Source of the DNA: Ilex aquifolium
Lineage: Eukaryota > Streptophyta > Magnoliopsida > Aquifoliales > Aquifoliaceae
NCBI GenBank assembly: GCA_951799425.1
Contig: OX637394.1
Location: 43,263,642 to 43,327,641, forward strand
Direction: 5' to 3'
DNA: 64,000 bases
The notes below the pieces were generated by a model, which saw nothing but the letters and a program-made list of their open reading frames with translations, had not been told where the DNA came from and did not search any database. Positions within the stretch are counted from its first letter, which is position 1, and the number at the start of each line of letters is the position of its first letter. Below are positions 1 through 64,000 of this stretch, piece by piece. Made by a program: the position numbers and the translations under genes.

Positions 1-19
1 ATGTAGATCGATTACAAAA

Positions 20-670
20 TCTATATAAAAAAGTACAATATATTTCAAATCTCAAAAGATAAACAAAATGACTTTGTTTTTCGCGGTTGAGATCTCTTTA
101 AATTTTAAATTAAGGTTAATCTAACGGCTAATATTAACACCCCAAATTTAATAGAGAAAATAGGCTTTTAAGGATGTGTTTGGAATAACTTTTTAGAAAT
201 GTTTTTAAGACTTATAACTTCTTATAAGTACTTTTTTAAAAAAAAAAGTAGTGTTTGAAACTATCTCACCACCCCCACCGCCATCACAACTACCACCGTC
301 ACCGTCACCCCACCACCACCCTCACCCCCACCGCCCCACCACCATATCTGCCACAACAACCATCACCACCACCGCCGCTGTCGTCACCACCACTACCTTC
401 ACCCCACCCCCCAACCACCACCCCACCATTACTTCTATCATAACAACCACCATCATCACCATCGTCCCACTACCACCATCCGCACTACAACCATCACCCC
501 CACCACAACCGCTACTGCCACCCTACCATCATTGTCATTGTCCCATCATCACCCCCACGACCACTACCCTATCATCATTGTCATTGTCACACCATCACCC
601 CCACGACCACCACCACCAACCCCACGACCATCACCACTACCACCACTGTCATCACCATCGCCTCCATTTT
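20..670 (+). mobile_element. Helitron 5' part with (CCA)n-like filling, cut by a CACTA end
   Basis: The segment opens with TCTATATAAA preceded by A, the same 5' terminus seen at 1622, 3511, 14593 and 47326. Its first 230 bases are clearly similar to 47326-47540. From about 265 to 665 it is an impure array of CCA/CAC triplets on the plus strand, so it reads as Pro/His/Thr-rich open frames in several phases; these are not credible genes. No 3' CTAG hairpin follows, because a CACTA terminus begins around 670. Seen directly: the terminus, the homology and the array. Inferred: membership of the same Helitron family as 47326-49712. Confidence 0.55.
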
Positions 671-978
671 TTTTTGTGGCGGCATCGTTGTCGTCATAAA
701 TATATCTTCTATTTTTTACGATAGCCAAATATGGTATTTGAGGCAGCATTTTTGCCGCCGTGATAAAAACAAAAGTGTCGGATTTTTTGTGACAACTTAT
801 TTACGACAGGGTCTTGCTGTCGGAAATACTATTTGAGACAGACTGTTGCTGTCGTAAAAACCTTTTGAGACCACACTTATTATGACGAGATAATGCCGTC
901 ACAAAAAGTATTTGTGATAGCAAATAGACTTTTTATGACAGTACTTTACTGCCGTAAAAACCTCTTTTTCTTATAGTG
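670..978. mobile_element. CACTA (En/Spm) terminal and subterminal region
   Basis: On the minus strand the sequence ending at 978 starts CACTATAAGAAAAAGAGG, a typical CACTA terminus. It is followed by repeated short words of the form TTTACGACAG or TTTTTGTGACGG in both orientations between about 700 and 960, which is the usual subterminal transposase-binding architecture of this superfamily. Only this end is visible and no TNPA or TNPD coding sequence is present. The left boundary near 670 is approximate. Confidence 0.65.
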
Positions 979-1621
979 GGCACTAGGTTTGAGTTTCAGA
1001 TTGTCTCAGTTGTTAACGCCTGCCAATTCTTCACCGTCAATCAAGGTAAAAACATAGTTAAGGACAAAAAGATCACATCTTCTAATGTTGAGGAATTTAA
1101 TTTTTTCTTGATTTTCTGTGAGAACATAGACATATGTTAGCGGTTGAGATGATATGAAACTCAAACAAATAGTTTAAGGTAAAATGCGAGTAAGTGAATT
1201 ATTTAGAGGACAATATGAAACTTACAGCATAGTTTGGGGGTTTTAAATATAACTTCTCTCTAAAAATTCACATAATACTAGATCAACATTAAATAAACAC
1301 AAGATATATCTATTTGATTCTTAATATACAAGTTGAATAGATTATTTTTTAATTTCATACTAATTTATAAATTGGTCGTCTCATTAAACAATGTTACTTG
1401 AAACTAATTTACTAACTTAATTTGTTGAACATCTATTAAATTAATAATATATCTCAATATTATTAAAGATTAGTTATCAATTAAAAAATTATGTAATCAA
1501 ATTAAGTTCAACTAGTATTAATGCATTTCATTTATCAAAATTTCATTGTCTACCAAAAAAAAATATTGGGTGTAACTGTTATATCATGTCTACAGTGTCA
1601 CGTAGTGTAATCATCTACTAA
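979..1621. other. AT-rich intergenic DNA
   Basis: AT-rich sequence without a credible coding frame, terminal repeat or RNA gene. It separates a CACTA end from an orphan Helitron 5' terminus. Confidence 0.5.
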
Positions 1622-2169
1622 TCTATATAATAAAGTAGAACGATTTTGAATTTTGGAGACAAAAAGCGGTTCAGATCGTTTCGAGATCAAAAAAGTCATC
1701 ATCCAACGGCCGACGATATTTCAAACTGTCTCAAGCTATTGACGTCTCAGATCGTTTCGATCCGACGTACCATATTAGCTCTTGAAAATTTTTTGCCGCT
1801 CAAAACTTTTAGTTTCCAAAACTAACATCCCTAAATTTAATTCCCCAACTCAATCAAATCTGCTAATTAAGCGATCTCTCATTCTTTAATTTTGTCTCTC
1901 TCTTGTTAAAATGCAGATTACAACTCTTATCATTATTTCCCTGATTTTATTTTCTATGTTAAGGGATCACTTTCTATACTGAGACGTTGACTGTCTCTCA
2001 CACTCTCATCTTTCATGATTCTCTTTCCAAACTAAAACACATTTCCTCCCCAAATTCTATCTTAATGTCGTTGCTCTCCATCTTTACTGTTCATATCACA
2101 TACACATCTTTACTGTACATATATATAGTACAAAGATCGAAAATATATTTTATCTACATGTTATATCTA
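1622..2169 (+). mobile_element. Orphan Helitron 5' end
   Basis: TCTATATAATAAAG preceded by A matches the 5' terminus of the other Helitrons in the window. The segment runs into a TIR element at 2170 and I cannot assign a 3' terminus to it; the only downstream hairpin-CTAG end (3880) pairs better with the 5' end at 3511. It could be a truncated copy or the left part of a larger Helitron in which the next two elements are nested. Confidence 0.45.
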
Positions 2170-3495
2170 GGGAAAGTTTCATTTAAACACCATGTAGTTG
2201 AGTTTAAATTCAATGACAACGTCTATAACAAAAACTTTTGTTTATATCAATAGATAAAATAATTATGTAACTAAATATTTTGTGAAAATACTAAAATTAT
2301 CCTTTATTATTTAAATAGACTAAAATGTCATCAATTTTTTTCCCATTATATATGCGCTAGCCAGCCAACAAACATAATTTCAATCATTATATTATTTCAA
2401 TGAATTTTTTATTTTAAAACGTTGTATTATAACTTTTGTTATAATATTAGTCATCATATTATCGCTCATTTGGTTATATAATCAAGTTTTTATAATTTTT
2501 ATTTTTTTATCATAATAATTTTTATAGTTAAAAATGATTTTTCTATAATAAAAATTATAATTGATAAAATCAATGTCAAAATCTCATCCATTTCTAATTC
2601 CTCTGCTATCATATGTCCTCCACAACGTCATCCGATCGCTCCTCATACATCATACTTCATATATAAAATTTAAAATTATTTGATAAAATTTAATATTAAT
2701 TGAATAAATTTGATTTTAATTTTGATAAATTTAAATATTAATTTAGTTTTAGTTTGATAAAATTAAATATTAATTTAGTATTAATTTGATTGAATTTAAT
2801 GTTAATTGAATAAATTTGAATGTTGTTTTAATAAAATTGAATGTTCATTTGGAATTAAATTAAAGAAATGTCATTAATTTGATAAGGTTAAATTTTAAGT
2901 TAATGAAATTTAATATTCTATTTAATAAATTAAATAGTTTGATTTAATAAAATTGAATGTCAATTTGATAAAAATAAATAATAACTTAATATTAAATTAA
3001 AGAAATAATATTAATTTGATGAAATGAAATATTAAATTAATATAACTAAATGCTAATTTGATAAAATTAAATATCAATTTTGTGTTGATTTGATGAGATG
3101 AAATGTTAATTTAGTTTAAATTAAATAAAGAAAATTAATTTGATAAAATTGAATATTAAATTGATCAAAATAAAGGCTAATATAATAGAACTAAAAAGAA
3201 GTGCATTGAAATTTTAAAATCAAGAGATGGTGTTGTTAAAGTTAAGTCTATTTACAAGGGGTGTTGTTAAAATTAGGTCCATTTACGAGGGTGTTGTTAA
3301 AGTTAGATTTATTTATAATGGGTGCGGATAAAATTTAGCCTATAAAATACTCGGGGATATTTCTATAAATCAACCATCGCCATTAACGGTGTAACTCGAC
3401 AATCACTAATAGGGAGTGACAGTGAAATTTCAAAATCAGAAGGAAGTGTCATTAAATTTAGACCTAACTACAGGGGATCTGGATGAAATTTTCTC
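2170..3495. mobile_element. Non-autonomous TIR element, MULE-like, 9-bp target duplication
   Basis: The left end (GGGAAAGTTTCATTTAAACA) and the inverted right end (GAGAAAATTTCATCC) are related inverted repeats. The element is flanked by a perfect 9-bp direct repeat, TTATATCTA, at 2161-2169 and 3496-3504. A 9-bp duplication suits Mutator-like elements. The interior is AT-rich with a recurring word like TTGATAAAATTAAATATTAA and no gene. A second member with its own 9-bp duplication lies at 44955-46573, and a shorter relative at 10849-11406. Confidence 0.75.
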
Positions 3496-3510
3496 TTATA
3501 TCTATACAAA

Positions 3511-3880
3511 TCTATATAATAAAATACATAAGAAGTTGAATTTTATCCCCTATACATTCCCCCTCAAAAAAAAAAACATCACATCACTAATTTTTATCAC
3601 ATGCTCAATCATTTAATATTTGATTAATTTGTAATTTAACATAATTTTTATTTCAGATATTATCCATACATAATAGTATAGATCTGTTAAAAAAATTATC
3701 GAATTACATATTTTGAGAAAATTTAGTCAATATCTTTAAGAAAATAATGGATAAAAATAAATTTTGAATGATTTAATCAAATAAATGAAGGAAAAAAATT
3801 ATTATTTAATATAGTGATATCAATTTTTTAAGACTCGAATTTTTTGTTCTATCGTGCCTTCAGGCACGGGTTATGACTAG
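3511..3880 (+). mobile_element. Short non-autonomous Helitron
   Basis: It starts TCTATATAATAAAATAC after an A and ends in a CGTGCC-TTCA-GGCACG hairpin, a 9-base spacer and CTAG followed by T. TC start, a hairpin just before CTRR, and insertion between A and T are the defining Helitron features. Its 370 bases have no coding capacity. Confidence 0.8.
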
Positions 3881-4054
3881 TAATTAAATAAATCTATAAG
3901 TGAGTCCCCCAAAAAGTCATAATCACTCAGTCATGTAATAAATAACTACTTCCATGATAAAAAATAAGTTATATTTTATAATTTTTTTATTAAATAATTA
4001 CTCAACGTCAACATTATTGACATGATTTATCCGTTACATTAAATATTCTATTCT

Positions 4055-4590
4055 CCCGCGGGTTGCGTATATCAGGTTTGTCTCGTGGTGTTAGGGTAAG
4101 TCAAGAGTTGTTAATTTGGGCCCTAGTGTTGCCTTTTCCAGAAAAAAAGTTTTTTTTTTTTTCGTTTTTGTTATACTAATTGGGAAGGTAGCGTTTTTCA
4201 GAAAAAAGTTGACTAAAGAAACTTTTTGCTTTCCCACTAAGGGTTCTTGAGTCCCGTGGTTCAATTTAATATTAATCTTTGATTTTAAGCTGAATAATTT
4301 ATAATTATTTTAATAAAAAATAAAAAAAATTATGGAATAAAATATGTAAACGTGGTGTATTTTATTTCTTAAAAAGTGAAGGCAAGCTAACAAAAAATAT
4401 TTTATAATTATCATAATGGGTCTCATGGTTTATACTTAAATGATTTAAGTTTGATTTTATTATAGTAAAATTTGAATGCCCATAACCACGACTAAATTGT
4501 ACAACAAATTGTGAGTGTGTATACTTAGGAAAATTTATTGAGCTTTAAATACATAATTCATACTTTTCGATTATTAAGTTTAATGGCGCC
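4055..4590. repeat. Copy 1 of a local direct duplication
   Basis: This stretch and 5125-5510 align over most of their length. Shared words include TTGACTAAAGAAAC, TTCAATTTAATATTAATCTT and GATTTTAAGCTGA, in the same order. The units are about 1.07 kb apart on the same strand, so this is an old tandem or local duplication. It has no coding content. Confidence 0.6.
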
Positions 4591-5124
4591 TAAAAATTCG
4601 ATTATTAAGTATACAAGTCAATTTTAAATATTTTTTATTACTATTTTTTTTTTTTTACTTGATGCACTCCTAACATATTTTATTTTGGTTTTTTTGAGGA
4701 TCTGTTTCAACTTTTTTTTATAGGATCCGTTGGATGGTATATATGCCTTGTCGAAAAAATATTAAGTATAAGGGTGATAGTATGTCATCGTTGATACGTA
4801 GTGTCATCGTTGATATGAGGAATCATCATCCAATAAAAAAATAACAAACAAATAGGTGAATTTCACATATTTTACTAATCACCATATAACATTATTTAAT
4901 AATCACTCAAATAAAGTCCATATTTTTTATTTATAAATTTATTATTAAATAATAGTATTTCATTTCTTAAAAAGTGAAGGCACGCTAATAAAAAATATTT
5001 TCTATTAAGTTCATAAGTTAATTTTAAATATTTTTTTATAATTAAATATTTTTTTTCTTTTTGATTGATCCACTAACAACAGATTTTATTTCTTTTATTT
5101 TTTGGGATATGTTTCCACAGTTTT

Positions 5125-5510
5125 TAGGATCTGCCAGGGTGGGGAATTCGTCTCGTGACGTGTAAGGAAGTCAAAAGTAGTAATGGGTCCGAGTGTTACC
5201 ATTTTCTAGAAAAAGTTGACTAAAGAAACATTTTGCTTTCCACTAAAGGTTATTCAGTAATGTTTACCGTAGGGGTTTTAGTATCGTAGTTCAATTTAAT
5301 ATTAATCTTTGATTTTAAGCTGAGTAATTTATAATTATTAATCAAAAAAATAAAAAATGTAAATGTGGTATATTTTATTTGTTTGAGTTTATTATTGTTA
5401 GATGTGAATCCCCATAACATACGAAAAACTGTCAATTATTGGTATATTTTGAAAAATTTATTTGACTTTAAGTACATAGTTCATATTTTTCAGTTATTAA
5501 GTCTAATGGT
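5125..5510. repeat. Copy 2 of a local direct duplication
   Basis: Partner of 4055-4590, diverged by substitutions and small gaps. DNA between the copies is AT-rich and without a gene. Confidence 0.6.
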
Positions 5511-5902
5511 TTTAAGTAAATAGTTATTTATACAAACAAATATTTTTATCTCTATTCAAGATTGTGTGGTTCCTCCAATCTGTTAGAAACTCGGAATCAT
5601 TTGAGAAATATTTGACCATTAGAGAAAATTTTAACCAATGTTCACGTGGACTTTTATAAGCAACAAGGTGACATTCTTGAGACAGTAACTTGCTACCCAC
5701 GATACCATTGAACTGGTGATCTGGGAGTATGTATACTTGACTTGTGTTGGATGGCCCGAGTCGGGTCAGCCTAGCTGAACACAGTAATACCAAACTGTAA
5801 TGAATTTAAGGTAAGTTGTGATTTATGGTATCATCAAGATACATTGTCTATCCAATAACTACTATAAATTAAGTCAATAAATTATATACAAATAACATTG
5901 GT
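5511..5902. other. Unassigned DNA with a short minus-strand open frame
   Basis: A minus-strand open frame of 89 codons lies at 5524-5793. I recognise no domain in it, it has no partner exon nearby, and it abuts an LTR fragment. It may be a relic of an unidentified repeat. Confidence 0.3.
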
Positions 5903-7078
5903 TGTGAGACCCGATCATGCATTGCATGCATATTAGCATAATTTTGTGGGCTAAATTGTAATTGTGTGAAATTATTAAAGGGTTAATTAAATTTAATTTT
6001 TCATAGCCATGATATATGTGAGCATACATTGGGTAGGTGGACTCCGTTAGTGATGTATTAGTGAGACCCATTTATAGAAATTTCATGTGTGAACATATTA
6101 GTAGGTCGATTTTGAAATCACTTAAAAACCTGGGGGAGGCAAGCATAATTACTCAATTTAATAAGTTATCTTTACATGTGTAGCATTAGTAAAGTGCATG
6201 TGTTTATTCAAAGCCAAGTGTATGTGTGTGCTTGCCGGGTGTGTGTGTGTACTTTAAAGTGTGGACTATGTGTGTGTGTACTTCATGGTGTAGAAGTGTG
6301 TGTGTGTGTGTGTGTGCTTGCTTGCTTGGTGGAAACCGAGAGAGTGAGGGAGAATAAAAGAGAAAAGAAAAAAATGTGTGTGTGTGGGTTAAAGCCGAAA
6401 GCAAGGAAGGAGAGAATTGGTGGGTTTCTAACTCAAAACCGTGAGGTAGAGGAAAGGAAAAAAAAAAAAAAAAGAAATTAGGGGGAAACTCCATGCCAGG
6501 CCGAGAGTGAGAGAAGGCAAGAGAAGGTGGGGAAAAAAGAAAAAGAGGAAGAAAGCAAGAAGAAGGTGGAGCATGTAGGACAGTTGGTATTGAAACAGAT
6601 ACAAAAACACCGAAGGAGTCCACTAGTAGGTTCGAAGGCTCGTCGTAGTTCGGTACACTTGAGGTGAGTGTATATCTTTATATGTTTAAGAAATGTTATT
6701 ATAAAATGACAGTAAATGATAGAACTTAATAGCAAATCTTCAAGATAATGTGCTACATTTTTATGTGATTGAATGATCTTTTGTACTGTGAATTGTGTAT
6801 TGTAGAATGTGACGCACTGTTTGAGACAGGAGTGTCGATGTCTGATCACTGGGCGTGCAGTGGTGTGGTAGCACTGTGGTGTTCTCGAGAGGTTCGGGAG
6901 ACACGGATCCATGTGGGATCGATTACCCGATGAGGGGTGGTATATTGTGATGTGGCTTGTGAATTTTTTGGAATTGGATTGATGTTGTTGTTTGATACGT
7001 ATATTTACGTAGTATCTACCTATTTCAGTGTATTACTATCATTTCTATTTCATATACGGCATGTATACTCACTGAGCG
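5903..7078 (+). mobile_element. Fragment of a Ty3/Gypsy (Tekay-like) LTR
   Basis: The segment starts TGTGAGACCCGATCATGCAT and follows, in order, the minus-strand LTR at 57454-60076, down to the shared CATGTATACTCACTGAGCG. It therefore represents the 5' part of the same LTR family in plus orientation, shorter inside than the other copy and lacking the LTR's 3' end. It carries a (TG)n tract near 6296-6315 and a purine-rich tract like its partner. There is no adjacent internal region, so it is a truncated LTR fossil. It ends about 490 bp before the start of the transporter gene. Confidence 0.8.
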
Positions 7079-7564
7079 AAAGATAAACTAAATGTCAAAT
7101 TTAAATTAGATAAGTTATTACAGTAAAACTCATATACTCAAAAGAGGAAATTGAACAATACACTATTTAAGAATACAAACATCACAAACTTATTTATAGG
7201 AAAAAACTGTCCAACTCTACTGCATGATTGCATAACATGTGAACACATCAAGGACATAATGTTATAATTTACTAGTTGGCAATGGTTTCTCAATGTTCAA
7301 AAGTTTGACAATTGACTCTTGGGTTTGTAATTGTAGGCGGCACTGCCAGCACATTTGGAATGTGCAAAATGCATGATCCTACACCGTCCAATATTCCAAC
7401 ATAACTTATTCATTGGTTTTTTGATCATACATAACTTACCTATTTATAGTTAGCCAATGCATTAATTGTTGAACTCGAGGCTTCCATCCACTAGCTCTTT
7501 TGACTCCACAATCGCCGTATCACAGCCGTCTTCGTTGTGTCAAACGAACGGTGGTGAACCCAAA
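7079..7564 (+). promoter_or_regulatory. Upstream region of the MATE gene
   Basis: This AT-rich stretch lies between the LTR fragment and the preferred start codon. TATTTATAGT near 7440 is a possible TATA element about 120 bases before the start at 7565. An in-frame upstream ATG at 7466 would add 33 residues. No specific operator or binding site can be assigned by eye. Confidence 0.4.
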
Positions 7565-10545
7565 ATGGGATCGGCCGGAAATGGCGAAGATCAACCTCTG
7601 CTATTGAGCAGCTCTGTAGATTACCCAACTTTACCACCCAAATTACCCAAAACTGCAGAAGAGAGACAATATGAGTATAGCATCCAACTCGAGAAAACGT
7701 TGTCCAACACCGATCTACAATTTCTTCAGCGCATTGTGGCGGCGACATGGATAGAATGTAGGCTACTCTTCCCACTCGCCGCCCCCGCCGCCGCCGTGTA
7801 CGTAATAAACTGCCTCATGTCCACGTTCACCCAAATCTTTTCCGGCCACCTCGGCAACCTTCAGTACGCCGCTGCCTCTCTTGGTAACAATGGCATTCAA
7901 ACCTTCTGCTACGGTCTCATGGTACTTTTGCCTTCTTGATCTCTCTCTCTCTCTCCTTTGCACCGCACTCACAAACACAAACACAAACACAAACATAAAC
8001 ACATTGTTATCAGTTCTATTAACTTGTTTTAACCTGTAATGGACAGCTTGGAATGGGAAGTGCGGTGGAAACCCTTTGTGGGCAAGCATATGGGGCAAAA
8101 AAGTACGAAATGCTTGGAATTTACACCCAAAGATCAGCAATCCTTCTCAATCTAACTGGTGTTGTAGTCATGTTTACCTACATTTTCTCAAAACCAATTC
8201 TCATACTACTTGGTGAATCAGAAGAAATCGCATCAGCCTCAGCTCTATTCACCTTCGGCTTAATCCCTCAAATCTTCGCATACGCTTTAAACTTCCCAAT
8301 CCAAAAATTTCTTCAATCTCAAAGCATAGTAGCTCCAAGTACATATATATCAATAGCCACCACTGTTTTCCATATCTTTCTCAGTTGGCTCGTGGTTTAC
8401 AAGATTGGGTTGGGGCTTTTGGGTGCTTCTTCGGTGTTGAGTTTGTCGTGGTGTGTGATAGTCATAGCTCAGTTTATATATATTGTCACTAGCGAGAGGT
8501 GTAAGGACACTTGGACAGGGTTTAGTATACAAGCTTTTCATGGGCTTTGGGATTTCTTCAAATTGTCCGCTGCTTCTGCTGTGATGCTGTGTTTGGAGAG
8601 TTGGTACTTTCAGGTTATTGTCTTGTTGGCTGGGATGCTTGAGAACCCTGAGATTGCTCTGGATTCTCTCTCTGTTTGGTAAGAAAAAAACAAAATTGCT
8701 TCATAACTGTAGTCCATTAGGCAAAGAAACGTAGTTAAGTTAATTAATTCCCACTAAGATAATGTTTTGTTTGGTGCTAATTGCAGTATAAGTGTTTTGG
8801 GATGGATATACATGATCTCAGTTGGGTTCAATGCAGCGGCCAGGTCAGTTTTTACGTTTGTATTTTTGATTCACTGTGCTAAGTAATGTGCACACATTAA
8901 AAGTTGTCACAACGCTAACTCGTCGTATATAAAAGTAGAAAGGGGCTACAATCTTGTTCATTTTTTTTATGATGAGCAGTGTAAGAGTGGGGAATGAGCT
9001 TGGAGCTGGACATCCAAAGGCAGCAGCATTCTCTGTCGTAATCGTGACAACTTCCTCTTTCATCATATCCGTAATCGCATCAATAGTCGTGCTGGCATTG
9101 CGCCATAAGATCAGCTATCTTTTCACTGAAGGTGAAGTTGTGGCTAATGCTGTCTCAGATATGTGCCCACTTCTTGCTGTTACTCTCGTTCTCAATGGAA
9201 TCCAACCCGTTTTGACTGGTAAGTTTTAGGCCCACTTTTGTATGGCCGTATCAATGGATCGAATTTACATTAATCCGAATTTGAATTTTATTCCCATAGT
9301 CTATTTTCAATTTTGTTAAAAATCACATATCCGACCAAAATGTATCATCTTGATTAACCTTTTCTGTCCTTCCCTAAGATCCATCATTGCATGCATGTTT
9401 TTAGAATAAGATATGTACGAAGTTTCTATTACTTTCTCTTACTTTCCCTTTGGATTAACGTGGGGCCTTTCATGAAGGTGTGGCTGTTGGGTGTGGATGG
9501 CAAACTTTCGTTGCGTATGTGAACGTCGGCTGTTATTATGCAGTTGGAATCCCTCTGGGTGTATTGCTCGGTTTCTACTTCAAATTGGGGGCTCAGGTAA
9601 TCTAATAATATTGCATTTAATTCAATAAGTCATCAAGGATCAACATTTTATTTTGTATGTAATTTTGATTAGTTCAAAAACAAAAACGATTTACTATTGT
9701 TTGAAAAATATCTTGAAAATTTCAGAGTTTATTTTGGAAATACCCAAACATCCTGAACACACACTGTACACATTGAACCATAAGAATATCTATATTTAAT
9801 GTTTAGAACCTTCACAAATAATATTTATTGTTTATTTCCCTGCCATGTTAATTAAAACAAAATAAAATTTTAATCCTTGATTAAAAATATATATATATAT
9901 ATGGTAATAATTACTTGTGATGGTTGCAGGGAATATGGGCGGGGATGTTTGGTGGCACACTAATGCAAACCGTGATACTAATATGGGCCACTTATCGGAC
10001 TGATTGGAATAAAGAGGTAATTAAGTCTCGTTTAATTTAATTTTATTTTTCTCATAATTACCAATAATCACCATGAATGAGATGCAGACCAAAAATTAAT
10101 TGCTGCAACTATAATAATTAATGCAATTACAGCCTTGAATGCAATTACAGCCTTGAATGAAGTTTGTGACATGAAACATAGCTTAGGTGGCTTCCATAAA
10201 CTCCATGTGAGAACTCGTCTGTTAATGGATCAAAATTTGAACTGAATTTAATTTAAATTAAAATCTAAATAGTCGGATATGAATTGATACTTTGATTGAT
10301 TTTTTTCAATCAAAATATAAATTTAAACCGTGATTACTAATATGAATTTGGATTTGAAAAGTTTTTGAGTAAAAAATTTTAAATCAAATTTTAATAATAA
10401 TTCGAAATCCGATTCTGTGACAACCCTACATGGGGGTGCCTTTGCTAATATTGTATGTGATATCAAATTAAAACTGCAGGTTGAATTAGCTTTGAGGAGA
10501 TTGAATAAATGGGATGAACAGAAGGAACCACTTTTGAAGGGGTGA
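7565..10545 (+). CDS. DTX40-like: MATE-family transporter, DETOXIFICATION 40-like, complete
   Basis: Seven exons with GT-AG introns join in phase: 7565-7921, 8047-8678, 8787-8843, 8980-9218, 9478-9596, 9930-10016 and 10480-10545. Together they total 1557 coding bases, or 518 residues, the usual length for a plant MATE antiporter. Recognisable family stretches are [80 protein letters not shown] and [10 protein letters not shown]. About 12 membrane segments follow a hydrophilic N-terminus. MATE proteins exchange protons or sodium for organic cations, flavonoids or other metabolites at the vacuolar or plasma membrane; the substrate cannot be read here. The order of motifs and the C-terminal EPLLKG closely match Arabidopsis DTX40. 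I chose the ATG at 7565 because the [14 protein letters not shown] start resembles that protein; an in-frame ATG at 7466 would give 551 residues. No frame damage was seen. Confidence 0.95.
7939..8020. repeat. (CT)n and (ACAAAC)n microsatellites in MATE intron 1
   Basis: Intron 1 of the transporter contains a run of CT dinucleotides followed by repeated ACAAAC units. Both lie wholly inside the intron and do not affect the frame. Confidence 0.7.
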
Positions 10546-10848
10546 AACAAAGCTTCATCATTGCTGGCCAGCCACCATTATAACTTGTATTTTTTGTGTG
10601 AATGTTTCACAACTGAAGGGTCTATTAATGGTAATAAGCCCAAATTCCAACTCGAGAAAGAAAAGTCTTATTTTTGTTAGGGTAAAAATTTTCTCTGAGG
10701 CGATTGAATGGTTGTAATTTAAGAAGAGCATGTTAAAGAAAGTGGGCATGTGATTGTAATTTGTTTCTTCTTTTGTTACAGCTTGTGAACTCATGAGAAT
10801 AAAATATACTTTGTCTTTTGTTGCTTTGCTACCTTGTATAATTTTTTT
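10546..10848 (+). terminator. 3' untranslated region and poly(A) signal of the MATE gene
   Basis: AATAAA occurs at 10799-10804, about 255 bases after the stop codon, in T-rich and GT-rich DNA typical of a plant 3' end. The next element starts at 10849, so the transcript probably ends just before it. Confidence 0.5.
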
Positions 10849-11406
10849 GGAAAAATTTCAACCAGTTGAATATATCTTTAAAGACACCCTCTTTATTATC
10901 CAAAATATCACTGACATCTCTTCTAATTTATATTTAAACATCATTGGCATCCATTGCCGTTAAACCACCATTTCTAACAAAAAAAAAATTTCATCTAAAA
11001 TACAAAAATTGCCTTTACATAAACCTCAAATAGTCTTTCTACATAAAATTTGATTAAAATTCGAACCAATTAAAATTTATTTTTTTACATATTAAAATTT
11101 GAACCAATTAAAATTCGATTCGAGCTGATTAAATTTTTTTTTTTTACGTATTAAAATTCGAGCCTATTAATTTTTTTTTTACGTATTAAAATTTGAGTCG
11201 ATTAAAATTTATATTTTTTTACGAATCAAAATTCAGGCCAATTAAAATTCAATACAAGTATATTAAAATTTAATTCTAAATGATTAAAATTTATTTTTAA
11301 TCAAATTTTAACCGATTCGAATTTTAATACGCAAAAAAATTCATAAAATAGAGGGGGTCTCATTGAAAATATGTTTATCTAGAGGGTGTGTGGATGAAGT
11401 TTTTTC
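10849..11406. mobile_element. Short TIR element of the GAAAATTTCATCC family
   Basis: The left end GGAAAAATTTCAACCAG and the inverted right end GAAAAAACTTCATCCACA match the termini of the elements at 2170-3495 and 44955-46573. The interior is AT-rich and non-coding. I could not find a clear 9-bp target duplication, so the ends are approximate. Confidence 0.55.
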
Positions 11407-11880
11407 TAAAATATATTATGAGCAATTTATTAAAATTATATTCTAGTTAAGGCATTTAATATGACAGGGTGTTAGTGAAGATTTAAAAATTGGAAGTGGT
11501 GTGGCTGATATTTTTTTCTCTTTCTCTCTCTCTCTCTCTTTTTCTGTCTTCTAATGATATTTTGGACACAAATCTATGGTTCGTTTTGATACGGTGGAGG
11601 AAGAGATTAACCACAAAAAAAATTGAATGATGAACTAACCTCACACATTAATTTTGAGATTTATATAATAATCGCGTCAATAATAATTAATATCGATTTG
11701 ACCTTTCATGCGCTAAGTTTCGCATCAAATACGTTGTAATTTTTTTAAGTGTAACACGAGATTTAATCCGAGAACATTTTAATTTGATACCAAACGAGAT
11801 TATCGACTTTAACAATTGAAGTTATTAGAGAAGAAATAATATAAATATTTACATTCTTCAATTATAATCGCCACAAAATT
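11407..11880. other. AT-rich intergenic DNA with a CT microsatellite
   Basis: A (TC)n tract lies near 11517-11540. Nothing else in this stretch can be supported as a feature. Confidence 0.5.
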
Positions 11881-11889
11881 TTATCAATG

Positions 11890-12140
11890 AAACTAACTAG
11901 GTAAGCAACTTGGACATTCCAATTGATACCCCATCCATGGCTATGAGTGACCAACAACAAAAGTGAAAGAAATGGAATCTTCACACTGCGAGGCACTCGT
12001 TAAACCAGCCAGATCTTTTGCTTGTATAATGAGAATGAAACTTTTTCTTCTTTCTTCTGTTGTTTGAAATGCTTTGGTACTGTCTCCGACAGACAACAAT
12101 TTAACTTTTAGTGATAAGTAATTTATGATTTATTTATTGT
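11890..12140. repeat. Dispersed repeat, copy 1
   Basis: This segment aligns with 15505-15770 through AACTTGGACATT, GGCTATGAGT, AAAGAAATGGAATCTTC, GAGAATGAAACTTTTTCT and CAGACAA. Both copies are non-coding and in the same orientation. Confidence 0.6.
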
Positions 12141-12329
12141 CACCTTTTTTTGACTTTTTCGTAATGGAATATTAGATGGAAAGAGACGACAAAACATGAG
12201 TCGCTCTGATAAAAAAATTTTGTTACCGTACTTAAAAAGTTGTGGGTGTTTAATCACTATTAGGGTCATTATTTTTATCATTTTTTTGGTATTAAAATAG
12301 TGATAAAAATATTTATGTATTTTGTTAAA

Positions 12330-12560
12330 GTAGTATGCAGCCATAGTGTAGAATACACCAATTGTATCAGTGTCATTGATCCTTATGCATAGTGTGTGGA
12401 GGTCCCGTAATCTGCACACACTCTGCTCTGATATGACAATAACTTGTCACGATGTCAAAGGTTGCCTCAATAATCTCATGACGCCATCGTTTGGAAATAT
12501 GAGATAAGTATTAGGTTCTACATGAGAATTGTGGTCCTGGCATTTAATTTTTTATTTATC
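12330..12560. repeat. Uninterrupted relative of the repeat split by the 25-kb MULE
   Basis: Shared words TATCAGTGTCATTGA, GTGTGTGGAGGTCCCGTAAT, CTGATATGACAAT and AACGATGT-like place its left part alongside 18340-18478. Its right part (AATATGAGA, CATGAGAAT, GTGGTCCT, GCATTTAA) matches 43650-43705. It therefore acts as an approximate empty-site reference for the MULE. The family is unidentified and non-coding. Confidence 0.7.
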
Positions 12561-13162
12561 AAATGAATCCACCTTTAGACAAATAATGTAGAGGAGGTTC
12601 GATAGAGACTTTTTGTATGATCCATTCAACCCAACTAAGCTAATAAATGTTGTATAAGAGAGTGGAAAGTCGGTCCCGTCCACTTAAAGGTGTACACCCA
12701 TTTACGAACATGTGTGAAAGGATAAAGCGAAAAGTCAATAGAGAACTACCAAATACAATGACCTTGAGACTCGAATCCGAGCTAAAATGGGATCCTCACA
12801 GTCATTAGTTTGTCGCGGTGTTATATCAATAGACCTTTCCAAAGATATGAATAGATGAGGTTGGTGGGGGGATTGCTCCTTTTGATGGTGACTACTGTTT
12901 ATTTATTAACATTGGCATGGGCCAAATTTCAACAGCTACATGTGCGCGTCCCCACTCCATAATTGGGGGAGGAGATCTTCGTTAATGTTCTGTTTAGTAA
13001 AAAAGATAGAAAGTAGGGATGATGAAAAGTAGAAGGGATACACTTTTTATCGTTTAAGGAAGGAAAATAAGAATGATACACTTTCTTTCCTTTGTATTTG
13101 GTAGGATAGATAAAAAATAAAATGATTAATTAATTAATTTTTTTTTTGTGCTGGCTAAGATT
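12561..13162. other. Intergenic DNA, nothing recognised
   Basis: Mixed-composition DNA, partly a continuation of the repeat starting at 12330. No gene, RNA or terminal repeat could be supported. Confidence 0.4.
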
Positions 13163-13345
13163 AGGAGTGACAATCGAATCGTGTCGTGTCAAATTCATGT
13201 TGAATCATTACGGGTTTGTGTCAGAACATTAGTCAAGTCTAACTCAACTCATTTCACTAATTGTGTCGTGTCGAATTGCAAGTTAACCTGTTTATTTTCG
13301 TGTCGTGTTCGTATTCGTATTCGTGTTGACCTACATAAATTTTGA
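13163..13345. mobile_element. hAT-like MITE end (CGTGTCGTGT-rich)
   Basis: TAGGAGTGACAATCGAATCG resembles the left terminus of the hAT-like element at 44203 (TAGGAGTGTCAAACGTGTC), and the interior shares CGTGTCGTGT-type words. No right terminus is recognisable, so this is a fragment. Confidence 0.4.
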
Positions 13346-14592
13346 ATAAAAAATTTAATACTAATATTCTATTTTCACTTAATTGAATCCATATTAATAT
13401 TTTTTCTACAAACTAAAATTTAACTTAAATAATTATAATAATAATAAGTAAAAATATTTTTTTTATATAATAATTATGTCAGTGTTTAATAAATAGTTAC
13501 AAATAATTAACATTTTATGTCTATAATACTAGTTAAATATGTTAGTTTCTTGTTAATTTCGTGTTATCATACAAATGAAAAAATAAATAAAGTGTTTATT
13601 TTTAAATAAACGGATTGATGGTGTCAATTTTGAAAGTAGTTTTAAATTAATTACTTAAATTAGAAATTATTATTTCTTAATTCACTCCTAAATTGAAATT
13701 CAAATTTATATGCTCTCTCTCTCTCTTTTTCGTTAGAAGAAGATCATCACTCTAGTATAACAAATTTTTCTATTTAGATATCATTTTTCCTTTCATTGCA
13801 TCAAAATCAGTAATGGTTTGGAACATCATCAACAACTACCACATCTTCTACTGCGTTCTGGTCATCATAAATTTTTATGTCATTAATTTTTTGAAAAAAA
13901 AGGTTGAAAAATTTGCTAAATATGTTATTAGTTTGATCCCCAATTTTATTATTATTATTTTGATAAATAATCCCCCAATTTTTTCAATATTTCATATTAC
14001 TATGTTTTTTGTTGACCATGTTATTATTATTTTTTATGTTATTATTTTTTATTGAGTATGTTATTACTTTTTCAGTGTTATTTTTTTGGATGCTAAAGAA
14101 TTGGAGGTTTCTTCCTCTGGTTATAAATTTGAATGCTACTATTTTTATTTTCAATTTTGTTCAATATTGAATATTGTTTTTTTTTTTGTTAAGCAAGTTA
14201 CTGTTTTTGTTAAGCATGTTACTATTTTTGTTGAACATGTTACTATTATTATTTTTTGAAAATATAAATATTGAATGCTACTATTTTTTTATGTTTAAAT
14301 ATTATTATTTTTTTGTGTTTAAATGATATTATTTTTTGTGTTTAAATGATAATTTTTATTTATATTTGAATTTTATTATTTTTTATTTTTAATGTTATTA
14401 TATACATGTAATCCTAATCTAGGATATATATAAATATAAGATAATTTTTTTTTAATATTTGTCAAACTCTTAAAATTTAAGAATTTTTAATTTTTAGTTT
14501 TAATTCACTTCTAAAGAGAATGAATAGTTTTATAAAATTAACAACAAACGAATTTTATAATAAATAATTTTTTTGACAAATTTAAGTCTAAA
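13346..14592. other. AT-rich low-complexity intergenic DNA
   Basis: Between about 13850 and 14450 the sequence is dominated by TTATTATTTTT-type words with imperfect tandem copies of TTGTTAAGCATGTTACTAT. Open frames here follow composition and have no domain. Confidence 0.5.
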
Positions 14593-15211
14593 TCTATATA
14601 ATAAAACAGGACTGCGTTTGAATTTTATCCCCCTTATATTTTTTTCCCCCCAAATTAACCCAACCCAACCCATCCAACCTAACCCAACCCACTCACACAG
14701 CCCCCAACACAGCCTGCCACACACACTCCCCCCCAACGCAGCATGCACACACTCCCCCCCCCCCAAGGCAGCATGCCTGACACACACTCCCCCCCAAGGC
14801 AGCATGCCTGACACACACTCCCTCCAGTCTCTATACCCCATACATTTCCCCCCCCCCCCCCAAACTTATCACTTCTCTATACCCAACGGCTACATCCATT
14901 TTTTTTACCTTCCTCTTCATTTCCTCTTCACTCCTTTTTTTTTCTCTCTCTCTGTTACCACCCTCAAAGCCACAACCACCTCCACCGCTACAGCCACAGC
15001 CACCTCCACCGCTACAGCCACAGCCACAGCCAACGCCACCGAGTTCGCTGCAGCTACAGCCACCGCCACTGCCACCGTTATACCCAGTTGGGTTATTGGG
15101 TCTTTGCGCAGAAGAGGTATTGGGGGATATCTGGCTATACTTTTTTGCGTTCAAATTCAATGTTCATTTTTTTTTAGTTGCTCCGTGCCTAAAGGCACGA
15201 GTTATCCCTAG
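14593..15211 (+). mobile_element. Non-autonomous Helitron with C-rich tandem units
   Basis: It begins TCTATATAATAAAACAGG after an A and ends in a CGTGCC-TAAA-GGCACG hairpin followed by AGTTATCCCTAG and T, the classic Helitron termini. Inside, 14700-14835 holds about three copies of a unit containing CCCCCCAAGGCAGCATGC, and 14965-15080 holds CCACAGC/CCACCTCC-type repeats. The open frames through it are by-products of this composition. Length is 619 bases. Confidence 0.85.
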
Positions 15212-15504
15212 TAAATCTATATAAGACTACCACCTCTAAATTTTCTAATTTTATGTCCTGAGAATCACAAAAGTAGGCATTTGGGTTTGTCCTTAATTGA
15301 CGGGACACCAAGTGAGACTCGTGTCGGGACTTGACATGTGGACATAAACAATACTACAGGGAGGGAGTGAGTAGTCATGCGGGGACAATGCCCCTTAGAG
15401 CCACATGAAAGTAGTTAACCCTGGGCCCGAATAATCAATACTGGCCACGTATGTGTGGGCCCACGATGCAATGTACCTGCAGGGAATCATTACAGGCATT
15501 TACA
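15212..15504. other. Intergenic DNA, nothing recognised
   Basis: No gene, RNA, or terminal repeat could be supported here. Confidence 0.4.
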
Positions 15505-15770
15505 AAATTTGATCCAAGTAATGAACTTGGACATTACAATTGAGACCCACCCCTGGCTATGAGTAACCAACATTAAAAGGGAAAGAAATGGAATCTTCTG
15601 CTTAGCTGTGAAGCCGGCCACATCTTTGTTTTTAACGAGAATGAAACTTTTTCTACTTTCTTACGTTGTTCCAAATGCTTCGTTGCTGTCTCGGACAGAC
15701 AATAGTTTACCTTGTACTGATGAGTAATTTATTATTTGCTGTCACTTCTTTTCTCTTTCTATTTTTTTTG
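15505..15770. repeat. Dispersed repeat, copy 2
   Basis: Partner of 11890-12140 in the same orientation, about 3.6 kb away, and non-coding. The Helitron at 14593 and other elements lie between the copies. Confidence 0.6.
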
Positions 15771-16518
15771 TCATGTAATATTAGAAAATGTAATGCAGGC
15801 GGATTAGACGAGTTGAAGGATTAATCATAACTTAACTCCAAGTATATGATTCTTAACCTTAATTTTAATTTTAACCTGATATCAACCTGAGGTAATCAAT
15901 TTGAATATTACCCAAGTTTAATTTGGGCAGGCTCGACTTGGGTTCAGGTCAAATAATTCGGAAAAATTTTAAATTAGAATTGGGGTTATGTAATTCGGGT
16001 TGATTCAGTTTAGAATTCAAGTTGAATTCATTTAAGTCTGATCAAATATTTATTTAAAATAACAATCAACAACTTCAATTAAATATTTAACATAAAAGAC
16101 CATCGTATTTAAAACATAAAAATCAATATTTAACATAAAAACATAATAGTCAAATGTTTAACATAAGACTAAACCAGAAGACTCATCCCTAGTGTTTTAA
16201 CTTGTAAATTATATTGTTATATTGATTTATATATTTATTTTAAAATTTGTTCTGGTTGAGCCCGATTTATATATTCGGATTAAACCCGATAACACGATGT
16301 CTTAACTCGAGTACTATCCGAGTTTAATTCGGGTTGATATTTTTTTGCCCAGGCCTAACCTAAGCCTTATATTTTTTGAATTGGGTTCAAGTTGAATTTA
16401 GGTTGACCCATCCAAGTTACTTTCCTATGTAATATTAAACGAAGGGAGACAGCAAAATTTGAATCTTCAATTTTAAAATCTAATAGAAGAGATGGTGATC
16501 AAATAGGTCAACTGTTAG
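15771..16518. other. AT-rich intergenic DNA with repeated TTCGGGTTGA-type words
   Basis: Words such as TTTAATTCGGGTTGAT and GGGTTCAAGTTGAAT recur on both sides of an AT-rich centre, which suggests a decayed TIR element. Termini and duplication could not be defined. Confidence 0.35.
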
Positions 16519-17159
16519 CTATGAAGTACGGATACGGATACGGCGATATGGGATATGGCGATACGGATACGGCGATACGGTAAAACTTAAAAAAATAGGA
16601 TACGGATACGGCCAAGATACGGCTATAATAAAATATTTTTATTATTTTCAACCAACTTAATACTTATATATTTTGGTAGTTCTTTAACATATAATAAGAA
16701 AAATTAGTAATTCTTTTTAGTTTCAAGAAAATATATATCGTATCGCTGTGGTATATTCACAAAGTGAAGTGACAAATTAAAGGAATCAAAGTTAATATTT
16801 ACCTAGTATTTAGAAGTAATTTTGCTAAAATTATAATGTAATAACTTTATTTTATACTCTTTTGACATGTAATTTTAGATAATACTTAAAAAACACTCAT
16901 GTACCTTTGAAGTAATATGAATTTGTTGTTAATGTATTGTATGGTATGTAAATTCGAAAAGAGATGTTAAAAATTCAACTAAAAAATTATATATGTTGGT
17001 CGACTACAAAAGTATCCGTGAAGTATCCTAATATTTAATTATTATCGGATACGTAGAAGGTGTATCCGATACGTATCGGACGAGTATCCGACGAGTATCG
17101 TATCCGTAAAGTATCCGATACGGATACTTCAACCTCAACGAAGTATCCGTGCTTCATAG
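16519..17159. mobile_element. hAT-like MITE with perfect 8-bp target duplication
   Basis: The left end CTATGAAGTACGGATAC and the inverted right end CTATGAAGCACGGATAC differ at one base in 17. ACTGTTAG occurs exactly at 16511-16518 and again at 17160-17167. The subterminal parts are rich in GATACGG/CCGTATC words in opposite orientation at each end. An 8-bp duplication with short TIRs points to hAT. The 641-base interior has no transposase. Confidence 0.9.
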
Positions 17160-17167
17160 ACTGTTAG

Positions 17168-18329
17168 ACTCTGTCACCTTTTTTTCAATCAATGTAAATT
17201 TGTCTTAAATCATTTTACTTTATTTTTTTAATTTTATGGCCTTTTTAATCGAAATATAGTTACAAACAAATTAACTAAACATCAATGACTATAAATAATT
17301 ACAATCTTATCCATGTTAAAGTATTTGATAACTGTGAGCTTGAACCATTTTTTATGTAAGAGTTGTCTCTAAGAAAAAAAATTTCGGTAGTATATAGACA
17401 TTTATAATATTTTGTGGATGTTTTTAGCACTATTGTGATATTTTTATTATTATTGTGGTATCGAAAAAAGTGATAAAAACAGTTACCAAAATAATGGTAA
17501 AAACACTTATAATAGTGATAAAAATACTCACAATTATGATAAATTACTCACAAAATAAGTAATTTTTTTTGTATCGAATAAAAGTGGTAAAACTAGTTAC
17601 CACAATAGTGACAAAACACTCACAACACTGATAAAAATACTCACAAAGATAATATATTTTTTAGTTACTAAATGACCCACAAAAATTAGAAAAACACCCT
17701 AGTTTTTATATATATGACATATCGATACACAATATCAAAGTATCAAAAAAATATCTTCAACTTTTTGGTCCAATAATTCTCTTTATCTTTTGAAGGTTTT
17801 ATCTTTTTGAGGTTAATGATTCAAATCTACTCCCCCCATCCAAAAGAAAAAAATATCAAAAATAATAAAATAAGATTATGATAAAAGCAATAAGGAAAGG
17901 AAACATGGCCTAGCAGCAACAGCCTACCTTACAAATGCTTGTTTCCACATCGGCTGCCTTGCAGCAAGTGTAATGAAAACAGAAGTATAAAAACTACTTG
18001 GATTGGATCCCACATCGGCTGGCATATGGGAAAGGGGAATGGAAGGCAACTAATAAAAGCTATGCTTTCTACCCTTTTTGGTAAGAAATTGGGTCATTAG
18101 CTGATTTAAATAAATGGGTGAATTATGTGATCCAAGGTATGGTACCCCTTTTTTATAATACTGTTCTATTTTATTAAAGACAGGATAATTTTAAGTGTAC
18201 ATAAATTAATTAAAAATAATTTTATGTGTACTAAATTTATGTATTATAATTTATATTAAATTAATTTATAATTATTGGATCAGTGATATGCAACTCATGG
18301 ATGAACAATTCTAAGTGGTCTATTCATAA
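17168..18329. other. AT-rich intergenic DNA with a degenerate tandem tract
   Basis: Between about 17395 and 17700 a degenerate unit like ACTCACAATAATGATAAAA repeats several times. A related tract lies at 52920-53110. The rest holds no recognisable gene. Confidence 0.45.
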
Positions 18330-18478
18330 AGTAGCATATGCAGACCTAGTGTAAGAAGACACCAGATGTATCAGTGTCATTGAATCTTACGTGTGGTGTG
18401 TGGAGGTCCCGTAATCTGTACAGTCTGGTCTGATATGACAATGACTTGTAACGATGTTAAAGGCAACCTCTGTAGGAG
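18330..18478. repeat. Left half of the repeat split by the 25-kb MULE
   Basis: This aligns with 12330-12480 and stops at the MULE's left terminus. The last bases, CTCTGTAGGAG (18468-18478), pair with CTCTAGGAG at 43645-43653 as the target duplication, with a two-base insertion in the left copy. Confidence 0.7.
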
Positions 18479-18528
18479 GGACCGGTCTATGGTACATTCA
18501 ATTGAATTTTCGGTACGATACCGAAATT
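18479..18528 (+). repeat. Left terminal inverted repeat of the MULE
   Basis: 50 bases matching the inverse of 43595-43644 at 45 positions. The inner half includes TTCGGTACGATACCGAA, a perfect hairpin with a 3-base loop. Similarity stops sharply after this, so the TIR is short compared with classic Mutator. Confidence 0.8.
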
Positions 18529-18689
18529 CAAGGGCCACCATAGATCTATCTAACAAGAAAAGTGAGCCGTTGATTAATATGTCCTTTCAATGTTTTTTTT
18601 TTTTTTTTAATTTCCAAAAATAACCGGTTACCTGTTGGATACCGGTTGGTAGACAAGAGAAGATATTGAAATGACATGTCAGATAGTAC

Positions 18690-20165
18690 ACATGATTACT
18701 AGTAATTTTGTTACATAATGAAAGGAATATTTACAACTTCAATGTATTGTATACCAAATTTGTGGGCATATTTACAACTTCAGTGGTATGTTTAACAAAT
18801 TTGTGGCAATAATTACAATCTCAGTTGTATGTTTACCAAATTTGTAGAAATATTTACAACTTCAATATATAGATTCTTTACGAAATTTATGGGAATATTT
18901 ACAATATGAGTGGATAGTTTACCACATTTGTGTAAATATTTACTATAGTAAATGTTTTGTTACTATAATCAAGATAGTAATTAAGAGAGTTGTCAAATTT
19001 TTTTACGAGATTTGTGAATGTTTTTTACGAGAGTTATACTTAATTTGTAAATAATTTACAAGTAATCGAAGAGTATATACCAGTTTTGTGAACAAAATTA
19101 CTAGTGGAGAGGAGTATTTACTAATTCATTGTTATTTTATACGATATTTAATAGTCCATGATCGATTATTAAATATGATCGATCTATCAGAACACACAGA
19201 TTTTAACTTAATTTATGACTCATCCAAGAAGATATACAACTTCAATGGATCATTTACCACTTTTATTGGAATATTTACAACTTTAATGGATTCTTTATGG
19301 GAATATTTACAACTGTAGTGGATTCTTTACCAAATTTATGTCAATATTTACAACTTCAATGACTTCTTTACGACATTATGGGAATATTACAACTTCAGTG
19401 GATTATTTACCACATTTATGTAAATAATTACTATAGTAAAGGTTTTGTTACTATAATGAAGGTAGTAATTACGAGAGTTGTCTATTCTTTTTTACGAGAT
19501 TTGTGTATTTTTTTTACGAGAGTTGTACTTAATTTGTAAATAATTTACAAGTAATCGAAGAAGATATATCATTTTTGTGGACAAAATTACTAGTGGGGAG
19601 CAGTATTTACTAATTCAATGGTATTTTTAAGATATTTAATAGTCCATGATCGATCATTAAATATGATCGATCGATCAGAACACACAGATTTTAACTTAAT
19701 TTATGAGTAATCCAAGAAGATCTACAACTTCAATGAATCATTTACCACTTTTATGGGAATATTTACAACCAGTGGGGAGCAGTATTTACTAAATCAATGG
19801 TATTTTTTGGGAATATTTAATAGTTCATGATCGATCATATCACGCAGATGTGTGCTTAATTTATGACTAATCTAAGAATATATAGAACTTTAATGGATTA
19901 TTTACCACTTTTTTTGGAATATTTACAACTTCAATGGATTCTTTTTGGGAATATTTACAACTGTAGTGGATTCTTTACCAAAGTTTTGGGAATATTTACA
20001 AGTATAATGGATTTCTTACTACATTGATGGCAATATTTAGAATTCCATGGATTGTTTACGACACTAATGAAAATATTTACAATTGCAATGGATTCTTGAC
20101 CAAATTTGTGGGAATATTTACAAGTGCAATGGATTTTTTACCACATTTAAGACAATATTTACAAC
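18690..20165. repeat. Left arm: degenerate tandem array with higher-order duplication
   Basis: A unit of about 40 bases built on GGGAATATTTACAACTTCAA, then TGGATTCTTTACCA, repeats through the whole stretch. On top of that, 18960-19250 and 19440-19740 are a long direct duplication sharing TTTGTAAATAATTTACAAGT, AATTACTAGTGG and AGTCCATGATCGAT. A third partial copy starts near 19770. Nothing is coding. It corresponds in position to the array at 42400-43500 near the other terminus. Confidence 0.75.
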
Positions 20166-20189
20166 TTCAATGCATTCTCTACAAATCTG

Positions 20190-20895
20190 CAATAACATGA
20201 TCGATCAATATATAGTTTTGATCGATCGAATTCAGTTAATACTTTGATGGATCAAATGTTTTAACGATCGATCATTTCTACTTAGTACTTTTATTACTTC
20301 TGATTCACATTTCAAATCTAGAAAAATAGGATCGATTAATATGTATTTTGTAATGGATCAAATTCCAGTTTTGTACTTATTGATCTATCATTTTTTTATA
20401 CGATCGATCAGACCTCCACAATACTTTTATTACTTCTGATTGAAACTACAGACCTGTGACAATATGATCGATCAGAATATAGGTTTGATCGATCGAATTC
20501 ATTTAATTTAATTTTTTTTAACAGTACACCTTACCACATACTGATCGATCATAAATTTATTCGATCGATCATATATGTAATGGATTATTCGATCACTGAA
20601 TAATGATCGATCGTGTACATATCAACAAGTTAAAGATCGATCAATTATTTATTTGATCGATCGATCAGGTGTATAAATTGGTCACATTCCGAAAGTTAGC
20701 GATCGATCAGTTAGTAATTCGATCTATCATTAACATTTTGCAACTTCATGATCGATCATTTATTTTGCGATAGATCAAGGTAGAGGTGTTGTTGTAGCAG
20801 AAGAATGGTTGTTCAATCACTCATATTAGCGATGTAAATGTGGTAGTTTGAAACTATTCGATCGATCGTATAGGAGTTTGATCGATCATAATTCC
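20190..20895. repeat. Left GATCGATC palindrome cluster
   Basis: About 16 copies of the 8-base palindrome GATCGATC, often as TGATCGATCA or TTCGATCGATC, occur within 700 bases at intervals of roughly 20-60. Random expectation for an 8-base word in 700 bases is about 0.01. A few more copies lie in the adjoining array (19150-19850). The same motif crowds the opposite arm. A role as protein-binding sites is inferred. Confidence 0.85.
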
Positions 20896-21700
20896 TTTTT
20901 TTTTGCCAGGCTGATCCATGTGACGTCGTTTAGTGTTTATTTCTATACCAACCAATCAGGTTGTGACAACTAGCTACACCAGTTCCCTTCTATTTCCTCT
21001 TAATCCCGCCAAAAACCATTACCCAACTCCTTCCATCCTCTAAACATTGAGCTCACTGGTCTCATTTTTCTATCTTCTGAAAAATCACCACTCCCCTATT
21101 CAGCCGATTCCATCTTCTTTGTTCCGAATTCGGTGCCTCCCTCTACATCACAATCTTTTTATTCCTTGCAATATGGGTTTGAGGTCATAAGTATCCCCTT
21201 TCAGTATTCCAAAAGAGGTTTGTTTTAGTCTACGTAGAAGTGTGTACACTCATCCTCATTTGTCTTAGTATCGGCTTGTTGTGATTAACGACCAGGAGGA
21301 GATACATAATAAGGTATCATAAAATTAGAAGTGAATATATGAAATGTTATTTTTTATAAATGGTATGTTTTCAGTGTTTGACATCTCTGTGTGTGTCATA
21401 ATTGCAAACATTTACATACTGGTAATGATGTTATAGTTGTGAATGAATGTGTTGGTGAGTGAGTGTGTTTGAGAAGGATTTCTGAATGGTTTAGAGAAGT
21501 GTATGTGTAGCATATACTTATTTATTTGACCTATAGACGATGTGTTATTTGCAGGGTAGTAGCAAGGTCCTAGACTTGGGAAGTCCAATTTGGCGATTTT
21601 TCTAATGTAAGATATGATTATATTATTGAATTTATTTCAGATTTGTCACATTTCAGACTTCATATTATGGTACATATTCCAGGGGAAAGAAGAGGTCCTA
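20896..21700 (+). promoter_or_regulatory. Upstream region of MULE Ulp1 gene A
   Basis: Between the GATCGATC cluster and the first coding-like exons lies about 800 bases of ordinary composition, including a CT-rich leader-like stretch at 20990-21170. No TATA box can be chosen with confidence. Exons upstream of 21700 are possible but unrecognised. Confidence 0.35.
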
Positions 21701-21702
21701 GA

Positions 21703-24700
21703 AGTCAAAGGCCGAAGGCTTGAAAGCACAACGTCCAGCTGGTGCATGACTATTTTTCTAGTATGAAAAATTTGTGTATTGTAGTGTAAAATTATTTTGT
21801 GGTTAATGTTTATTTGATAATGTACGCATTTGTTGTACTTCCATTACAGTAAGGAACAAATGGAGAATATCAAAGGAAACTCTGATAAAAAAGTCACACG
21901 CGAGGTATAATTTGTGTTACAAAGAGCGAGTATTGTTTGGAATAGTGAAATTAATAATGTATTCCAATTGAACTTGTACTCATAAGGTGATTAAACAACT
22001 GGCTGACCAATGGAGGAAGATGGCAGATAGTGAGAAACAGAAATATAGAGAACTGTCTATACATGCGAAGAGTGAATATGATCGTGTGAAAGATATTTCT
22101 GGGGAAATGACAGTACGGGTAAATATATAATGTCGATGTTAATTTTCACAATTCATCATTTACATTTACTGCACCTCTCCACTGACTTTTCTGTCTATGT
22201 TTTTGACAAATTATCAAAGGGGACGCTTGGTACAAGGTGTTCGCCTGAGAAAATTGTAAAAATGATACGACTTTTATGTGATGAGCAGAAAGCTGCAATA
22301 AAAGAACTTGGTTTTGGGGGGATATTGAGCCTCAAATGTGGGAACTGAAGCGGGGTTTATGTGCATGGTTGATTGAACGGTTCGACACTGTGTCATTGAC
22401 ATTAAATGTGTACAGTGAAGCTATTCAGTTATTAGCCATGGATGTTGAATGTGTCATGGGTTTGAGAAACGAAGGCTTGGACGTGGAGACTATTGGGCCC
22501 AAGGAAAGAATTCATGGCATTTGGAATTCATTGTTCAATGGCGTTAAGGATATTCCGTTGAGACACGTGAGTGAGAGACTTTGTGTACTTAAAGTGGCTT
22601 CGGATGAGTTTAGGATATATTTTGCGCTATTTCTTATTGGACATCTTCTATACCCAATCATGCGTACTTCAATCAGCAACGAGTATCTTCACAGTGTCGT
22701 AGACGTTCCTTCTATAGGAAAGAGAAATTGGGCGAAATTTGTATTTGATGGTATGGTTGAAGGGGTACGAAAATATCAAACACATGATCAGAAAAATGTT
22801 GGTGGATGTTTACTTGTTCTTATGGTAAGGCATCAATATATTTTTTTAGTATTTTTATGTTGTGCTTGTTTCACAATACTTTTACTGAATTCCCTCTTTT
22901 ATTTTTTTAATGTAGATAGTATATCTGGAGCGGGTCACACCCAAAGGGGTGTTTGTTAAACAACCGCCGTGTAAGAGCAACCCTCGAATTGCTGCATGGG
23001 GGGATGAGGAAATTAAGAAACATGTAAGCATGTTGAAGAAGTCCAAACGACTAGCATGTCAAGAAGTTACTTGCAAAGTGTTTGACGACACCATGAATAG
23101 ACCACAACCAGTCACTACAGTAAACCTTAATAAACGATCCACCCATGAAGTGAAGCAACCTATTTTGACATCAGCTGAAAAACCACTGGTACGTATATAC
23201 CATGATACTGAAATCACATTGAATTATAATAGTTTATGACACGTGATTAATTGTGTAAATGTGTAGGAATGGGAGGCCAGAATAGGTAGGATGGAGAATG
23301 CGATTGTTAACCTAACTGGCATGGTGGGGTCAATGGTTAGCATGATGCAAATGTTCATGGGTGGATCGTTTCCTAAACCATCAAATTACCAAGACATAGA
23401 GAATGATGCTGCTGTTGGAGAAGTTGATGAGAAAAAAAAAAAAAATTTGACTTGAATGAATGCGTAAATGCCAATTCCTAGAATGAAGTGGATGTGGACT
23501 ACCGGATTTGGACACCCATTGCCGCTGTCCGCACCCCACCACCAAAACCATTCCAGGAGGCACGACGACTGCCAGTGAATACTAAGAATGACGGTTACAA
23601 AGACAATGACGTTGGTGACATGCAAGAGGCTTCTTACTCATGCACCCAAACATCGTTCCCACTAATGCAGCTAAGAAGAGAGTCTAAATGGAGGCCAAAC
23701 AAATATGTGATTTCACCATATGAACAGCCAAAGGTATAACATACATCCAACTTACTGTATTAATTAATTACATTATACATTATCCTCACTTATATTTTAC
23801 TCCCTTTAACCACAGAATCGTTGGGTGAAGAAGGATGATAACAAAGAGGGCAAGGGGGAGGTGAATAATCCCCCGTATCACATTCAACCAATGGACGATT
23901 CCATGCATAAACATTTAATGCCTAAGGTTCTAACATCATTTATTATTATTATCCAATTTTTTGTACATGTTAATGTTCAAATTCTCTTTGCACAGGGAGG
24001 TTACAACATGAATTGTTATGACAACAAGGCATCGATCGATGTGTACAAGACTCCGCACAATCCTGCTAACAAACTGAAATTGTCTTGTAATAGTGCATCA
24101 GTTGCTGAAATTCATAAGGTCTGTTTTTTTCCATTATTGATTATGTGACAAACTTGAATGGTAGTTTAATGTCACAGATTGGGTAAACAGATTTCAGATT
24201 CTACTTTGGGTATTCCACAACACGTTGAGGAATATGAAAATGTAGACATACTTTATCCTGAAGATAAGCAATTGATTCTGAATTACATATTTGACAAGAA
24301 TCTTGACATTAGGTATCTTTATTTTAAATGTAACCATTGATACAATTTAAAAAATGAATTAATATGTGATAGAAAGTATTTGTATGCTTATTTTCAATTG
24401 TGTAATATTTAATTAATTTTTTTTTTAAAACAGAGAGGATTTAATTAGGTTTGAACATGACCATGCTGGACGCCATTGTCTCATGACACTATTACCAAAG
24501 CAGTGGTTACTTGATTCGGTTGGTTAATTAGGAACAATTTTTTTTTAAAAATGTTATCCATACGTTGGTACCCTAACTTAAACCAATTGCAATTTACTTT
24601 TGTATTTTTCCGATGACTGTCACAGGTTGTGGACTTGGCTCACAATTTGTTATCTAATGCAGATAAGACAAATCCAAAAACTGGGTTAGAGAGGTGGTAT

Positions 24701-25600
24701 CTACCCACGTGGTTCTCGGTAATAAAATTGTGTTTATTTGTAGTACCTAATTTTTTTTAAAAAAAAAAAAATACATACAATATGTTGATTATAATTTTGT
24801 TTGTTGTATTCAGCAACAGGCATTGGCTCGGGCTGGAACGGCTGACAGTACAAGTAAAAAAAGTTTGTTTCAATCTATGTGTGGTGTAAATGAGAAGTAC
24901 ATAAAAGATTTTACATACTGTGACAAGGTGGATATTAACCATATAATTAATCCTTTTTGATTTCAAAGGCCTAACATTAGTTACATTGATCCACGCTTAT
25001 CAACAATATTTGTCTGTGTAAACAAATGTAGATATACATGCCGATCAACGAGAACAACTCCCATTGGTATCTATGCGTCATTGACGTAACTGAACAGAAA
25101 GTTCTTTTGTTGGACCCGCTTCCTGGTGACGATATTTTTATTCGGCTGAATGTTGTGCATAATGTGCTATTTGAATTAGATGATGTGTTTGAAGCTACAC
25201 AGGATAACTACCAACCTTATTTGGGAACATTCACTTTGTTCGCCCCGGCTTGGGCCCCATGTCAGGGGACTGCATATGATTGTGGAATGTTTGTTGTCAA
25301 GATGATACTGTCTCCAGTGCTTTGTCCAGGCTTTACCATTAAGGTGAACTATGTAACATGCAACCTATGACATGTCGCGATTGTATCATTTCATAATTTG
25401 TTTATATCCCTCCTCAAAGCTCAATAAGTTAACCACTTGGTATCATTTTATCGCAGGAAGATTCGAATGCAATGAGGATGAACTTCGCTTTTTCATTAGC
25501 TACTCACGCTGACAACAAAGTTCGGAACAAACTCATACATAAAGCCCGAGAACGAGGGATAGAAACAGGAAAATGTAGAAGTATATTAGCAGGAATGTGA
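21703..25600 (+). pseudogene. MULE gene A: HMG-box-like exons, plant RCSP domain, Ulp1 (C48) protease
   Basis: A multi-exon gene with many good GT-AG junctions. An HMG-box-like segment (KAQRPAGA at ~21703-21745; VIKQLADQWRKMADSEKQKY from 21987) precedes the conserved plant mobile-gene block (TRCSPEKIV at 22230; LKRGLCAWLIERFD from 22342). Next come IVYLERVTPKG (22915), a short coiled segment (23268), basic linkers, and the protease exon 25033-25342. That exon shows the C48 catalytic set: His in NSHWYLCVID (25062), Asp in LLLDPL (25113), Gln (25263) and Cys in YDCGMF (25281). It ends at a TGA, 25598-25600. Ulp1-type proteases cleave SUMO; here it is an accessory gene of a MULE. Breaks seen are a one-base shift near 22336, a shift in an A-run near 23440, and an in-frame TAG at 23480. 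Otherwise it is well preserved. Its paralogue is gene B at 28800-32075. Confidence 0.8.
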
Positions 25601-25800
25601 GAATGTAGGCGGTATGTATATAGTGGAATACAATGTGCTTTGTTAGACGGGATGTATATATTGTAATACAATGTTGCCTGACAGCTGGAATGTGCTTTGT
25701 TAGGCAGGATGTATTTATTGGAATACAATGTTGATTGGTGAATGAAATGTGCTTATGTAGGCGGTATTTATATATTGGAATACAATGTGGACAGTTTACT
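25594..25800 (+). repeat. Short tandem repeats after gene A
   Basis: Roughly four degenerate copies of a 60-65-base unit containing GGAATGTGCTTTGTTAGGC and TATTGGAATACAATGT overlap the stop codon and 3' region of gene A. Confidence 0.65.
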
Positions 25801-25894
25801 GGAATGTACACTGTTTCATGAACGCACATAGCAATTAGTTTAACCACGCCATCACCACTCAGAATGACAGCTTGTACATCATCACCTTTTTCTT

Positions 25895-26035
25895 TTCTTT
25901 TTTTTAAGGAAAAGATACATTTTATTGAGTATATCCAAAATTCCAAGAAGCAACACATTTTAACAACAAATAGCTTAACCAAGATTATGGCTTTAATCCT
26001 TCAAGACAATATAATATGTCAAAAATCATTCTTGA
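25895..26035 (-). mobile_element. L1 LINE 3' end fragment
   Basis: A T-run followed by AAGGAAAAGATACATTTTATTG, with GGCTTTAATCCTTCAAGA downstream, matches the minus-strand 3' end at 39005-39110. It is a short 3' terminal piece without coding sequence. Confidence 0.45.
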
Positions 26036-26285
26036 ATCACTTTTAATTTTTCAGATCTGTGAATACAAAAGCTAGTACATAGGGGTAAGAACCGTGAAGA
26101 GAGCTATAATGAAAAGAATCTTGAATCACTTTTACTTTTCAGATCTGTGAAGTCAAAAGCTAGTACATAGGGGTAAGAACCTTGAAGAGAGATATAATGA
26201 AAAGAATCTTGCATCACTATTACTTTTTCAGATCTGTGAAGTCAAAAGCTAGTACATAGGGGTAAGAACCTTGAAGAGACTACAA
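26030..26285. repeat. Three-copy tandem repeat of about 88 bases
   Basis: Three near-identical units share CAGATCTGTGAAGTCAAAAG, CTAGTACATAGGGGTAAGAA and ATAATGAAAAGAATCTTG. The high similarity marks a recent expansion. It is next to a LINE 3' fragment and is non-coding. Confidence 0.85.
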
Positions 26286-26881
26286 GGGACATAGCACAAG
26301 AAGAAATCGTAGCTGTTCTGGTCTATCTGTCTGTAATGAAAAAGTTTGCAGTGGTTTTGAAGTGAGTCAAGTCATTCCGTGTGAATACTTGAAACGCGTC
26401 TCGTTGGATGCGGAGAAACACGTGTTGTTAAATGTTAGTGACCTAAATAGATATTGACACCGATATAAGTGACCTAAAGAGAGCTTGACACCGATGCTTC
26501 GCTGCCCAACCAGTGGCACATGCATTAAGATGCACAATTGCAGCATGCCAACATTCACACCAAACATCCCGCTCAAATGTGTTACTAGCTAAAGACAAAT
26601 GCATTGATTTCCAGCATATCAGCAGCCATGTGTGACACATGAATTTATCAATTTCATCTGCCTTACCATTGTCATAATGGACCGGCTATAAATATGTCCA
26701 AATCACCTGAATTAATCCTCCCTTAATTTATCTCTTATAAAGAATTTAGGGTTTAGAAAGGAAAATCATATCCAAATATGAAACAACTCCCACCCTCCCT
26801 CCTGCTGGGAGGACCAGAAGGGTGTAACAAAGGAAAAAGAAATTGCATTATTTTTTTTTAAAAAAAAAATCAAAATTAAAA
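26286..26881. other. Unassigned DNA between gene A and a LINE
   Basis: Minus-strand open frames at 26367-26640 contain ERDVWCECWHAAIVHL, which reads like protein but which I cannot place; it might be another captured fragment. The rest is unremarkable. Confidence 0.3.
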
Positions 26882-27610
26882 TTTTTTTTTTTTGAAAAAG
26901 AAAAAATTTTATTAATTAAACTCCAAAATTACAAGAATCAAAAAACCAGTAACTGTTACAACAGAAACCAGTAACTGTTACAACAGAAAACAGTTACAAC
27001 TTCACCAAAACAAGCAAACTGTTACAATCAAAACAGTTAACAAATTCCTGTACAGCTGCTGCAGTTCAGATCATCAGCATACTAGCACCCTCCTTCTGTA
27101 CAACAGACCTTGATGCAGATTCTGATGTAGAAACAGACTGGCAGTACTGGCATCCAGAAACCAACACTCCAATACCCCTCCACAGATCAGCTCCTACCTC
27201 ACTCACCAGAGGACATCAGACCAAAATAACCTCAGCCCAAAAGCACTTCCCCTATCAAGACCTCTAACCAGGTCTTGAATCCACAGAAAAAACCTGATGG
27301 CCATTTAACACAACCTCCTCCTTCTTACAGTAGGCCTGAGTTGTATCTTGCTGCAAAAGCATTCTTCCAGCCAATGGCAGAATACCAGCAGTTGGAAAAA
27401 CACTAAAGCCACCAGACTTAACTGCCAAATAAGCCAAAAAAATTCAACTACAGCATTAGCCTCCCCGTACACATGTCTACACTGAAACTACAAATTACTA
27501 AGAAACTCCCCACTCTCATCCATAACTCCTTTCAACCTCCAAAACACTTCAGCATGCCCTCACATCTTCATATCTTCTCCTACACCTTTCTTTCCAAATG
27601 GCCCAAAAAA
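26882..27610 (-). mobile_element. 5'-truncated L1 LINE with RNase H tail
   Basis: On the minus strand a coding-like tail reading FQCRHVYGEANAVV (about 27460-27500) precedes a 3' region that ends in TTTAATTAATAAAATTTTTT and an A-run (T-run at 26882-26893). HVYxEANAVA is the C-terminal motif of the RNase H domain in plant L1 ORF2. Everything upstream of this is missing, as expected from incomplete reverse transcription. Confidence 0.65.
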
Positions 27611-27824
27611 ATCAACATGGAAACCCCAAAAAAAAAAAAAAATTTCTAAACATTAACTAAATCATAAGTATAGCAGAAAGTGCACTACCGAAATGACGCC
27701 CAAAAACTAAAGATAAAATGAAAAATAATTTACAGGAACAAACAAAGAAGGGAGAATAACAACACTATTCACAAAACCTAACTACAGCACTGTTCACAAA
27801 AATTAATTTCCCTACAACTTGGCT

Positions 27825-28365
27825 CAGAAACCATTAACGCGTTGTTTTGGAACACCACCATATCTTCCAGGTGTGACATTGCCACTTCCATAAGCTGGAG
27901 GAACATTACTACCAGGACAATATCTCGCCCAATGCCCAAATTTGTTGCATTTGAAGCACTCACCAGATGCACCACCACTAGCACCTCCCCTCCAGGACAC
28001 CCAGTCATATGAAGCTACCTCCATATGACTGTCCCTCACCATTAATAACACTCGGTCTGTTCACACCTATCTCATCGCCACTTAAAATCTCCATTATTTG
28101 TAACCTTCTTGTTGCACTACCGATCTCCAATGATGATGGGACATGCAGTGCAGCAAAAATGAAATTGTTACTGTGGGATTGAGCTGTCATCCTCATAGCA
28201 AGGCTCCACCGTTGATGTACTTTCCATGAAAATTTCATGATCATTACGAAGGTGATTGCAAGCTTTCTTAGCAGGTTTCAGGCTCCCATTGGAGATCATA
28301 TGCACTTTACCAAACTCAATCTGGTGGTAGAATTGGTCGGCCACAGCATTAAAACAGCTTCCTTA
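27825..28365 (-). pseudogene. Captured fragment of a replication protein A large subunit (RPA1) gene
   Basis: Minus-strand translation gives three pieces of RPA70 in the right order. First is DBD-B-like FNAVADQFYHQIEFGKVHMI, SNGSLKPAKKACNHL and PCYEDDSSIPQ (28355-28175). Second is the zinc-finger region CPIIIGDR, CNKKVTNNGDFKWR and DRCEQ (about 28140-28065). Third is the plant-type C-terminal zinc knuckle CFKCNKFGHWARYC (about 27960-27915). Large parts between the pieces are absent, and stops interrupt the second (a TAG where the family has Gln, and a TGA). RPA1 binds single-stranded DNA in replication and repair; this copy cannot. Its place beyond the 3' end of gene B suggests capture by the MULE. 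Helitrons also carry RPA-like genes, so Helitron origin is the alternative. Confidence 0.75.
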
Positions 28366-28799
28366 TGTTTTGCCATGTAAACAGCCAAGCCAAAAACATA
28401 CATCATCACCACTAATACCCAGGGACATCAAGCATGATTGCAGCAACTATAGCTGATTATTTATCAGCAAAACAAACCATCACATGCTTTCATAACATGA
28501 TGCATGCAGTCGCTACGCTGCAATCATAAATAATGTTCATATGAGCACGTTGTCAAACTCTTAAACATTTTGGCTAGTGCAACACCAAATTTTCTGTAAT
28601 TGATTTGTTTGTATGCATCTGCCTATATACAGATCCACCGTAACAACTTCAATTTAAGATTTCAGTTGTGTAGAACCGTATATACATCTGTCTAAGACTG
28701 TAACTGTACAGATGAACCAAAACAAAGAATGTAAACAGTTGCTCCACCACCATCAGAAACAAGTGTCTTCCGCGAATCCCCATTGAACCAATACACACG

Positions 28800-31700
28800 T
28801 CAAGGTGTGTGTAGTGCCATATGTATGATTCTATCTCTCAACTTGTTCTCCTCAGCGGTGACCAAGTTAATAGCCACCTCCGTTCGAATATCTTTACTCC
28901 TATCCTGCATTTAACAAATGTGAACCATTACACATAACACTTTTTTTTATTGTAGTATTATTAAAGATATTAAGCAATGTCGGCACAGACTGTTTATTGT
29001 TATTCACTTTTACTATAAAACCTTGCCCCAAATGTGATGATTGCATTATCGTCACAACGAAAATTCCGCAATCAAAACCATTGTCTTGTTTGGGCATCCA
29101 GGCAGGTTTAACAACCTTTCACGTGCCCAATTTGTGTTTCTAATCGGGAGCCCTAGTTGCAAGAATGTCGTCCAAAACCTCAATCTACAAAATAAGTTTG
29201 GAATGTAATTGGCCAAATACAAAAATATCTTGACAGGTATCATTTGCTAAATGAAAACAATAAGTATCTTACAACTCTATTCGCATTTGTGCGTCGAATA
29301 TTGTTTCTTTTTGGATTTGGTAGAGGATCGAGTGTGAATGTTTGTTTCTCCTGTATATCCACCAATACTAGATACCAATGTGATTTTTCATCGTTTATTG
29401 GGATATAAATCTACATACAAACAGACAATTATTCATAATATAGACTAACTTAAAAACAATTAGAAAACGAATTAAATCAATATAGACTACCTTCGTAGTT
29501 GTTGTAAAATCAGGGAGTGGGAGGCGACTAAACTTACGTTTTTTTTTAGTTACCCTTGCACCCTGACTGCGGGTGATGCTGCTTGACATGGCTTATTGCT
29601 GCATTGCCATGGCTTGTTGCTGCATACATTCACGAACAGACACCCATTAATTTTTTTGTCACATGACCCGAACTTTTTATTGCATAATGCAACTAAAAAT
29701 TTTGAATAAATGAAAACATGTACTTACAGAGAAGACGGTAGGTAAGTACCATCGTCCCGTTTGCGGCGCGATGCAGGCACACATATCAATTACCTAATAA
29801 CATTGTTTACATGATATTTTAGTTTCATTCTCATAAGGATGAACAATAAAAGCAACAAAATTAACATTCACGAACAATTCCACTCAGCCATTTGTTTGGG
29901 GCAAGGGTCTGTAACACCTCCCTCGTGCCTCGAGCATGGTCACCAACTGATACCATACGCTCACTATACATAAACAAAACACATTAATTTTATGCGCGGG
30001 TGCATTGGAAAACGATACAACTAGCAGTTGTTAAGCATAACATATAGCGTCAAATATAAGGTACACCGGCACATACTCAGATGACAAGTTTTTGTCAAAT
30101 ATGTAAATGTAGATTGTGCGCTCCACATCATCATCGATATGGGTTATTCTTGGGAACACCACATCTGCTATCTACAACGCAATTTTGCTTATAAGGGTTC
30201 AAAATGACACTCACCTGAAAACACATGTTGAATTTTTAATACAAAAATCAATATATCATACTTTATCTGGTTGGTATCCCTCTACAGCTTCTGGATCATC
30301 CAAATCAACCTACAATATAAAGTTCGCATTTGTCAGTTCACGTTAACAAGTCAGCAGTAATAGATGTGGTAATACATTGAACAACACATTTAAGGTTTCA
30401 CCAGTACAACGGATAATATACACACCTTCGTCAAATCAATTTCATCTTCTTCGTTTTTTCCCCCCATGTCATGTGGGACATCCTTCGCAGTCCCCGATTT
30501 ATCAAGAAATTGGGACACAAGCTGTCCTATCTCACCCAGTCGTTTCTCCATCACAGACAAAGAAGTTGTGCAGTGTGATGCAAAAGTATCAAACTTTTTT
30601 TCCATGCGATCTGCCAGAACCTCAAGTCTTCCAATTCTTATCCGCAAATCCTAAAAACAATATACGTAATAATTTACAGTACAGTCAAATATTTGCAGCC
30701 AAAAATTAGGCTTATTTGGGAAATATATACATTATACATGGTAAATTTACATACGTTCGACACTGCTTGCTGGGATGCAGTACCAAGTGCATCATCAATG
30801 ATCTCCTCCTCAATACAAACATCCAACTACATACATAAAATGAATGGAATATGCGCGTCAAATACTATGTAAGACAATATCATACAATAGTGCATATGAA
30901 AAAAAATAAAATTTATAAAATGTATACCTCGTCCAGATTGAACCCGCCTAACTGCAAGATATCATTCATTTTTTTACTGACATCGCTGTCACCCCACTCT
31001 CCAATTCGGGGGACATCATGAAAAACCAAAGGAATGATGGTTTGACCTCTCGGTGTAACTCGTTCAAGATAGACAACCTACATACAAAAGAAACTGAAGA
31101 CCATAACACACTATTTACCCTTGGTATACAACATACACATTAACAAACACGTCCCGTATAAGTACATTACCATCAGAACTACAAGACAACCACCCAATGA
31201 TCCCTGACCGGATGCTTGAAATTTTGTAATGCCTTCGATGACTCCATCAAATACAAACTTGCACCAATTAGTATGTCGTAATGAAGGCACATCAACAACA
31301 GAGTGTAATGCAGGAACACTTAGCGTTGTTCGCATTGTTGGATGAAGCATACAAGCAATAATATATAAAACAGACAGCCGTATAAAATCGTCAGAGGCAT
31401 CTGTGATTGAACTAAGGCGCTCCGACAAATGTTTCAAAGATACCTCCGATTGTCCGTTAAATATAGACGTACAAAGATCCTGAATGCTGTCCTTCGTACC
31501 CGTTGTCACCACATTTGTCCCTAAAAATTGCAAACCTAGTATGTAGGTGACATCTTTGGGGCTGAACTTCGCCCATTTCCCATACAAGTTGAAAGCACAC
31601 CGCTGGGGATCAAATCGTCCAGCCAACCAAGCACACAAATCATGCCTGATATATGTGCATCCTATGTTGAGCAATCCTCCCAAGCCAATTTCGATGATGA

Positions 31701-32075
31701 CTTATTTTTGTGCGACATTTAGATTTGATGCGAATTTTTGTAGTCTTTTAGGTGAACATCTGGTCGCCACATAATGATGTACACATTTCGTAATGGAACA
31801 ATTAATACGAAACGGTACTAGTGCAGATGTCTGGCCTATACTATCCGCCTGTCTTCGTCTTTGTCTCTTTCCGGCCGTGGCAGTAACAACCACTTGTTTT
31901 CTCTTTACCCTGGTGCAATTTTGTTGTCATAAAATAACAACTTTGAAAATATAACATATAAAATAATGTAAGCCCAATCAAATGTCTTTACATTGTGTTT
32001 GATTCAGAGTTAACTATAGCTGTGTATCCACAAACTGCCGTATAATATGAATCACCGGTACCTACAAAACACCAT
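28800..32075 (-). pseudogene. MULE gene B: RCSP domain and Ulp1 (C48) protease, paralogue of gene A
   Basis: This minus-strand gene mirrors gene A exon by exon. It has VATRCSPKRLQ (31770), IGLGGLLNIGC and HDLCAWLAGRFD (31690-31615), LHSVVDVPSL (31300), VVYLERVTPRG (31080), a coiled exon RIGRLEVLADRMEKKF (30640), SVGDHARGREVLQTLAPNKW (29940), RWYLPT (29740), and the protease pieces SHWYL (29378, catalytic His), TLDPLP, and PKQDNGFDCGIFV (29095-29055, Gln and Cys). The last exon ends IIHMALHTP plus TGA at 28800. A TAA interrupts the main exon near 31703 and other exons are damaged. No HMG-box-like exon was found upstream. The two copies are well diverged, so the duplication is old. Genes A and B are convergent. 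The 5' boundary is approximate. Confidence 0.75.
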
Positions 32076-33531
32076 TTATTGGATTAGATTTGATTATAAA
32101 TGGAATGTACACAGCAAGCAAAATATCACAGGATATCGCGAAAAATGGTAAATGAGACCTAATATAAGAAGATTCATGTTCACGATTTGGGTACATTCAA
32201 CATCTAAATGATAGTGTACTAATGAACATCTACTCAATGCCTGAAAAAATCATGAATTACGGCCAAAACAACTTTAATTACTGTCTTTGTGAAATGCACT
32301 AATTGCAAAAACCCAAAAACATCTGATCGATCGAATTTTGTACGAACAATGGACAAATTAAATTTTGATCGATATCACTCAAGATTTGATCTGTAATAAA
32401 CAAGAATAACCATCATAAACAACATTAAATTTTTAAGAGGTTGAAAGCATGCTATAATACTCGTTCTGTATGTCACAAATATATACTATGACAGAAAATA
32501 ACCCGTGCCGGAAGGCACTGGCCGATTCAAAAAATTCGAGCATTGATCATGGACAGTAAAATACAAGTCAATAACTCGTGCCTGAAGTAACTGTGTAAAT
32601 CAAAAAATTTTGATACTCATAGTATAATATCCCAAATATATTCAAGTAGAAGAAATGCAATTATTTCGAATCGAAAGATACACAATCTAATTATTCACAC
32701 CTAAAGTAACCTAGAGTGATGCAATTACCAAATCAATTCAAGTAGAAGAAATGCAATTTCCAATCCAAAAACTTGAATCGAATCTAAAATAACTACAAAG
32801 TTTCCACCAAAATAAAAAATGAAGTACTTAAAAAATTCATTGAACTTTATCAACTCAAATTAAAATTACATCTAATCAAACTAAGTTCACCTAAAGTAAT
32901 TGTAATATTCGCATCAAATTAAACATTTATCAAACTGACTTCACAAAATTCAAAATTGTGTGGGTGTGTTATGTGTGTGTGTGCGGCAACTTCATAACAG
33001 AGGGTTTGGGGTAAGGGTGTGTGTTGTATTTTGTGGGTATTGTTTGGGGGAGGGTTGTGCAGGGGGGTTAGAGAGAGGGGTGGTTCGTCGAGAGAGTGTG
33101 TGTGTGTTGTGTTCTGTGGGTATTGTTTGGGGGGTGGGTTGCGCACACAGAGAAGAGGGAAGGGGTGGTACTGCGAGTGTATGTGTGTGTTGGGAGTTGT
33201 GGGTACTGTTTGGGAGTGGGTTACGCAGACGGGGAAGATGGAGGGGTTTCACAGAAAGGGGAAAGCTTGTTGTTGTAGGAGGGGGGTTGCGTGCGTGTGT
33301 GAGAGAAAAGGAGAGAAGAGGAAGAATTACTTGGGAGGGCTGTGGCGGTGAATCTGACAGTGATTGACGGTGAGAGAGAAGGTCGAATGTTATAGTTGTG
33401 TGGGGCTGTGGTGATGGCAGATTGCCGTTGCCGAAAAGGGCAACAAACCCGTCAAATTGCTGTGGACAGAGAGAGGGAAGAGGGAAGAGAGATAGAAGGA
33501 AAAAGAGAACGGGTTTTGAAAATGTCAGTTC

Positions 33532-33571
<40 letters not shown>

Positions 33572-33670
33572 AGAGGGAGTAGACTAAGAGAGAAAAAAGG
33601 GAAGTTAAGGATTGGGGGATTTGGGCGGCCAAATGGGCGGGTTTTTGTTTTTTTTTTTTATATTTGAATT
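32076..33670 (-). promoter_or_regulatory. Upstream region of gene B with GT/GA-rich tracts
   Basis: Two GATCGATC-type sites lie at 32324-32370. Near 32505-32600 are two decayed copies of a Helitron-like hairpin (CCGTGCCGGAAGGCAC and a partner). From 32955 to 33660 the plus strand is GT-, GGGT- and GA-rich, with a (GA)n run at 33535-33566, where the minus strand would give a CT/AC-rich leader. Open frames here come from low complexity. I infer a promoter or leader of gene B only from position. Confidence 0.4.
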
Positions 33671-34759
33671 TTAAATATGAGATTATGTTGGGTGTTTTGT
33701 TTGTTCAAATAACATAAATGGGGTTATAAATCGAGACAAGATAAATGTTTTTTATTTATTGATTTTAAAATTTTAAATAAAATATTACTATATTCCAACT
33801 AACATAACATGTAATATAATTAATCCAAATAAAATAATAATTTGCATTATATTAATCAGAGTTGAATAAAAAAAAAACAAAATTGGAACCATTCATATAA
33901 AAAAAACAAGTGTGAACTAATCGAATCCAAAGGGTATATATATTAAAACTAATTTGTTAAGGGACTTACAAGGATGTGCAACACATGTACGACACGATTA
34001 CATGACAACAATCGAAAATAATTAATCGGGTTTCATATGAGAAAATTTCTCATTCGTGTGTTAAACGGGTTAAGCCGTCATACACGTTTATTAAGCAGTG
34101 AATTTTCAGGTGATTCATGTCAACCATTTTAATACTCGCCTACCCATTTTATAAAATTAATATAATAATATCATAATAATTACTATTAAAATTTTATCCA
34201 AAATTTTTTTTTCATGCCAACAGAAAAAAAATTGTATATACATTGTACGTAGTTACACCCATAGGAGTTACAACTGTTATGAGTGTATTTGAACTCAATT
34301 GTGATAAATAGTTTATAATTTTGATGAAAAATCATGCAACCTTGATTGTAATTTATTACATACCATTAACAGCTACCAACCTAATACCAGCATGAAGTTA
34401 ATGAGCCTCACCTACTTGTAATTTATCATTTGGTTATCAAATTTTTTGTATTTGCTGTGAACCTACTCTAACAACAAAACCTACTCCAACAACACATGCT
34501 TGGAACCATACATATCTACATCTGCATGAGAGGAGAGGAAATTCCACAGGTATGTCATACATGATACCAACTATGTTGAATGACATTTATTTTTAAAACA
34601 TTAGAATAATGTTTGATTATGTGTTCATTACAGTTATCCAGAATTAGTTTAATAAATATATTTTCAACTACAATATATTCTCATTATTGTAACCCTTAAT
34701 TTTCAATTTTTGCAAAATATTAATAATATTATTAAAAAAAATATATTATTATTTTAGGT
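33671..34759. other. AT-rich spacer between gene B and the transposase gene
   Basis: AT-rich DNA. Around 33975-34130 there are CACGATTA and TTAAACGGGTTAAG words like those in the hAT-like element at 44203, suggesting a degraded fragment. The spacer should hold the promoter of the transposase gene, but no motif stands out. Confidence 0.4.
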
Positions 34760-37544
34760 TTGACGAATAAAATGGCTCATACTAGCTTTGAGAAGGGAAA
34801 GCATGTCGTTATAGACTTGAATGAAGCACCTGAAGATAGTGATATGTTTGAGTTTGCCACATGTAATGGTGAATATGGGCATCGTAAGGAAAAATCGGAA
34901 GCTGTCGAAATTGGAAAAAATTTACAAGACTTATCGGCTGAAGAAGTAAGTCACATGAAGTTTAACTTGGAAGCTGAAGCGGGTAATTTTTATAACACAT
35001 ACGCTAAATTTGTAGGTTTCAGCGTCAGGAAAGATGACTTAAAATATGATAAAAACCACGTCCCAGTGGTAAGGAAGTGAGTATATTCGCGACAAGGGTT
35101 TCGAGCTGAAAAATACTTACCTCGGGATGACATGGCACGGGAACCAAGGGGAATAACTCGAGTTGGTTGTTTGGCAGTATTCCGCGTTAAGTATGACAGA
35201 AAGTCGAAAAAATGGGTAGTAAAGGAGTTCGTGAATGAGCATAATCATCCGTTGGTTCCACCGAGTAGAGTGCCGTTCCTTCGGTCCCACCGCCGTGTGA
35301 AAAGCCCAGACATAGAGCAAGCAACATCACTTCGCAGTGTTGGAATACGCACTAGTCAAATACGAGATTTTATGTTGCATCAAGCTGGCGGGTACCAAAA
35401 TGTTGGCTTTACGCGAAAGATTTGTACAACGCTGTTGCAAGCCAAAGAAGAGAAGAAATGATCGATGGAGATGCTGAAGGTGCACTAGCATACTTGAGCG
35501 CGAAAGAGGAGTTAGATCCATTATTTTATTTTAGGTACATCGTTGAAGATGATAATTCATTGAATTGCCTGTTTTGGGCGGATTCAACTTCCCGTGTTGA
35601 CTATTCATGTTTCGGTGATGTTTTGGTATTCGATCCAACATACCGCACCAATGCGTACAAAAAGCCATTTGTCATTCTTGCAGGTGTAAACAACCACAAC
35701 GCTACTTGCATTTTGGGATGTGCATTACTTTCATATGAGACAGTGGGCACATATGTGTGGGTGTTGGAGACATTTATGGATGCAATGGATAATAAAAAGC
35801 CTATATCAGTTGTCACCGATGGGGACAAGGCCATGGCCGCCGCAATCGAAAGAATTTTTTCACATGCAAAACACAGACTATGCAGCTAGTATTTGGAGAG
35901 AAATGTGCTTCAAAATATTCATGCTGAAATTTTTTTTCGCGAGTTCAAGAACTGTATGTGCTCTCGATGTACACCTGAGGAATTTGACGTTATGTGAGAA
36001 TCAATGGTACATTCATTTGGGCTGGAGGATAACAACTGGATATCAGATGTGCACACAAAGCGTTGGAAATGGGCTGAAGCATTCTTGCGGGGTCATTTCT
36101 TTAGCGGCATCAAAAGCACGCAACGCTCAGAAAGCTTGAATGGTTACTTGAATCGTTTCCTGAAAACAAGGCTTCGTTTGTATGAGTTTGTTAAACAGTA
36201 TGATAGGGGTGTCTCAAGACTCCGAGAGACCGAAGCCTATGACAACCATTATTTTGAAAACAGTACACCAGTGTTGACCCTCACACTACGCTGCTTAGAG
36301 CAGCACGCTGCCTCACTGTGTACCAGGTCAATTTTTTTTTAAAGTGCGGGATCATATAATGGCCGAAGGACTCTTCTTCGTGGTCCAAAAAATTCAGCAC
36401 AGTAGTCATTCAAGTTATTATCTGTCGAAGTACACAAAACCAACATCCAGTTGGAATGTGATATATGATTATCAGAATCACACCATCAAATGCAATTGTC
36501 TGAAATTACAATCTGTTGGACATCCTTGCTCACACATCATTACAGTTTTAAAAACTGAACACATAACAGAGTTCCCTCCTAGTACTATTATAAAGCGTTG
36601 GACAATTACTGCAAAATCAGCTTGCCCACCGACATCTGTGCCTCAAACGTCAAGAACCATTTCAATTTCTTGCCGATATGTTGGATTAATGTCAATGTGT
36701 GTGAGATCCTGGTTCCCACATCGGTGAGGGAGAGGGAGTTGCTGGGCTTTATAAGTAAGCCCTTGCCTAAATTTGGTAGACGCGTTTTCCCAGGGTCAAC
36801 TGGGAGGAACAAATCCGTGCGGCCCGGTGGGTCAGTGGCCAGTGGGGCCAGAGCGGACAATATCTACCAAGGGGAGGGGGTGTTACAAGTTTGGTATCAG
36901 AGTCGACTCTCCCCGGTTAGCCGAGGGTGGGGCCCTGCACGGGGACGTGCAGCCCTAAGGGGGGTGGGTTGTGAGATCCTGGTTCCCACATCGGTGAGGG
37001 AGAGGGAGTTGCTGGGCTTTATAAGTAAGCCCTCGCCTAAATTTGGTAGACGCGTTTTCCCAGGGTCAACTGGGAGGAACAAATCTGTGCGGCCCGGTGG
37101 GCCAGCGGCCAGTGGGGCCAGAGCGGACAATATCTACCAAGGGGAGGGGGTGTTACAATGTGTAGCCGGATGTGTTACTACGCAACACATTTGCCTGACG
37201 ACACACAAGAGCTTCGAACAACAATAACTGCATTAACCAACCGCATGAAACAACATCATGATACATGCGAGTCAAGACAGGTGTCATCATCACATTACAA
37301 AGATAATGACACTGTGTCGAACATAAAATTTGGTGTCGTCGATCCCAAGACAGTGACAACTAAAGACAATCCGGGCCGTGTACGGAAGAACCTACCAATA
37401 GCTCCGCGACGATGTAGTAAATGTCGTGGCACTGGACATACTATTCGTAAGTGTCCGCAGCTTACGTGCAATGCGGACGACCCACATGATGACATGCCCT
37501 TCTCACAACCTGGTGGCTCCCAACAACCCATGTCATCAACTTAA
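34760..37544 (+). pseudogene. FAR1/FRS-type MULE transposase (MURA-like), decayed, with a TRIM inside
   Basis: Domains appear in the canonical order. A FAR1 DNA-binding region runs from AGNFYNTYAKFVGFSVRKDD (34980) to WVVKEFVNEHNHPL (35215). The DDE transposase core follows, with Asp in VFDPTYRTNAYKKPF (35632) and Asp in VVTDGDKAMAAAI (35818). Then RSESLNGYLNRFLKTR (36125), a SWIM finger with CNC and CSH (36490-36535), IIKRWT (36590), and a CCHC knuckle CSKCRGTGHTIRKC (37415) before the stop at 37544. Damage: TGA at 35078, TAG at 35887 and TGA at 35996; one-base shifts near 35415, at a T-run near 36335, and possibly others. A 458-bp TRIM sits between the KRWT region and the zinc knuckle. This is probably the transposase that once mobilised the 25-kb element; a captured host FRS gene is the alternative. 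Confidence 0.8.
36700..37157. mobile_element. TRIM (miniature LTR retrotransposon), looks whole
   Basis: Two 188-bp direct LTRs lie at 36700-36887 and 36970-37157. Both start TGTGAGATCCTGG and end GTGTTACA. A 5-bp target duplication, ATGTG, sits at 36695-36699 and 37158-37162. After the first LTR comes TGGTATCAGAG, the usual initiator-Met tRNA primer site; before the second is a purine tract, AAGGGGGGTGGGT. The 82-bp interior codes for nothing, as is normal for TRIMs, which depend on other elements. The LTRs differ at 4 of 188 sites, all C/T changes. At a commonly used plant rate this suggests under about one million years. It interrupts the MULE transposase gene. Confidence 0.95.
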
Positions 37545-37685
37545 GAAGGCGCCCATTGGAATCCAACTTTCAATTACAATGTCCTCTGATAAGAGGTTTC
37601 ATACATTATCGCTTTTCACTTACTTTGGGAAATTCACTACATACCAACATGGTTTTGATATCCATTTTTTATTTTTTTTTATTAG

Positions 37686-38732
37686 CAAGTGATATACTGG
37701 AGAGGGTACAGGGTGAGTTGGATGAAACATTGAGGCGTGAAGAGATATACTGGAGGCAGAAAGCCAATTTGCGATGGGCTGTTGAGGGAGAGACAAAGGC
37801 TGTTGAGGGGCACTAGATGATGAGAATGGAAAAGAATTCTTCAGTGCTTTGCAGATTCACCTTTCTCGTAAGGTGAAAGTTAAATGTAGATGGGTACAAT
37901 GGAGGAGCCCAGGGGTTGGATCATTGAAGCTTAATACAGACGGGGCTTCCAAGACAAACCCAGGGATTGCAGGGGGAGGAGCAGTGGTGCGTAATGAATG
38001 GGGTGGCATTGTTGTGACTGCCTCCTTTTTTTATGGTGAGTGCTCTAACATGATTGCGGAATTTAGAGCATTGTGCAATGGATTTAAGTTTGTTTTGGCA
38101 TATGGTTTGACTTGTTGCAGGTTTGAAATTGAATGTGATTCATTGATTTTGGTGAATGCTGTTCTGGGTATTTGTGACTGTCCTTGGACATGTTTGAGCT
38201 AATTTGAGACAGATCAGCGGCTACTTGAGGGGTCAGGATTATAGCTTGGTGCATATTGTTCGTGAGGCGAATGCTGTGGCTGATAGTCTTGCTGGGCATG
38301 CGGTAAAGAGTAGGAATTTGGTTGATTTTTCGATGGGTTTGAGATTGCATTGTGATGTTAGCTTGGTTCTGTCATCTGATCAACAGAGTCTCCCTGTTTT
38401 GAGAAAAAGAAAGAGGGTGGTCTTCGATGATCAGGGGTAATAGGAGCTGCTGCTGGAGCTTTTTGTCTTGGATGATTAAGTGTTGATTTGTTTGAAATAA
38501 GGGGAAAAGATAAAAAGCTCTTTATTGTTGATATGTGCTTATGGATTTGGACTGTGATGGGGATTTTTGCTGAAACTTTAGAGTTTAATGTTGTGTATTT
38601 TTGGCTTTGCATTGTTAGTTTTGCCTTTTACAGGTTATGGATGGGCATCTGTGCCTTTTCCTTTGTTTCTTGTAAATAGTGTGCATTACGAATAAATAAA
38701 ATTCCCTTTTGATTAAAAAAGGGAAAAAAAAA
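37686..38732 (+). mobile_element. L1 LINE 3' part with RNase H domain, internally shortened
   Basis: A piece of the ORF2 linker, ELDETLRREEIYWRQKA (about 37710-37765), is followed shortly by an RNase H domain. That domain starts at GSLKLNTDGASKTNPGIAGG (37918), continues with FEIECDSL, and closes with LVHIVREANAVADSLAG (38240-38290). The 3' region ends in an A-rich tail at about 38732. The reverse transcriptase between linker and RNase H is missing. A stop near 38200 splits the RNase H frame. It follows the stop of the MULE transposase gene by about 140 bases. Confidence 0.75.
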
Positions 38733-39004
38733 GATCTCTACTTTTGATTCAATTGTGCACAGGCAGTAAATTAATACTTCTTTAAACATTTTGGAGGTGA
38801 GTACGACTACATGTGCTTTTGTCATTGCCTTCAGTTATTTGGTACAAACTATTCCACGATTTTATTATCATACTGCACTGAATACTTCTTGCAGTGTTAA
38901 CGTCTACACATCTGGCCACTGAAATATTCTGGGATAATCACCCGTTTGCTCTACGGCAGCTGACCACACAATGTAGCTTTCTTAAGTTGCATGGAAGGTT
39001 CAAC
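38733..39004. other. Short spacer between two LINE insertions
   Basis: Probably original MULE DNA. EIFWDNHPFALRQLTT can be read near 38920-38970, but I recognise no family. Confidence 0.3.
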
Positions 39005-39960
39005 TTTTTTTTTTAGAAAAAGGGGAAAATTTATTGATCGAAGAAGTAATTACAAGAAGCAAAGAACAAACAGTTCTACAAAATTCAAAAATGACTTTAA
39101 TCCTTCAAGATGATTAAAACCATTTTAAGCTACAAAATTGTGTCTTCTGATCTTCAGTCCAGCTCCTGAACTCCCAGACAGCTCCCCAGATCAGAAACAA
39201 ACCAGTACAGCACCCATGCAGTCCCAGCTGGTTTGCTATGTACCCAAACTAAGCTCCCGCACCTTTGCTCACAGCCCAGCTCACAACATCAGTCTGCCAG
39301 AATAGCAGACAGTTACTGAAACAAAGCAAAACAGCAAACCAGTCCAGCATCCAAGCATAAAGACCACAATCACCCTCCACATCAGCATCCCAGCAGCTAT
39401 CTTCAAAGTCAATCCAGCAGAAAAGACAAAATTCATTAGAAACAGATCAATGCAATCCAGTTCAGATAAAAAACCAAGACTCAGCTCTATACACCAACTG
39501 CCCAGACAGTCTGCCAGAATATAGATCATCACAAAAGTTGGCTTTAATCCTTCAAAAGGATCAAAGCAACTTATCCTCCTACCACAAACAAGACCCCATG
39601 CTCAGCACAGTATCAACCCAGACACAGGCTAGACCAATCAGATCAACTGCCCAGTCTTCCATCAAGCATTCTAACCTCTCCTCCATCATCCAACTCCTTG
39701 CCTTTGGTCACAAACCACAAGTCTCCTTTTCCTTGCAGTAGTCAGTCCAAACTGATCCTGATGAAGAATCAATCTGCCAGACACATGCAGACTGCTATGA
39801 GAAGATAACTCAGTACATGCTCCGGTCTGAACAGCAAAAGAGGCCAAAAAATCAGCTACAACATGTCAACGTTTCTAACTACTAGCCAATATATTTAACA
39901 ACCATCCACCCAACATCTACAACAACCTTGCCAAAATGCCAAATATTACTATACAACAAA
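39005..39960 (-). mobile_element. 5'-truncated L1 LINE 3' end
   Basis: A T-run at 39005-39014 followed by AGAAAAAGGGGAAAATTTAT is the reverse of a LINE 3' tail. At the far end the minus strand reads HVVADFLASFAVQTGACTEL (about 39870-39815), the closing part of an L1 RNase H domain. The intervening 800 bases are 3' untranslated region. It is related to the pieces at 25895 and 26882. Confidence 0.6.
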
Positions 39961-39991
39961 AGATTCACCAAAAAAACACAAAACCAATGTG

Positions 39992-41083
39992 TCATTTGTT
40001 GATGTACTCTTTAAAGTCCTTATAAAAACAATCTAATTTTGACTCCAGACGGTGTAACGACCCCTTCGTTTCATCCTCGAACTTTTCAAATCTGGCCTCC
40101 AACTTTTCAACCATTTGCTGAAGTGTTTGTTGAACCTCAGTAGTACCAACATCAGAACCACCTTGACTAGTCCCAGCTTGACTACCCACAACCTCAGACA
40201 CCGCTGATGGCTGCTTTACACGCTTGCCCCGTTGCACACCCAAAATCGCTCCCACACTTTTATTAAGTGTACCCATACCCATTGCATTCATGGGGTACAT
40301 ATAATTGTTATTCTGCTGAAATTCAACCCCACTATGCTTCAAAATCTTGGAAATTAATATTGGAAATGGAAGACATGGCATGCAATCCTCGACGGTAGAT
40401 GCTTCGCAAACATGGTTGAATATGTAAAGGGGTAGATCAATAATAACCCCATGTTCACCAATAGCATATAATAGTTGGGCCGTATCGTATCCAATCTCAG
40501 CAGTATGCCCCCTCGGATGAATATTAATGGCAACAATTCGGTTTATCATCCTAAACGTTGGAGTAAGGTCAATGTGAAGAATTTTGCTTTTCTCATTCTC
40601 CCAAGGGACACTCCCAATACAAATATGTTGAATAACCGTCGTCATTTCGGGAACCTGCTCCTTACTTGAGTATGGAAAGACAATGGAATTCTCAGGAATG
40701 ACTGGTCTATCAATTTTTATTATATTTGAGATAAGATCAGGCGAAACAGTTATGAATTTCTTCCTAACCATTGTCTTAAATGTCAGCTCATTCTCTTTGT
40801 AGTCATGAATATTTGCATAAAAAAACTTAACCAGATCAACATATGCTTTATCTTCCACATTCATTTCAAATAGAGGATCCTATTTTCGAGCCCGGAGTAT
40901 TTCAGGGCAATCCACACTTCCTACTAGCTCATCTAGGTAAACACCACGCTCAAGTATAAGAGGACGTTTAAGAATGAATGTATCATACATCTTCTTAGCA
41001 TCTTTATCCACAAAGAGTTTCGCTTTGCCAGCACTCCCCCCGCTAGCCACCTTCTTCCGTTTCTTCGTCTCTTCGCCCGACAT
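39992..41083 (-). CDS. Putative plant transposon protein (gene C)
   Basis: The reading frame starts MSGEETKKRKKVASGG at 41083 and runs to a stop at 39992. One TAG at 40880 interrupts it just before DPLFEMNVEDKAYVDLVKFF, where relatives usually have a Trp; the downstream 290 codons are open from 40864. The N-terminal part (KKMYDTFILKRPLILERGV) and the core (VDLVKFFYANIHDY, SKILHIDLTPTFRMINRIVA, GYDTAQLLYAIGEHGVIIDL, FPILISKILKHSGV) follow the pattern of the domain annotated in plants as putative plant transposon protein. The C-terminus has a predicted coiled coil (VQQTLQQMVEKLEARFEKFE). Function is unknown. It lies just inside the right repeat arm of the MULE, transcribed away from it. Confidence 0.7.
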
Positions 41084-41110
41084 CAACAAAGCTCCAAATG
41101 GAAATTTCAC

Positions 41111-41540
41111 TCTTCTTCAACAAAGATTCACAACGAACATTCACGATGTAAATTTCACTCTTCTCCGAATGAAGATTCACAATGGATTATTCACAATGGA
41201 AGATTCACAATGGAAGTAGTGTGTGTAGGCCATCGCATTTGTGTACCCGGTCGCATGAAAGGGATTTGGGGTGGTTGGCGATTTAGGGTTTATGGAATTG
41301 GGAGATTTTGATTGCGTTTTGTAGGATTTGGAATGGATTTGGAATGAGTTTTTGTTTGTGTAGAGGATTTGGAATGGATTTTGAATGGCTTCGGTTGGTG
41401 CGAGTGATTTAGGGCTAATTTCATGCGATTTGGGGATTTATTTGTGGATACTACGATGTTAATTTACTACAAAGCCCCCTTACAACGCTTCAATTAATTC
41501 CTCTTTGAGGGCATTTAAGTAAATACATCATAACTGATCT
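41111..41540 (-). promoter_or_regulatory. Upstream region of gene C
   Basis: 41110-41215 has repeated GATTCACAA words (several imperfect copies); 41290-41450 is rich in GATTTGGAATGG repeats. Both are non-coding and fit a leader or promoter by position only. Confidence 0.35.
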
Positions 41541-41554
41541 ATCATATTTATTTT

Positions 41555-42420
41555 CGATCGATCGCAATCCCACTTGCCCCTTTAGCTTCTTCCTCAATAA
41601 CTCAATGATCAATCATTAAACATATTTGATCGATCAGATGTCCCCAGTACTTATGATCTACAGCAATTTGATCGATCAAAATAAATATCTGATCGATCAG
41701 ATGTCCCCATTACTTATGAGTTATGATCTGGAACAATTTGATCGATTAATATAAATATTTGATCGATCTAATTAACTGACTACATACTGATCTATCATAT
41801 TTTTAAAACGATCGATCAAATCTCCCCAATATTTCTTTTACTTCTGATTCACATTATAAATCTGCAACAATTTGATTGATCAATATATCATTCTGATCGA
41901 TCGATTTCAATTACAACTGACTGATCTATCCAATTTTTTTACCGATCGATCAAATATCCCCAGTGATTATTCACATTACAAATCTGCAATACCATGATCG
42001 ATCAATATATATTTTTGATCGATCGAATTCACTTACTAAATCGATCGATCAAAATTTTAAACTATCAATCATTTCTCCCCAGTACTTTATTACTTCTGAT
42101 TCGCTTTCAAATCTGCAACAATACGATCGATCAATAAGTATTATTTGATCGATCAAATTCACTTACTACTTACTGATCTATCTTATTTTGTACACGATCG
42201 ATTAGACCTCCACAGAACTATTATGACTTCTGATTCAAACTACAGACCTGTAACAGTATGATCGATCACCATATACATCTGATCGATCGAATTCAATTAC
42301 TTTTCCTTTTTTTCCCCACACCTTAGCACATACTAATCGATCATACATTTATTCAATCGATCATTATGTACTGATCGATCATATATTACATTGATCGATG
42401 ATCCATTTCATTGTCTAAAA
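41555..42420. repeat. Right GATCGATC palindrome cluster
   Basis: More than 20 copies of GATCGATC or one-base variants occur here, commonly as paired sites 15-30 bases apart, with recurring spacers such as CCCCAGTACTT and ACTTCTGATTCA. The same spacers occur around 20280-20450 on the left, so the two clusters are related beyond the palindrome itself. The arrangement mirrors 20190-20895 relative to the other terminus. Confidence 0.85.
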
Positions 42421-43500
42421 GTATGTTAACCTCGTAAATTTATCTACTATGGTTGTTAGTATGTCTTTATTTTTGTATCTGTTCCAATTACTATTGTACA
42501 TTTATCACTGATGTAGTAAATACTCCATTGCCTTTGTAGTTGGTTCCACTGATATTCAAAATTTCTTACTCTTGTTGTAATTATACAATTCATTTTGTAC
42601 TTTGTCTATTAATATCTTTAACTTCCCAATAATTTTGTAAAAACACCTTATTGTGCCAATATGATCGATCATTCATATTCGTGATCGGTCAAATTATATA
42701 TATTTTTTATTTTTTTCCTAAAAATTCCTTTTTCTTAACCCCACTCCTTACCACATATTGATCGATCATATGTTTATTAGATCGATCAATATGTAATGAT
42801 CGATCCATTAAGTTGACTATAAGTATATTATCCTCGTTAATTTATCCACTATGGTTGTAAATATGTCTTTAATTTTGTATCTATCCCAACTACTATTGTA
42901 CATTTTCTACTAATGTAGTAAATACTCCATTGCCTTTGTAGTAGGTTCCACTGATTTTCAAAATTTCTCACTCTTGATGCAATTATACCATTCACTTTGT
43001 ACTTTGCCCACTAAATATCGTTAACCTCGCAATAATTTTGTTAAAAATACCTTATTGAGTCAATATGATCGATCATTCATATTCGTGATCGGTCAAATTA
43101 TATATTTATTTATTTATTTTCCAAAAATCCCATTTTCTTACGCAACACCTTACCACATAATGATCGATCATACATTTATTCGATCGATCAATATGTTATG
43201 ATCGATCATATATTACATTGATCGATCATCCATTATATTGACCACGAGTATGTTATCCTCATAAATTTTTCCACTTTTGTTGTAAATTTACTTTTACTTT
43301 TGTACCTATCCCATTACTTTTGTACATTTCTTACTGATATCGTAAATACACAATTACCCTTGTACTTAATACCATTATCTTTGTTATTGTACCCATTGTT
43401 GTTGTAAATCTTGCAAGTGATATTGTAAATATTCCATAATCTTCGTAACTCACTCATTGCTGTGGTAAGCCTTCATCCATCATTGTTGTACAGTATAAGA
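42400..43500. repeat. Right arm: ~410-bp higher-order tandem repeat with GATCGATC sites
   Basis: 42400-42795 and 42796-43210 are direct copies sharing AATACTCCATTGCCTTTGTA, CCTTATTG, CATATTCGTGATCGGTCAAA and flanking GATCGATC sites. A third partial copy runs to about 43480. Read on the minus strand the words resemble the TTTACAACTTCAATGG units of the left arm. Non-coding. Confidence 0.75.
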
Positions 43501-43594
43501 GCCAACAAGTCATTCCGGTTGCTTTGCTTTACCTTTACACGTGTCCATTTTTGCATCATTGGGTAGTGATTTTTTCAGCTTTTAGCCCCCAAAG

Positions 43595-43644
43595 ATTTTC
43601 GGTATAGTACCGAAAATTCAATTGGATGTACCGTAGACTGGTCC
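43595..43644 (-). repeat. Right terminal inverted repeat of the MULE
   Basis: Inverse of 18479-18528 with five mismatches over 50 bases. It ends in CTGGTCC, followed directly by CTCTAGGAG. Confidence 0.8.
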
Positions 43645-43705
43645 CTCTAGGAGATATGAGAATGGTTCCACATGAGAATCGTGGTCCTAGCATTTAATTT
43701 GGGTT
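43645..43705. repeat. Right half of the repeat split by the 25-kb MULE
   Basis: After the duplication CTCTAGGAG the sequence continues ATATGAGA, CATGAGAATCGTGGTCCTAG and GCATTTAATTT, matching 12498-12555. With 18330-18478 it reconstitutes one host repeat. Confidence 0.7.
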
Positions 43706-44202
43706 CTCACTGTCATGGTTTTGTCGTAGTGTTTAACTTTATCAATCATTTTCTTCCTCAGCGGGTGGGAGAGACCTTTCCAGACTCTGGTTTTTTTTTT
43801 TTTTTTCTGAAAGGTCTGGTCTGAGTTTTTCAGACTAATATATATATATATATATATAAACAAGTCATTTAGTAGAAATTAAATTATTTATGAAGGATAA
43901 ATTTTTTACGACCTAATTTTAAGGAATTGTTTTATTTACAACATGATTCAACATAATATAATTAAAATTTTGTCTCTCATATAAATCCAACACAACATCA
44001 TGCAACAACATAATGTAACATAACATAATCCAACATAAAAAAAACATAAAAACACAAATATCTACACTTTTACAAGCCAAAAAAATGATACATTTTAAAA
44101 TTTATGGAAATGTGATGTTTTTAAAATTTAAGAGGGTTCATATCCAGGCAGAGATGTAGTGCAAGGTGTTTCTAATATGAGAGAGAGAAGCCGGGGTACG
44201 AG
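43706..44202. other. Intergenic DNA with poly-T and (TA)n tracts
   Basis: A T-run at 43792-43806 is flanked by GACCTTTCCAGACTCTGG and GAAAGGTCTGGTCTGAG, which are imperfect inverse copies. A (TA)n tract lies at 43833-43857. No gene seen. Confidence 0.45.
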
Positions 44203-44900
44203 TAGGAGTGTCAAACGTGTCAGGTTAAACGGTTATGTGTCGGGTTAAATGGGTAACGGGTGAAAAATATGTGAACCCGTACACGACACGTTTAATAAAC
44301 GGGTAAAAAATCTCAACACGAACATGACACGTTTAATAAACGGGTAACACGACACGACTCGTTTAACCAGTTTAATTTTAAAAAAATTATATCAACAAAT
44401 TTTAATACTCTACTTTTTTTTACTGTCAATTGTACTTACCTCAAAAAAGAGGAATTTTTAGACAAATCTCATAAAAATCATATTTGAAGGCTTAAAAAAA
44501 AAGGCAAGAGGCCATTGACTTTTATAGGCAACTCAACCCTCCCCATCTCCCCTCATTTGTCAATGTGGGACAAAAACAAAAAGCATTGGTTTGCCTTTGT
44601 CTTTAAAGTGTTCCCCATCTCCTTTCATTTGTCTTTAAATTACTACTTTATTTTTTTTTTTTTTGTATTGATTTCTTTACTTCTTTTTTCTTGCTAATTT
44701 TTGAAAATAATTATAAATTTTATTTAAACGGGTAAACATGTGATAAACGGTTTGACAGATCTCACCCGAACACGACCCGTTTATTAAACGTGTTTAGCGT
44801 GTTAACCCGTTTATCACCCAAACCCGTTAAGATCTCACACAAACCCACTTAATTCGTGTGGATTCGTGTCGGTTAATCGTGTCGAATTTTGATAGCCCTA
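44203..44900. mobile_element. hAT-like MITE, 698 bp
   Basis: The left end TAGGAGTGTCAAACG and the inverted right end TAGGGCTATCAAAATTCG are related. Flanks GGTACGAG (44195-44202) and TGTACGAG (44901-44908) match at seven of eight bases, fitting an 8-bp hAT duplication. Both subterminal zones are dense in AAACGGGTAA and ACACGAC words in inverse orientation. No transposase. Confidence 0.75.
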
Positions 44901-44954
44901 TGTACGAGGGGGTTGGGTAGGGTAAGATACAGAGAGAGACAAATAAAATCAATG

Positions 44955-46573
44955 GGAAAAATTTCATTCACATCTCCTCTAGTTAGGTCTGAATTCAATG
45001 ATATTCTATTTCGATTCTGAAACTTCACTGCACCCCTTCTAATTTATACTTTCAAATCAAAGACACCCCTTTAACATTAATTTTTAATTTTGTCAGTACA
45101 AAAAGTAACGGTTTGACTATAAATTTTTTGAAAATGTCAAAACAATTTTTTTTATGTAAATATATTAAAATGCCCTTAACCCCTTTTCCACTATATATAT
45201 ACCATACATTTTGTTGTTTGTGAATGTCCAAAATGATCTGGAGTTGTTGGAAGACATAGGAGACTGAAACTAGCCATTATTCTTCAACTTGTTCTCTACA
45301 GTGATCGATCACTACCTAAGTTGGTAAAAAACAATTATTTTTTTTCTTACAGATTTGTAAATGTTTTTCATGTAGGTTTTTTTTTATTTTTTTCATGCAA
45401 ATTTTATTAATTTTTTTCATGCAATTTTTTTTTTTTTTTAATTTTGTTTCATGCTGATAGTTTTAATATTTTTTTAAAAAAATTCATCCAAAACACATTT
45501 TAGACTTTTAAGTCATTAAGTCTATTTTCTTATAAGTTGTTGGGTAAGAGATATACTTTTCGGTTTCTTATTCTCTTATATTATCTAAATTCTCTTTGTG
45601 GTATGTTTTTTGTTGTTCTTCATAAATTACAAGGTTTTAAATTTATTTTGTAGTTAAAAATAATTTTTCAATAATAAAATTACAATCGGTAAAATCAATG
45701 TTAAAATTCCATCAATTTTTAACTTCTTTGCTATCGGCTGTCCTCCACAATGTCACCTGACCACTCTTCATGCATCACCCTTCATATATAAAATTTTAAT
45801 TAAATAAATTTGATCTTGATATGATAATTTTAATTTTAATTTGATAAAATTAGATATTAATTCAGTGCTGATTTGATAAAATTTAAAGTGAATTGAATAA
45901 ATTTAAATTTTGCTTTAATGAAATTAAATGTTCATTTGGTGTTAAATTAAATAACTAACATTAATTTGATAAGGTTAAATGTTAAATTAATAGAATTTAA
46001 TATTCTATTTAATATATTAAATTTTAATTTAATAAAATTAAATGTCAATTTGGTGTTGATTTCATGAAATTAAATAATAATTTGATGTTAAATTAAATAA
46101 ATAAATAAATATTAATTTGATGAATTAAAATATTAAATTAATATAATTAAATGCTAATTTGATAAAATTAAATATTAATTTGTGTTGATTTGATGAGATT
46201 GAATGTTAATTTAGTTTAAATTAAATAATGAACATTAATTTGATAAAATTAAATATTAAATTGATGAATCTAAAAGTTAATATTATAAAACTAAAATGGA
46301 GTGTATTGAAACATTGAAATTTCAGAATTAGGAGGGGGTGTTGTTAAAGATAAGTGTATTTTACGGGGGTGTTATTGAAGTTATGTCTATTTACAAAGGG
46401 TGTGAATAAAAATTACCTTATAAAATATTCAGGGGTATTTTTGTAGATTAATAATCGTCGTTAACGCCGTAATCTGACAAACACTGACAAGGGGTAACAA
46501 TGAAGTTTTATAATCATGAGAGGGTGTCATTAAATTTAAATCTAATTACAAAGGGTGTGGATGAAATTTTCTC
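44955..46573. mobile_element. Non-autonomous TIR element, MULE-like, perfect 9-bp duplication
   Basis: The ends GGGAAAAATTTCATTCACAT and the inverted GAGAAAATTTCATCCACA start inverted repeats that stay recognisable for roughly 100 bases (shared words such as AATTCAATGA/AATTTAATGA, ACTTCA and ACCCCTT). AAATCAATG flanks the element at 44946-44954 and 46574-46582. The interior from 45640 on aligns with 2500-3490. It has no coding capacity. A lone GATCGATC at 45303 is the only such site outside the large MULE region in this neighbourhood. Confidence 0.85.
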
Positions 46574-46718
46574 AAATCAATGTGCTGGCTAGAATATCCT
46601 CAGCATTTAATGTAAGTGGAATGATGTACAAATTTCCAGCACATAAATTATTTTAAAAATGACTAACTTGATTATCTAGTTCATGAGAAGTAAATATTAG
46701 TTCCATAGGACTTCCAAT

Positions 46719-47131
46719 TAGGGATGACAATAGAGGGGGAGGGGGAGGGGGAGGGGGAAGGGGATGGAGGCGGAGGCGGGGGCGGGGCCAGGGAAGTAGT
46801 CTTCACTTCTGTACCCACTTTAAAAATATTTGTCTATCCTCGATCCATCTCGTTAACAGAAAAAATTTTAATCTCCGTCCTTATCCTTGTCCATAATAAC
46901 TAATTTCTATGATTTTAAGAATAAAATTATAAAAAAAAAAAACTATAAAACATAACTAATGGATTTACAAGAAGGATGATTGAAATTAATCCTCGTCCCC
47001 ATCACCATCCCAATACGGGTTTATACGGGTATCTCCGAATACGTCTACCATTCAATACGTATGATCTATCTCCGATTCAAACGAAATGAGTTTGAATAAA
47101 TACCCATTTTTCTCTGGTTCACTATCATACC
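46719..47131. mobile_element. Probable hAT-like MITE with a G-rich tract
   Basis: TAGGGATGACAATAG at the left and inverted CAGGTATGATAGTGA at the right are loosely alike. The left end is followed by a G-rich run of GGGGGA units (46732-46795), then CCCACTTTAAAAA and TCTCGTTAAC words that also occur at 63655-63800. A target duplication was not found, so the family call is tentative. Confidence 0.45.
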
Positions 47132-47325
47132 TGATTCTGATCCTCTAAATTTGGACTAAAATTTTTTCATATGAATTTTGGTCAAATTTATGTCATCTGA
47201 AATCACTCAATGTGCGCGGATTGAGAGTAATTGTATGCATCTAGAAAAATTTACAATCACAAGCAAAAACAAAACTCATCAATGAATGACTTCCGAATAG
47301 TATTATGCACAAATATAAACACATA

Positions 47326-49712
47326 TCTATATAATAAAGTATAATACAATTTAAATCTCAAAAGATAAACAAAATGACTTTTACTTTTAGCGGTTAAGAT
47401 CTCTTTAAATTTTATTTTAAAATTAATCCGACGACTAATATTAATACTCCAAATTTAATAGGAAAAATATGCTCCTAAGAGTGTGTTTGTGGTGAATTTT
47501 TAAAAATATTTCTAGAACATAAGTATTTAAAAAAAAAAAAATAGTGTTTAGAACCGCTCCACCAACGCCACCCCACCACCACCACTACCCCCAACCACCA
47601 CCACCACCACTACCCCCAACCACCACCACCACTATCCCCAACCACCACAACAACGGCCACCACCACCACCTTTGCCACAACAATTACCACCATCGCCGCC
47701 ACCACCACCGCCACCCCACCATTACCACCACCCCCCTCCACCACCACCGTTGTTGCCACCCCTACCACTATTACCATCCATCGCCACCCACTACCACAAC
47801 CCACCATCACCCGTCGTTGACTACCATCGCCGTCAGCCACTGTCACCCACCTCCACCACCACCCCTCATCGCCCATCACTATCACCAACCATTGTCACCC
47901 ACCCCCACCATACCTACCATCACCGCCATTCGCCACCACTCATCACACTGTCGTCCAAAAGCACTTGTCGTCACCCACCACCACCATCATCACTGCCACC
48001 ACCACCACCACCATTGCTAACCACTATAACCGTCGTCCACCACCACCATTATCAACCACAATCACCGTCGCCCACCACTACCCACACTCACCACAAAAAA
48101 AAAAAAAGTGTTTAGAACCGCTCCACCAACGCCACACCACCACCACCACTACCCCCAACCACCACGACGACTACCACCACAACAACGGCCACAACAATTA
48201 CCACCATTGCCACCACCACCACCACATATGCCACAACAATTACCACCATTGCCGCCACCACCACCCCACCATTACCACCACCCGCACCACCACCACCGTT
48301 GTTGCCACCCTACCACTACTACCACTACCACAACCACCATCCCCACTATAACCACCGCCGTTACCGTACCATTACCTTTGCAACAACAACAACAACCACC
48401 ACCACCTTCCCACCACCACCACTGTCGCGACCCTACCACCATCATCCCCACTTTCATAACCCCCACTGGGCCACAACAGCCGCCACCACCAGCACCACCA
48501 CCACCACCACCATCATCACCATTACCATGACCACGACTATCGCCACAACAACCACCACCGTCACCACATCCACCACTACTACCACCCCACCACCACCATC
48601 ATCACCCCTACCACCACCATCGTTGTCGCCACCCTACCACCACCGTTGCCGCCACCCTACCACCATCACCACTAAAACCACCGCCACAACTCTCCATTAT
48701 CTCTGCAACAACAACAACAACCACCACCACCGCCCTGCCACCACCATTGTCGTCACCCCCATCATCACAATCCCCACTGTCCGACCACCACCACTTCAAC
48801 TGTCCCTCAATCACCCCTACCACCACCCCCCACCGTCTCACCACCATTGCCACCGTCGTCACCCCACGACCACCACCACTACCATTGCCGCCACCACCAC
48901 CACCACTGCCACTGCCCCACCGCTGCCACTACCCCACCGCCACCACCACCACACCACTATCGACCTTTAACACCGATTGCTACCATCGTCGTCCACTGTC
49001 ACCACTCACCACCATCGTCATCTCATTCTTATATTTATTGTCACTACCACTATCACTATCATCCCACTATCACCATCGCCCACTGTCAACACACATCACC
49101 ACCATTGTTGTCCACCACCACCCATCGCCACCCACTACCACAACCCACCATCACCTGTTGTTGAATACCATCGTTGTCAGCCACTGTCACCCACCTCCAC
49201 CACCACCACGAACCACTGTCACCCACCCCCACCACACCTACCATCACTGTCATTCGCCACCACTCATCACACTGTCGTCCAAAAGCACTTGTCGTTGCCC
49301 ACCACCACCATTGTCACCGCCACCACCACCGTCGTCACCCCACCACCACCACTATTGCTAACCACTATAACCGTCGTCCACCACCACCACTATCAACCAC
49401 AATCTCCGTCGCCCACCCCTACCCACACTCACCACTACAACCGTCGTCACCTATGACTGTCACTACCACAATTGTCACCAAAAATCCATCACCATTGCGA
49501 CCCATAGTTGCCACCACCACCATGATCGTTGCCATCCACCACAATTATCACCGTTTTACCATCACTATCACTGTTCACCCTACTACAATCAATGCTTAAA
49601 TTTCTTTCTCTCTCCTCTATGTTTGTGATTTAATTTTAGGTGTGAATACAAATATGTTTATTGTTGACCATTTTTTTATTACTGCGTATTTTCAGACACG
49701 GGAAATAACTAG
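47326..49712 (+). mobile_element. 2.4-kb Helitron filled with (CCA)n-like repeats
   Basis: It starts TCTATATAATAAAGTATAAT after an A, with 200 bases of homology to the segment starting at 20. It ends in a degraded hairpin around CGTATTTTCAGACACGGG followed by AAATAACTAG and T. From 47555 to about 49580 the plus strand is almost wholly CCA, CAC and CCG triplets. Longer units are duplicated: the A-run and GTGTTTAGAACCGCTCCACC recur at 47528 and 48095, and the block around GTCGTCCAAAAGCACTTGTC recurs at 47950 and 49275. Long Pro/His/Thr-rich frames are compositional, not genes. Confidence 0.75.
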
Positions 49713-50309
49713 TACACGTATATAGGTCATTTTTCTGTTTCAAGCGAGTTATCTATCTAATTTACAACTAATAAGTTGAATTCTTATATTATAAAAGTAA
49801 AACAACTATTAAAATTTATTCATTTTTTATCAATTTTGATTTAATGTTATAAAATTTGTCCCTAAATTTGTTTTTTCGCTCAAAAATATCTTCTCTGTAT
49901 GACCCCCAATGTCAGAAAATTCAAATAACACATTCCTAATGTCTAATAATTCACACTTATCTTTCTTTTTTCTCTCCTCGACCTTTATCTTATTTTTTTT
50001 TTGTTCATTTTAATTTTAAATTATATGATTTAAAAATATAAATAAATTATTATTTGAAATATAAATATTACACAATTATCATTCAATTTTTGATATTTTA
50101 AAAGTGTCTTGAAAGTTATTGCTACTTAATATATCTACACTACTTCTAAAAGTACTTTACAAAGAAATTTTTTTATTTTCTCTTCTATCCTCATACAATT
50201 ATATAAAGACTATCATAACCTATTTTTTAATTTAACTATTAGACTATTCTTATTCTAAGAATAAATATTAAATTACAAGTATAATGAATAAATCTATACC
50301 TATCTATTA
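49713..50309. other. AT-rich intergenic DNA
   Basis: No gene, terminal repeat or RNA could be supported between the two Helitron ends. Confidence 0.5.
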
Positions 50310-50656
50310 CTAGTTATTGCCCACGTGCATTGCACGTAGGCCAAATATATAGAACAATTGCAAGACATTAAAGTAATATCTATCAAACTGCATAATTTTT
50401 TGAGACACCATAGATGAAAAATTACCAATTGTAAAAACCATAACAAGAAAAATTTAAAGACCTTAAAATAGACATGCTCATTGGTCAATCTCATTGGTAT
50501 ATTTTGATAAATAAAATAGCACTACTCGACAATTTGAAGACCATGTGTCTCTCCGAAAGAACTGTTGGAGATAAGATCTAACCATTTATTAGCCTTCAAT
50601 TCAATTAATTATGAAGGATAAAAATGATATTTGAGTACAAACTATTATAGTATAGA
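50310..50656 (-). mobile_element. Short non-autonomous Helitron, minus strand
   Basis: On the minus strand the element starts TCTATACTATAATAG (ending at 50656, preceded by A) and finishes with the hairpin ACGTGC-AAT-GCACGT, then GGGCAATAACTAG and T (50310). The termini differ from the plus-strand Helitron family at 3511 and 14593, so this is a second family. Confidence 0.75.
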
Positions 50657-50739
50657 TATAGATGTACGATATTGATTTTATACAATTGTTTGGGGGTATT
50701 TATGGTAATAATTTTTTTTCATGTAATTTACTTTTATTA

Positions 50740-52453
50740 ATGTACACATACGTTGCACGTGAAACATAGTGCATAAATATTAAACATCCAAAGTATGGAA
50801 CACTTTTCCCAAGAACACAATCTTTGTAGACATTAGTGTTTTCTTTTTATATCATAAACATGATGATTAAACAAACAAGAATCATGTTCTAAAAAGAAAG
50901 CGATGGCTAAAATAATAATTTATAGAATATTTAGTGAAAAGGAATCGTTTATCCAACCTTATAATCTTTCCAAGTGCATTTCCAAGTGATGTCATCTATG
51001 CCAAGCCTTGTGAGGTTGTAATTGTGCCATTTTTCAACCACCCCCATCTCATCACATCGCTTCGAGCCCAAGCAATACTGAATTTGTATGGTATTGCTTG
51101 TCTACCTTGTGGGGATTCGGTTCATGTGCTTATTAAGAAATTGCAATATGATGGGTGAATTATTCAGAACGTGGGTCACAAACACAGCTTTCCTAAATCC
51201 CACTCCATTGCTCGTGCTAGGCCAACTCTCACTTTCTTTAATATTGCCCTACTCAAGTAATGATAATTTTGGTAAGAGAACATAAGGAATAGTAAAACTT
51301 GTACCGTCGAGTTGGAAAAGCCCGTGGATGTTATAAATTCAACTTGGCCATTTAGTCTAAAACTTGGTCCTAATGTTGTCTGTACCTTGATTTCCTCCAC
51401 GTGAATCTAATTTTTCAGGATTGAAAATGTAATTGAAAATTCTATTTCCACGATTTCAAAAAATGTGCAAAATCAAACATCAAGCTCAATAAAAAATTGT
51501 CGAAAAGGTCAACAATTAAACATATAATAAACGAACCCGTCAAAGAAAAATTTTCTGCATGGACCTAAACTGTTAAAATTAAAATTAACCATTGCCCAAA
51601 TAATCAATCAATATCCTATTGAAAGAAACATCACCACATAATATTCTGCAAAAACCCTCATGAGAAACAAACCCCTAAATAAGAAAACCAATTGCAAACA
51701 CTAAAAATCAAGTAAAAAACATTTGGAACAGGAGCACCAAACATTTGAAATAGGAACATCAATAGCATAGATCAAATGAGACCCAAGAACCTGAGGCACT
51801 GCACAAATCCTAAATTTTAGTCCCTCTTCCTTTATTGCCGCAATTGAAGCTGATATTGCATCAGCCACTGAGTTGGCTTCACGATACACATGCTTTAGTT
51901 CGTGAGAGAGAGAAGGGAATAAAAGGAAGAACCAGTTCAATTGAAGTATGAAACATCAAAGGCATGAATTGATTCAACATTTTATTTACTGTTGAAAAGA
52001 ATATGAAAATATAATTAAAGTTTCGTTTGGTAACTCATATATTTACTAAATCAGTTACAATAGATGACAGAGAAAAATGACATAATTGGAAGTGTCTAAA
52101 CACATTGAATTATGTTCAGTTTCTTTGGCTTTGTAATTGATATAATCCAAGTACCTAATATATTTATTCAAATGCACAACGAATATTTATATCTTATATA
52201 AGGATAAGAAAAATATTAATGGTGACTGCTGGCTTTATCATATTAATTAGTATGGAACAAGAAAAATAAAAATATGTCTAGAATAACAACTCAACAGTCA
52301 AGAGTCCACAAAACAATTACAATTACAAATAATATGGTAATAATTGTGTTATTTTAACTCCAAAAGGATAGAATTGGTATTATTTATTTTGATATGACTA
52401 TTATAGTCAATCAAAAGTTTTTCATTTTTGTTGACATTTGATAATAGTATAGA
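50740..52453 (-). mobile_element. Probable second minus-strand Helitron, 3' end decayed
   Basis: The right end reads TCTATACTATTATCAAATG on the minus strand, preceded by A, close to the 5' end of the element at 50310-50656. At the left, ACGTGCAACGTATGTG resembles that element's 3' hairpin, but CTAG is not intact. A LINE remnant lies inside. The left boundary is uncertain. Confidence 0.4.
51701..51912 (-). mobile_element. L1 RNase H tail remnant
   Basis: The minus strand reads LSHELKHVYREANSVADAIS, the terminal motif of an L1-type RNase H domain, followed by about 45 more open codons. No A-tail was found at its 3' side, so it is an old fragment. Confidence 0.55.
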
Positions 52454-53850
52454 TATATCTACTTCTAAATGTAAACATATAGAAAAAACTTTTAATTCAC
52501 CATTTTTCCCTTCTAAAAAAGATTAAACATAGTCCTATCCTTTATCTTAACTACCTCATATCATTTGCATATCCAAAAGACCCTTCAACTCCGTTCAGAC
52601 TTCTCCATGGCTCTATCTCTCATTTTTCTTTCCATCAACCGTTTAAGTTTCCACTAAATTCTATCATTTTTTCAATACATCACTAAGCATCGATTGCCCA
52701 AAGACTAGAGAGAATAAACTCAATTGGAGTTGACTACATATCCAACAAAAAAAAAAGAAATATTATATAACCCAAATTTACATCTCAAATGAAAGAGGAT
52801 CATTGGATGAGTAGGTCTCATCAACTTTTTAAAATGGAACCCACTGATCCAATGGTCCCCCTTCATTTGGGATGAAAATTTGGGTCGCAGATTTGGGTTA
52901 CATAGCATTGCTAAAAAAAAAAAATTTGATACCATATCTCCATTTATTACATTTGTGGTTACTTTTACTACATTTATGAGTGTTTTTATTATTGTTGTGG
53001 TATTCAAAAAATGGTAAAAATAATTACCACACAAATGATAAACTTATGAGTTATAAAATGACCTACAAGAATTGTAAAAACACTTTTTGAAGTAGTAAAT
53101 TTTGGAAATATGATACCGAAATTTTTTTTGAGATACCATAGTCAAGTCCAACTCGGTTATTAGACTTCTTCTTGTATTTTAGTATTCTAATCGTCATTAT
53201 TCCAATTCATCACGACGTCATCTTACCGATCAAGTTGTTTAATATTTTCTTGTTTATCAACTCAATCTTTACTCTATTTTGTAGGAGTATTTTCTTGTAA
53301 CAACTATGAAATTGATAATTGCCCACGCCACACTTACGTGTAAGGGTGTTTGTTTCCAAAATGGTTATAAATATAATTGCCCACACCACGCTTAATGTAG
53401 ATCGTTCAACAACAAATCACATGAGAATACCCTACACTTCCTTTATGCATGGATTTTTTAGTTTTGGTCTGAAGTTTCAGTTAAATAATTCCATAGATGT
53501 GGTTTAGTTCACTATGCATTATTTGGATTTGGATTTTACTTTTCATGCAATGTTGTTAATGTATTTGTTACTTTGATTTTTTGTGCTACGTTGTTGTAGC
53601 TATGTAGTCAAGTAATTTTTTGTAAGATATTTTTATTGTTTATTTATTGATATTGTGAATCATAAGATGTAAGATTTTATTAATTAATTTCTTATTTTTA
53701 TCAAACTAATAAATAATCAAAATGTAATCTTAATTCAAATGCATATGCCTGAATTTTTTTTTTTTTTGAATGATCTATGTATTGAATTAACGAAGTAAAT
53801 GATAATCTTTGAGGTTATTCGGATAAAAAAAAATTAATTATTTGGAAACC
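52454..53850. other. AT-rich intergenic DNA with a degenerate tandem tract
   Basis: 52920-53110 resembles 17395-17700 (GGTAAAAATAATTACCACA, ATGACCTACAA). Nothing else can be supported. Confidence 0.4.
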
Positions 53851-53861
53851 TTCACAAGTTA

Positions 53862-54043
53862 TTATTATTTTTTTTTTTAAGGGAAACGGAAAATGTTTTA
53901 TTCATTGAGAATATCATATAGATAAGAACGACATTACAAATTCATGTGCTTGCTCATTCCATACAATTAAAATCTCAATAAAATCTCGCATGTTTAGTAA
54001 AATAATGTGCAACCCGATTGCCATTCCTACGGACTAAAGCCAT
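53862..54043 (-). mobile_element. 182-bp 5'-truncated L1 LINE with 11-bp target duplication
   Basis: TTCACAAGTTA occurs at 53851-53861 and again at 54044-54054. Between them a T-run (the inverted A-tail) leads into a 3' untranslated region and then, on the minus strand, ALVRRNGNRVAHYFTKHAR, the end of the RNase H domain. Truncation plus a perfect duplication is the standard outcome of target-primed reverse transcription and indicates a fairly recent insertion. Confidence 0.85.
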
Positions 54044-54054
54044 TTCACAAGTTA

Positions 54055-57000
54055 ATTAGAACTAGTTATCATACGCAAGCAAACTATAAATATAAGGGTA
54101 ATTTAGATAAAATAAATCTAAAACTGTGACTCAAATTGATTCACGATACAACGTAGGTATAGATCAATTTATATATACAACAAATGACAGCTATTGGTCA
54201 TACATGGGGGATTCGATTGGATGCATTATTAAATGGGATAACAACCAGACCCACAAGCAGTAGTTATTGACAAAAAATATGATTTGGGTCCTCCATAGAA
54301 AGGACCATACAATAGTGACCATACATAATGAATCAAGAACAGAGCTCCTGCAGTTTTGGGTATGCCTAACCAAATGCTATCATACCATGAGGTCACGTAA
54401 TCAATAATGTGCTCAATTATTAATGTGACTACCCAAACTTTAATGGGAAGATATTAATGAATCGTATCGTCCCGTCTTTTTAAATCCTATATATCTAATT
54501 TATTTATATCCATGCATTGACATCTGTATGGGTTCATTTACTTGACACGATTTGACAATTTTCATTTGTCAATCATCCAAATTTATTGGCATTAAACCTC
54601 AATTCACTAACTTCATATCAATTTTTGTTTTAAGTTTGCAAGTCATATCTAAAATTAATAAGTCAACTTTGTAGTTATTCCGATTGATGCGACGAAAGCA
54701 AACTTATCTTGAATTTTTTATCAACTTATGCCTCAATTTTTTAGACCCAAAAAAGTTTATTTAGACTGATTTAAGAAACTGATTTTATGAGTTTTTCTTT
54801 CGATTTTTAGAGTTTGGTCGCGGGTCTCACATAATTTTTAAATTTATTATATTTATAAAATTTTATTAGTGACGTAAAAAATTTTGAAATTCATATTTTG
54901 GGATCTACTATGCATAATCTATAAATACATATAATTATTTTTTATTTTAATACAAAAAAGCCAAAAAAAAGTTAGAAAATCAGTACAAACAGACTTTCCC
55001 AAAATTTTCAATTTTTTGATGGACTTTTTTAACTCTAACTTTTTTGTAAAACTTTTCAAACTACAGTAAAAAAGTCAGTTCTAAATAGACCCAATGCAGC
55101 ATTAAAAAAAAAAAAAAAAACTTGAATAGACAATGAGATTGAAAACGAAATCTTAGTAGTTACCAATTAGCACTTTTCCCCCATTTTTTAATTCATTTTT
55201 AAATGATATATATATATTTCCACTAGCTAGTGTTAGATTGTGTCACAGTCACATAGCGGCCAAAAATCTCACTGATTTGCTCTTGGCATATTTTTCAGTA
55301 GGAAACTTCTGATTTGGATCTTATCATATAATTAAAAAGTTGTGGGTTAGTTGTGACATTAATAGTTTAGCAGTGTTGAGCCGTTCATATACCTCTATAC
55401 AATTCAATGTATAATTTGGTTGTCACACCCCCACAACATTACGTACCATGCACGAAAAAGATACACATATAATGTACACTTCAATGTTGTGGATCTTCAA
55501 AATTCGGACAGCTGGATTGTTGATTTTGTACAACCATTAATTAAACATAGATTTGATACTGCATACCCACAAGTAAAAAGACTGAATATTAAATTTTAGG
55601 TGTTGAATGCTGAATTTTTTAATTTGATAATAGTTTGATTTTTACTGAAATTTAAGTACTGAATTGGATTAAATTGTTTGATAAATATCAAAAATTGAAA
55701 TCAAAAAATTATTATTTTTTCAATTTTGCCATTCAACTCTCTACGTTGAGTTTCTTTATTAAATATATATATATATTAATGTACCAAGAAAATTAGCCTA
55801 TAACCCTAATAATACAACTTTGAATGAATTTCTTTCTTAAAAAATCAATATAATTAACATACTCACGCAAAAACAAATCTTCATCTTTATGATAATTTGA
55901 CCAAACGGTATAAAAACTTGACCCCCAAAAAAAAAATAAAAAATAGTGTAAAAACGAGTGAAACGAGAATAAGACAACAAGATTAGGACTGCCGAATCGA
56001 GAGTGGTAAGCCTCAAAATCTTTGACCAGGAAAATATTTTGTGATATATGTTTCTACTTTCTACACATGACCCACCACAATTCATTGCATACCCCTATTT
56101 TTGCGAATTTCAAAGAGATTAAGGTGGTGAATAGAAGATGCTGCCATTACCTGTTATGGAAAGAACAGAAAGAAGAGTCTTTAATGTCTTATTTTCTGTA
56201 AAGCAATCCCTTGAAAAAGAGAGAGAGAAAAGGTACCTTTTTGCATGCGAGAGAAAGAGAGTTGCAGAGGAGAGAATTGGAGAAGAGACTAGAGTTGTGG
56301 GTGACTCAATGGTGGAGAAGAACTTTTTGAGGGCAACTTTGTCTCATGCAGTAAAAGTTTTTTTTTTTTTTTTGTTTAATGGTTTAGATTAGCTTACGCG
56401 TATCTCGATAATTCTTTTTTCAATCCATTTAAAAGTTAGTTATCCACGCCGAGACTAGAGAATTAATGAAGGATAAATTCCTCGTCACCTGACCCCCAAA
56501 ACTAGTCAATATTCGAGTAAAAGTTTTTAAAAGAAATTCACAGAGCGTGTTCAGTGATAAAATTAAGTAGGTTTTAGTTTACGTAAAATTGTAGCTTACT
56601 TTGCATACCTACTTATTTTATTAAGAGGCGCATGATTTTGTTATCAAACCCCACTTATCACGGAATCTCTTTAATTTTCAGTATTTAGAGGTCTATCAAA
56701 CAGCCCTTAAATTGATGTATTATTAATTGACAAATTAGTAATTGATTGTGTGATACTCAATCTAATTTATAAAGATAAAATATTATCACTCAAACCTATT
56801 CAGATATATCTTCACCTCTATATTATAATCTTATCTACAAGCACCAGATACAAATTTACTCTTATGAGTTGCTACAATCGTCTATGTCTTTTAAGAGCCT
56901 AGGTCTTGGCCTACATCATCTATGGATCTTTTCTTACGTCTTACGTGCTCCTGAGAGGATTCAATGGTCAATTGCTTTACCAATCTCTTATGGCATAGTC

Positions 57001-57453
57001 TAGTGACCCGTAAACGCATGAAACACAAAATCAATATTGGATGGATGTAGACATTAGTATATTCCAAACCATTGTCTTAACATAACTAAAATTCCAAGAG
57101 TCAAATCTTGAAGAACCATCTTTAAAATCGACACACTACATAGCTTTGATACCATTTTTTTAATTTTGCACAACGGTTAATTAACATTGATATTATAAAT
57201 TGAAAGATAATAATTCAAGATAAGAAAAATAGAAAAATAAAACACAAATATATAACGTGATTTAATACAACATACCCATGTTGGTACACCGTACTTACAT
57301 ATATGAACCAAAAAGTTACATTGATACATTATTAACAGACAAGTTGGTAACTGATTGCATGATACTAAGCCTTATTTATAAGTGATAAAAGGAAAAAGAC
57401 ATGTGCTCGGATTGTAGAGCTCGGTAGCTCGAATTAGCTTTGGCTCGGCAGTT
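54055..57453. other. AT-rich intergenic DNA, no recognised gene
   Basis: 3.4 kb of mostly AT-rich sequence. 56700-56770 and 57320-57390 are diverged direct copies (words like TTAGTAATTGATTG and TTGGTAACTGATTG). A plus-strand frame of 84 codons at 56138-56392 is rich in Glu and Arg and has no domain I know. No RNA gene or terminal repeat was identified. Confidence 0.4.
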
Positions 57454-59630
57454 ATGTCACGCCCCATCCTGGTCTCCAAAGGATGAGATGCGACTAGGTT
57501 TTTAATACACCTGTTAACATATATAATCTGGATTGATAAAACATTAAATAATCCCACAGGTGCAATAACACCACCCATCACCTTAGTCATTAAGCATGAT
57601 GGTAATACCTGACTCATAACTTGTACCATATATAACACATGTAACATATGTTTGTTTTTCCAGGTTATATACAAATGCAAAATCCCACACCCACATAGCA
57701 TACATCACAGGTATGCTTGTTAAATATGTTTATAATTATATACCAATAACCTGCTATAACAAACTCTCTGCATGACATAATACAACCCCAACCCCGTAAA
57801 GAATTATACAATCACTCAACCTATATCATTCAACTCATTAACCTAAATATATAATTAACAGACATACAACCTGAGTGATATCACACTAACTTCGCTGGAT
57901 CACTCTGAACTGAACTCAATTCTACGAGACAATATTCAACCGACTGGACTATGGACTAATATGCAATTCCCTCTATAGTACTTGAAAAGGAGAACCTATA
58001 GGGGTGTGAGCTAAACCACGCGCTCAGTGAGTATACATGTCGTATATGAAATGAAAATGGTAATAATACACATAAGTAGGTAAATACTACGTAACTACAC
58101 GTATCAAACAACAACATCAATCCAATTCCAAAGAATTCATAAGCCACAACACATCCATACTACCCCTCATCGGGTACTCGACCCACACGGATCGGTGTCT
58201 CCCGAACCTCTCGGGAACACCAGAGTACTAGCATACCACTGCACGCCCAGTAATCACGGATCGACGCTCCTGTCTCAGACAGTGCGCCACATTTCACAAT
58301 ACACAATACACAGTACAAAATATCATTCAAATACATAAGCACATAGCACATAATCGTGGAGAAATGTTATTAAATTCTATCATTACTATCATCTTATAAT
58401 AGCATTTTTAAAACATATAAAGATATACACTCACCTCGAGTGTATAGATCTACGGGCCTTCAGACCTATCAGTGGATCCGTATCTGTTTCAACACCAATT
58501 GTCCTACCTTTTACACCTAACACATTTGTAATTATAGTATCAATATGTTTATCACATCTAATAGTTAATCATGCACTAATACATGCAAGATGATTAATCC
58601 AAAGTGCCTCGGTAACCCTGGTTACCGCACTGTCCACTCACATACTGGCAGATTAGATTTAGGGATCACACTTTCTCCCCAAATCTCCAAAATCACTCAC
58701 ATTAATCACAATTACGATTAAGTAGGTCAAACACATTGACCAGGGGTTCATTTTCACACATTTCGACCCCGAATTCTAAAAATTACACTTCCGGCATTTC
58801 ATATATTTCGCACCGGATATTATATTCTTTTGCATTCGAAATTCACATTATCACATCAAGCATCATTTAAAAATGCAGCATCCAAAATTTCGGGTCATTT
58901 GAATTAAAATTCACATATGTGATAATAACATTTATAAATTAGGGTTTCGGCATTACCGACACCCATTTCCAACCTCTGTCGCACTTTTTCTTTTAAAACC
59001 ACCACACTTAAACTCACACACCCATTTAATCATGCAAAACAACACCCCTAATTGAACCCTTAAACTCTCTATTTCACACCCAAAAACCTCAATTCCAACC
59101 TAGCCCACCTAAAGCATCCCAAGCATCTCAATATTCATTTTTCACATTTTTCTCACACCTGGTTGAACACCCACTTAAATTCCTTTCTTAACAGCCTTTA
59201 ACTATATTTAACACACTTAAATAAACCCACGCAAAATCTGTTTTGAAATTAAACTAAAATAGCCCACACATATACACAGATACTTAAAATTAATCACACA
59301 CACAGTAAAATGAACACACACACATCCTTACCTTCTTCTTGTTTTCTTCTTCTTTTTCTCCACCTTCTTCTTGCATTCTCTCACTCTCGGTCTGGCATGG
59401 AAGCTCCACCCAAGTTCCTTTTTTTTTTTTTTTTCCCCTTTCTTCTCCCTCTCGGTTTGAGCTAGAAACCCACCAAAACTTGGTTTGCCTCTCTCCTCCT
59501 CTCCTTCCTTGCTTTCGGCTTAACACACACACACACATATATATTTTTCTTCCCTCTCTTTTACTCTCCCTCACCCATAGTTTCAACAAACCAGAACACA
59601 CACACACACACACTCACTGGTTTATGTGTT

Positions 59631-59665
<35 letters not shown>

Positions 59666-59702
59666 TCTACACTTTATATTGCACACACACACTCTACACT
59701 TT

Positions 59703-59739
<37 letters not shown>

Positions 59740-60076
59740 ACATACACACACACATAGACTTGGCCTTTAAAGATGACTCACCCATTTCATATTTTGACAC
59801 ATATTAGGATGACTCATCAAATTTAATAATTACACTTGCCTCCCCCAAAGTTTTTAAGTGATTTCAAAATCAACGTAATCTTATTTTCGCACATGAAATT
59901 TCTCTAAATAGGTCTCACTAATACATCACTAACGCAGTCTATATACTCGATGTATGCTCACACACATTATGGCTATAAAGGGTTTATTTAAATTAACACT
60001 TAAGTAGTTTCACATAATTACAATTTTGCCCACATAATTATGATAATATGCATGCAATGCATGATCGGGTCTCACA
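57454..60076 (-). repeat. 3' LTR of the Ty3/Gypsy element (~2.6 kb)
   Basis: The LTR starts TGTGAGACCCGATCATGCAT at 60076 (minus) and ends GGGGCGTGACA at 57454, giving a TG...CA structure of 2623 bases. It contains long (AC)n tracts at 59530-59760, a pyrimidine-rich zone at 59335-59520, and the segment shared with the fragment at 5903-7078. No clear target duplication was found at its left edge. Confidence 0.8.
59525..59760. repeat. (AC)n microsatellite cluster inside the LTR
   Basis: Several pure (AC)n runs, the longest about 30 bases, are separated by short LTR-specific words such as CTCTACACTTTA. The related fragment at 5903-7078 has the inverse (TG)n tract at the same place, so the microsatellite is part of the family. 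Confidence 0.85.
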
Positions 60077-62275
60077 ACTCTCCCCTACTAATAAAAATTT
60101 CGTCCTCGAAATTGCTTACCTGTACTAAACAAATGAGGATATTGAGCCCACATACTCTCCTCAGTCTCCCAAGTTGCTTCATCTACTGAGTGACTACGCC
60201 ACAAAACCTTTACCAACGGTATTATATTCGTGCGTAATACTTTCTCCTTCCTACCCAAAATCTGAACCGACTGCTCTACATAAGTCAAATCCTCGGCTAA
60301 TGCTATCGGTTCTGAAGTCAACACATATGATGGGTCAGGTAAGTATTTTCGTAGCATAGAAACATGGAATACATCATGCAACCTGTACAACTCCACTGGT
60401 AACTCTAACCGGTATGCAACAGCTCCAATCAACTCCACAATACTGTACGGACCAATATACCTGGGAGTCAACTTTCCTTTCCTGCCAAATCGAATGATTC
60501 CTTTCCAAGGTGATACCCCTAGAAATACTCGATCACCCACCTCGAATTCCAAGTCATGTCGGCGATTGTTTGCATAACTTTTTTGCCTGCTCTATGCGCT
60601 TCGTAATCTCTCTTGTATGACTTTAATCTGATCAACAGTCATTTGCACAATCTCTGGACCCAATAACTTCCTCTCACCCACTTCACTCTAGCACACTGGG
60701 GTCCTACACTTCCTCTCATACAAAGCTTCATACGGTGCCATCTTAATTGAACTCTGATAGCTGTTATTATAAGCAAATTCAACCAAAGGCAAATAATCAT
60801 CCCAGTTACCTCTAAGGTCCATGACACAAGCTCTCAACATGTCCTCTAATGTCTGAATAATACGCTCTATCTGTCTATCTGTTTGTGGGTGAAATGTTGT
60901 ACTAAACTTCAAAGTAATGTCCAGCGCAGCCTGTAAGTTAGGCCAAAACCTCGAGATAAAACGTGGATTCCTATCAGAGATAATAGATACAGGTAACCAT
61001 GCATTCTAACAATCTCATCAATGTACAATCTAGCTAGCCTGTCAAAAGAATAAAAAATCCTAATGGCTGGAAAATGAGCCGACTTCGTCAATCTATCAAC
61101 TATTACCCAGATAGCTTCATGTCCTCTCTGCGTGCAGGGTAAACCACTCACAAAATCCATAGTGATATGCTCCCATTTTCATTCTGGAATCGGTAGAGGC
61201 TGTAATAATCCGGCTGGTCTCTGATGCTCAGCCTTCACCTGCTGACATACCAAACATCGAGCCATAAACTCAGTTATCTCTTGTTTTATCCCAGACCACC
61301 AGTAATGCTCTCTCAAGTCACGATACAATTTTGTACTACCCAGATGCATAGCATATGCTGAACTATGCGCTTCCTCCAGAATCTCTTTTTTTAACACTGC
61401 ATCGTTAGGTACACATAACCGAGAACCAACTAACAAAACATCAGCACTGTCAACCATAAAATCAGTTTTCACCCGTCTTCACCTCTTTCTTCAATTTCTC
61501 AATCTGGAGATCAAATTGATGTGCCTCTTTGATCCTATCCACCAGCACTGGTGTCAAAGTCATTGTAGCATGTAAAGTTGCAGTCTCTCCTATCCCTAAC
61601 TGCACTCTCAAAGATTTCAAATTCATAAATAAACCTCTCCGAATCACTCGCAAACTAGCCAATCTATTTGATGATTTTCGGCTCAAAACATCTACCACAA
61701 CATTTGCTTTTCCTGGTTGGTAATGGATAGTGCAGTCATAATCCTTAATAAGCTCAATCCAGCGCCGCTGCCTCAGGTTCAACTCTTTCTGGGTAAACAG
61801 ATATTTCAAACTCTGGTGATCGGTATAAATCTCACATGTAACCCCATATAGAAAATGTCTCCACAATCTCAGTGCAAATATAATAGCTGCAAAATCCAAA
61901 TCATGGGTACGATAATTGCACTCATGCGGTTTCAGCTGTTTGGAGGCATAAGCTACCACTCTACCGTGCTGCATCAACACACAACCCAAACCCTGATGTG
62001 AGGCATCACTATAAACCACAAATCCATCACTACCTGACGGAATGGTTAATACTGGTGCAGTCGTTAATCTGGTCTTCAGCTCCTAGAAACTCTGCTCACA
62101 TCTATTAGACCACTCAAACTTCACACACTTCCGAGTCAATCGGGTCAGGGAAATAGCTAAAATGTAGAAATTATGTACAAACCTCCGGTAGTAACCTGTC
62201 AATCCCAGAAAACTCTGAATCTCAGTCACTGTCCTCGATCTCTCCCAGTTAACTACAACATCAAGTTTGGCTGGA

Positions 62276-62955
62276 TCAACACATACACCATCCCCAGAAG
62301 GGAATCCACGAAGGAGATGGAAGTAAGTGAATCAAACGCTAACACAAGTTTTATCTCATTCCTCAACCATTCCTTTTTGACTTTATCATCGAAAGGTCGA
62401 TCTCCGAAGTCCTTTCGATCTCCAACTTACCTTTGCAAATACCCAAGAAGGCGGATAAAAACTTTTGTAAATTTTCGTTGAATACATAAAAACTCTTTTC
62501 TTTCTACAATTGTTTTTTAAGTTTTTGCAATAGTAGATTACCACTGTATATTGTAAATTGTTTTATATATAATGGTAAATCACTGTTACATAAACCATCG
62601 ACTATTATAATTTACAATAATACATCAATAAATGAAGAAAACACCATACAAGATCAAAAAGAAAAGCTCGACAAAGGAGCACAACAGGATCCAAAAGGGA
62701 GAACATGAGAATTGACACATGGCAATTGACCATTAATTGATCTCGAGCAATGTTATTAGAACATAAATTTGAGACATAATGATTATGGCTATTAGAATTT
62801 CAGTGGATCCCAATATTAAATATAATTCATTATCAATCAAATAGTCACAATGCATTATGCCTCCAATAACATTAGTTACTGGAAAATACTAAATAGACTT
62901 CAAAAATTGTTTTAAAAATTTGACTTCATAAATCACTATTATTGAAAATGCAGTG
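62276..62955. other. Intergenic DNA with a small inverted repeat
   Basis: Around 62525-62635 the words TAGATTACCACTGTATATTG and AATGGTAAATCACTGTTACA suggest an imperfect palindrome of about 110 bases. An open frame at 62173-62481 begins inside the retrotransposon remnant and is not a gene. Confidence 0.4.
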
Positions 62956-63212
62956 AGAGAAAATATTCATTACAACGGTGATACCACGTGGTAAGGTGAT
63001 GTGGTATCACCAACTAATAATACTAAAACAAATAAATAGATGGACCCCACAAAAATTCATAATCAACATGTCACGTAAGCAAATAACTCTTCATTCTTCT
63101 ACCATGTAAGTCCAAGTGGAGTTCACCTTTTTCATTTGGAGTTTTATTATTGGTTAGTGATACTATATCATCAATGGTGGCATAGTATCACCGTTATATT
63201 CAATATTTACTC
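62956..63212. mobile_element. Small TIR element (MITE), about 250 bp
   Basis: ATATTCATTACAACGGTGAT at the left and the inverted ATATTGAATATAACGGTGAT at the right form an inverted repeat that continues through ATACCAC/ATACTAT and ends near ACTAATAATA/ACCAATAATA. The 250-base element is non-coding. The target duplication is unclear, so the superfamily is not assigned. Confidence 0.65.
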
Positions 63213-63654
63213 AGGTAAAAGGTTATAATAAATACTGAAACCACGATTAAATCAATAAAAAATATCACAACTACATCCTCAAATCAAATTTTTAAATCTG
63301 TAAAACATTACTCTTACTGATTCTCCTAACCAAAGAGAGTAAGAGATCAAATTGATTTCTTATTCTCTTTGCCGAAGGGAATCAATCATGACTACTAAAC
63401 TAGGTCCCATATCCACCCACAATGTAATGACAGTAAACCAACTCTATTATTTATTAATTGTCTATAATAATTACTCATAATTTTGTCTCTCACTATACTG
63501 AACCCGTATTTTTATAAAATATCACAATTATCCTTTATTGATTTTCAAATGACTATTTATAACAACTTTTAATTTTCTCTTTAACCACATTCAATTCAAC
63601 TGCTTAGGGTGTGTTTTTAATTTTTTTTTTCTAGTGAATTATGATCCAAACACC
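63213..63654. other. AT-rich intergenic DNA
   Basis: No feature could be supported in this stretch. Confidence 0.5.
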
Positions 63655-64000
63655 TAGGGATGTCAGTTGACCGAATCGGGGGCGGGGGGTATAGTCTCCA
63701 TCCCCGTACCCGCTTAAAAAACCTTCGTTCTTCCCCGGTCCACTCCCGTTAGCGAGTATAATTTCATCCTCATCCCCGTCCGTGAGTAAATTTCTAATCC
63801 CCGCTTCCCCTGTACCCGCCCAAGCCCAAGCCTAAGCCCAAGCCCAAGTTCAAGCCAACATAATACAAAATTCTAAATAAATTCAATATTTTAAATAATC
63901 CAACAACATTCTAAATAATTTAACATAATCTAACACAACATAATGTAGCATAACATATTCCAACAGTCATGACAGTACAATACTCCCCCCCTCCCTTCTT
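63655..64000. mobile_element. hAT-like MITE end, running off the window
   Basis: TAGGGATGTCAGTTGACCG, then a G-rich run, CCCGTACCCGCTTAAAAAA and CCCGTTAGCGAG parallel the start of the element at 46719. A small tandem of AAGCCC lies at 63820-63845. The right end is beyond the window. Confidence 0.45.

Follow-up and report, generated by a model that had tools for sequence, protein, structure and literature searches.

Mutator-like elements (MULEs) create target-site duplications (TSDs) of 8–11 bp, which in plants are typically 9 bp long (PMC6446971; PMC2528002). According to Table 1 of PMC6446971, FAR1 is found in Jittery and in half of the plant Hop group and is not given for VANDAL, whereas SWIM plus CCHC is tabulated for the VANDAL group too; the Jittery group (group 36) is listed there with a FAR1 N-terminus, a SWIM or CCHC C-terminus, terminal inverted repeats (TIRs) of 39–292 bp, one ORF and the TSD entry 'Not indicated/8 bp'. 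Jittery-like MULEs of grapevine include Jitvine-1 (11.9 kb) and Jitvine-2 (14.4 kb), and in some Jittery-like grapevine families a ULP lies downstream of the transposase, with Table 4 of that paper not marking which (PMC2528002). Silencing escape encoded by transposons has been worked out for the Arabidopsis VANDALs: DUF1985 is present in VANC proteins, one of which, VANC21, binds a short motif that recurs in arrays within non-coding DNA (PMC5735166), while VANC genes with a Ulp1 domain are named KIU (Kaonashi) in a 2026 review, which calls the role of that domain unknown (PMC13317346).

In the 64-kb window of Ilex aquifolium DNA considered here (the whole stretch that was analysed), positions 18479–43644 (25,166 bp) very probably represent a Mutator-like element, now defective, that bears TIRs and a FAR1-type (Jittery/Hop-like) transposase gene, measured about 22–23.7 kb before other elements nested in it, entered a dispersed repeat as a unit and is known from one copy. 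Its termini and target are as follows:

18479–18528, + strand: left TIR, 50 bp, 45/50 matches to the right TIR
43595–43644, − strand: right TIR, 50 bp, pairing with the left TIR (45/50)
18470–18478, + strand: TSD, left copy CTGTAGGAG, 8/9 matches to the right copy
43645–43653, + strand: TSD, right copy CTCTAGGAG, 8/9 matches to the left copy
12328–12550, + strand: related empty site, a second copy of the target repeat; both flanks match, with order and strand kept

The window was scanned for inverted 50-mers with at least 42/50 matches, non-homologous flanks and an adjoining duplication of at least 8/9; the 18479/43644 pair was the sole match, and such a pair appeared in none of 20 Markov-shuffled versions of the window. 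When the duplication condition was dropped, 101 position pairs passed, and the ten listed among them all belong to a single inverted repeat, located near 5.9/60.1 kb. Alignment and scan thus confirm the 50-bp inverted termini with 45/50 matches that an earlier note on this DNA had claimed, and the 9-bp-type duplication reported with them is upheld as 9 bp with one mismatch, a better reading than 11 versus 9 bp. Both features are those of the Mutator superfamily, in which TIRs are absent from some MULEs and TSDs span 8–11 bp.

The claim that the flanks are halves of one repeat also stands, as bases 1–135 of the left 150-bp flank match 12328–12461 (E 5.5e-36) and bases 20–56 of the right 150-bp flank match 12514–12550 (E 6.3e-10), on the same strand and in the same order. 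The gap between the two flank matches is 25 bp in the joined target versus 52 bp in the repeat copy, so that the exact edge is not fixed by the empty-site copy and rests instead on the TIR and the duplication.

The interior holds four gene units and two pieces of host genes:

34772–37541, + strand: gene C, FAR1-MULE-SWIM-(CCHC) transposase, pseudogene (Pfam)
22285–25367, + strand: gene A, with a DUF1985-like domain (22342–22827) and a Ulp1/C48 domain (25032–25367)
28903–31926, − strand: gene B, paralogue of A, with a DUF1985-like domain (31156–31701) and Ulp1 pieces (29243–29410 and 28903–29118)
39995–41116, − strand: gene D, Transposase_32 protein (PF20167, E 1.4e-24, above cut-off), with one in-frame stop at 40880–40882
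21972–22127, + strand: half an HMG box (profile positions 30–63 of 69; Pfam HMG_box, E 8e-6), just upstream of gene A
27827–28362, − strand: RPA1 (RPA70) fragment, a DBD-A stretch and a CCHC knuckle (PDB and Pfam)

The Pfam search took in 29 of the element's 172 ORFs of at least 50 aa, and four ORFs outside it. Gene C gave matches above the Pfam cut-offs to FAR1 (E 2.4e-11) and to the MULE transposase domain that marks the Mutator superfamily (PF10551, E 5.6e-22), together with SWIM (1.5e-4) and zf-CCHC (0.0077, below cut-off). The element is defective, since the frame of this transposase shows three apparent stops and two apparent shifts, and a nested TRIM interrupts it. A FAR1 N-terminus with a SWIM or CCHC C-terminus is the arrangement of the Jittery group, FAR1 being shared with half of plant Hop; the FAR1-type N-terminus speaks against a VANDAL-group transposase, but because SWIM plus CCHC is also given for that group (PMC6446971), the domain set leaves the lineage unsettled.

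Genes A and B each have their C48 and DUF1985-like ORFs on one strand and in the same order, and each may encode a single spliced protein; the two genes lie in opposite orientations. The C48 domain of A scores above the Pfam cut-off (E 1.2e-12) and aligns to yeast Ulp1 (1euv, E 0.0051), and that of B scores above it on 29243–29410 (E 4e-9) and below it on 28903–29118 (0.009). The DUF1985 matches, at 16.9 bits for A and 21.5 bits for B, are below the Pfam cut-off of 35.1. A and B are 43% identical over 172 aa (E 7.7e-50), and their identity by codon position over 157 codons (0.60/0.70/0.40; dN 0.48, dS saturated) suggests, as a pattern read from sequence, constraint during most of their divergence. 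A profile of A and B, a weak instrument built from two sequences, showed no sign of kinship with gene D.

With MULE, FAR1, C48 (in A and B) and Transposase_32 all above Pfam cut-offs, the three kinds of plant-transposon genes reported in the earlier note are present. The RPA1 fragment it proposed does match RPA70 in the PDB (E 2e-7 on 28171–28362) and zf-CCHC (E 1.2e-4 on 27827–28060), the knuckle at 27827–28060 presumably being linked to plant RPA1; its HMG-box-like segment does match Pfam, but as half a box. AlphaFold models of the Transposase_32 domain (mean pLDDT 35.0) and of the DUF1985-like pair (37.6) were uninformative. Searches of viral contigs with gene D, the transposase ORF and the exact TIR pattern, and of both viral contigs and prokaryotic genomes with the DUF1985-like alignment, brought up no confirmed relatives, which is unsurprising for plant DNA; Rfam at gathering scores and ARAGORN gave no match.

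Several later insertions lie within the element, two of them inferred:

36700–37157, + strand: nested TRIM, 458 bp, two LTRs of about 188 bp with 4 differences, an 81–82-bp centre and a 5-bp duplication (ATGTG)
37700–38733, + strand: nested LINE 3' end, start approximate (RVT_3, E 2e-9; A-rich tail)
39000–39870, − strand: LINE-like 3' end, inferred by eye, limits approximate, poly-T start
26880–27640, − strand: LINE-like 3' end, inferred by eye, limits approximate, poly-T start

The TRIM has the short LTRs, tiny centre and 5-bp TSD (ATGTG/ATGTG) of its class, and its centre contains TGGTATCAGAG, which we take to be the primer-binding site (PBS). The divergence of its LTRs (K2P 0.022) suggests an age of roughly 0.8–1.5 million years at plant rates from general knowledge. 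A pair of SINEs was considered for this GC-rich insert in the transposase, but its LTR-like ends, its duplication and a centre that resembles a PBS make it a TRIM. Neither the LINE end at 37700–38733 nor the stretch at 39000–39870, where Pfam had no match on 39689–39865, showed a TSD, and a TSD search at 26880–27640 returned A-rich candidates only. The net size is about 23.7 kb after subtraction of the TRIM and the LINE end, and about 22 kb if the two putative LINE-like stretches are removed as well. Thus, of the earlier proposal that a 25-kb block moved as one unit, a single Mutator-like unit bounded at 18479 and 43644 is well supported, whereas the unit that moved was smaller than 25 kb, given the TRIM and the LINE end nested in the block.

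The arms of the element carry two motif arrays, which are new here relative to the open-licence PubMed Central literature that was covered, with no claim that they are unpublished:

18724–20180, + strand: left outer array, tandem units of about 41 bp, consensus ATATTTACAACTTCAATGGATTCTTT (TRF)
42400–43470, − strand: right outer array, related motif mirrored, 6 reverse and 0 forward matrix matches
19177–20887, no strand: left GATCGATC array, 21 sites (shuffle mean 0.05, maximum 1, 100 shuffles)
41556–43227, no strand: right GATCGATC array, 25 sites (shuffle mean 0.13, maximum 1)

The left outer array contains exact ATTTACAA 16 times forward and twice in reverse, and the outer-motif matrix finds 23 forward matches in the left arm, a partly circular count as the matrix was built on left-array sites; the 6 matches on the right compare with a mean of 0.06 and a maximum of 1 in 200 shuffles. 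AGTTGTA is common to the left-arm motif and that of VANC6, perhaps as a coincidence. GATCGATC is a palindrome with 46 sites in the 4.7 kb of the arms versus 2 in the other 59.3 kb (one in the interior, one outside), so that the motif-dense arms of the earlier note are confirmed and counted, with a mirrored outer motif besides. The CpGs of this motif are little decayed (46 intact versus 2 deaminated); outside the motif, CpG observed/expected is 0.77 and 0.76 in the arms, not far from the 0.70 outside the element. Recent array expansion or conversion can alternatively account for the low decay.

Among described systems, the Jittery-like MULEs of grapevine and melon with a ULP are alike in combining a Jittery-type transposase with a Ulp1-like gene and in their large size; Jitvine-1 and Jitvine-2 are smaller, with TIR and TSD columns blank for both (PMC2528002). 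Ulp1 in Jittery-like MULEs is therefore already known, and the present element is a larger and richer case of that kind, its two Ulp1 paralogues, Transposase_32 gene and motif-dense arms being features not described for the Jitvine families in the excerpted parts of PMC2528002. Next to the Jittery group of PMC6446971 Table 1, with its single ORF and a TSD of 8 bp where one is given, the element has a 9-bp TSD; its TIR falls within the tabulated range. The grapevine elements Mutavine-18 (16.2 kb, with a ULP region and a 230–263-bp TIR) and Mutavine-1 (17.7 kb) are likewise large TIR-MULEs, but they are classed as MuDR-like rather than Jittery-like and stay below about 22 kb (PMC2528002). Pack-MULEs also enclose host gene pieces, but here the RPA1 fragment and half HMG box lie beside the transposase gene and not in its place. 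The VANDAL/Kaonashi elements of Arabidopsis likewise have a 9-bp TSD and short motifs packed into non-coding tandem repeats, and their DUF1985 (in VANC) and Ulp1 domain (in KIU) may have counterparts in A and B, whose DUF1985 scores are below cut-off; they are described as non-TIR or as having degenerate TIRs, yet with 46–174 bp tabulated (PMC6446971), whereas the TIR here is clear (50 bp, 90%). Their published motifs, YAGTATTAY and AGTTGTMC, differ from GATCGATC, and FAR1 is not given for the VANDAL group in PMC6446971. Of the Ulp1-bearing MULEs named in the earlier note (Kaonashi, VANDAL and relatives), it is Kaonashi that the Ulp1 genes resemble; the transposase, with its FAR1 domain, is rather of the Jittery/Hop kind.

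As judged from MULE biology, the transposase would have paired both ends and moved the whole block. The arms and the DUF1985-like proteins resemble the VANDAL/VANC anti-silencing system, and by this analogy the two DUF1985-like/Ulp1 proteins may have acted like VANC/KIU factors, binding the arm arrays and so keeping the non-coding DNA of the element unmethylated, with the protease domain possibly stripping SUMO off silencing proteins; we put this forward tentatively. The present copy, with its broken transposase, is dead. Against it are the sub-threshold DUF1985 scores, the one-orientation arrays of the VANC21 motif (PMC5735166) as opposed to a palindromic GATCGATC, and the fit of low motif decay with recent expansion or conversion. 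A Jittery-lineage TIR-MULE with a two-part, sequence-specific system, in which two diverged, selectively maintained DUF1985-Ulp1 proteins would be matched to mirrored TTTACAA and palindromic GATCGATC arrays, seems rather unlikely.

A plausible alternative contests the anti-silencing step only, and not the identity of the element: the arms may be old, long, decayed TIRs together with subterminal sites for the element's own transposase, with Ulp1 genes that are unlinked to the arrays and serve SUMO biology or travel as passengers. The outer array is indeed mirrored (23 forward matches on the left, partly circular, and 6 reverse on the right), the local matches between the arms are inverted in 71 of 84 cases, and Ulp1 regions are reported both from CACTA elements and from MULEs, whether these have TIRs or not (PMC2528002). 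Given that distribution, Ulp1 need not match particular arrays. Decayed TIRs do not predict, however, a stretch of the inner GATCGATC block that recurs from one arm to the other in direct orientation (41977–42373 versus 20180–20582, 83% identity). The GATCGATC sites moreover cover about 1.7 kb on each side, and transposase sites usually spread less widely.

It is improbable that two or more elements are nested here, the TIR pair coming from one and part of the gene set (e.g., A, B or D) from others. The TRIM and LINE end inside, the unusually rich gene set and the opposite orientations of A and B would suit such a history, but self-matches of the window (40 bp or longer, E no higher than 1e-4) include no other gene-enclosing inverted pair inside the element, no further TIR and TSD pair passes the window scan, and the longest inverted pair in 21000–41500 is the Ulp1 homology of A and B; the shorter pairs there, of which 25 of 100 were listed and many are A/T-rich, leave room for an inner element whose TIRs are short or absent. 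That chance or an assembly error produced the TIR and the duplication is highly improbable: one mismatch in the duplication and 90% identity of the TIRs are what chance might offer, yet shuffling gave 0/20 pairs, a related empty site exists and MULE genes lie between mirrored arms.

A single TIR-bearing MULE thus remains our preferred reading, and it points to transposition in one piece being feasible for a TIR-MULE that has four gene units and measures about 22 kb. If the two-part reading were true, VANC-like modules with SUMO-protease domains would have been exchanged between distant MULE lineages, and such modules would let elements grow beyond 20 kb. Whether the strategy worked out for the Arabidopsis VANDALs extends further would be shown by an element that has clear TIRs, another type of transposase, two arrays and two DUF1985-Ulp1 paralogues, and such an element would open the function of the Ulp1 domain to testing.

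The Mutator-like element (MULE; 18479-43644, 25,166 bp with later insertions) ends in inverted termini, 18479-18528 and 43595-43644, that match at 45/50 positions, and the nine bases flanking them, CTGTAGGAG and CTCTAGGAG, are identical at 8/9. When the whole window was scanned for inverted 50-mers matching at 42/50 positions or better, with flanks that are not homologous and an adjacent 8/9 duplication, these termini were the single pair recovered, and the same scan of 20 shuffled windows returned 0 pairs; when the duplication condition was lifted, 101 position pairs passed, the ten listed all coming from one inverted repeat near 5.9/60.1 kb. Palindromes also lie within each terminus, at 18497-18526 and 43597-43626: TTCAATTGAA, whose right-hand copy is imperfect, and TTTCGGTA-3 nt-TACCGAAA. 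They may be where a dimer binds.

The element's recipient repeat has a second copy at 12328-12550, which serves as a related empty site. Bases 1-135 of the left flank (150 bp) match 12328-12461 (E 5.5e-36), bases 20-56 of the right flank (150 bp) match 12514-12550 (E 6.3e-10) on the same strand and in the same order, and the alignment of the joined flanks to this copy runs across the join. The related empty site supports one insertion of the element. It leaves the element's exact edge unfixed, as the matches to the two flanks are separated by 52 bp in the copy and by 25 bp in the joined target. The recipient repeat (11901-12461 compared with 15518-18463) is itself apparently interrupted by stretches 15786-17411 and 17486-18326, which suggests that insertions occurred there more than once. 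Elsewhere around the element, 5901-7078 and 58021-60078 are two inverted copies of one repeat, which align in two pieces at 72% and 83%, the second copy adjoining Ty3/gypsy-type polyprotein fragments at 60088-62082 (minus strand); pieces of a MATE-type transporter gene lie upstream at 7466-8682 (MatE E 7.4e-27 on 8023-8682); and 19-657, 2520-3495, 45646-46573 and 47325-49518 form two sets of related direct repeats, spaced ~43-47 kb apart, made of an AT-rich module (77%) and long CCA-type arrays.

Of the ORFs inside the element that reach 50 aa, 172 were listed and 29 run against Pfam. Apart from the protease-like genes A and B and gene D, the main parts of the element are as follows.

26.88-27.64 and 39.0-39.87 kb: two LINE-like stretches, inferred by eye, with poly-T starts
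27827-28362: RPA70-like stretch (E 2e-7) and CCHC knuckle
34772-37541, plus strand: transposase gene C; FAR1 2.4e-11, MULE 5.6e-22, SWIM 1.5e-4 and a sub-threshold CCHC match (Pfam)
36700-37157: TRIM; two ~188-bp LTRs with four differences, an 81-82-bp centre, ATGTG on either side
~37.7-38.73 kb: LINE end; RVT_3 fragment and A-rich tail

The domain set of gene C is that tabulated for Jittery-type MULEs, FAR1 being found also in half of the plant Hop group members (PMC6446971 Table 1). Read in all three frames, the gene seems to contain three in-frame stops and two frameshifts, and the insertion at 36700-37157 interrupts it. The LTR pair, the centre containing TGGTATCAGAG (presumably the primer-binding site) and the ATGTG duplication identify that insertion as a TRIM, and its LTR divergence (K2P 0.022) would correspond to 0.8-1.5 million years if typical plant rates are assumed. 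No convincing target-site duplications were found for the LINE end or the two LINE-like stretches. Subtracting the TRIM and the LINE end leaves an element of ~23.7 kb, or ~22 kb if both LINE-like stretches are removed as well. Gene D encodes a Transposase_32 domain (E 1.4e-24, Pfam) with one in-frame stop. A minisatellite at 33017-33247 and a stretch at 33990-34169, which matches 44707-44884 inverted (68%), are possibly further nested insertions.

Genes A (plus strand) and B (minus strand) share DUF1985-like and Ulp1 (C48) domains. The C48 match is above the Pfam cut-off in gene A (E 1.2e-12) and falls into two pieces in gene B (4e-9, above the cut-off, and 0.009); the DUF1985 scores (16.9 bits in A, 21.5 in B) lie below the cut-off of 35.1. 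The proteins are 43% identical over 172 residues, and over 157 codons identity is 0.60/0.70/0.40 at codon positions 1/2/3, with dN 0.48 and dS saturated, a pattern suggesting that both were under constraint during their divergence. His, Asp, Gln and Cys of gene A align to the same positions of yeast Ulp1 (1euv; E 0.0051), residues which we take to be catalytic, and gene B retains SHWYL and DCGIF. Gene A has an apparent frameshift between its first and second pieces, and directly upstream lies half an HMG box (E 8e-6, Pfam), a candidate exon of this gene.

Both arms of the element (left, 18479-21000; right, 41500-43644) are dense in GATCGATC, with 21 and 25 occurrences, respectively, against 1 in the 20.5-kb interior, 1 in the 38.8 kb outside the element, and means of 0.05 (left) and 0.13 (right) in shuffled arms (maximum 1; 100 shuffles each). 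A second motif forms ~41-bp units in the left arm (consensus ATATTTACAACTTCAATGGATTCTTT); exact ATTTACAA occurs 16 times forward and 2 reverse there and 4 times, always reverse, in the right arm. In the outer left arm, a matrix derived from 16 left-arm sites found 23 sites, all of them forward (a partly circular count), and in the outer right arm 6, all of them reverse (shuffles: mean 0.06, maximum 1; 200 shuffles), with 1 site in the interior and 2 outside the element. Local alignment of the outer arms (E <=1) gave 84 matches, 71 inverted and 13 direct, so the outer arrays mirror each other. At 83% identity, 20180-20582 and 41977-42373, which belong to the inner block, are shared by the arms in direct orientation. 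The arms have CpG observed/expected ratios of 1.07 and 1.25, compared with 0.59 for the interior and 0.70 for sequence outside the element; the arm excess is largely motif-derived, because the arms without the motif reach only 0.77 and 0.76. Deaminated GATCGATC variants number 2 against 46 intact copies, the two most frequent other single variants numbering 9 and 8. On its reverse strand, the left-arm motif (18724-20180) contains AGTTGTA, common to the published VANC6 motif AGTTGTAC, a 7-base overlap that is possibly due to chance.

Ulp1 sequences are already known in Jittery-like MULEs, having been described in melon and, in grapevine, in some Jittery-like families. Of the grapevine Jittery families, the two with multiple copies measure 11.9 and 14.4 kb, in a table that leaves the ULP carrier unmarked, and the longest grapevine MULE family in that listing measures 17.7 kb (PMC2528002). 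One Arabidopsis gene has an annotation that combines Ulp1 family and DUF1985 (PMC5821449). Compared with the melon and grapevine elements as described in that first source (PMC2528002), what differs in the Ilex element is its larger size and its extra parts, namely a second Ulp1 paralogue, Transposase_32 and two-part arrays.

By analogy with other MULEs, the transposase would have paired the element's ends and moved the whole block. For genes A and B, the closest model is offered by VANC, the DUF1985 proteins of VANDAL elements, which bind to arrays of short motifs in non-coding DNA and induce methylation loss (PMC5735166; PMC10398659), VANC genes with an Ulp1 domain being named KIU (review PMC13317346). 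Acting similarly, A and B may bind the arrayed motifs and bring about loss of methylation. Alternatively, the arms could be decayed long TIRs and transposase sites, which would account for the mirrored outer array as well as the VANC model does, but less well for the direct orientation of the inner block. Under the VANC-like model, the presence of two paralogues and two arrays invites the idea of a one-to-one pairing between protein and motif.
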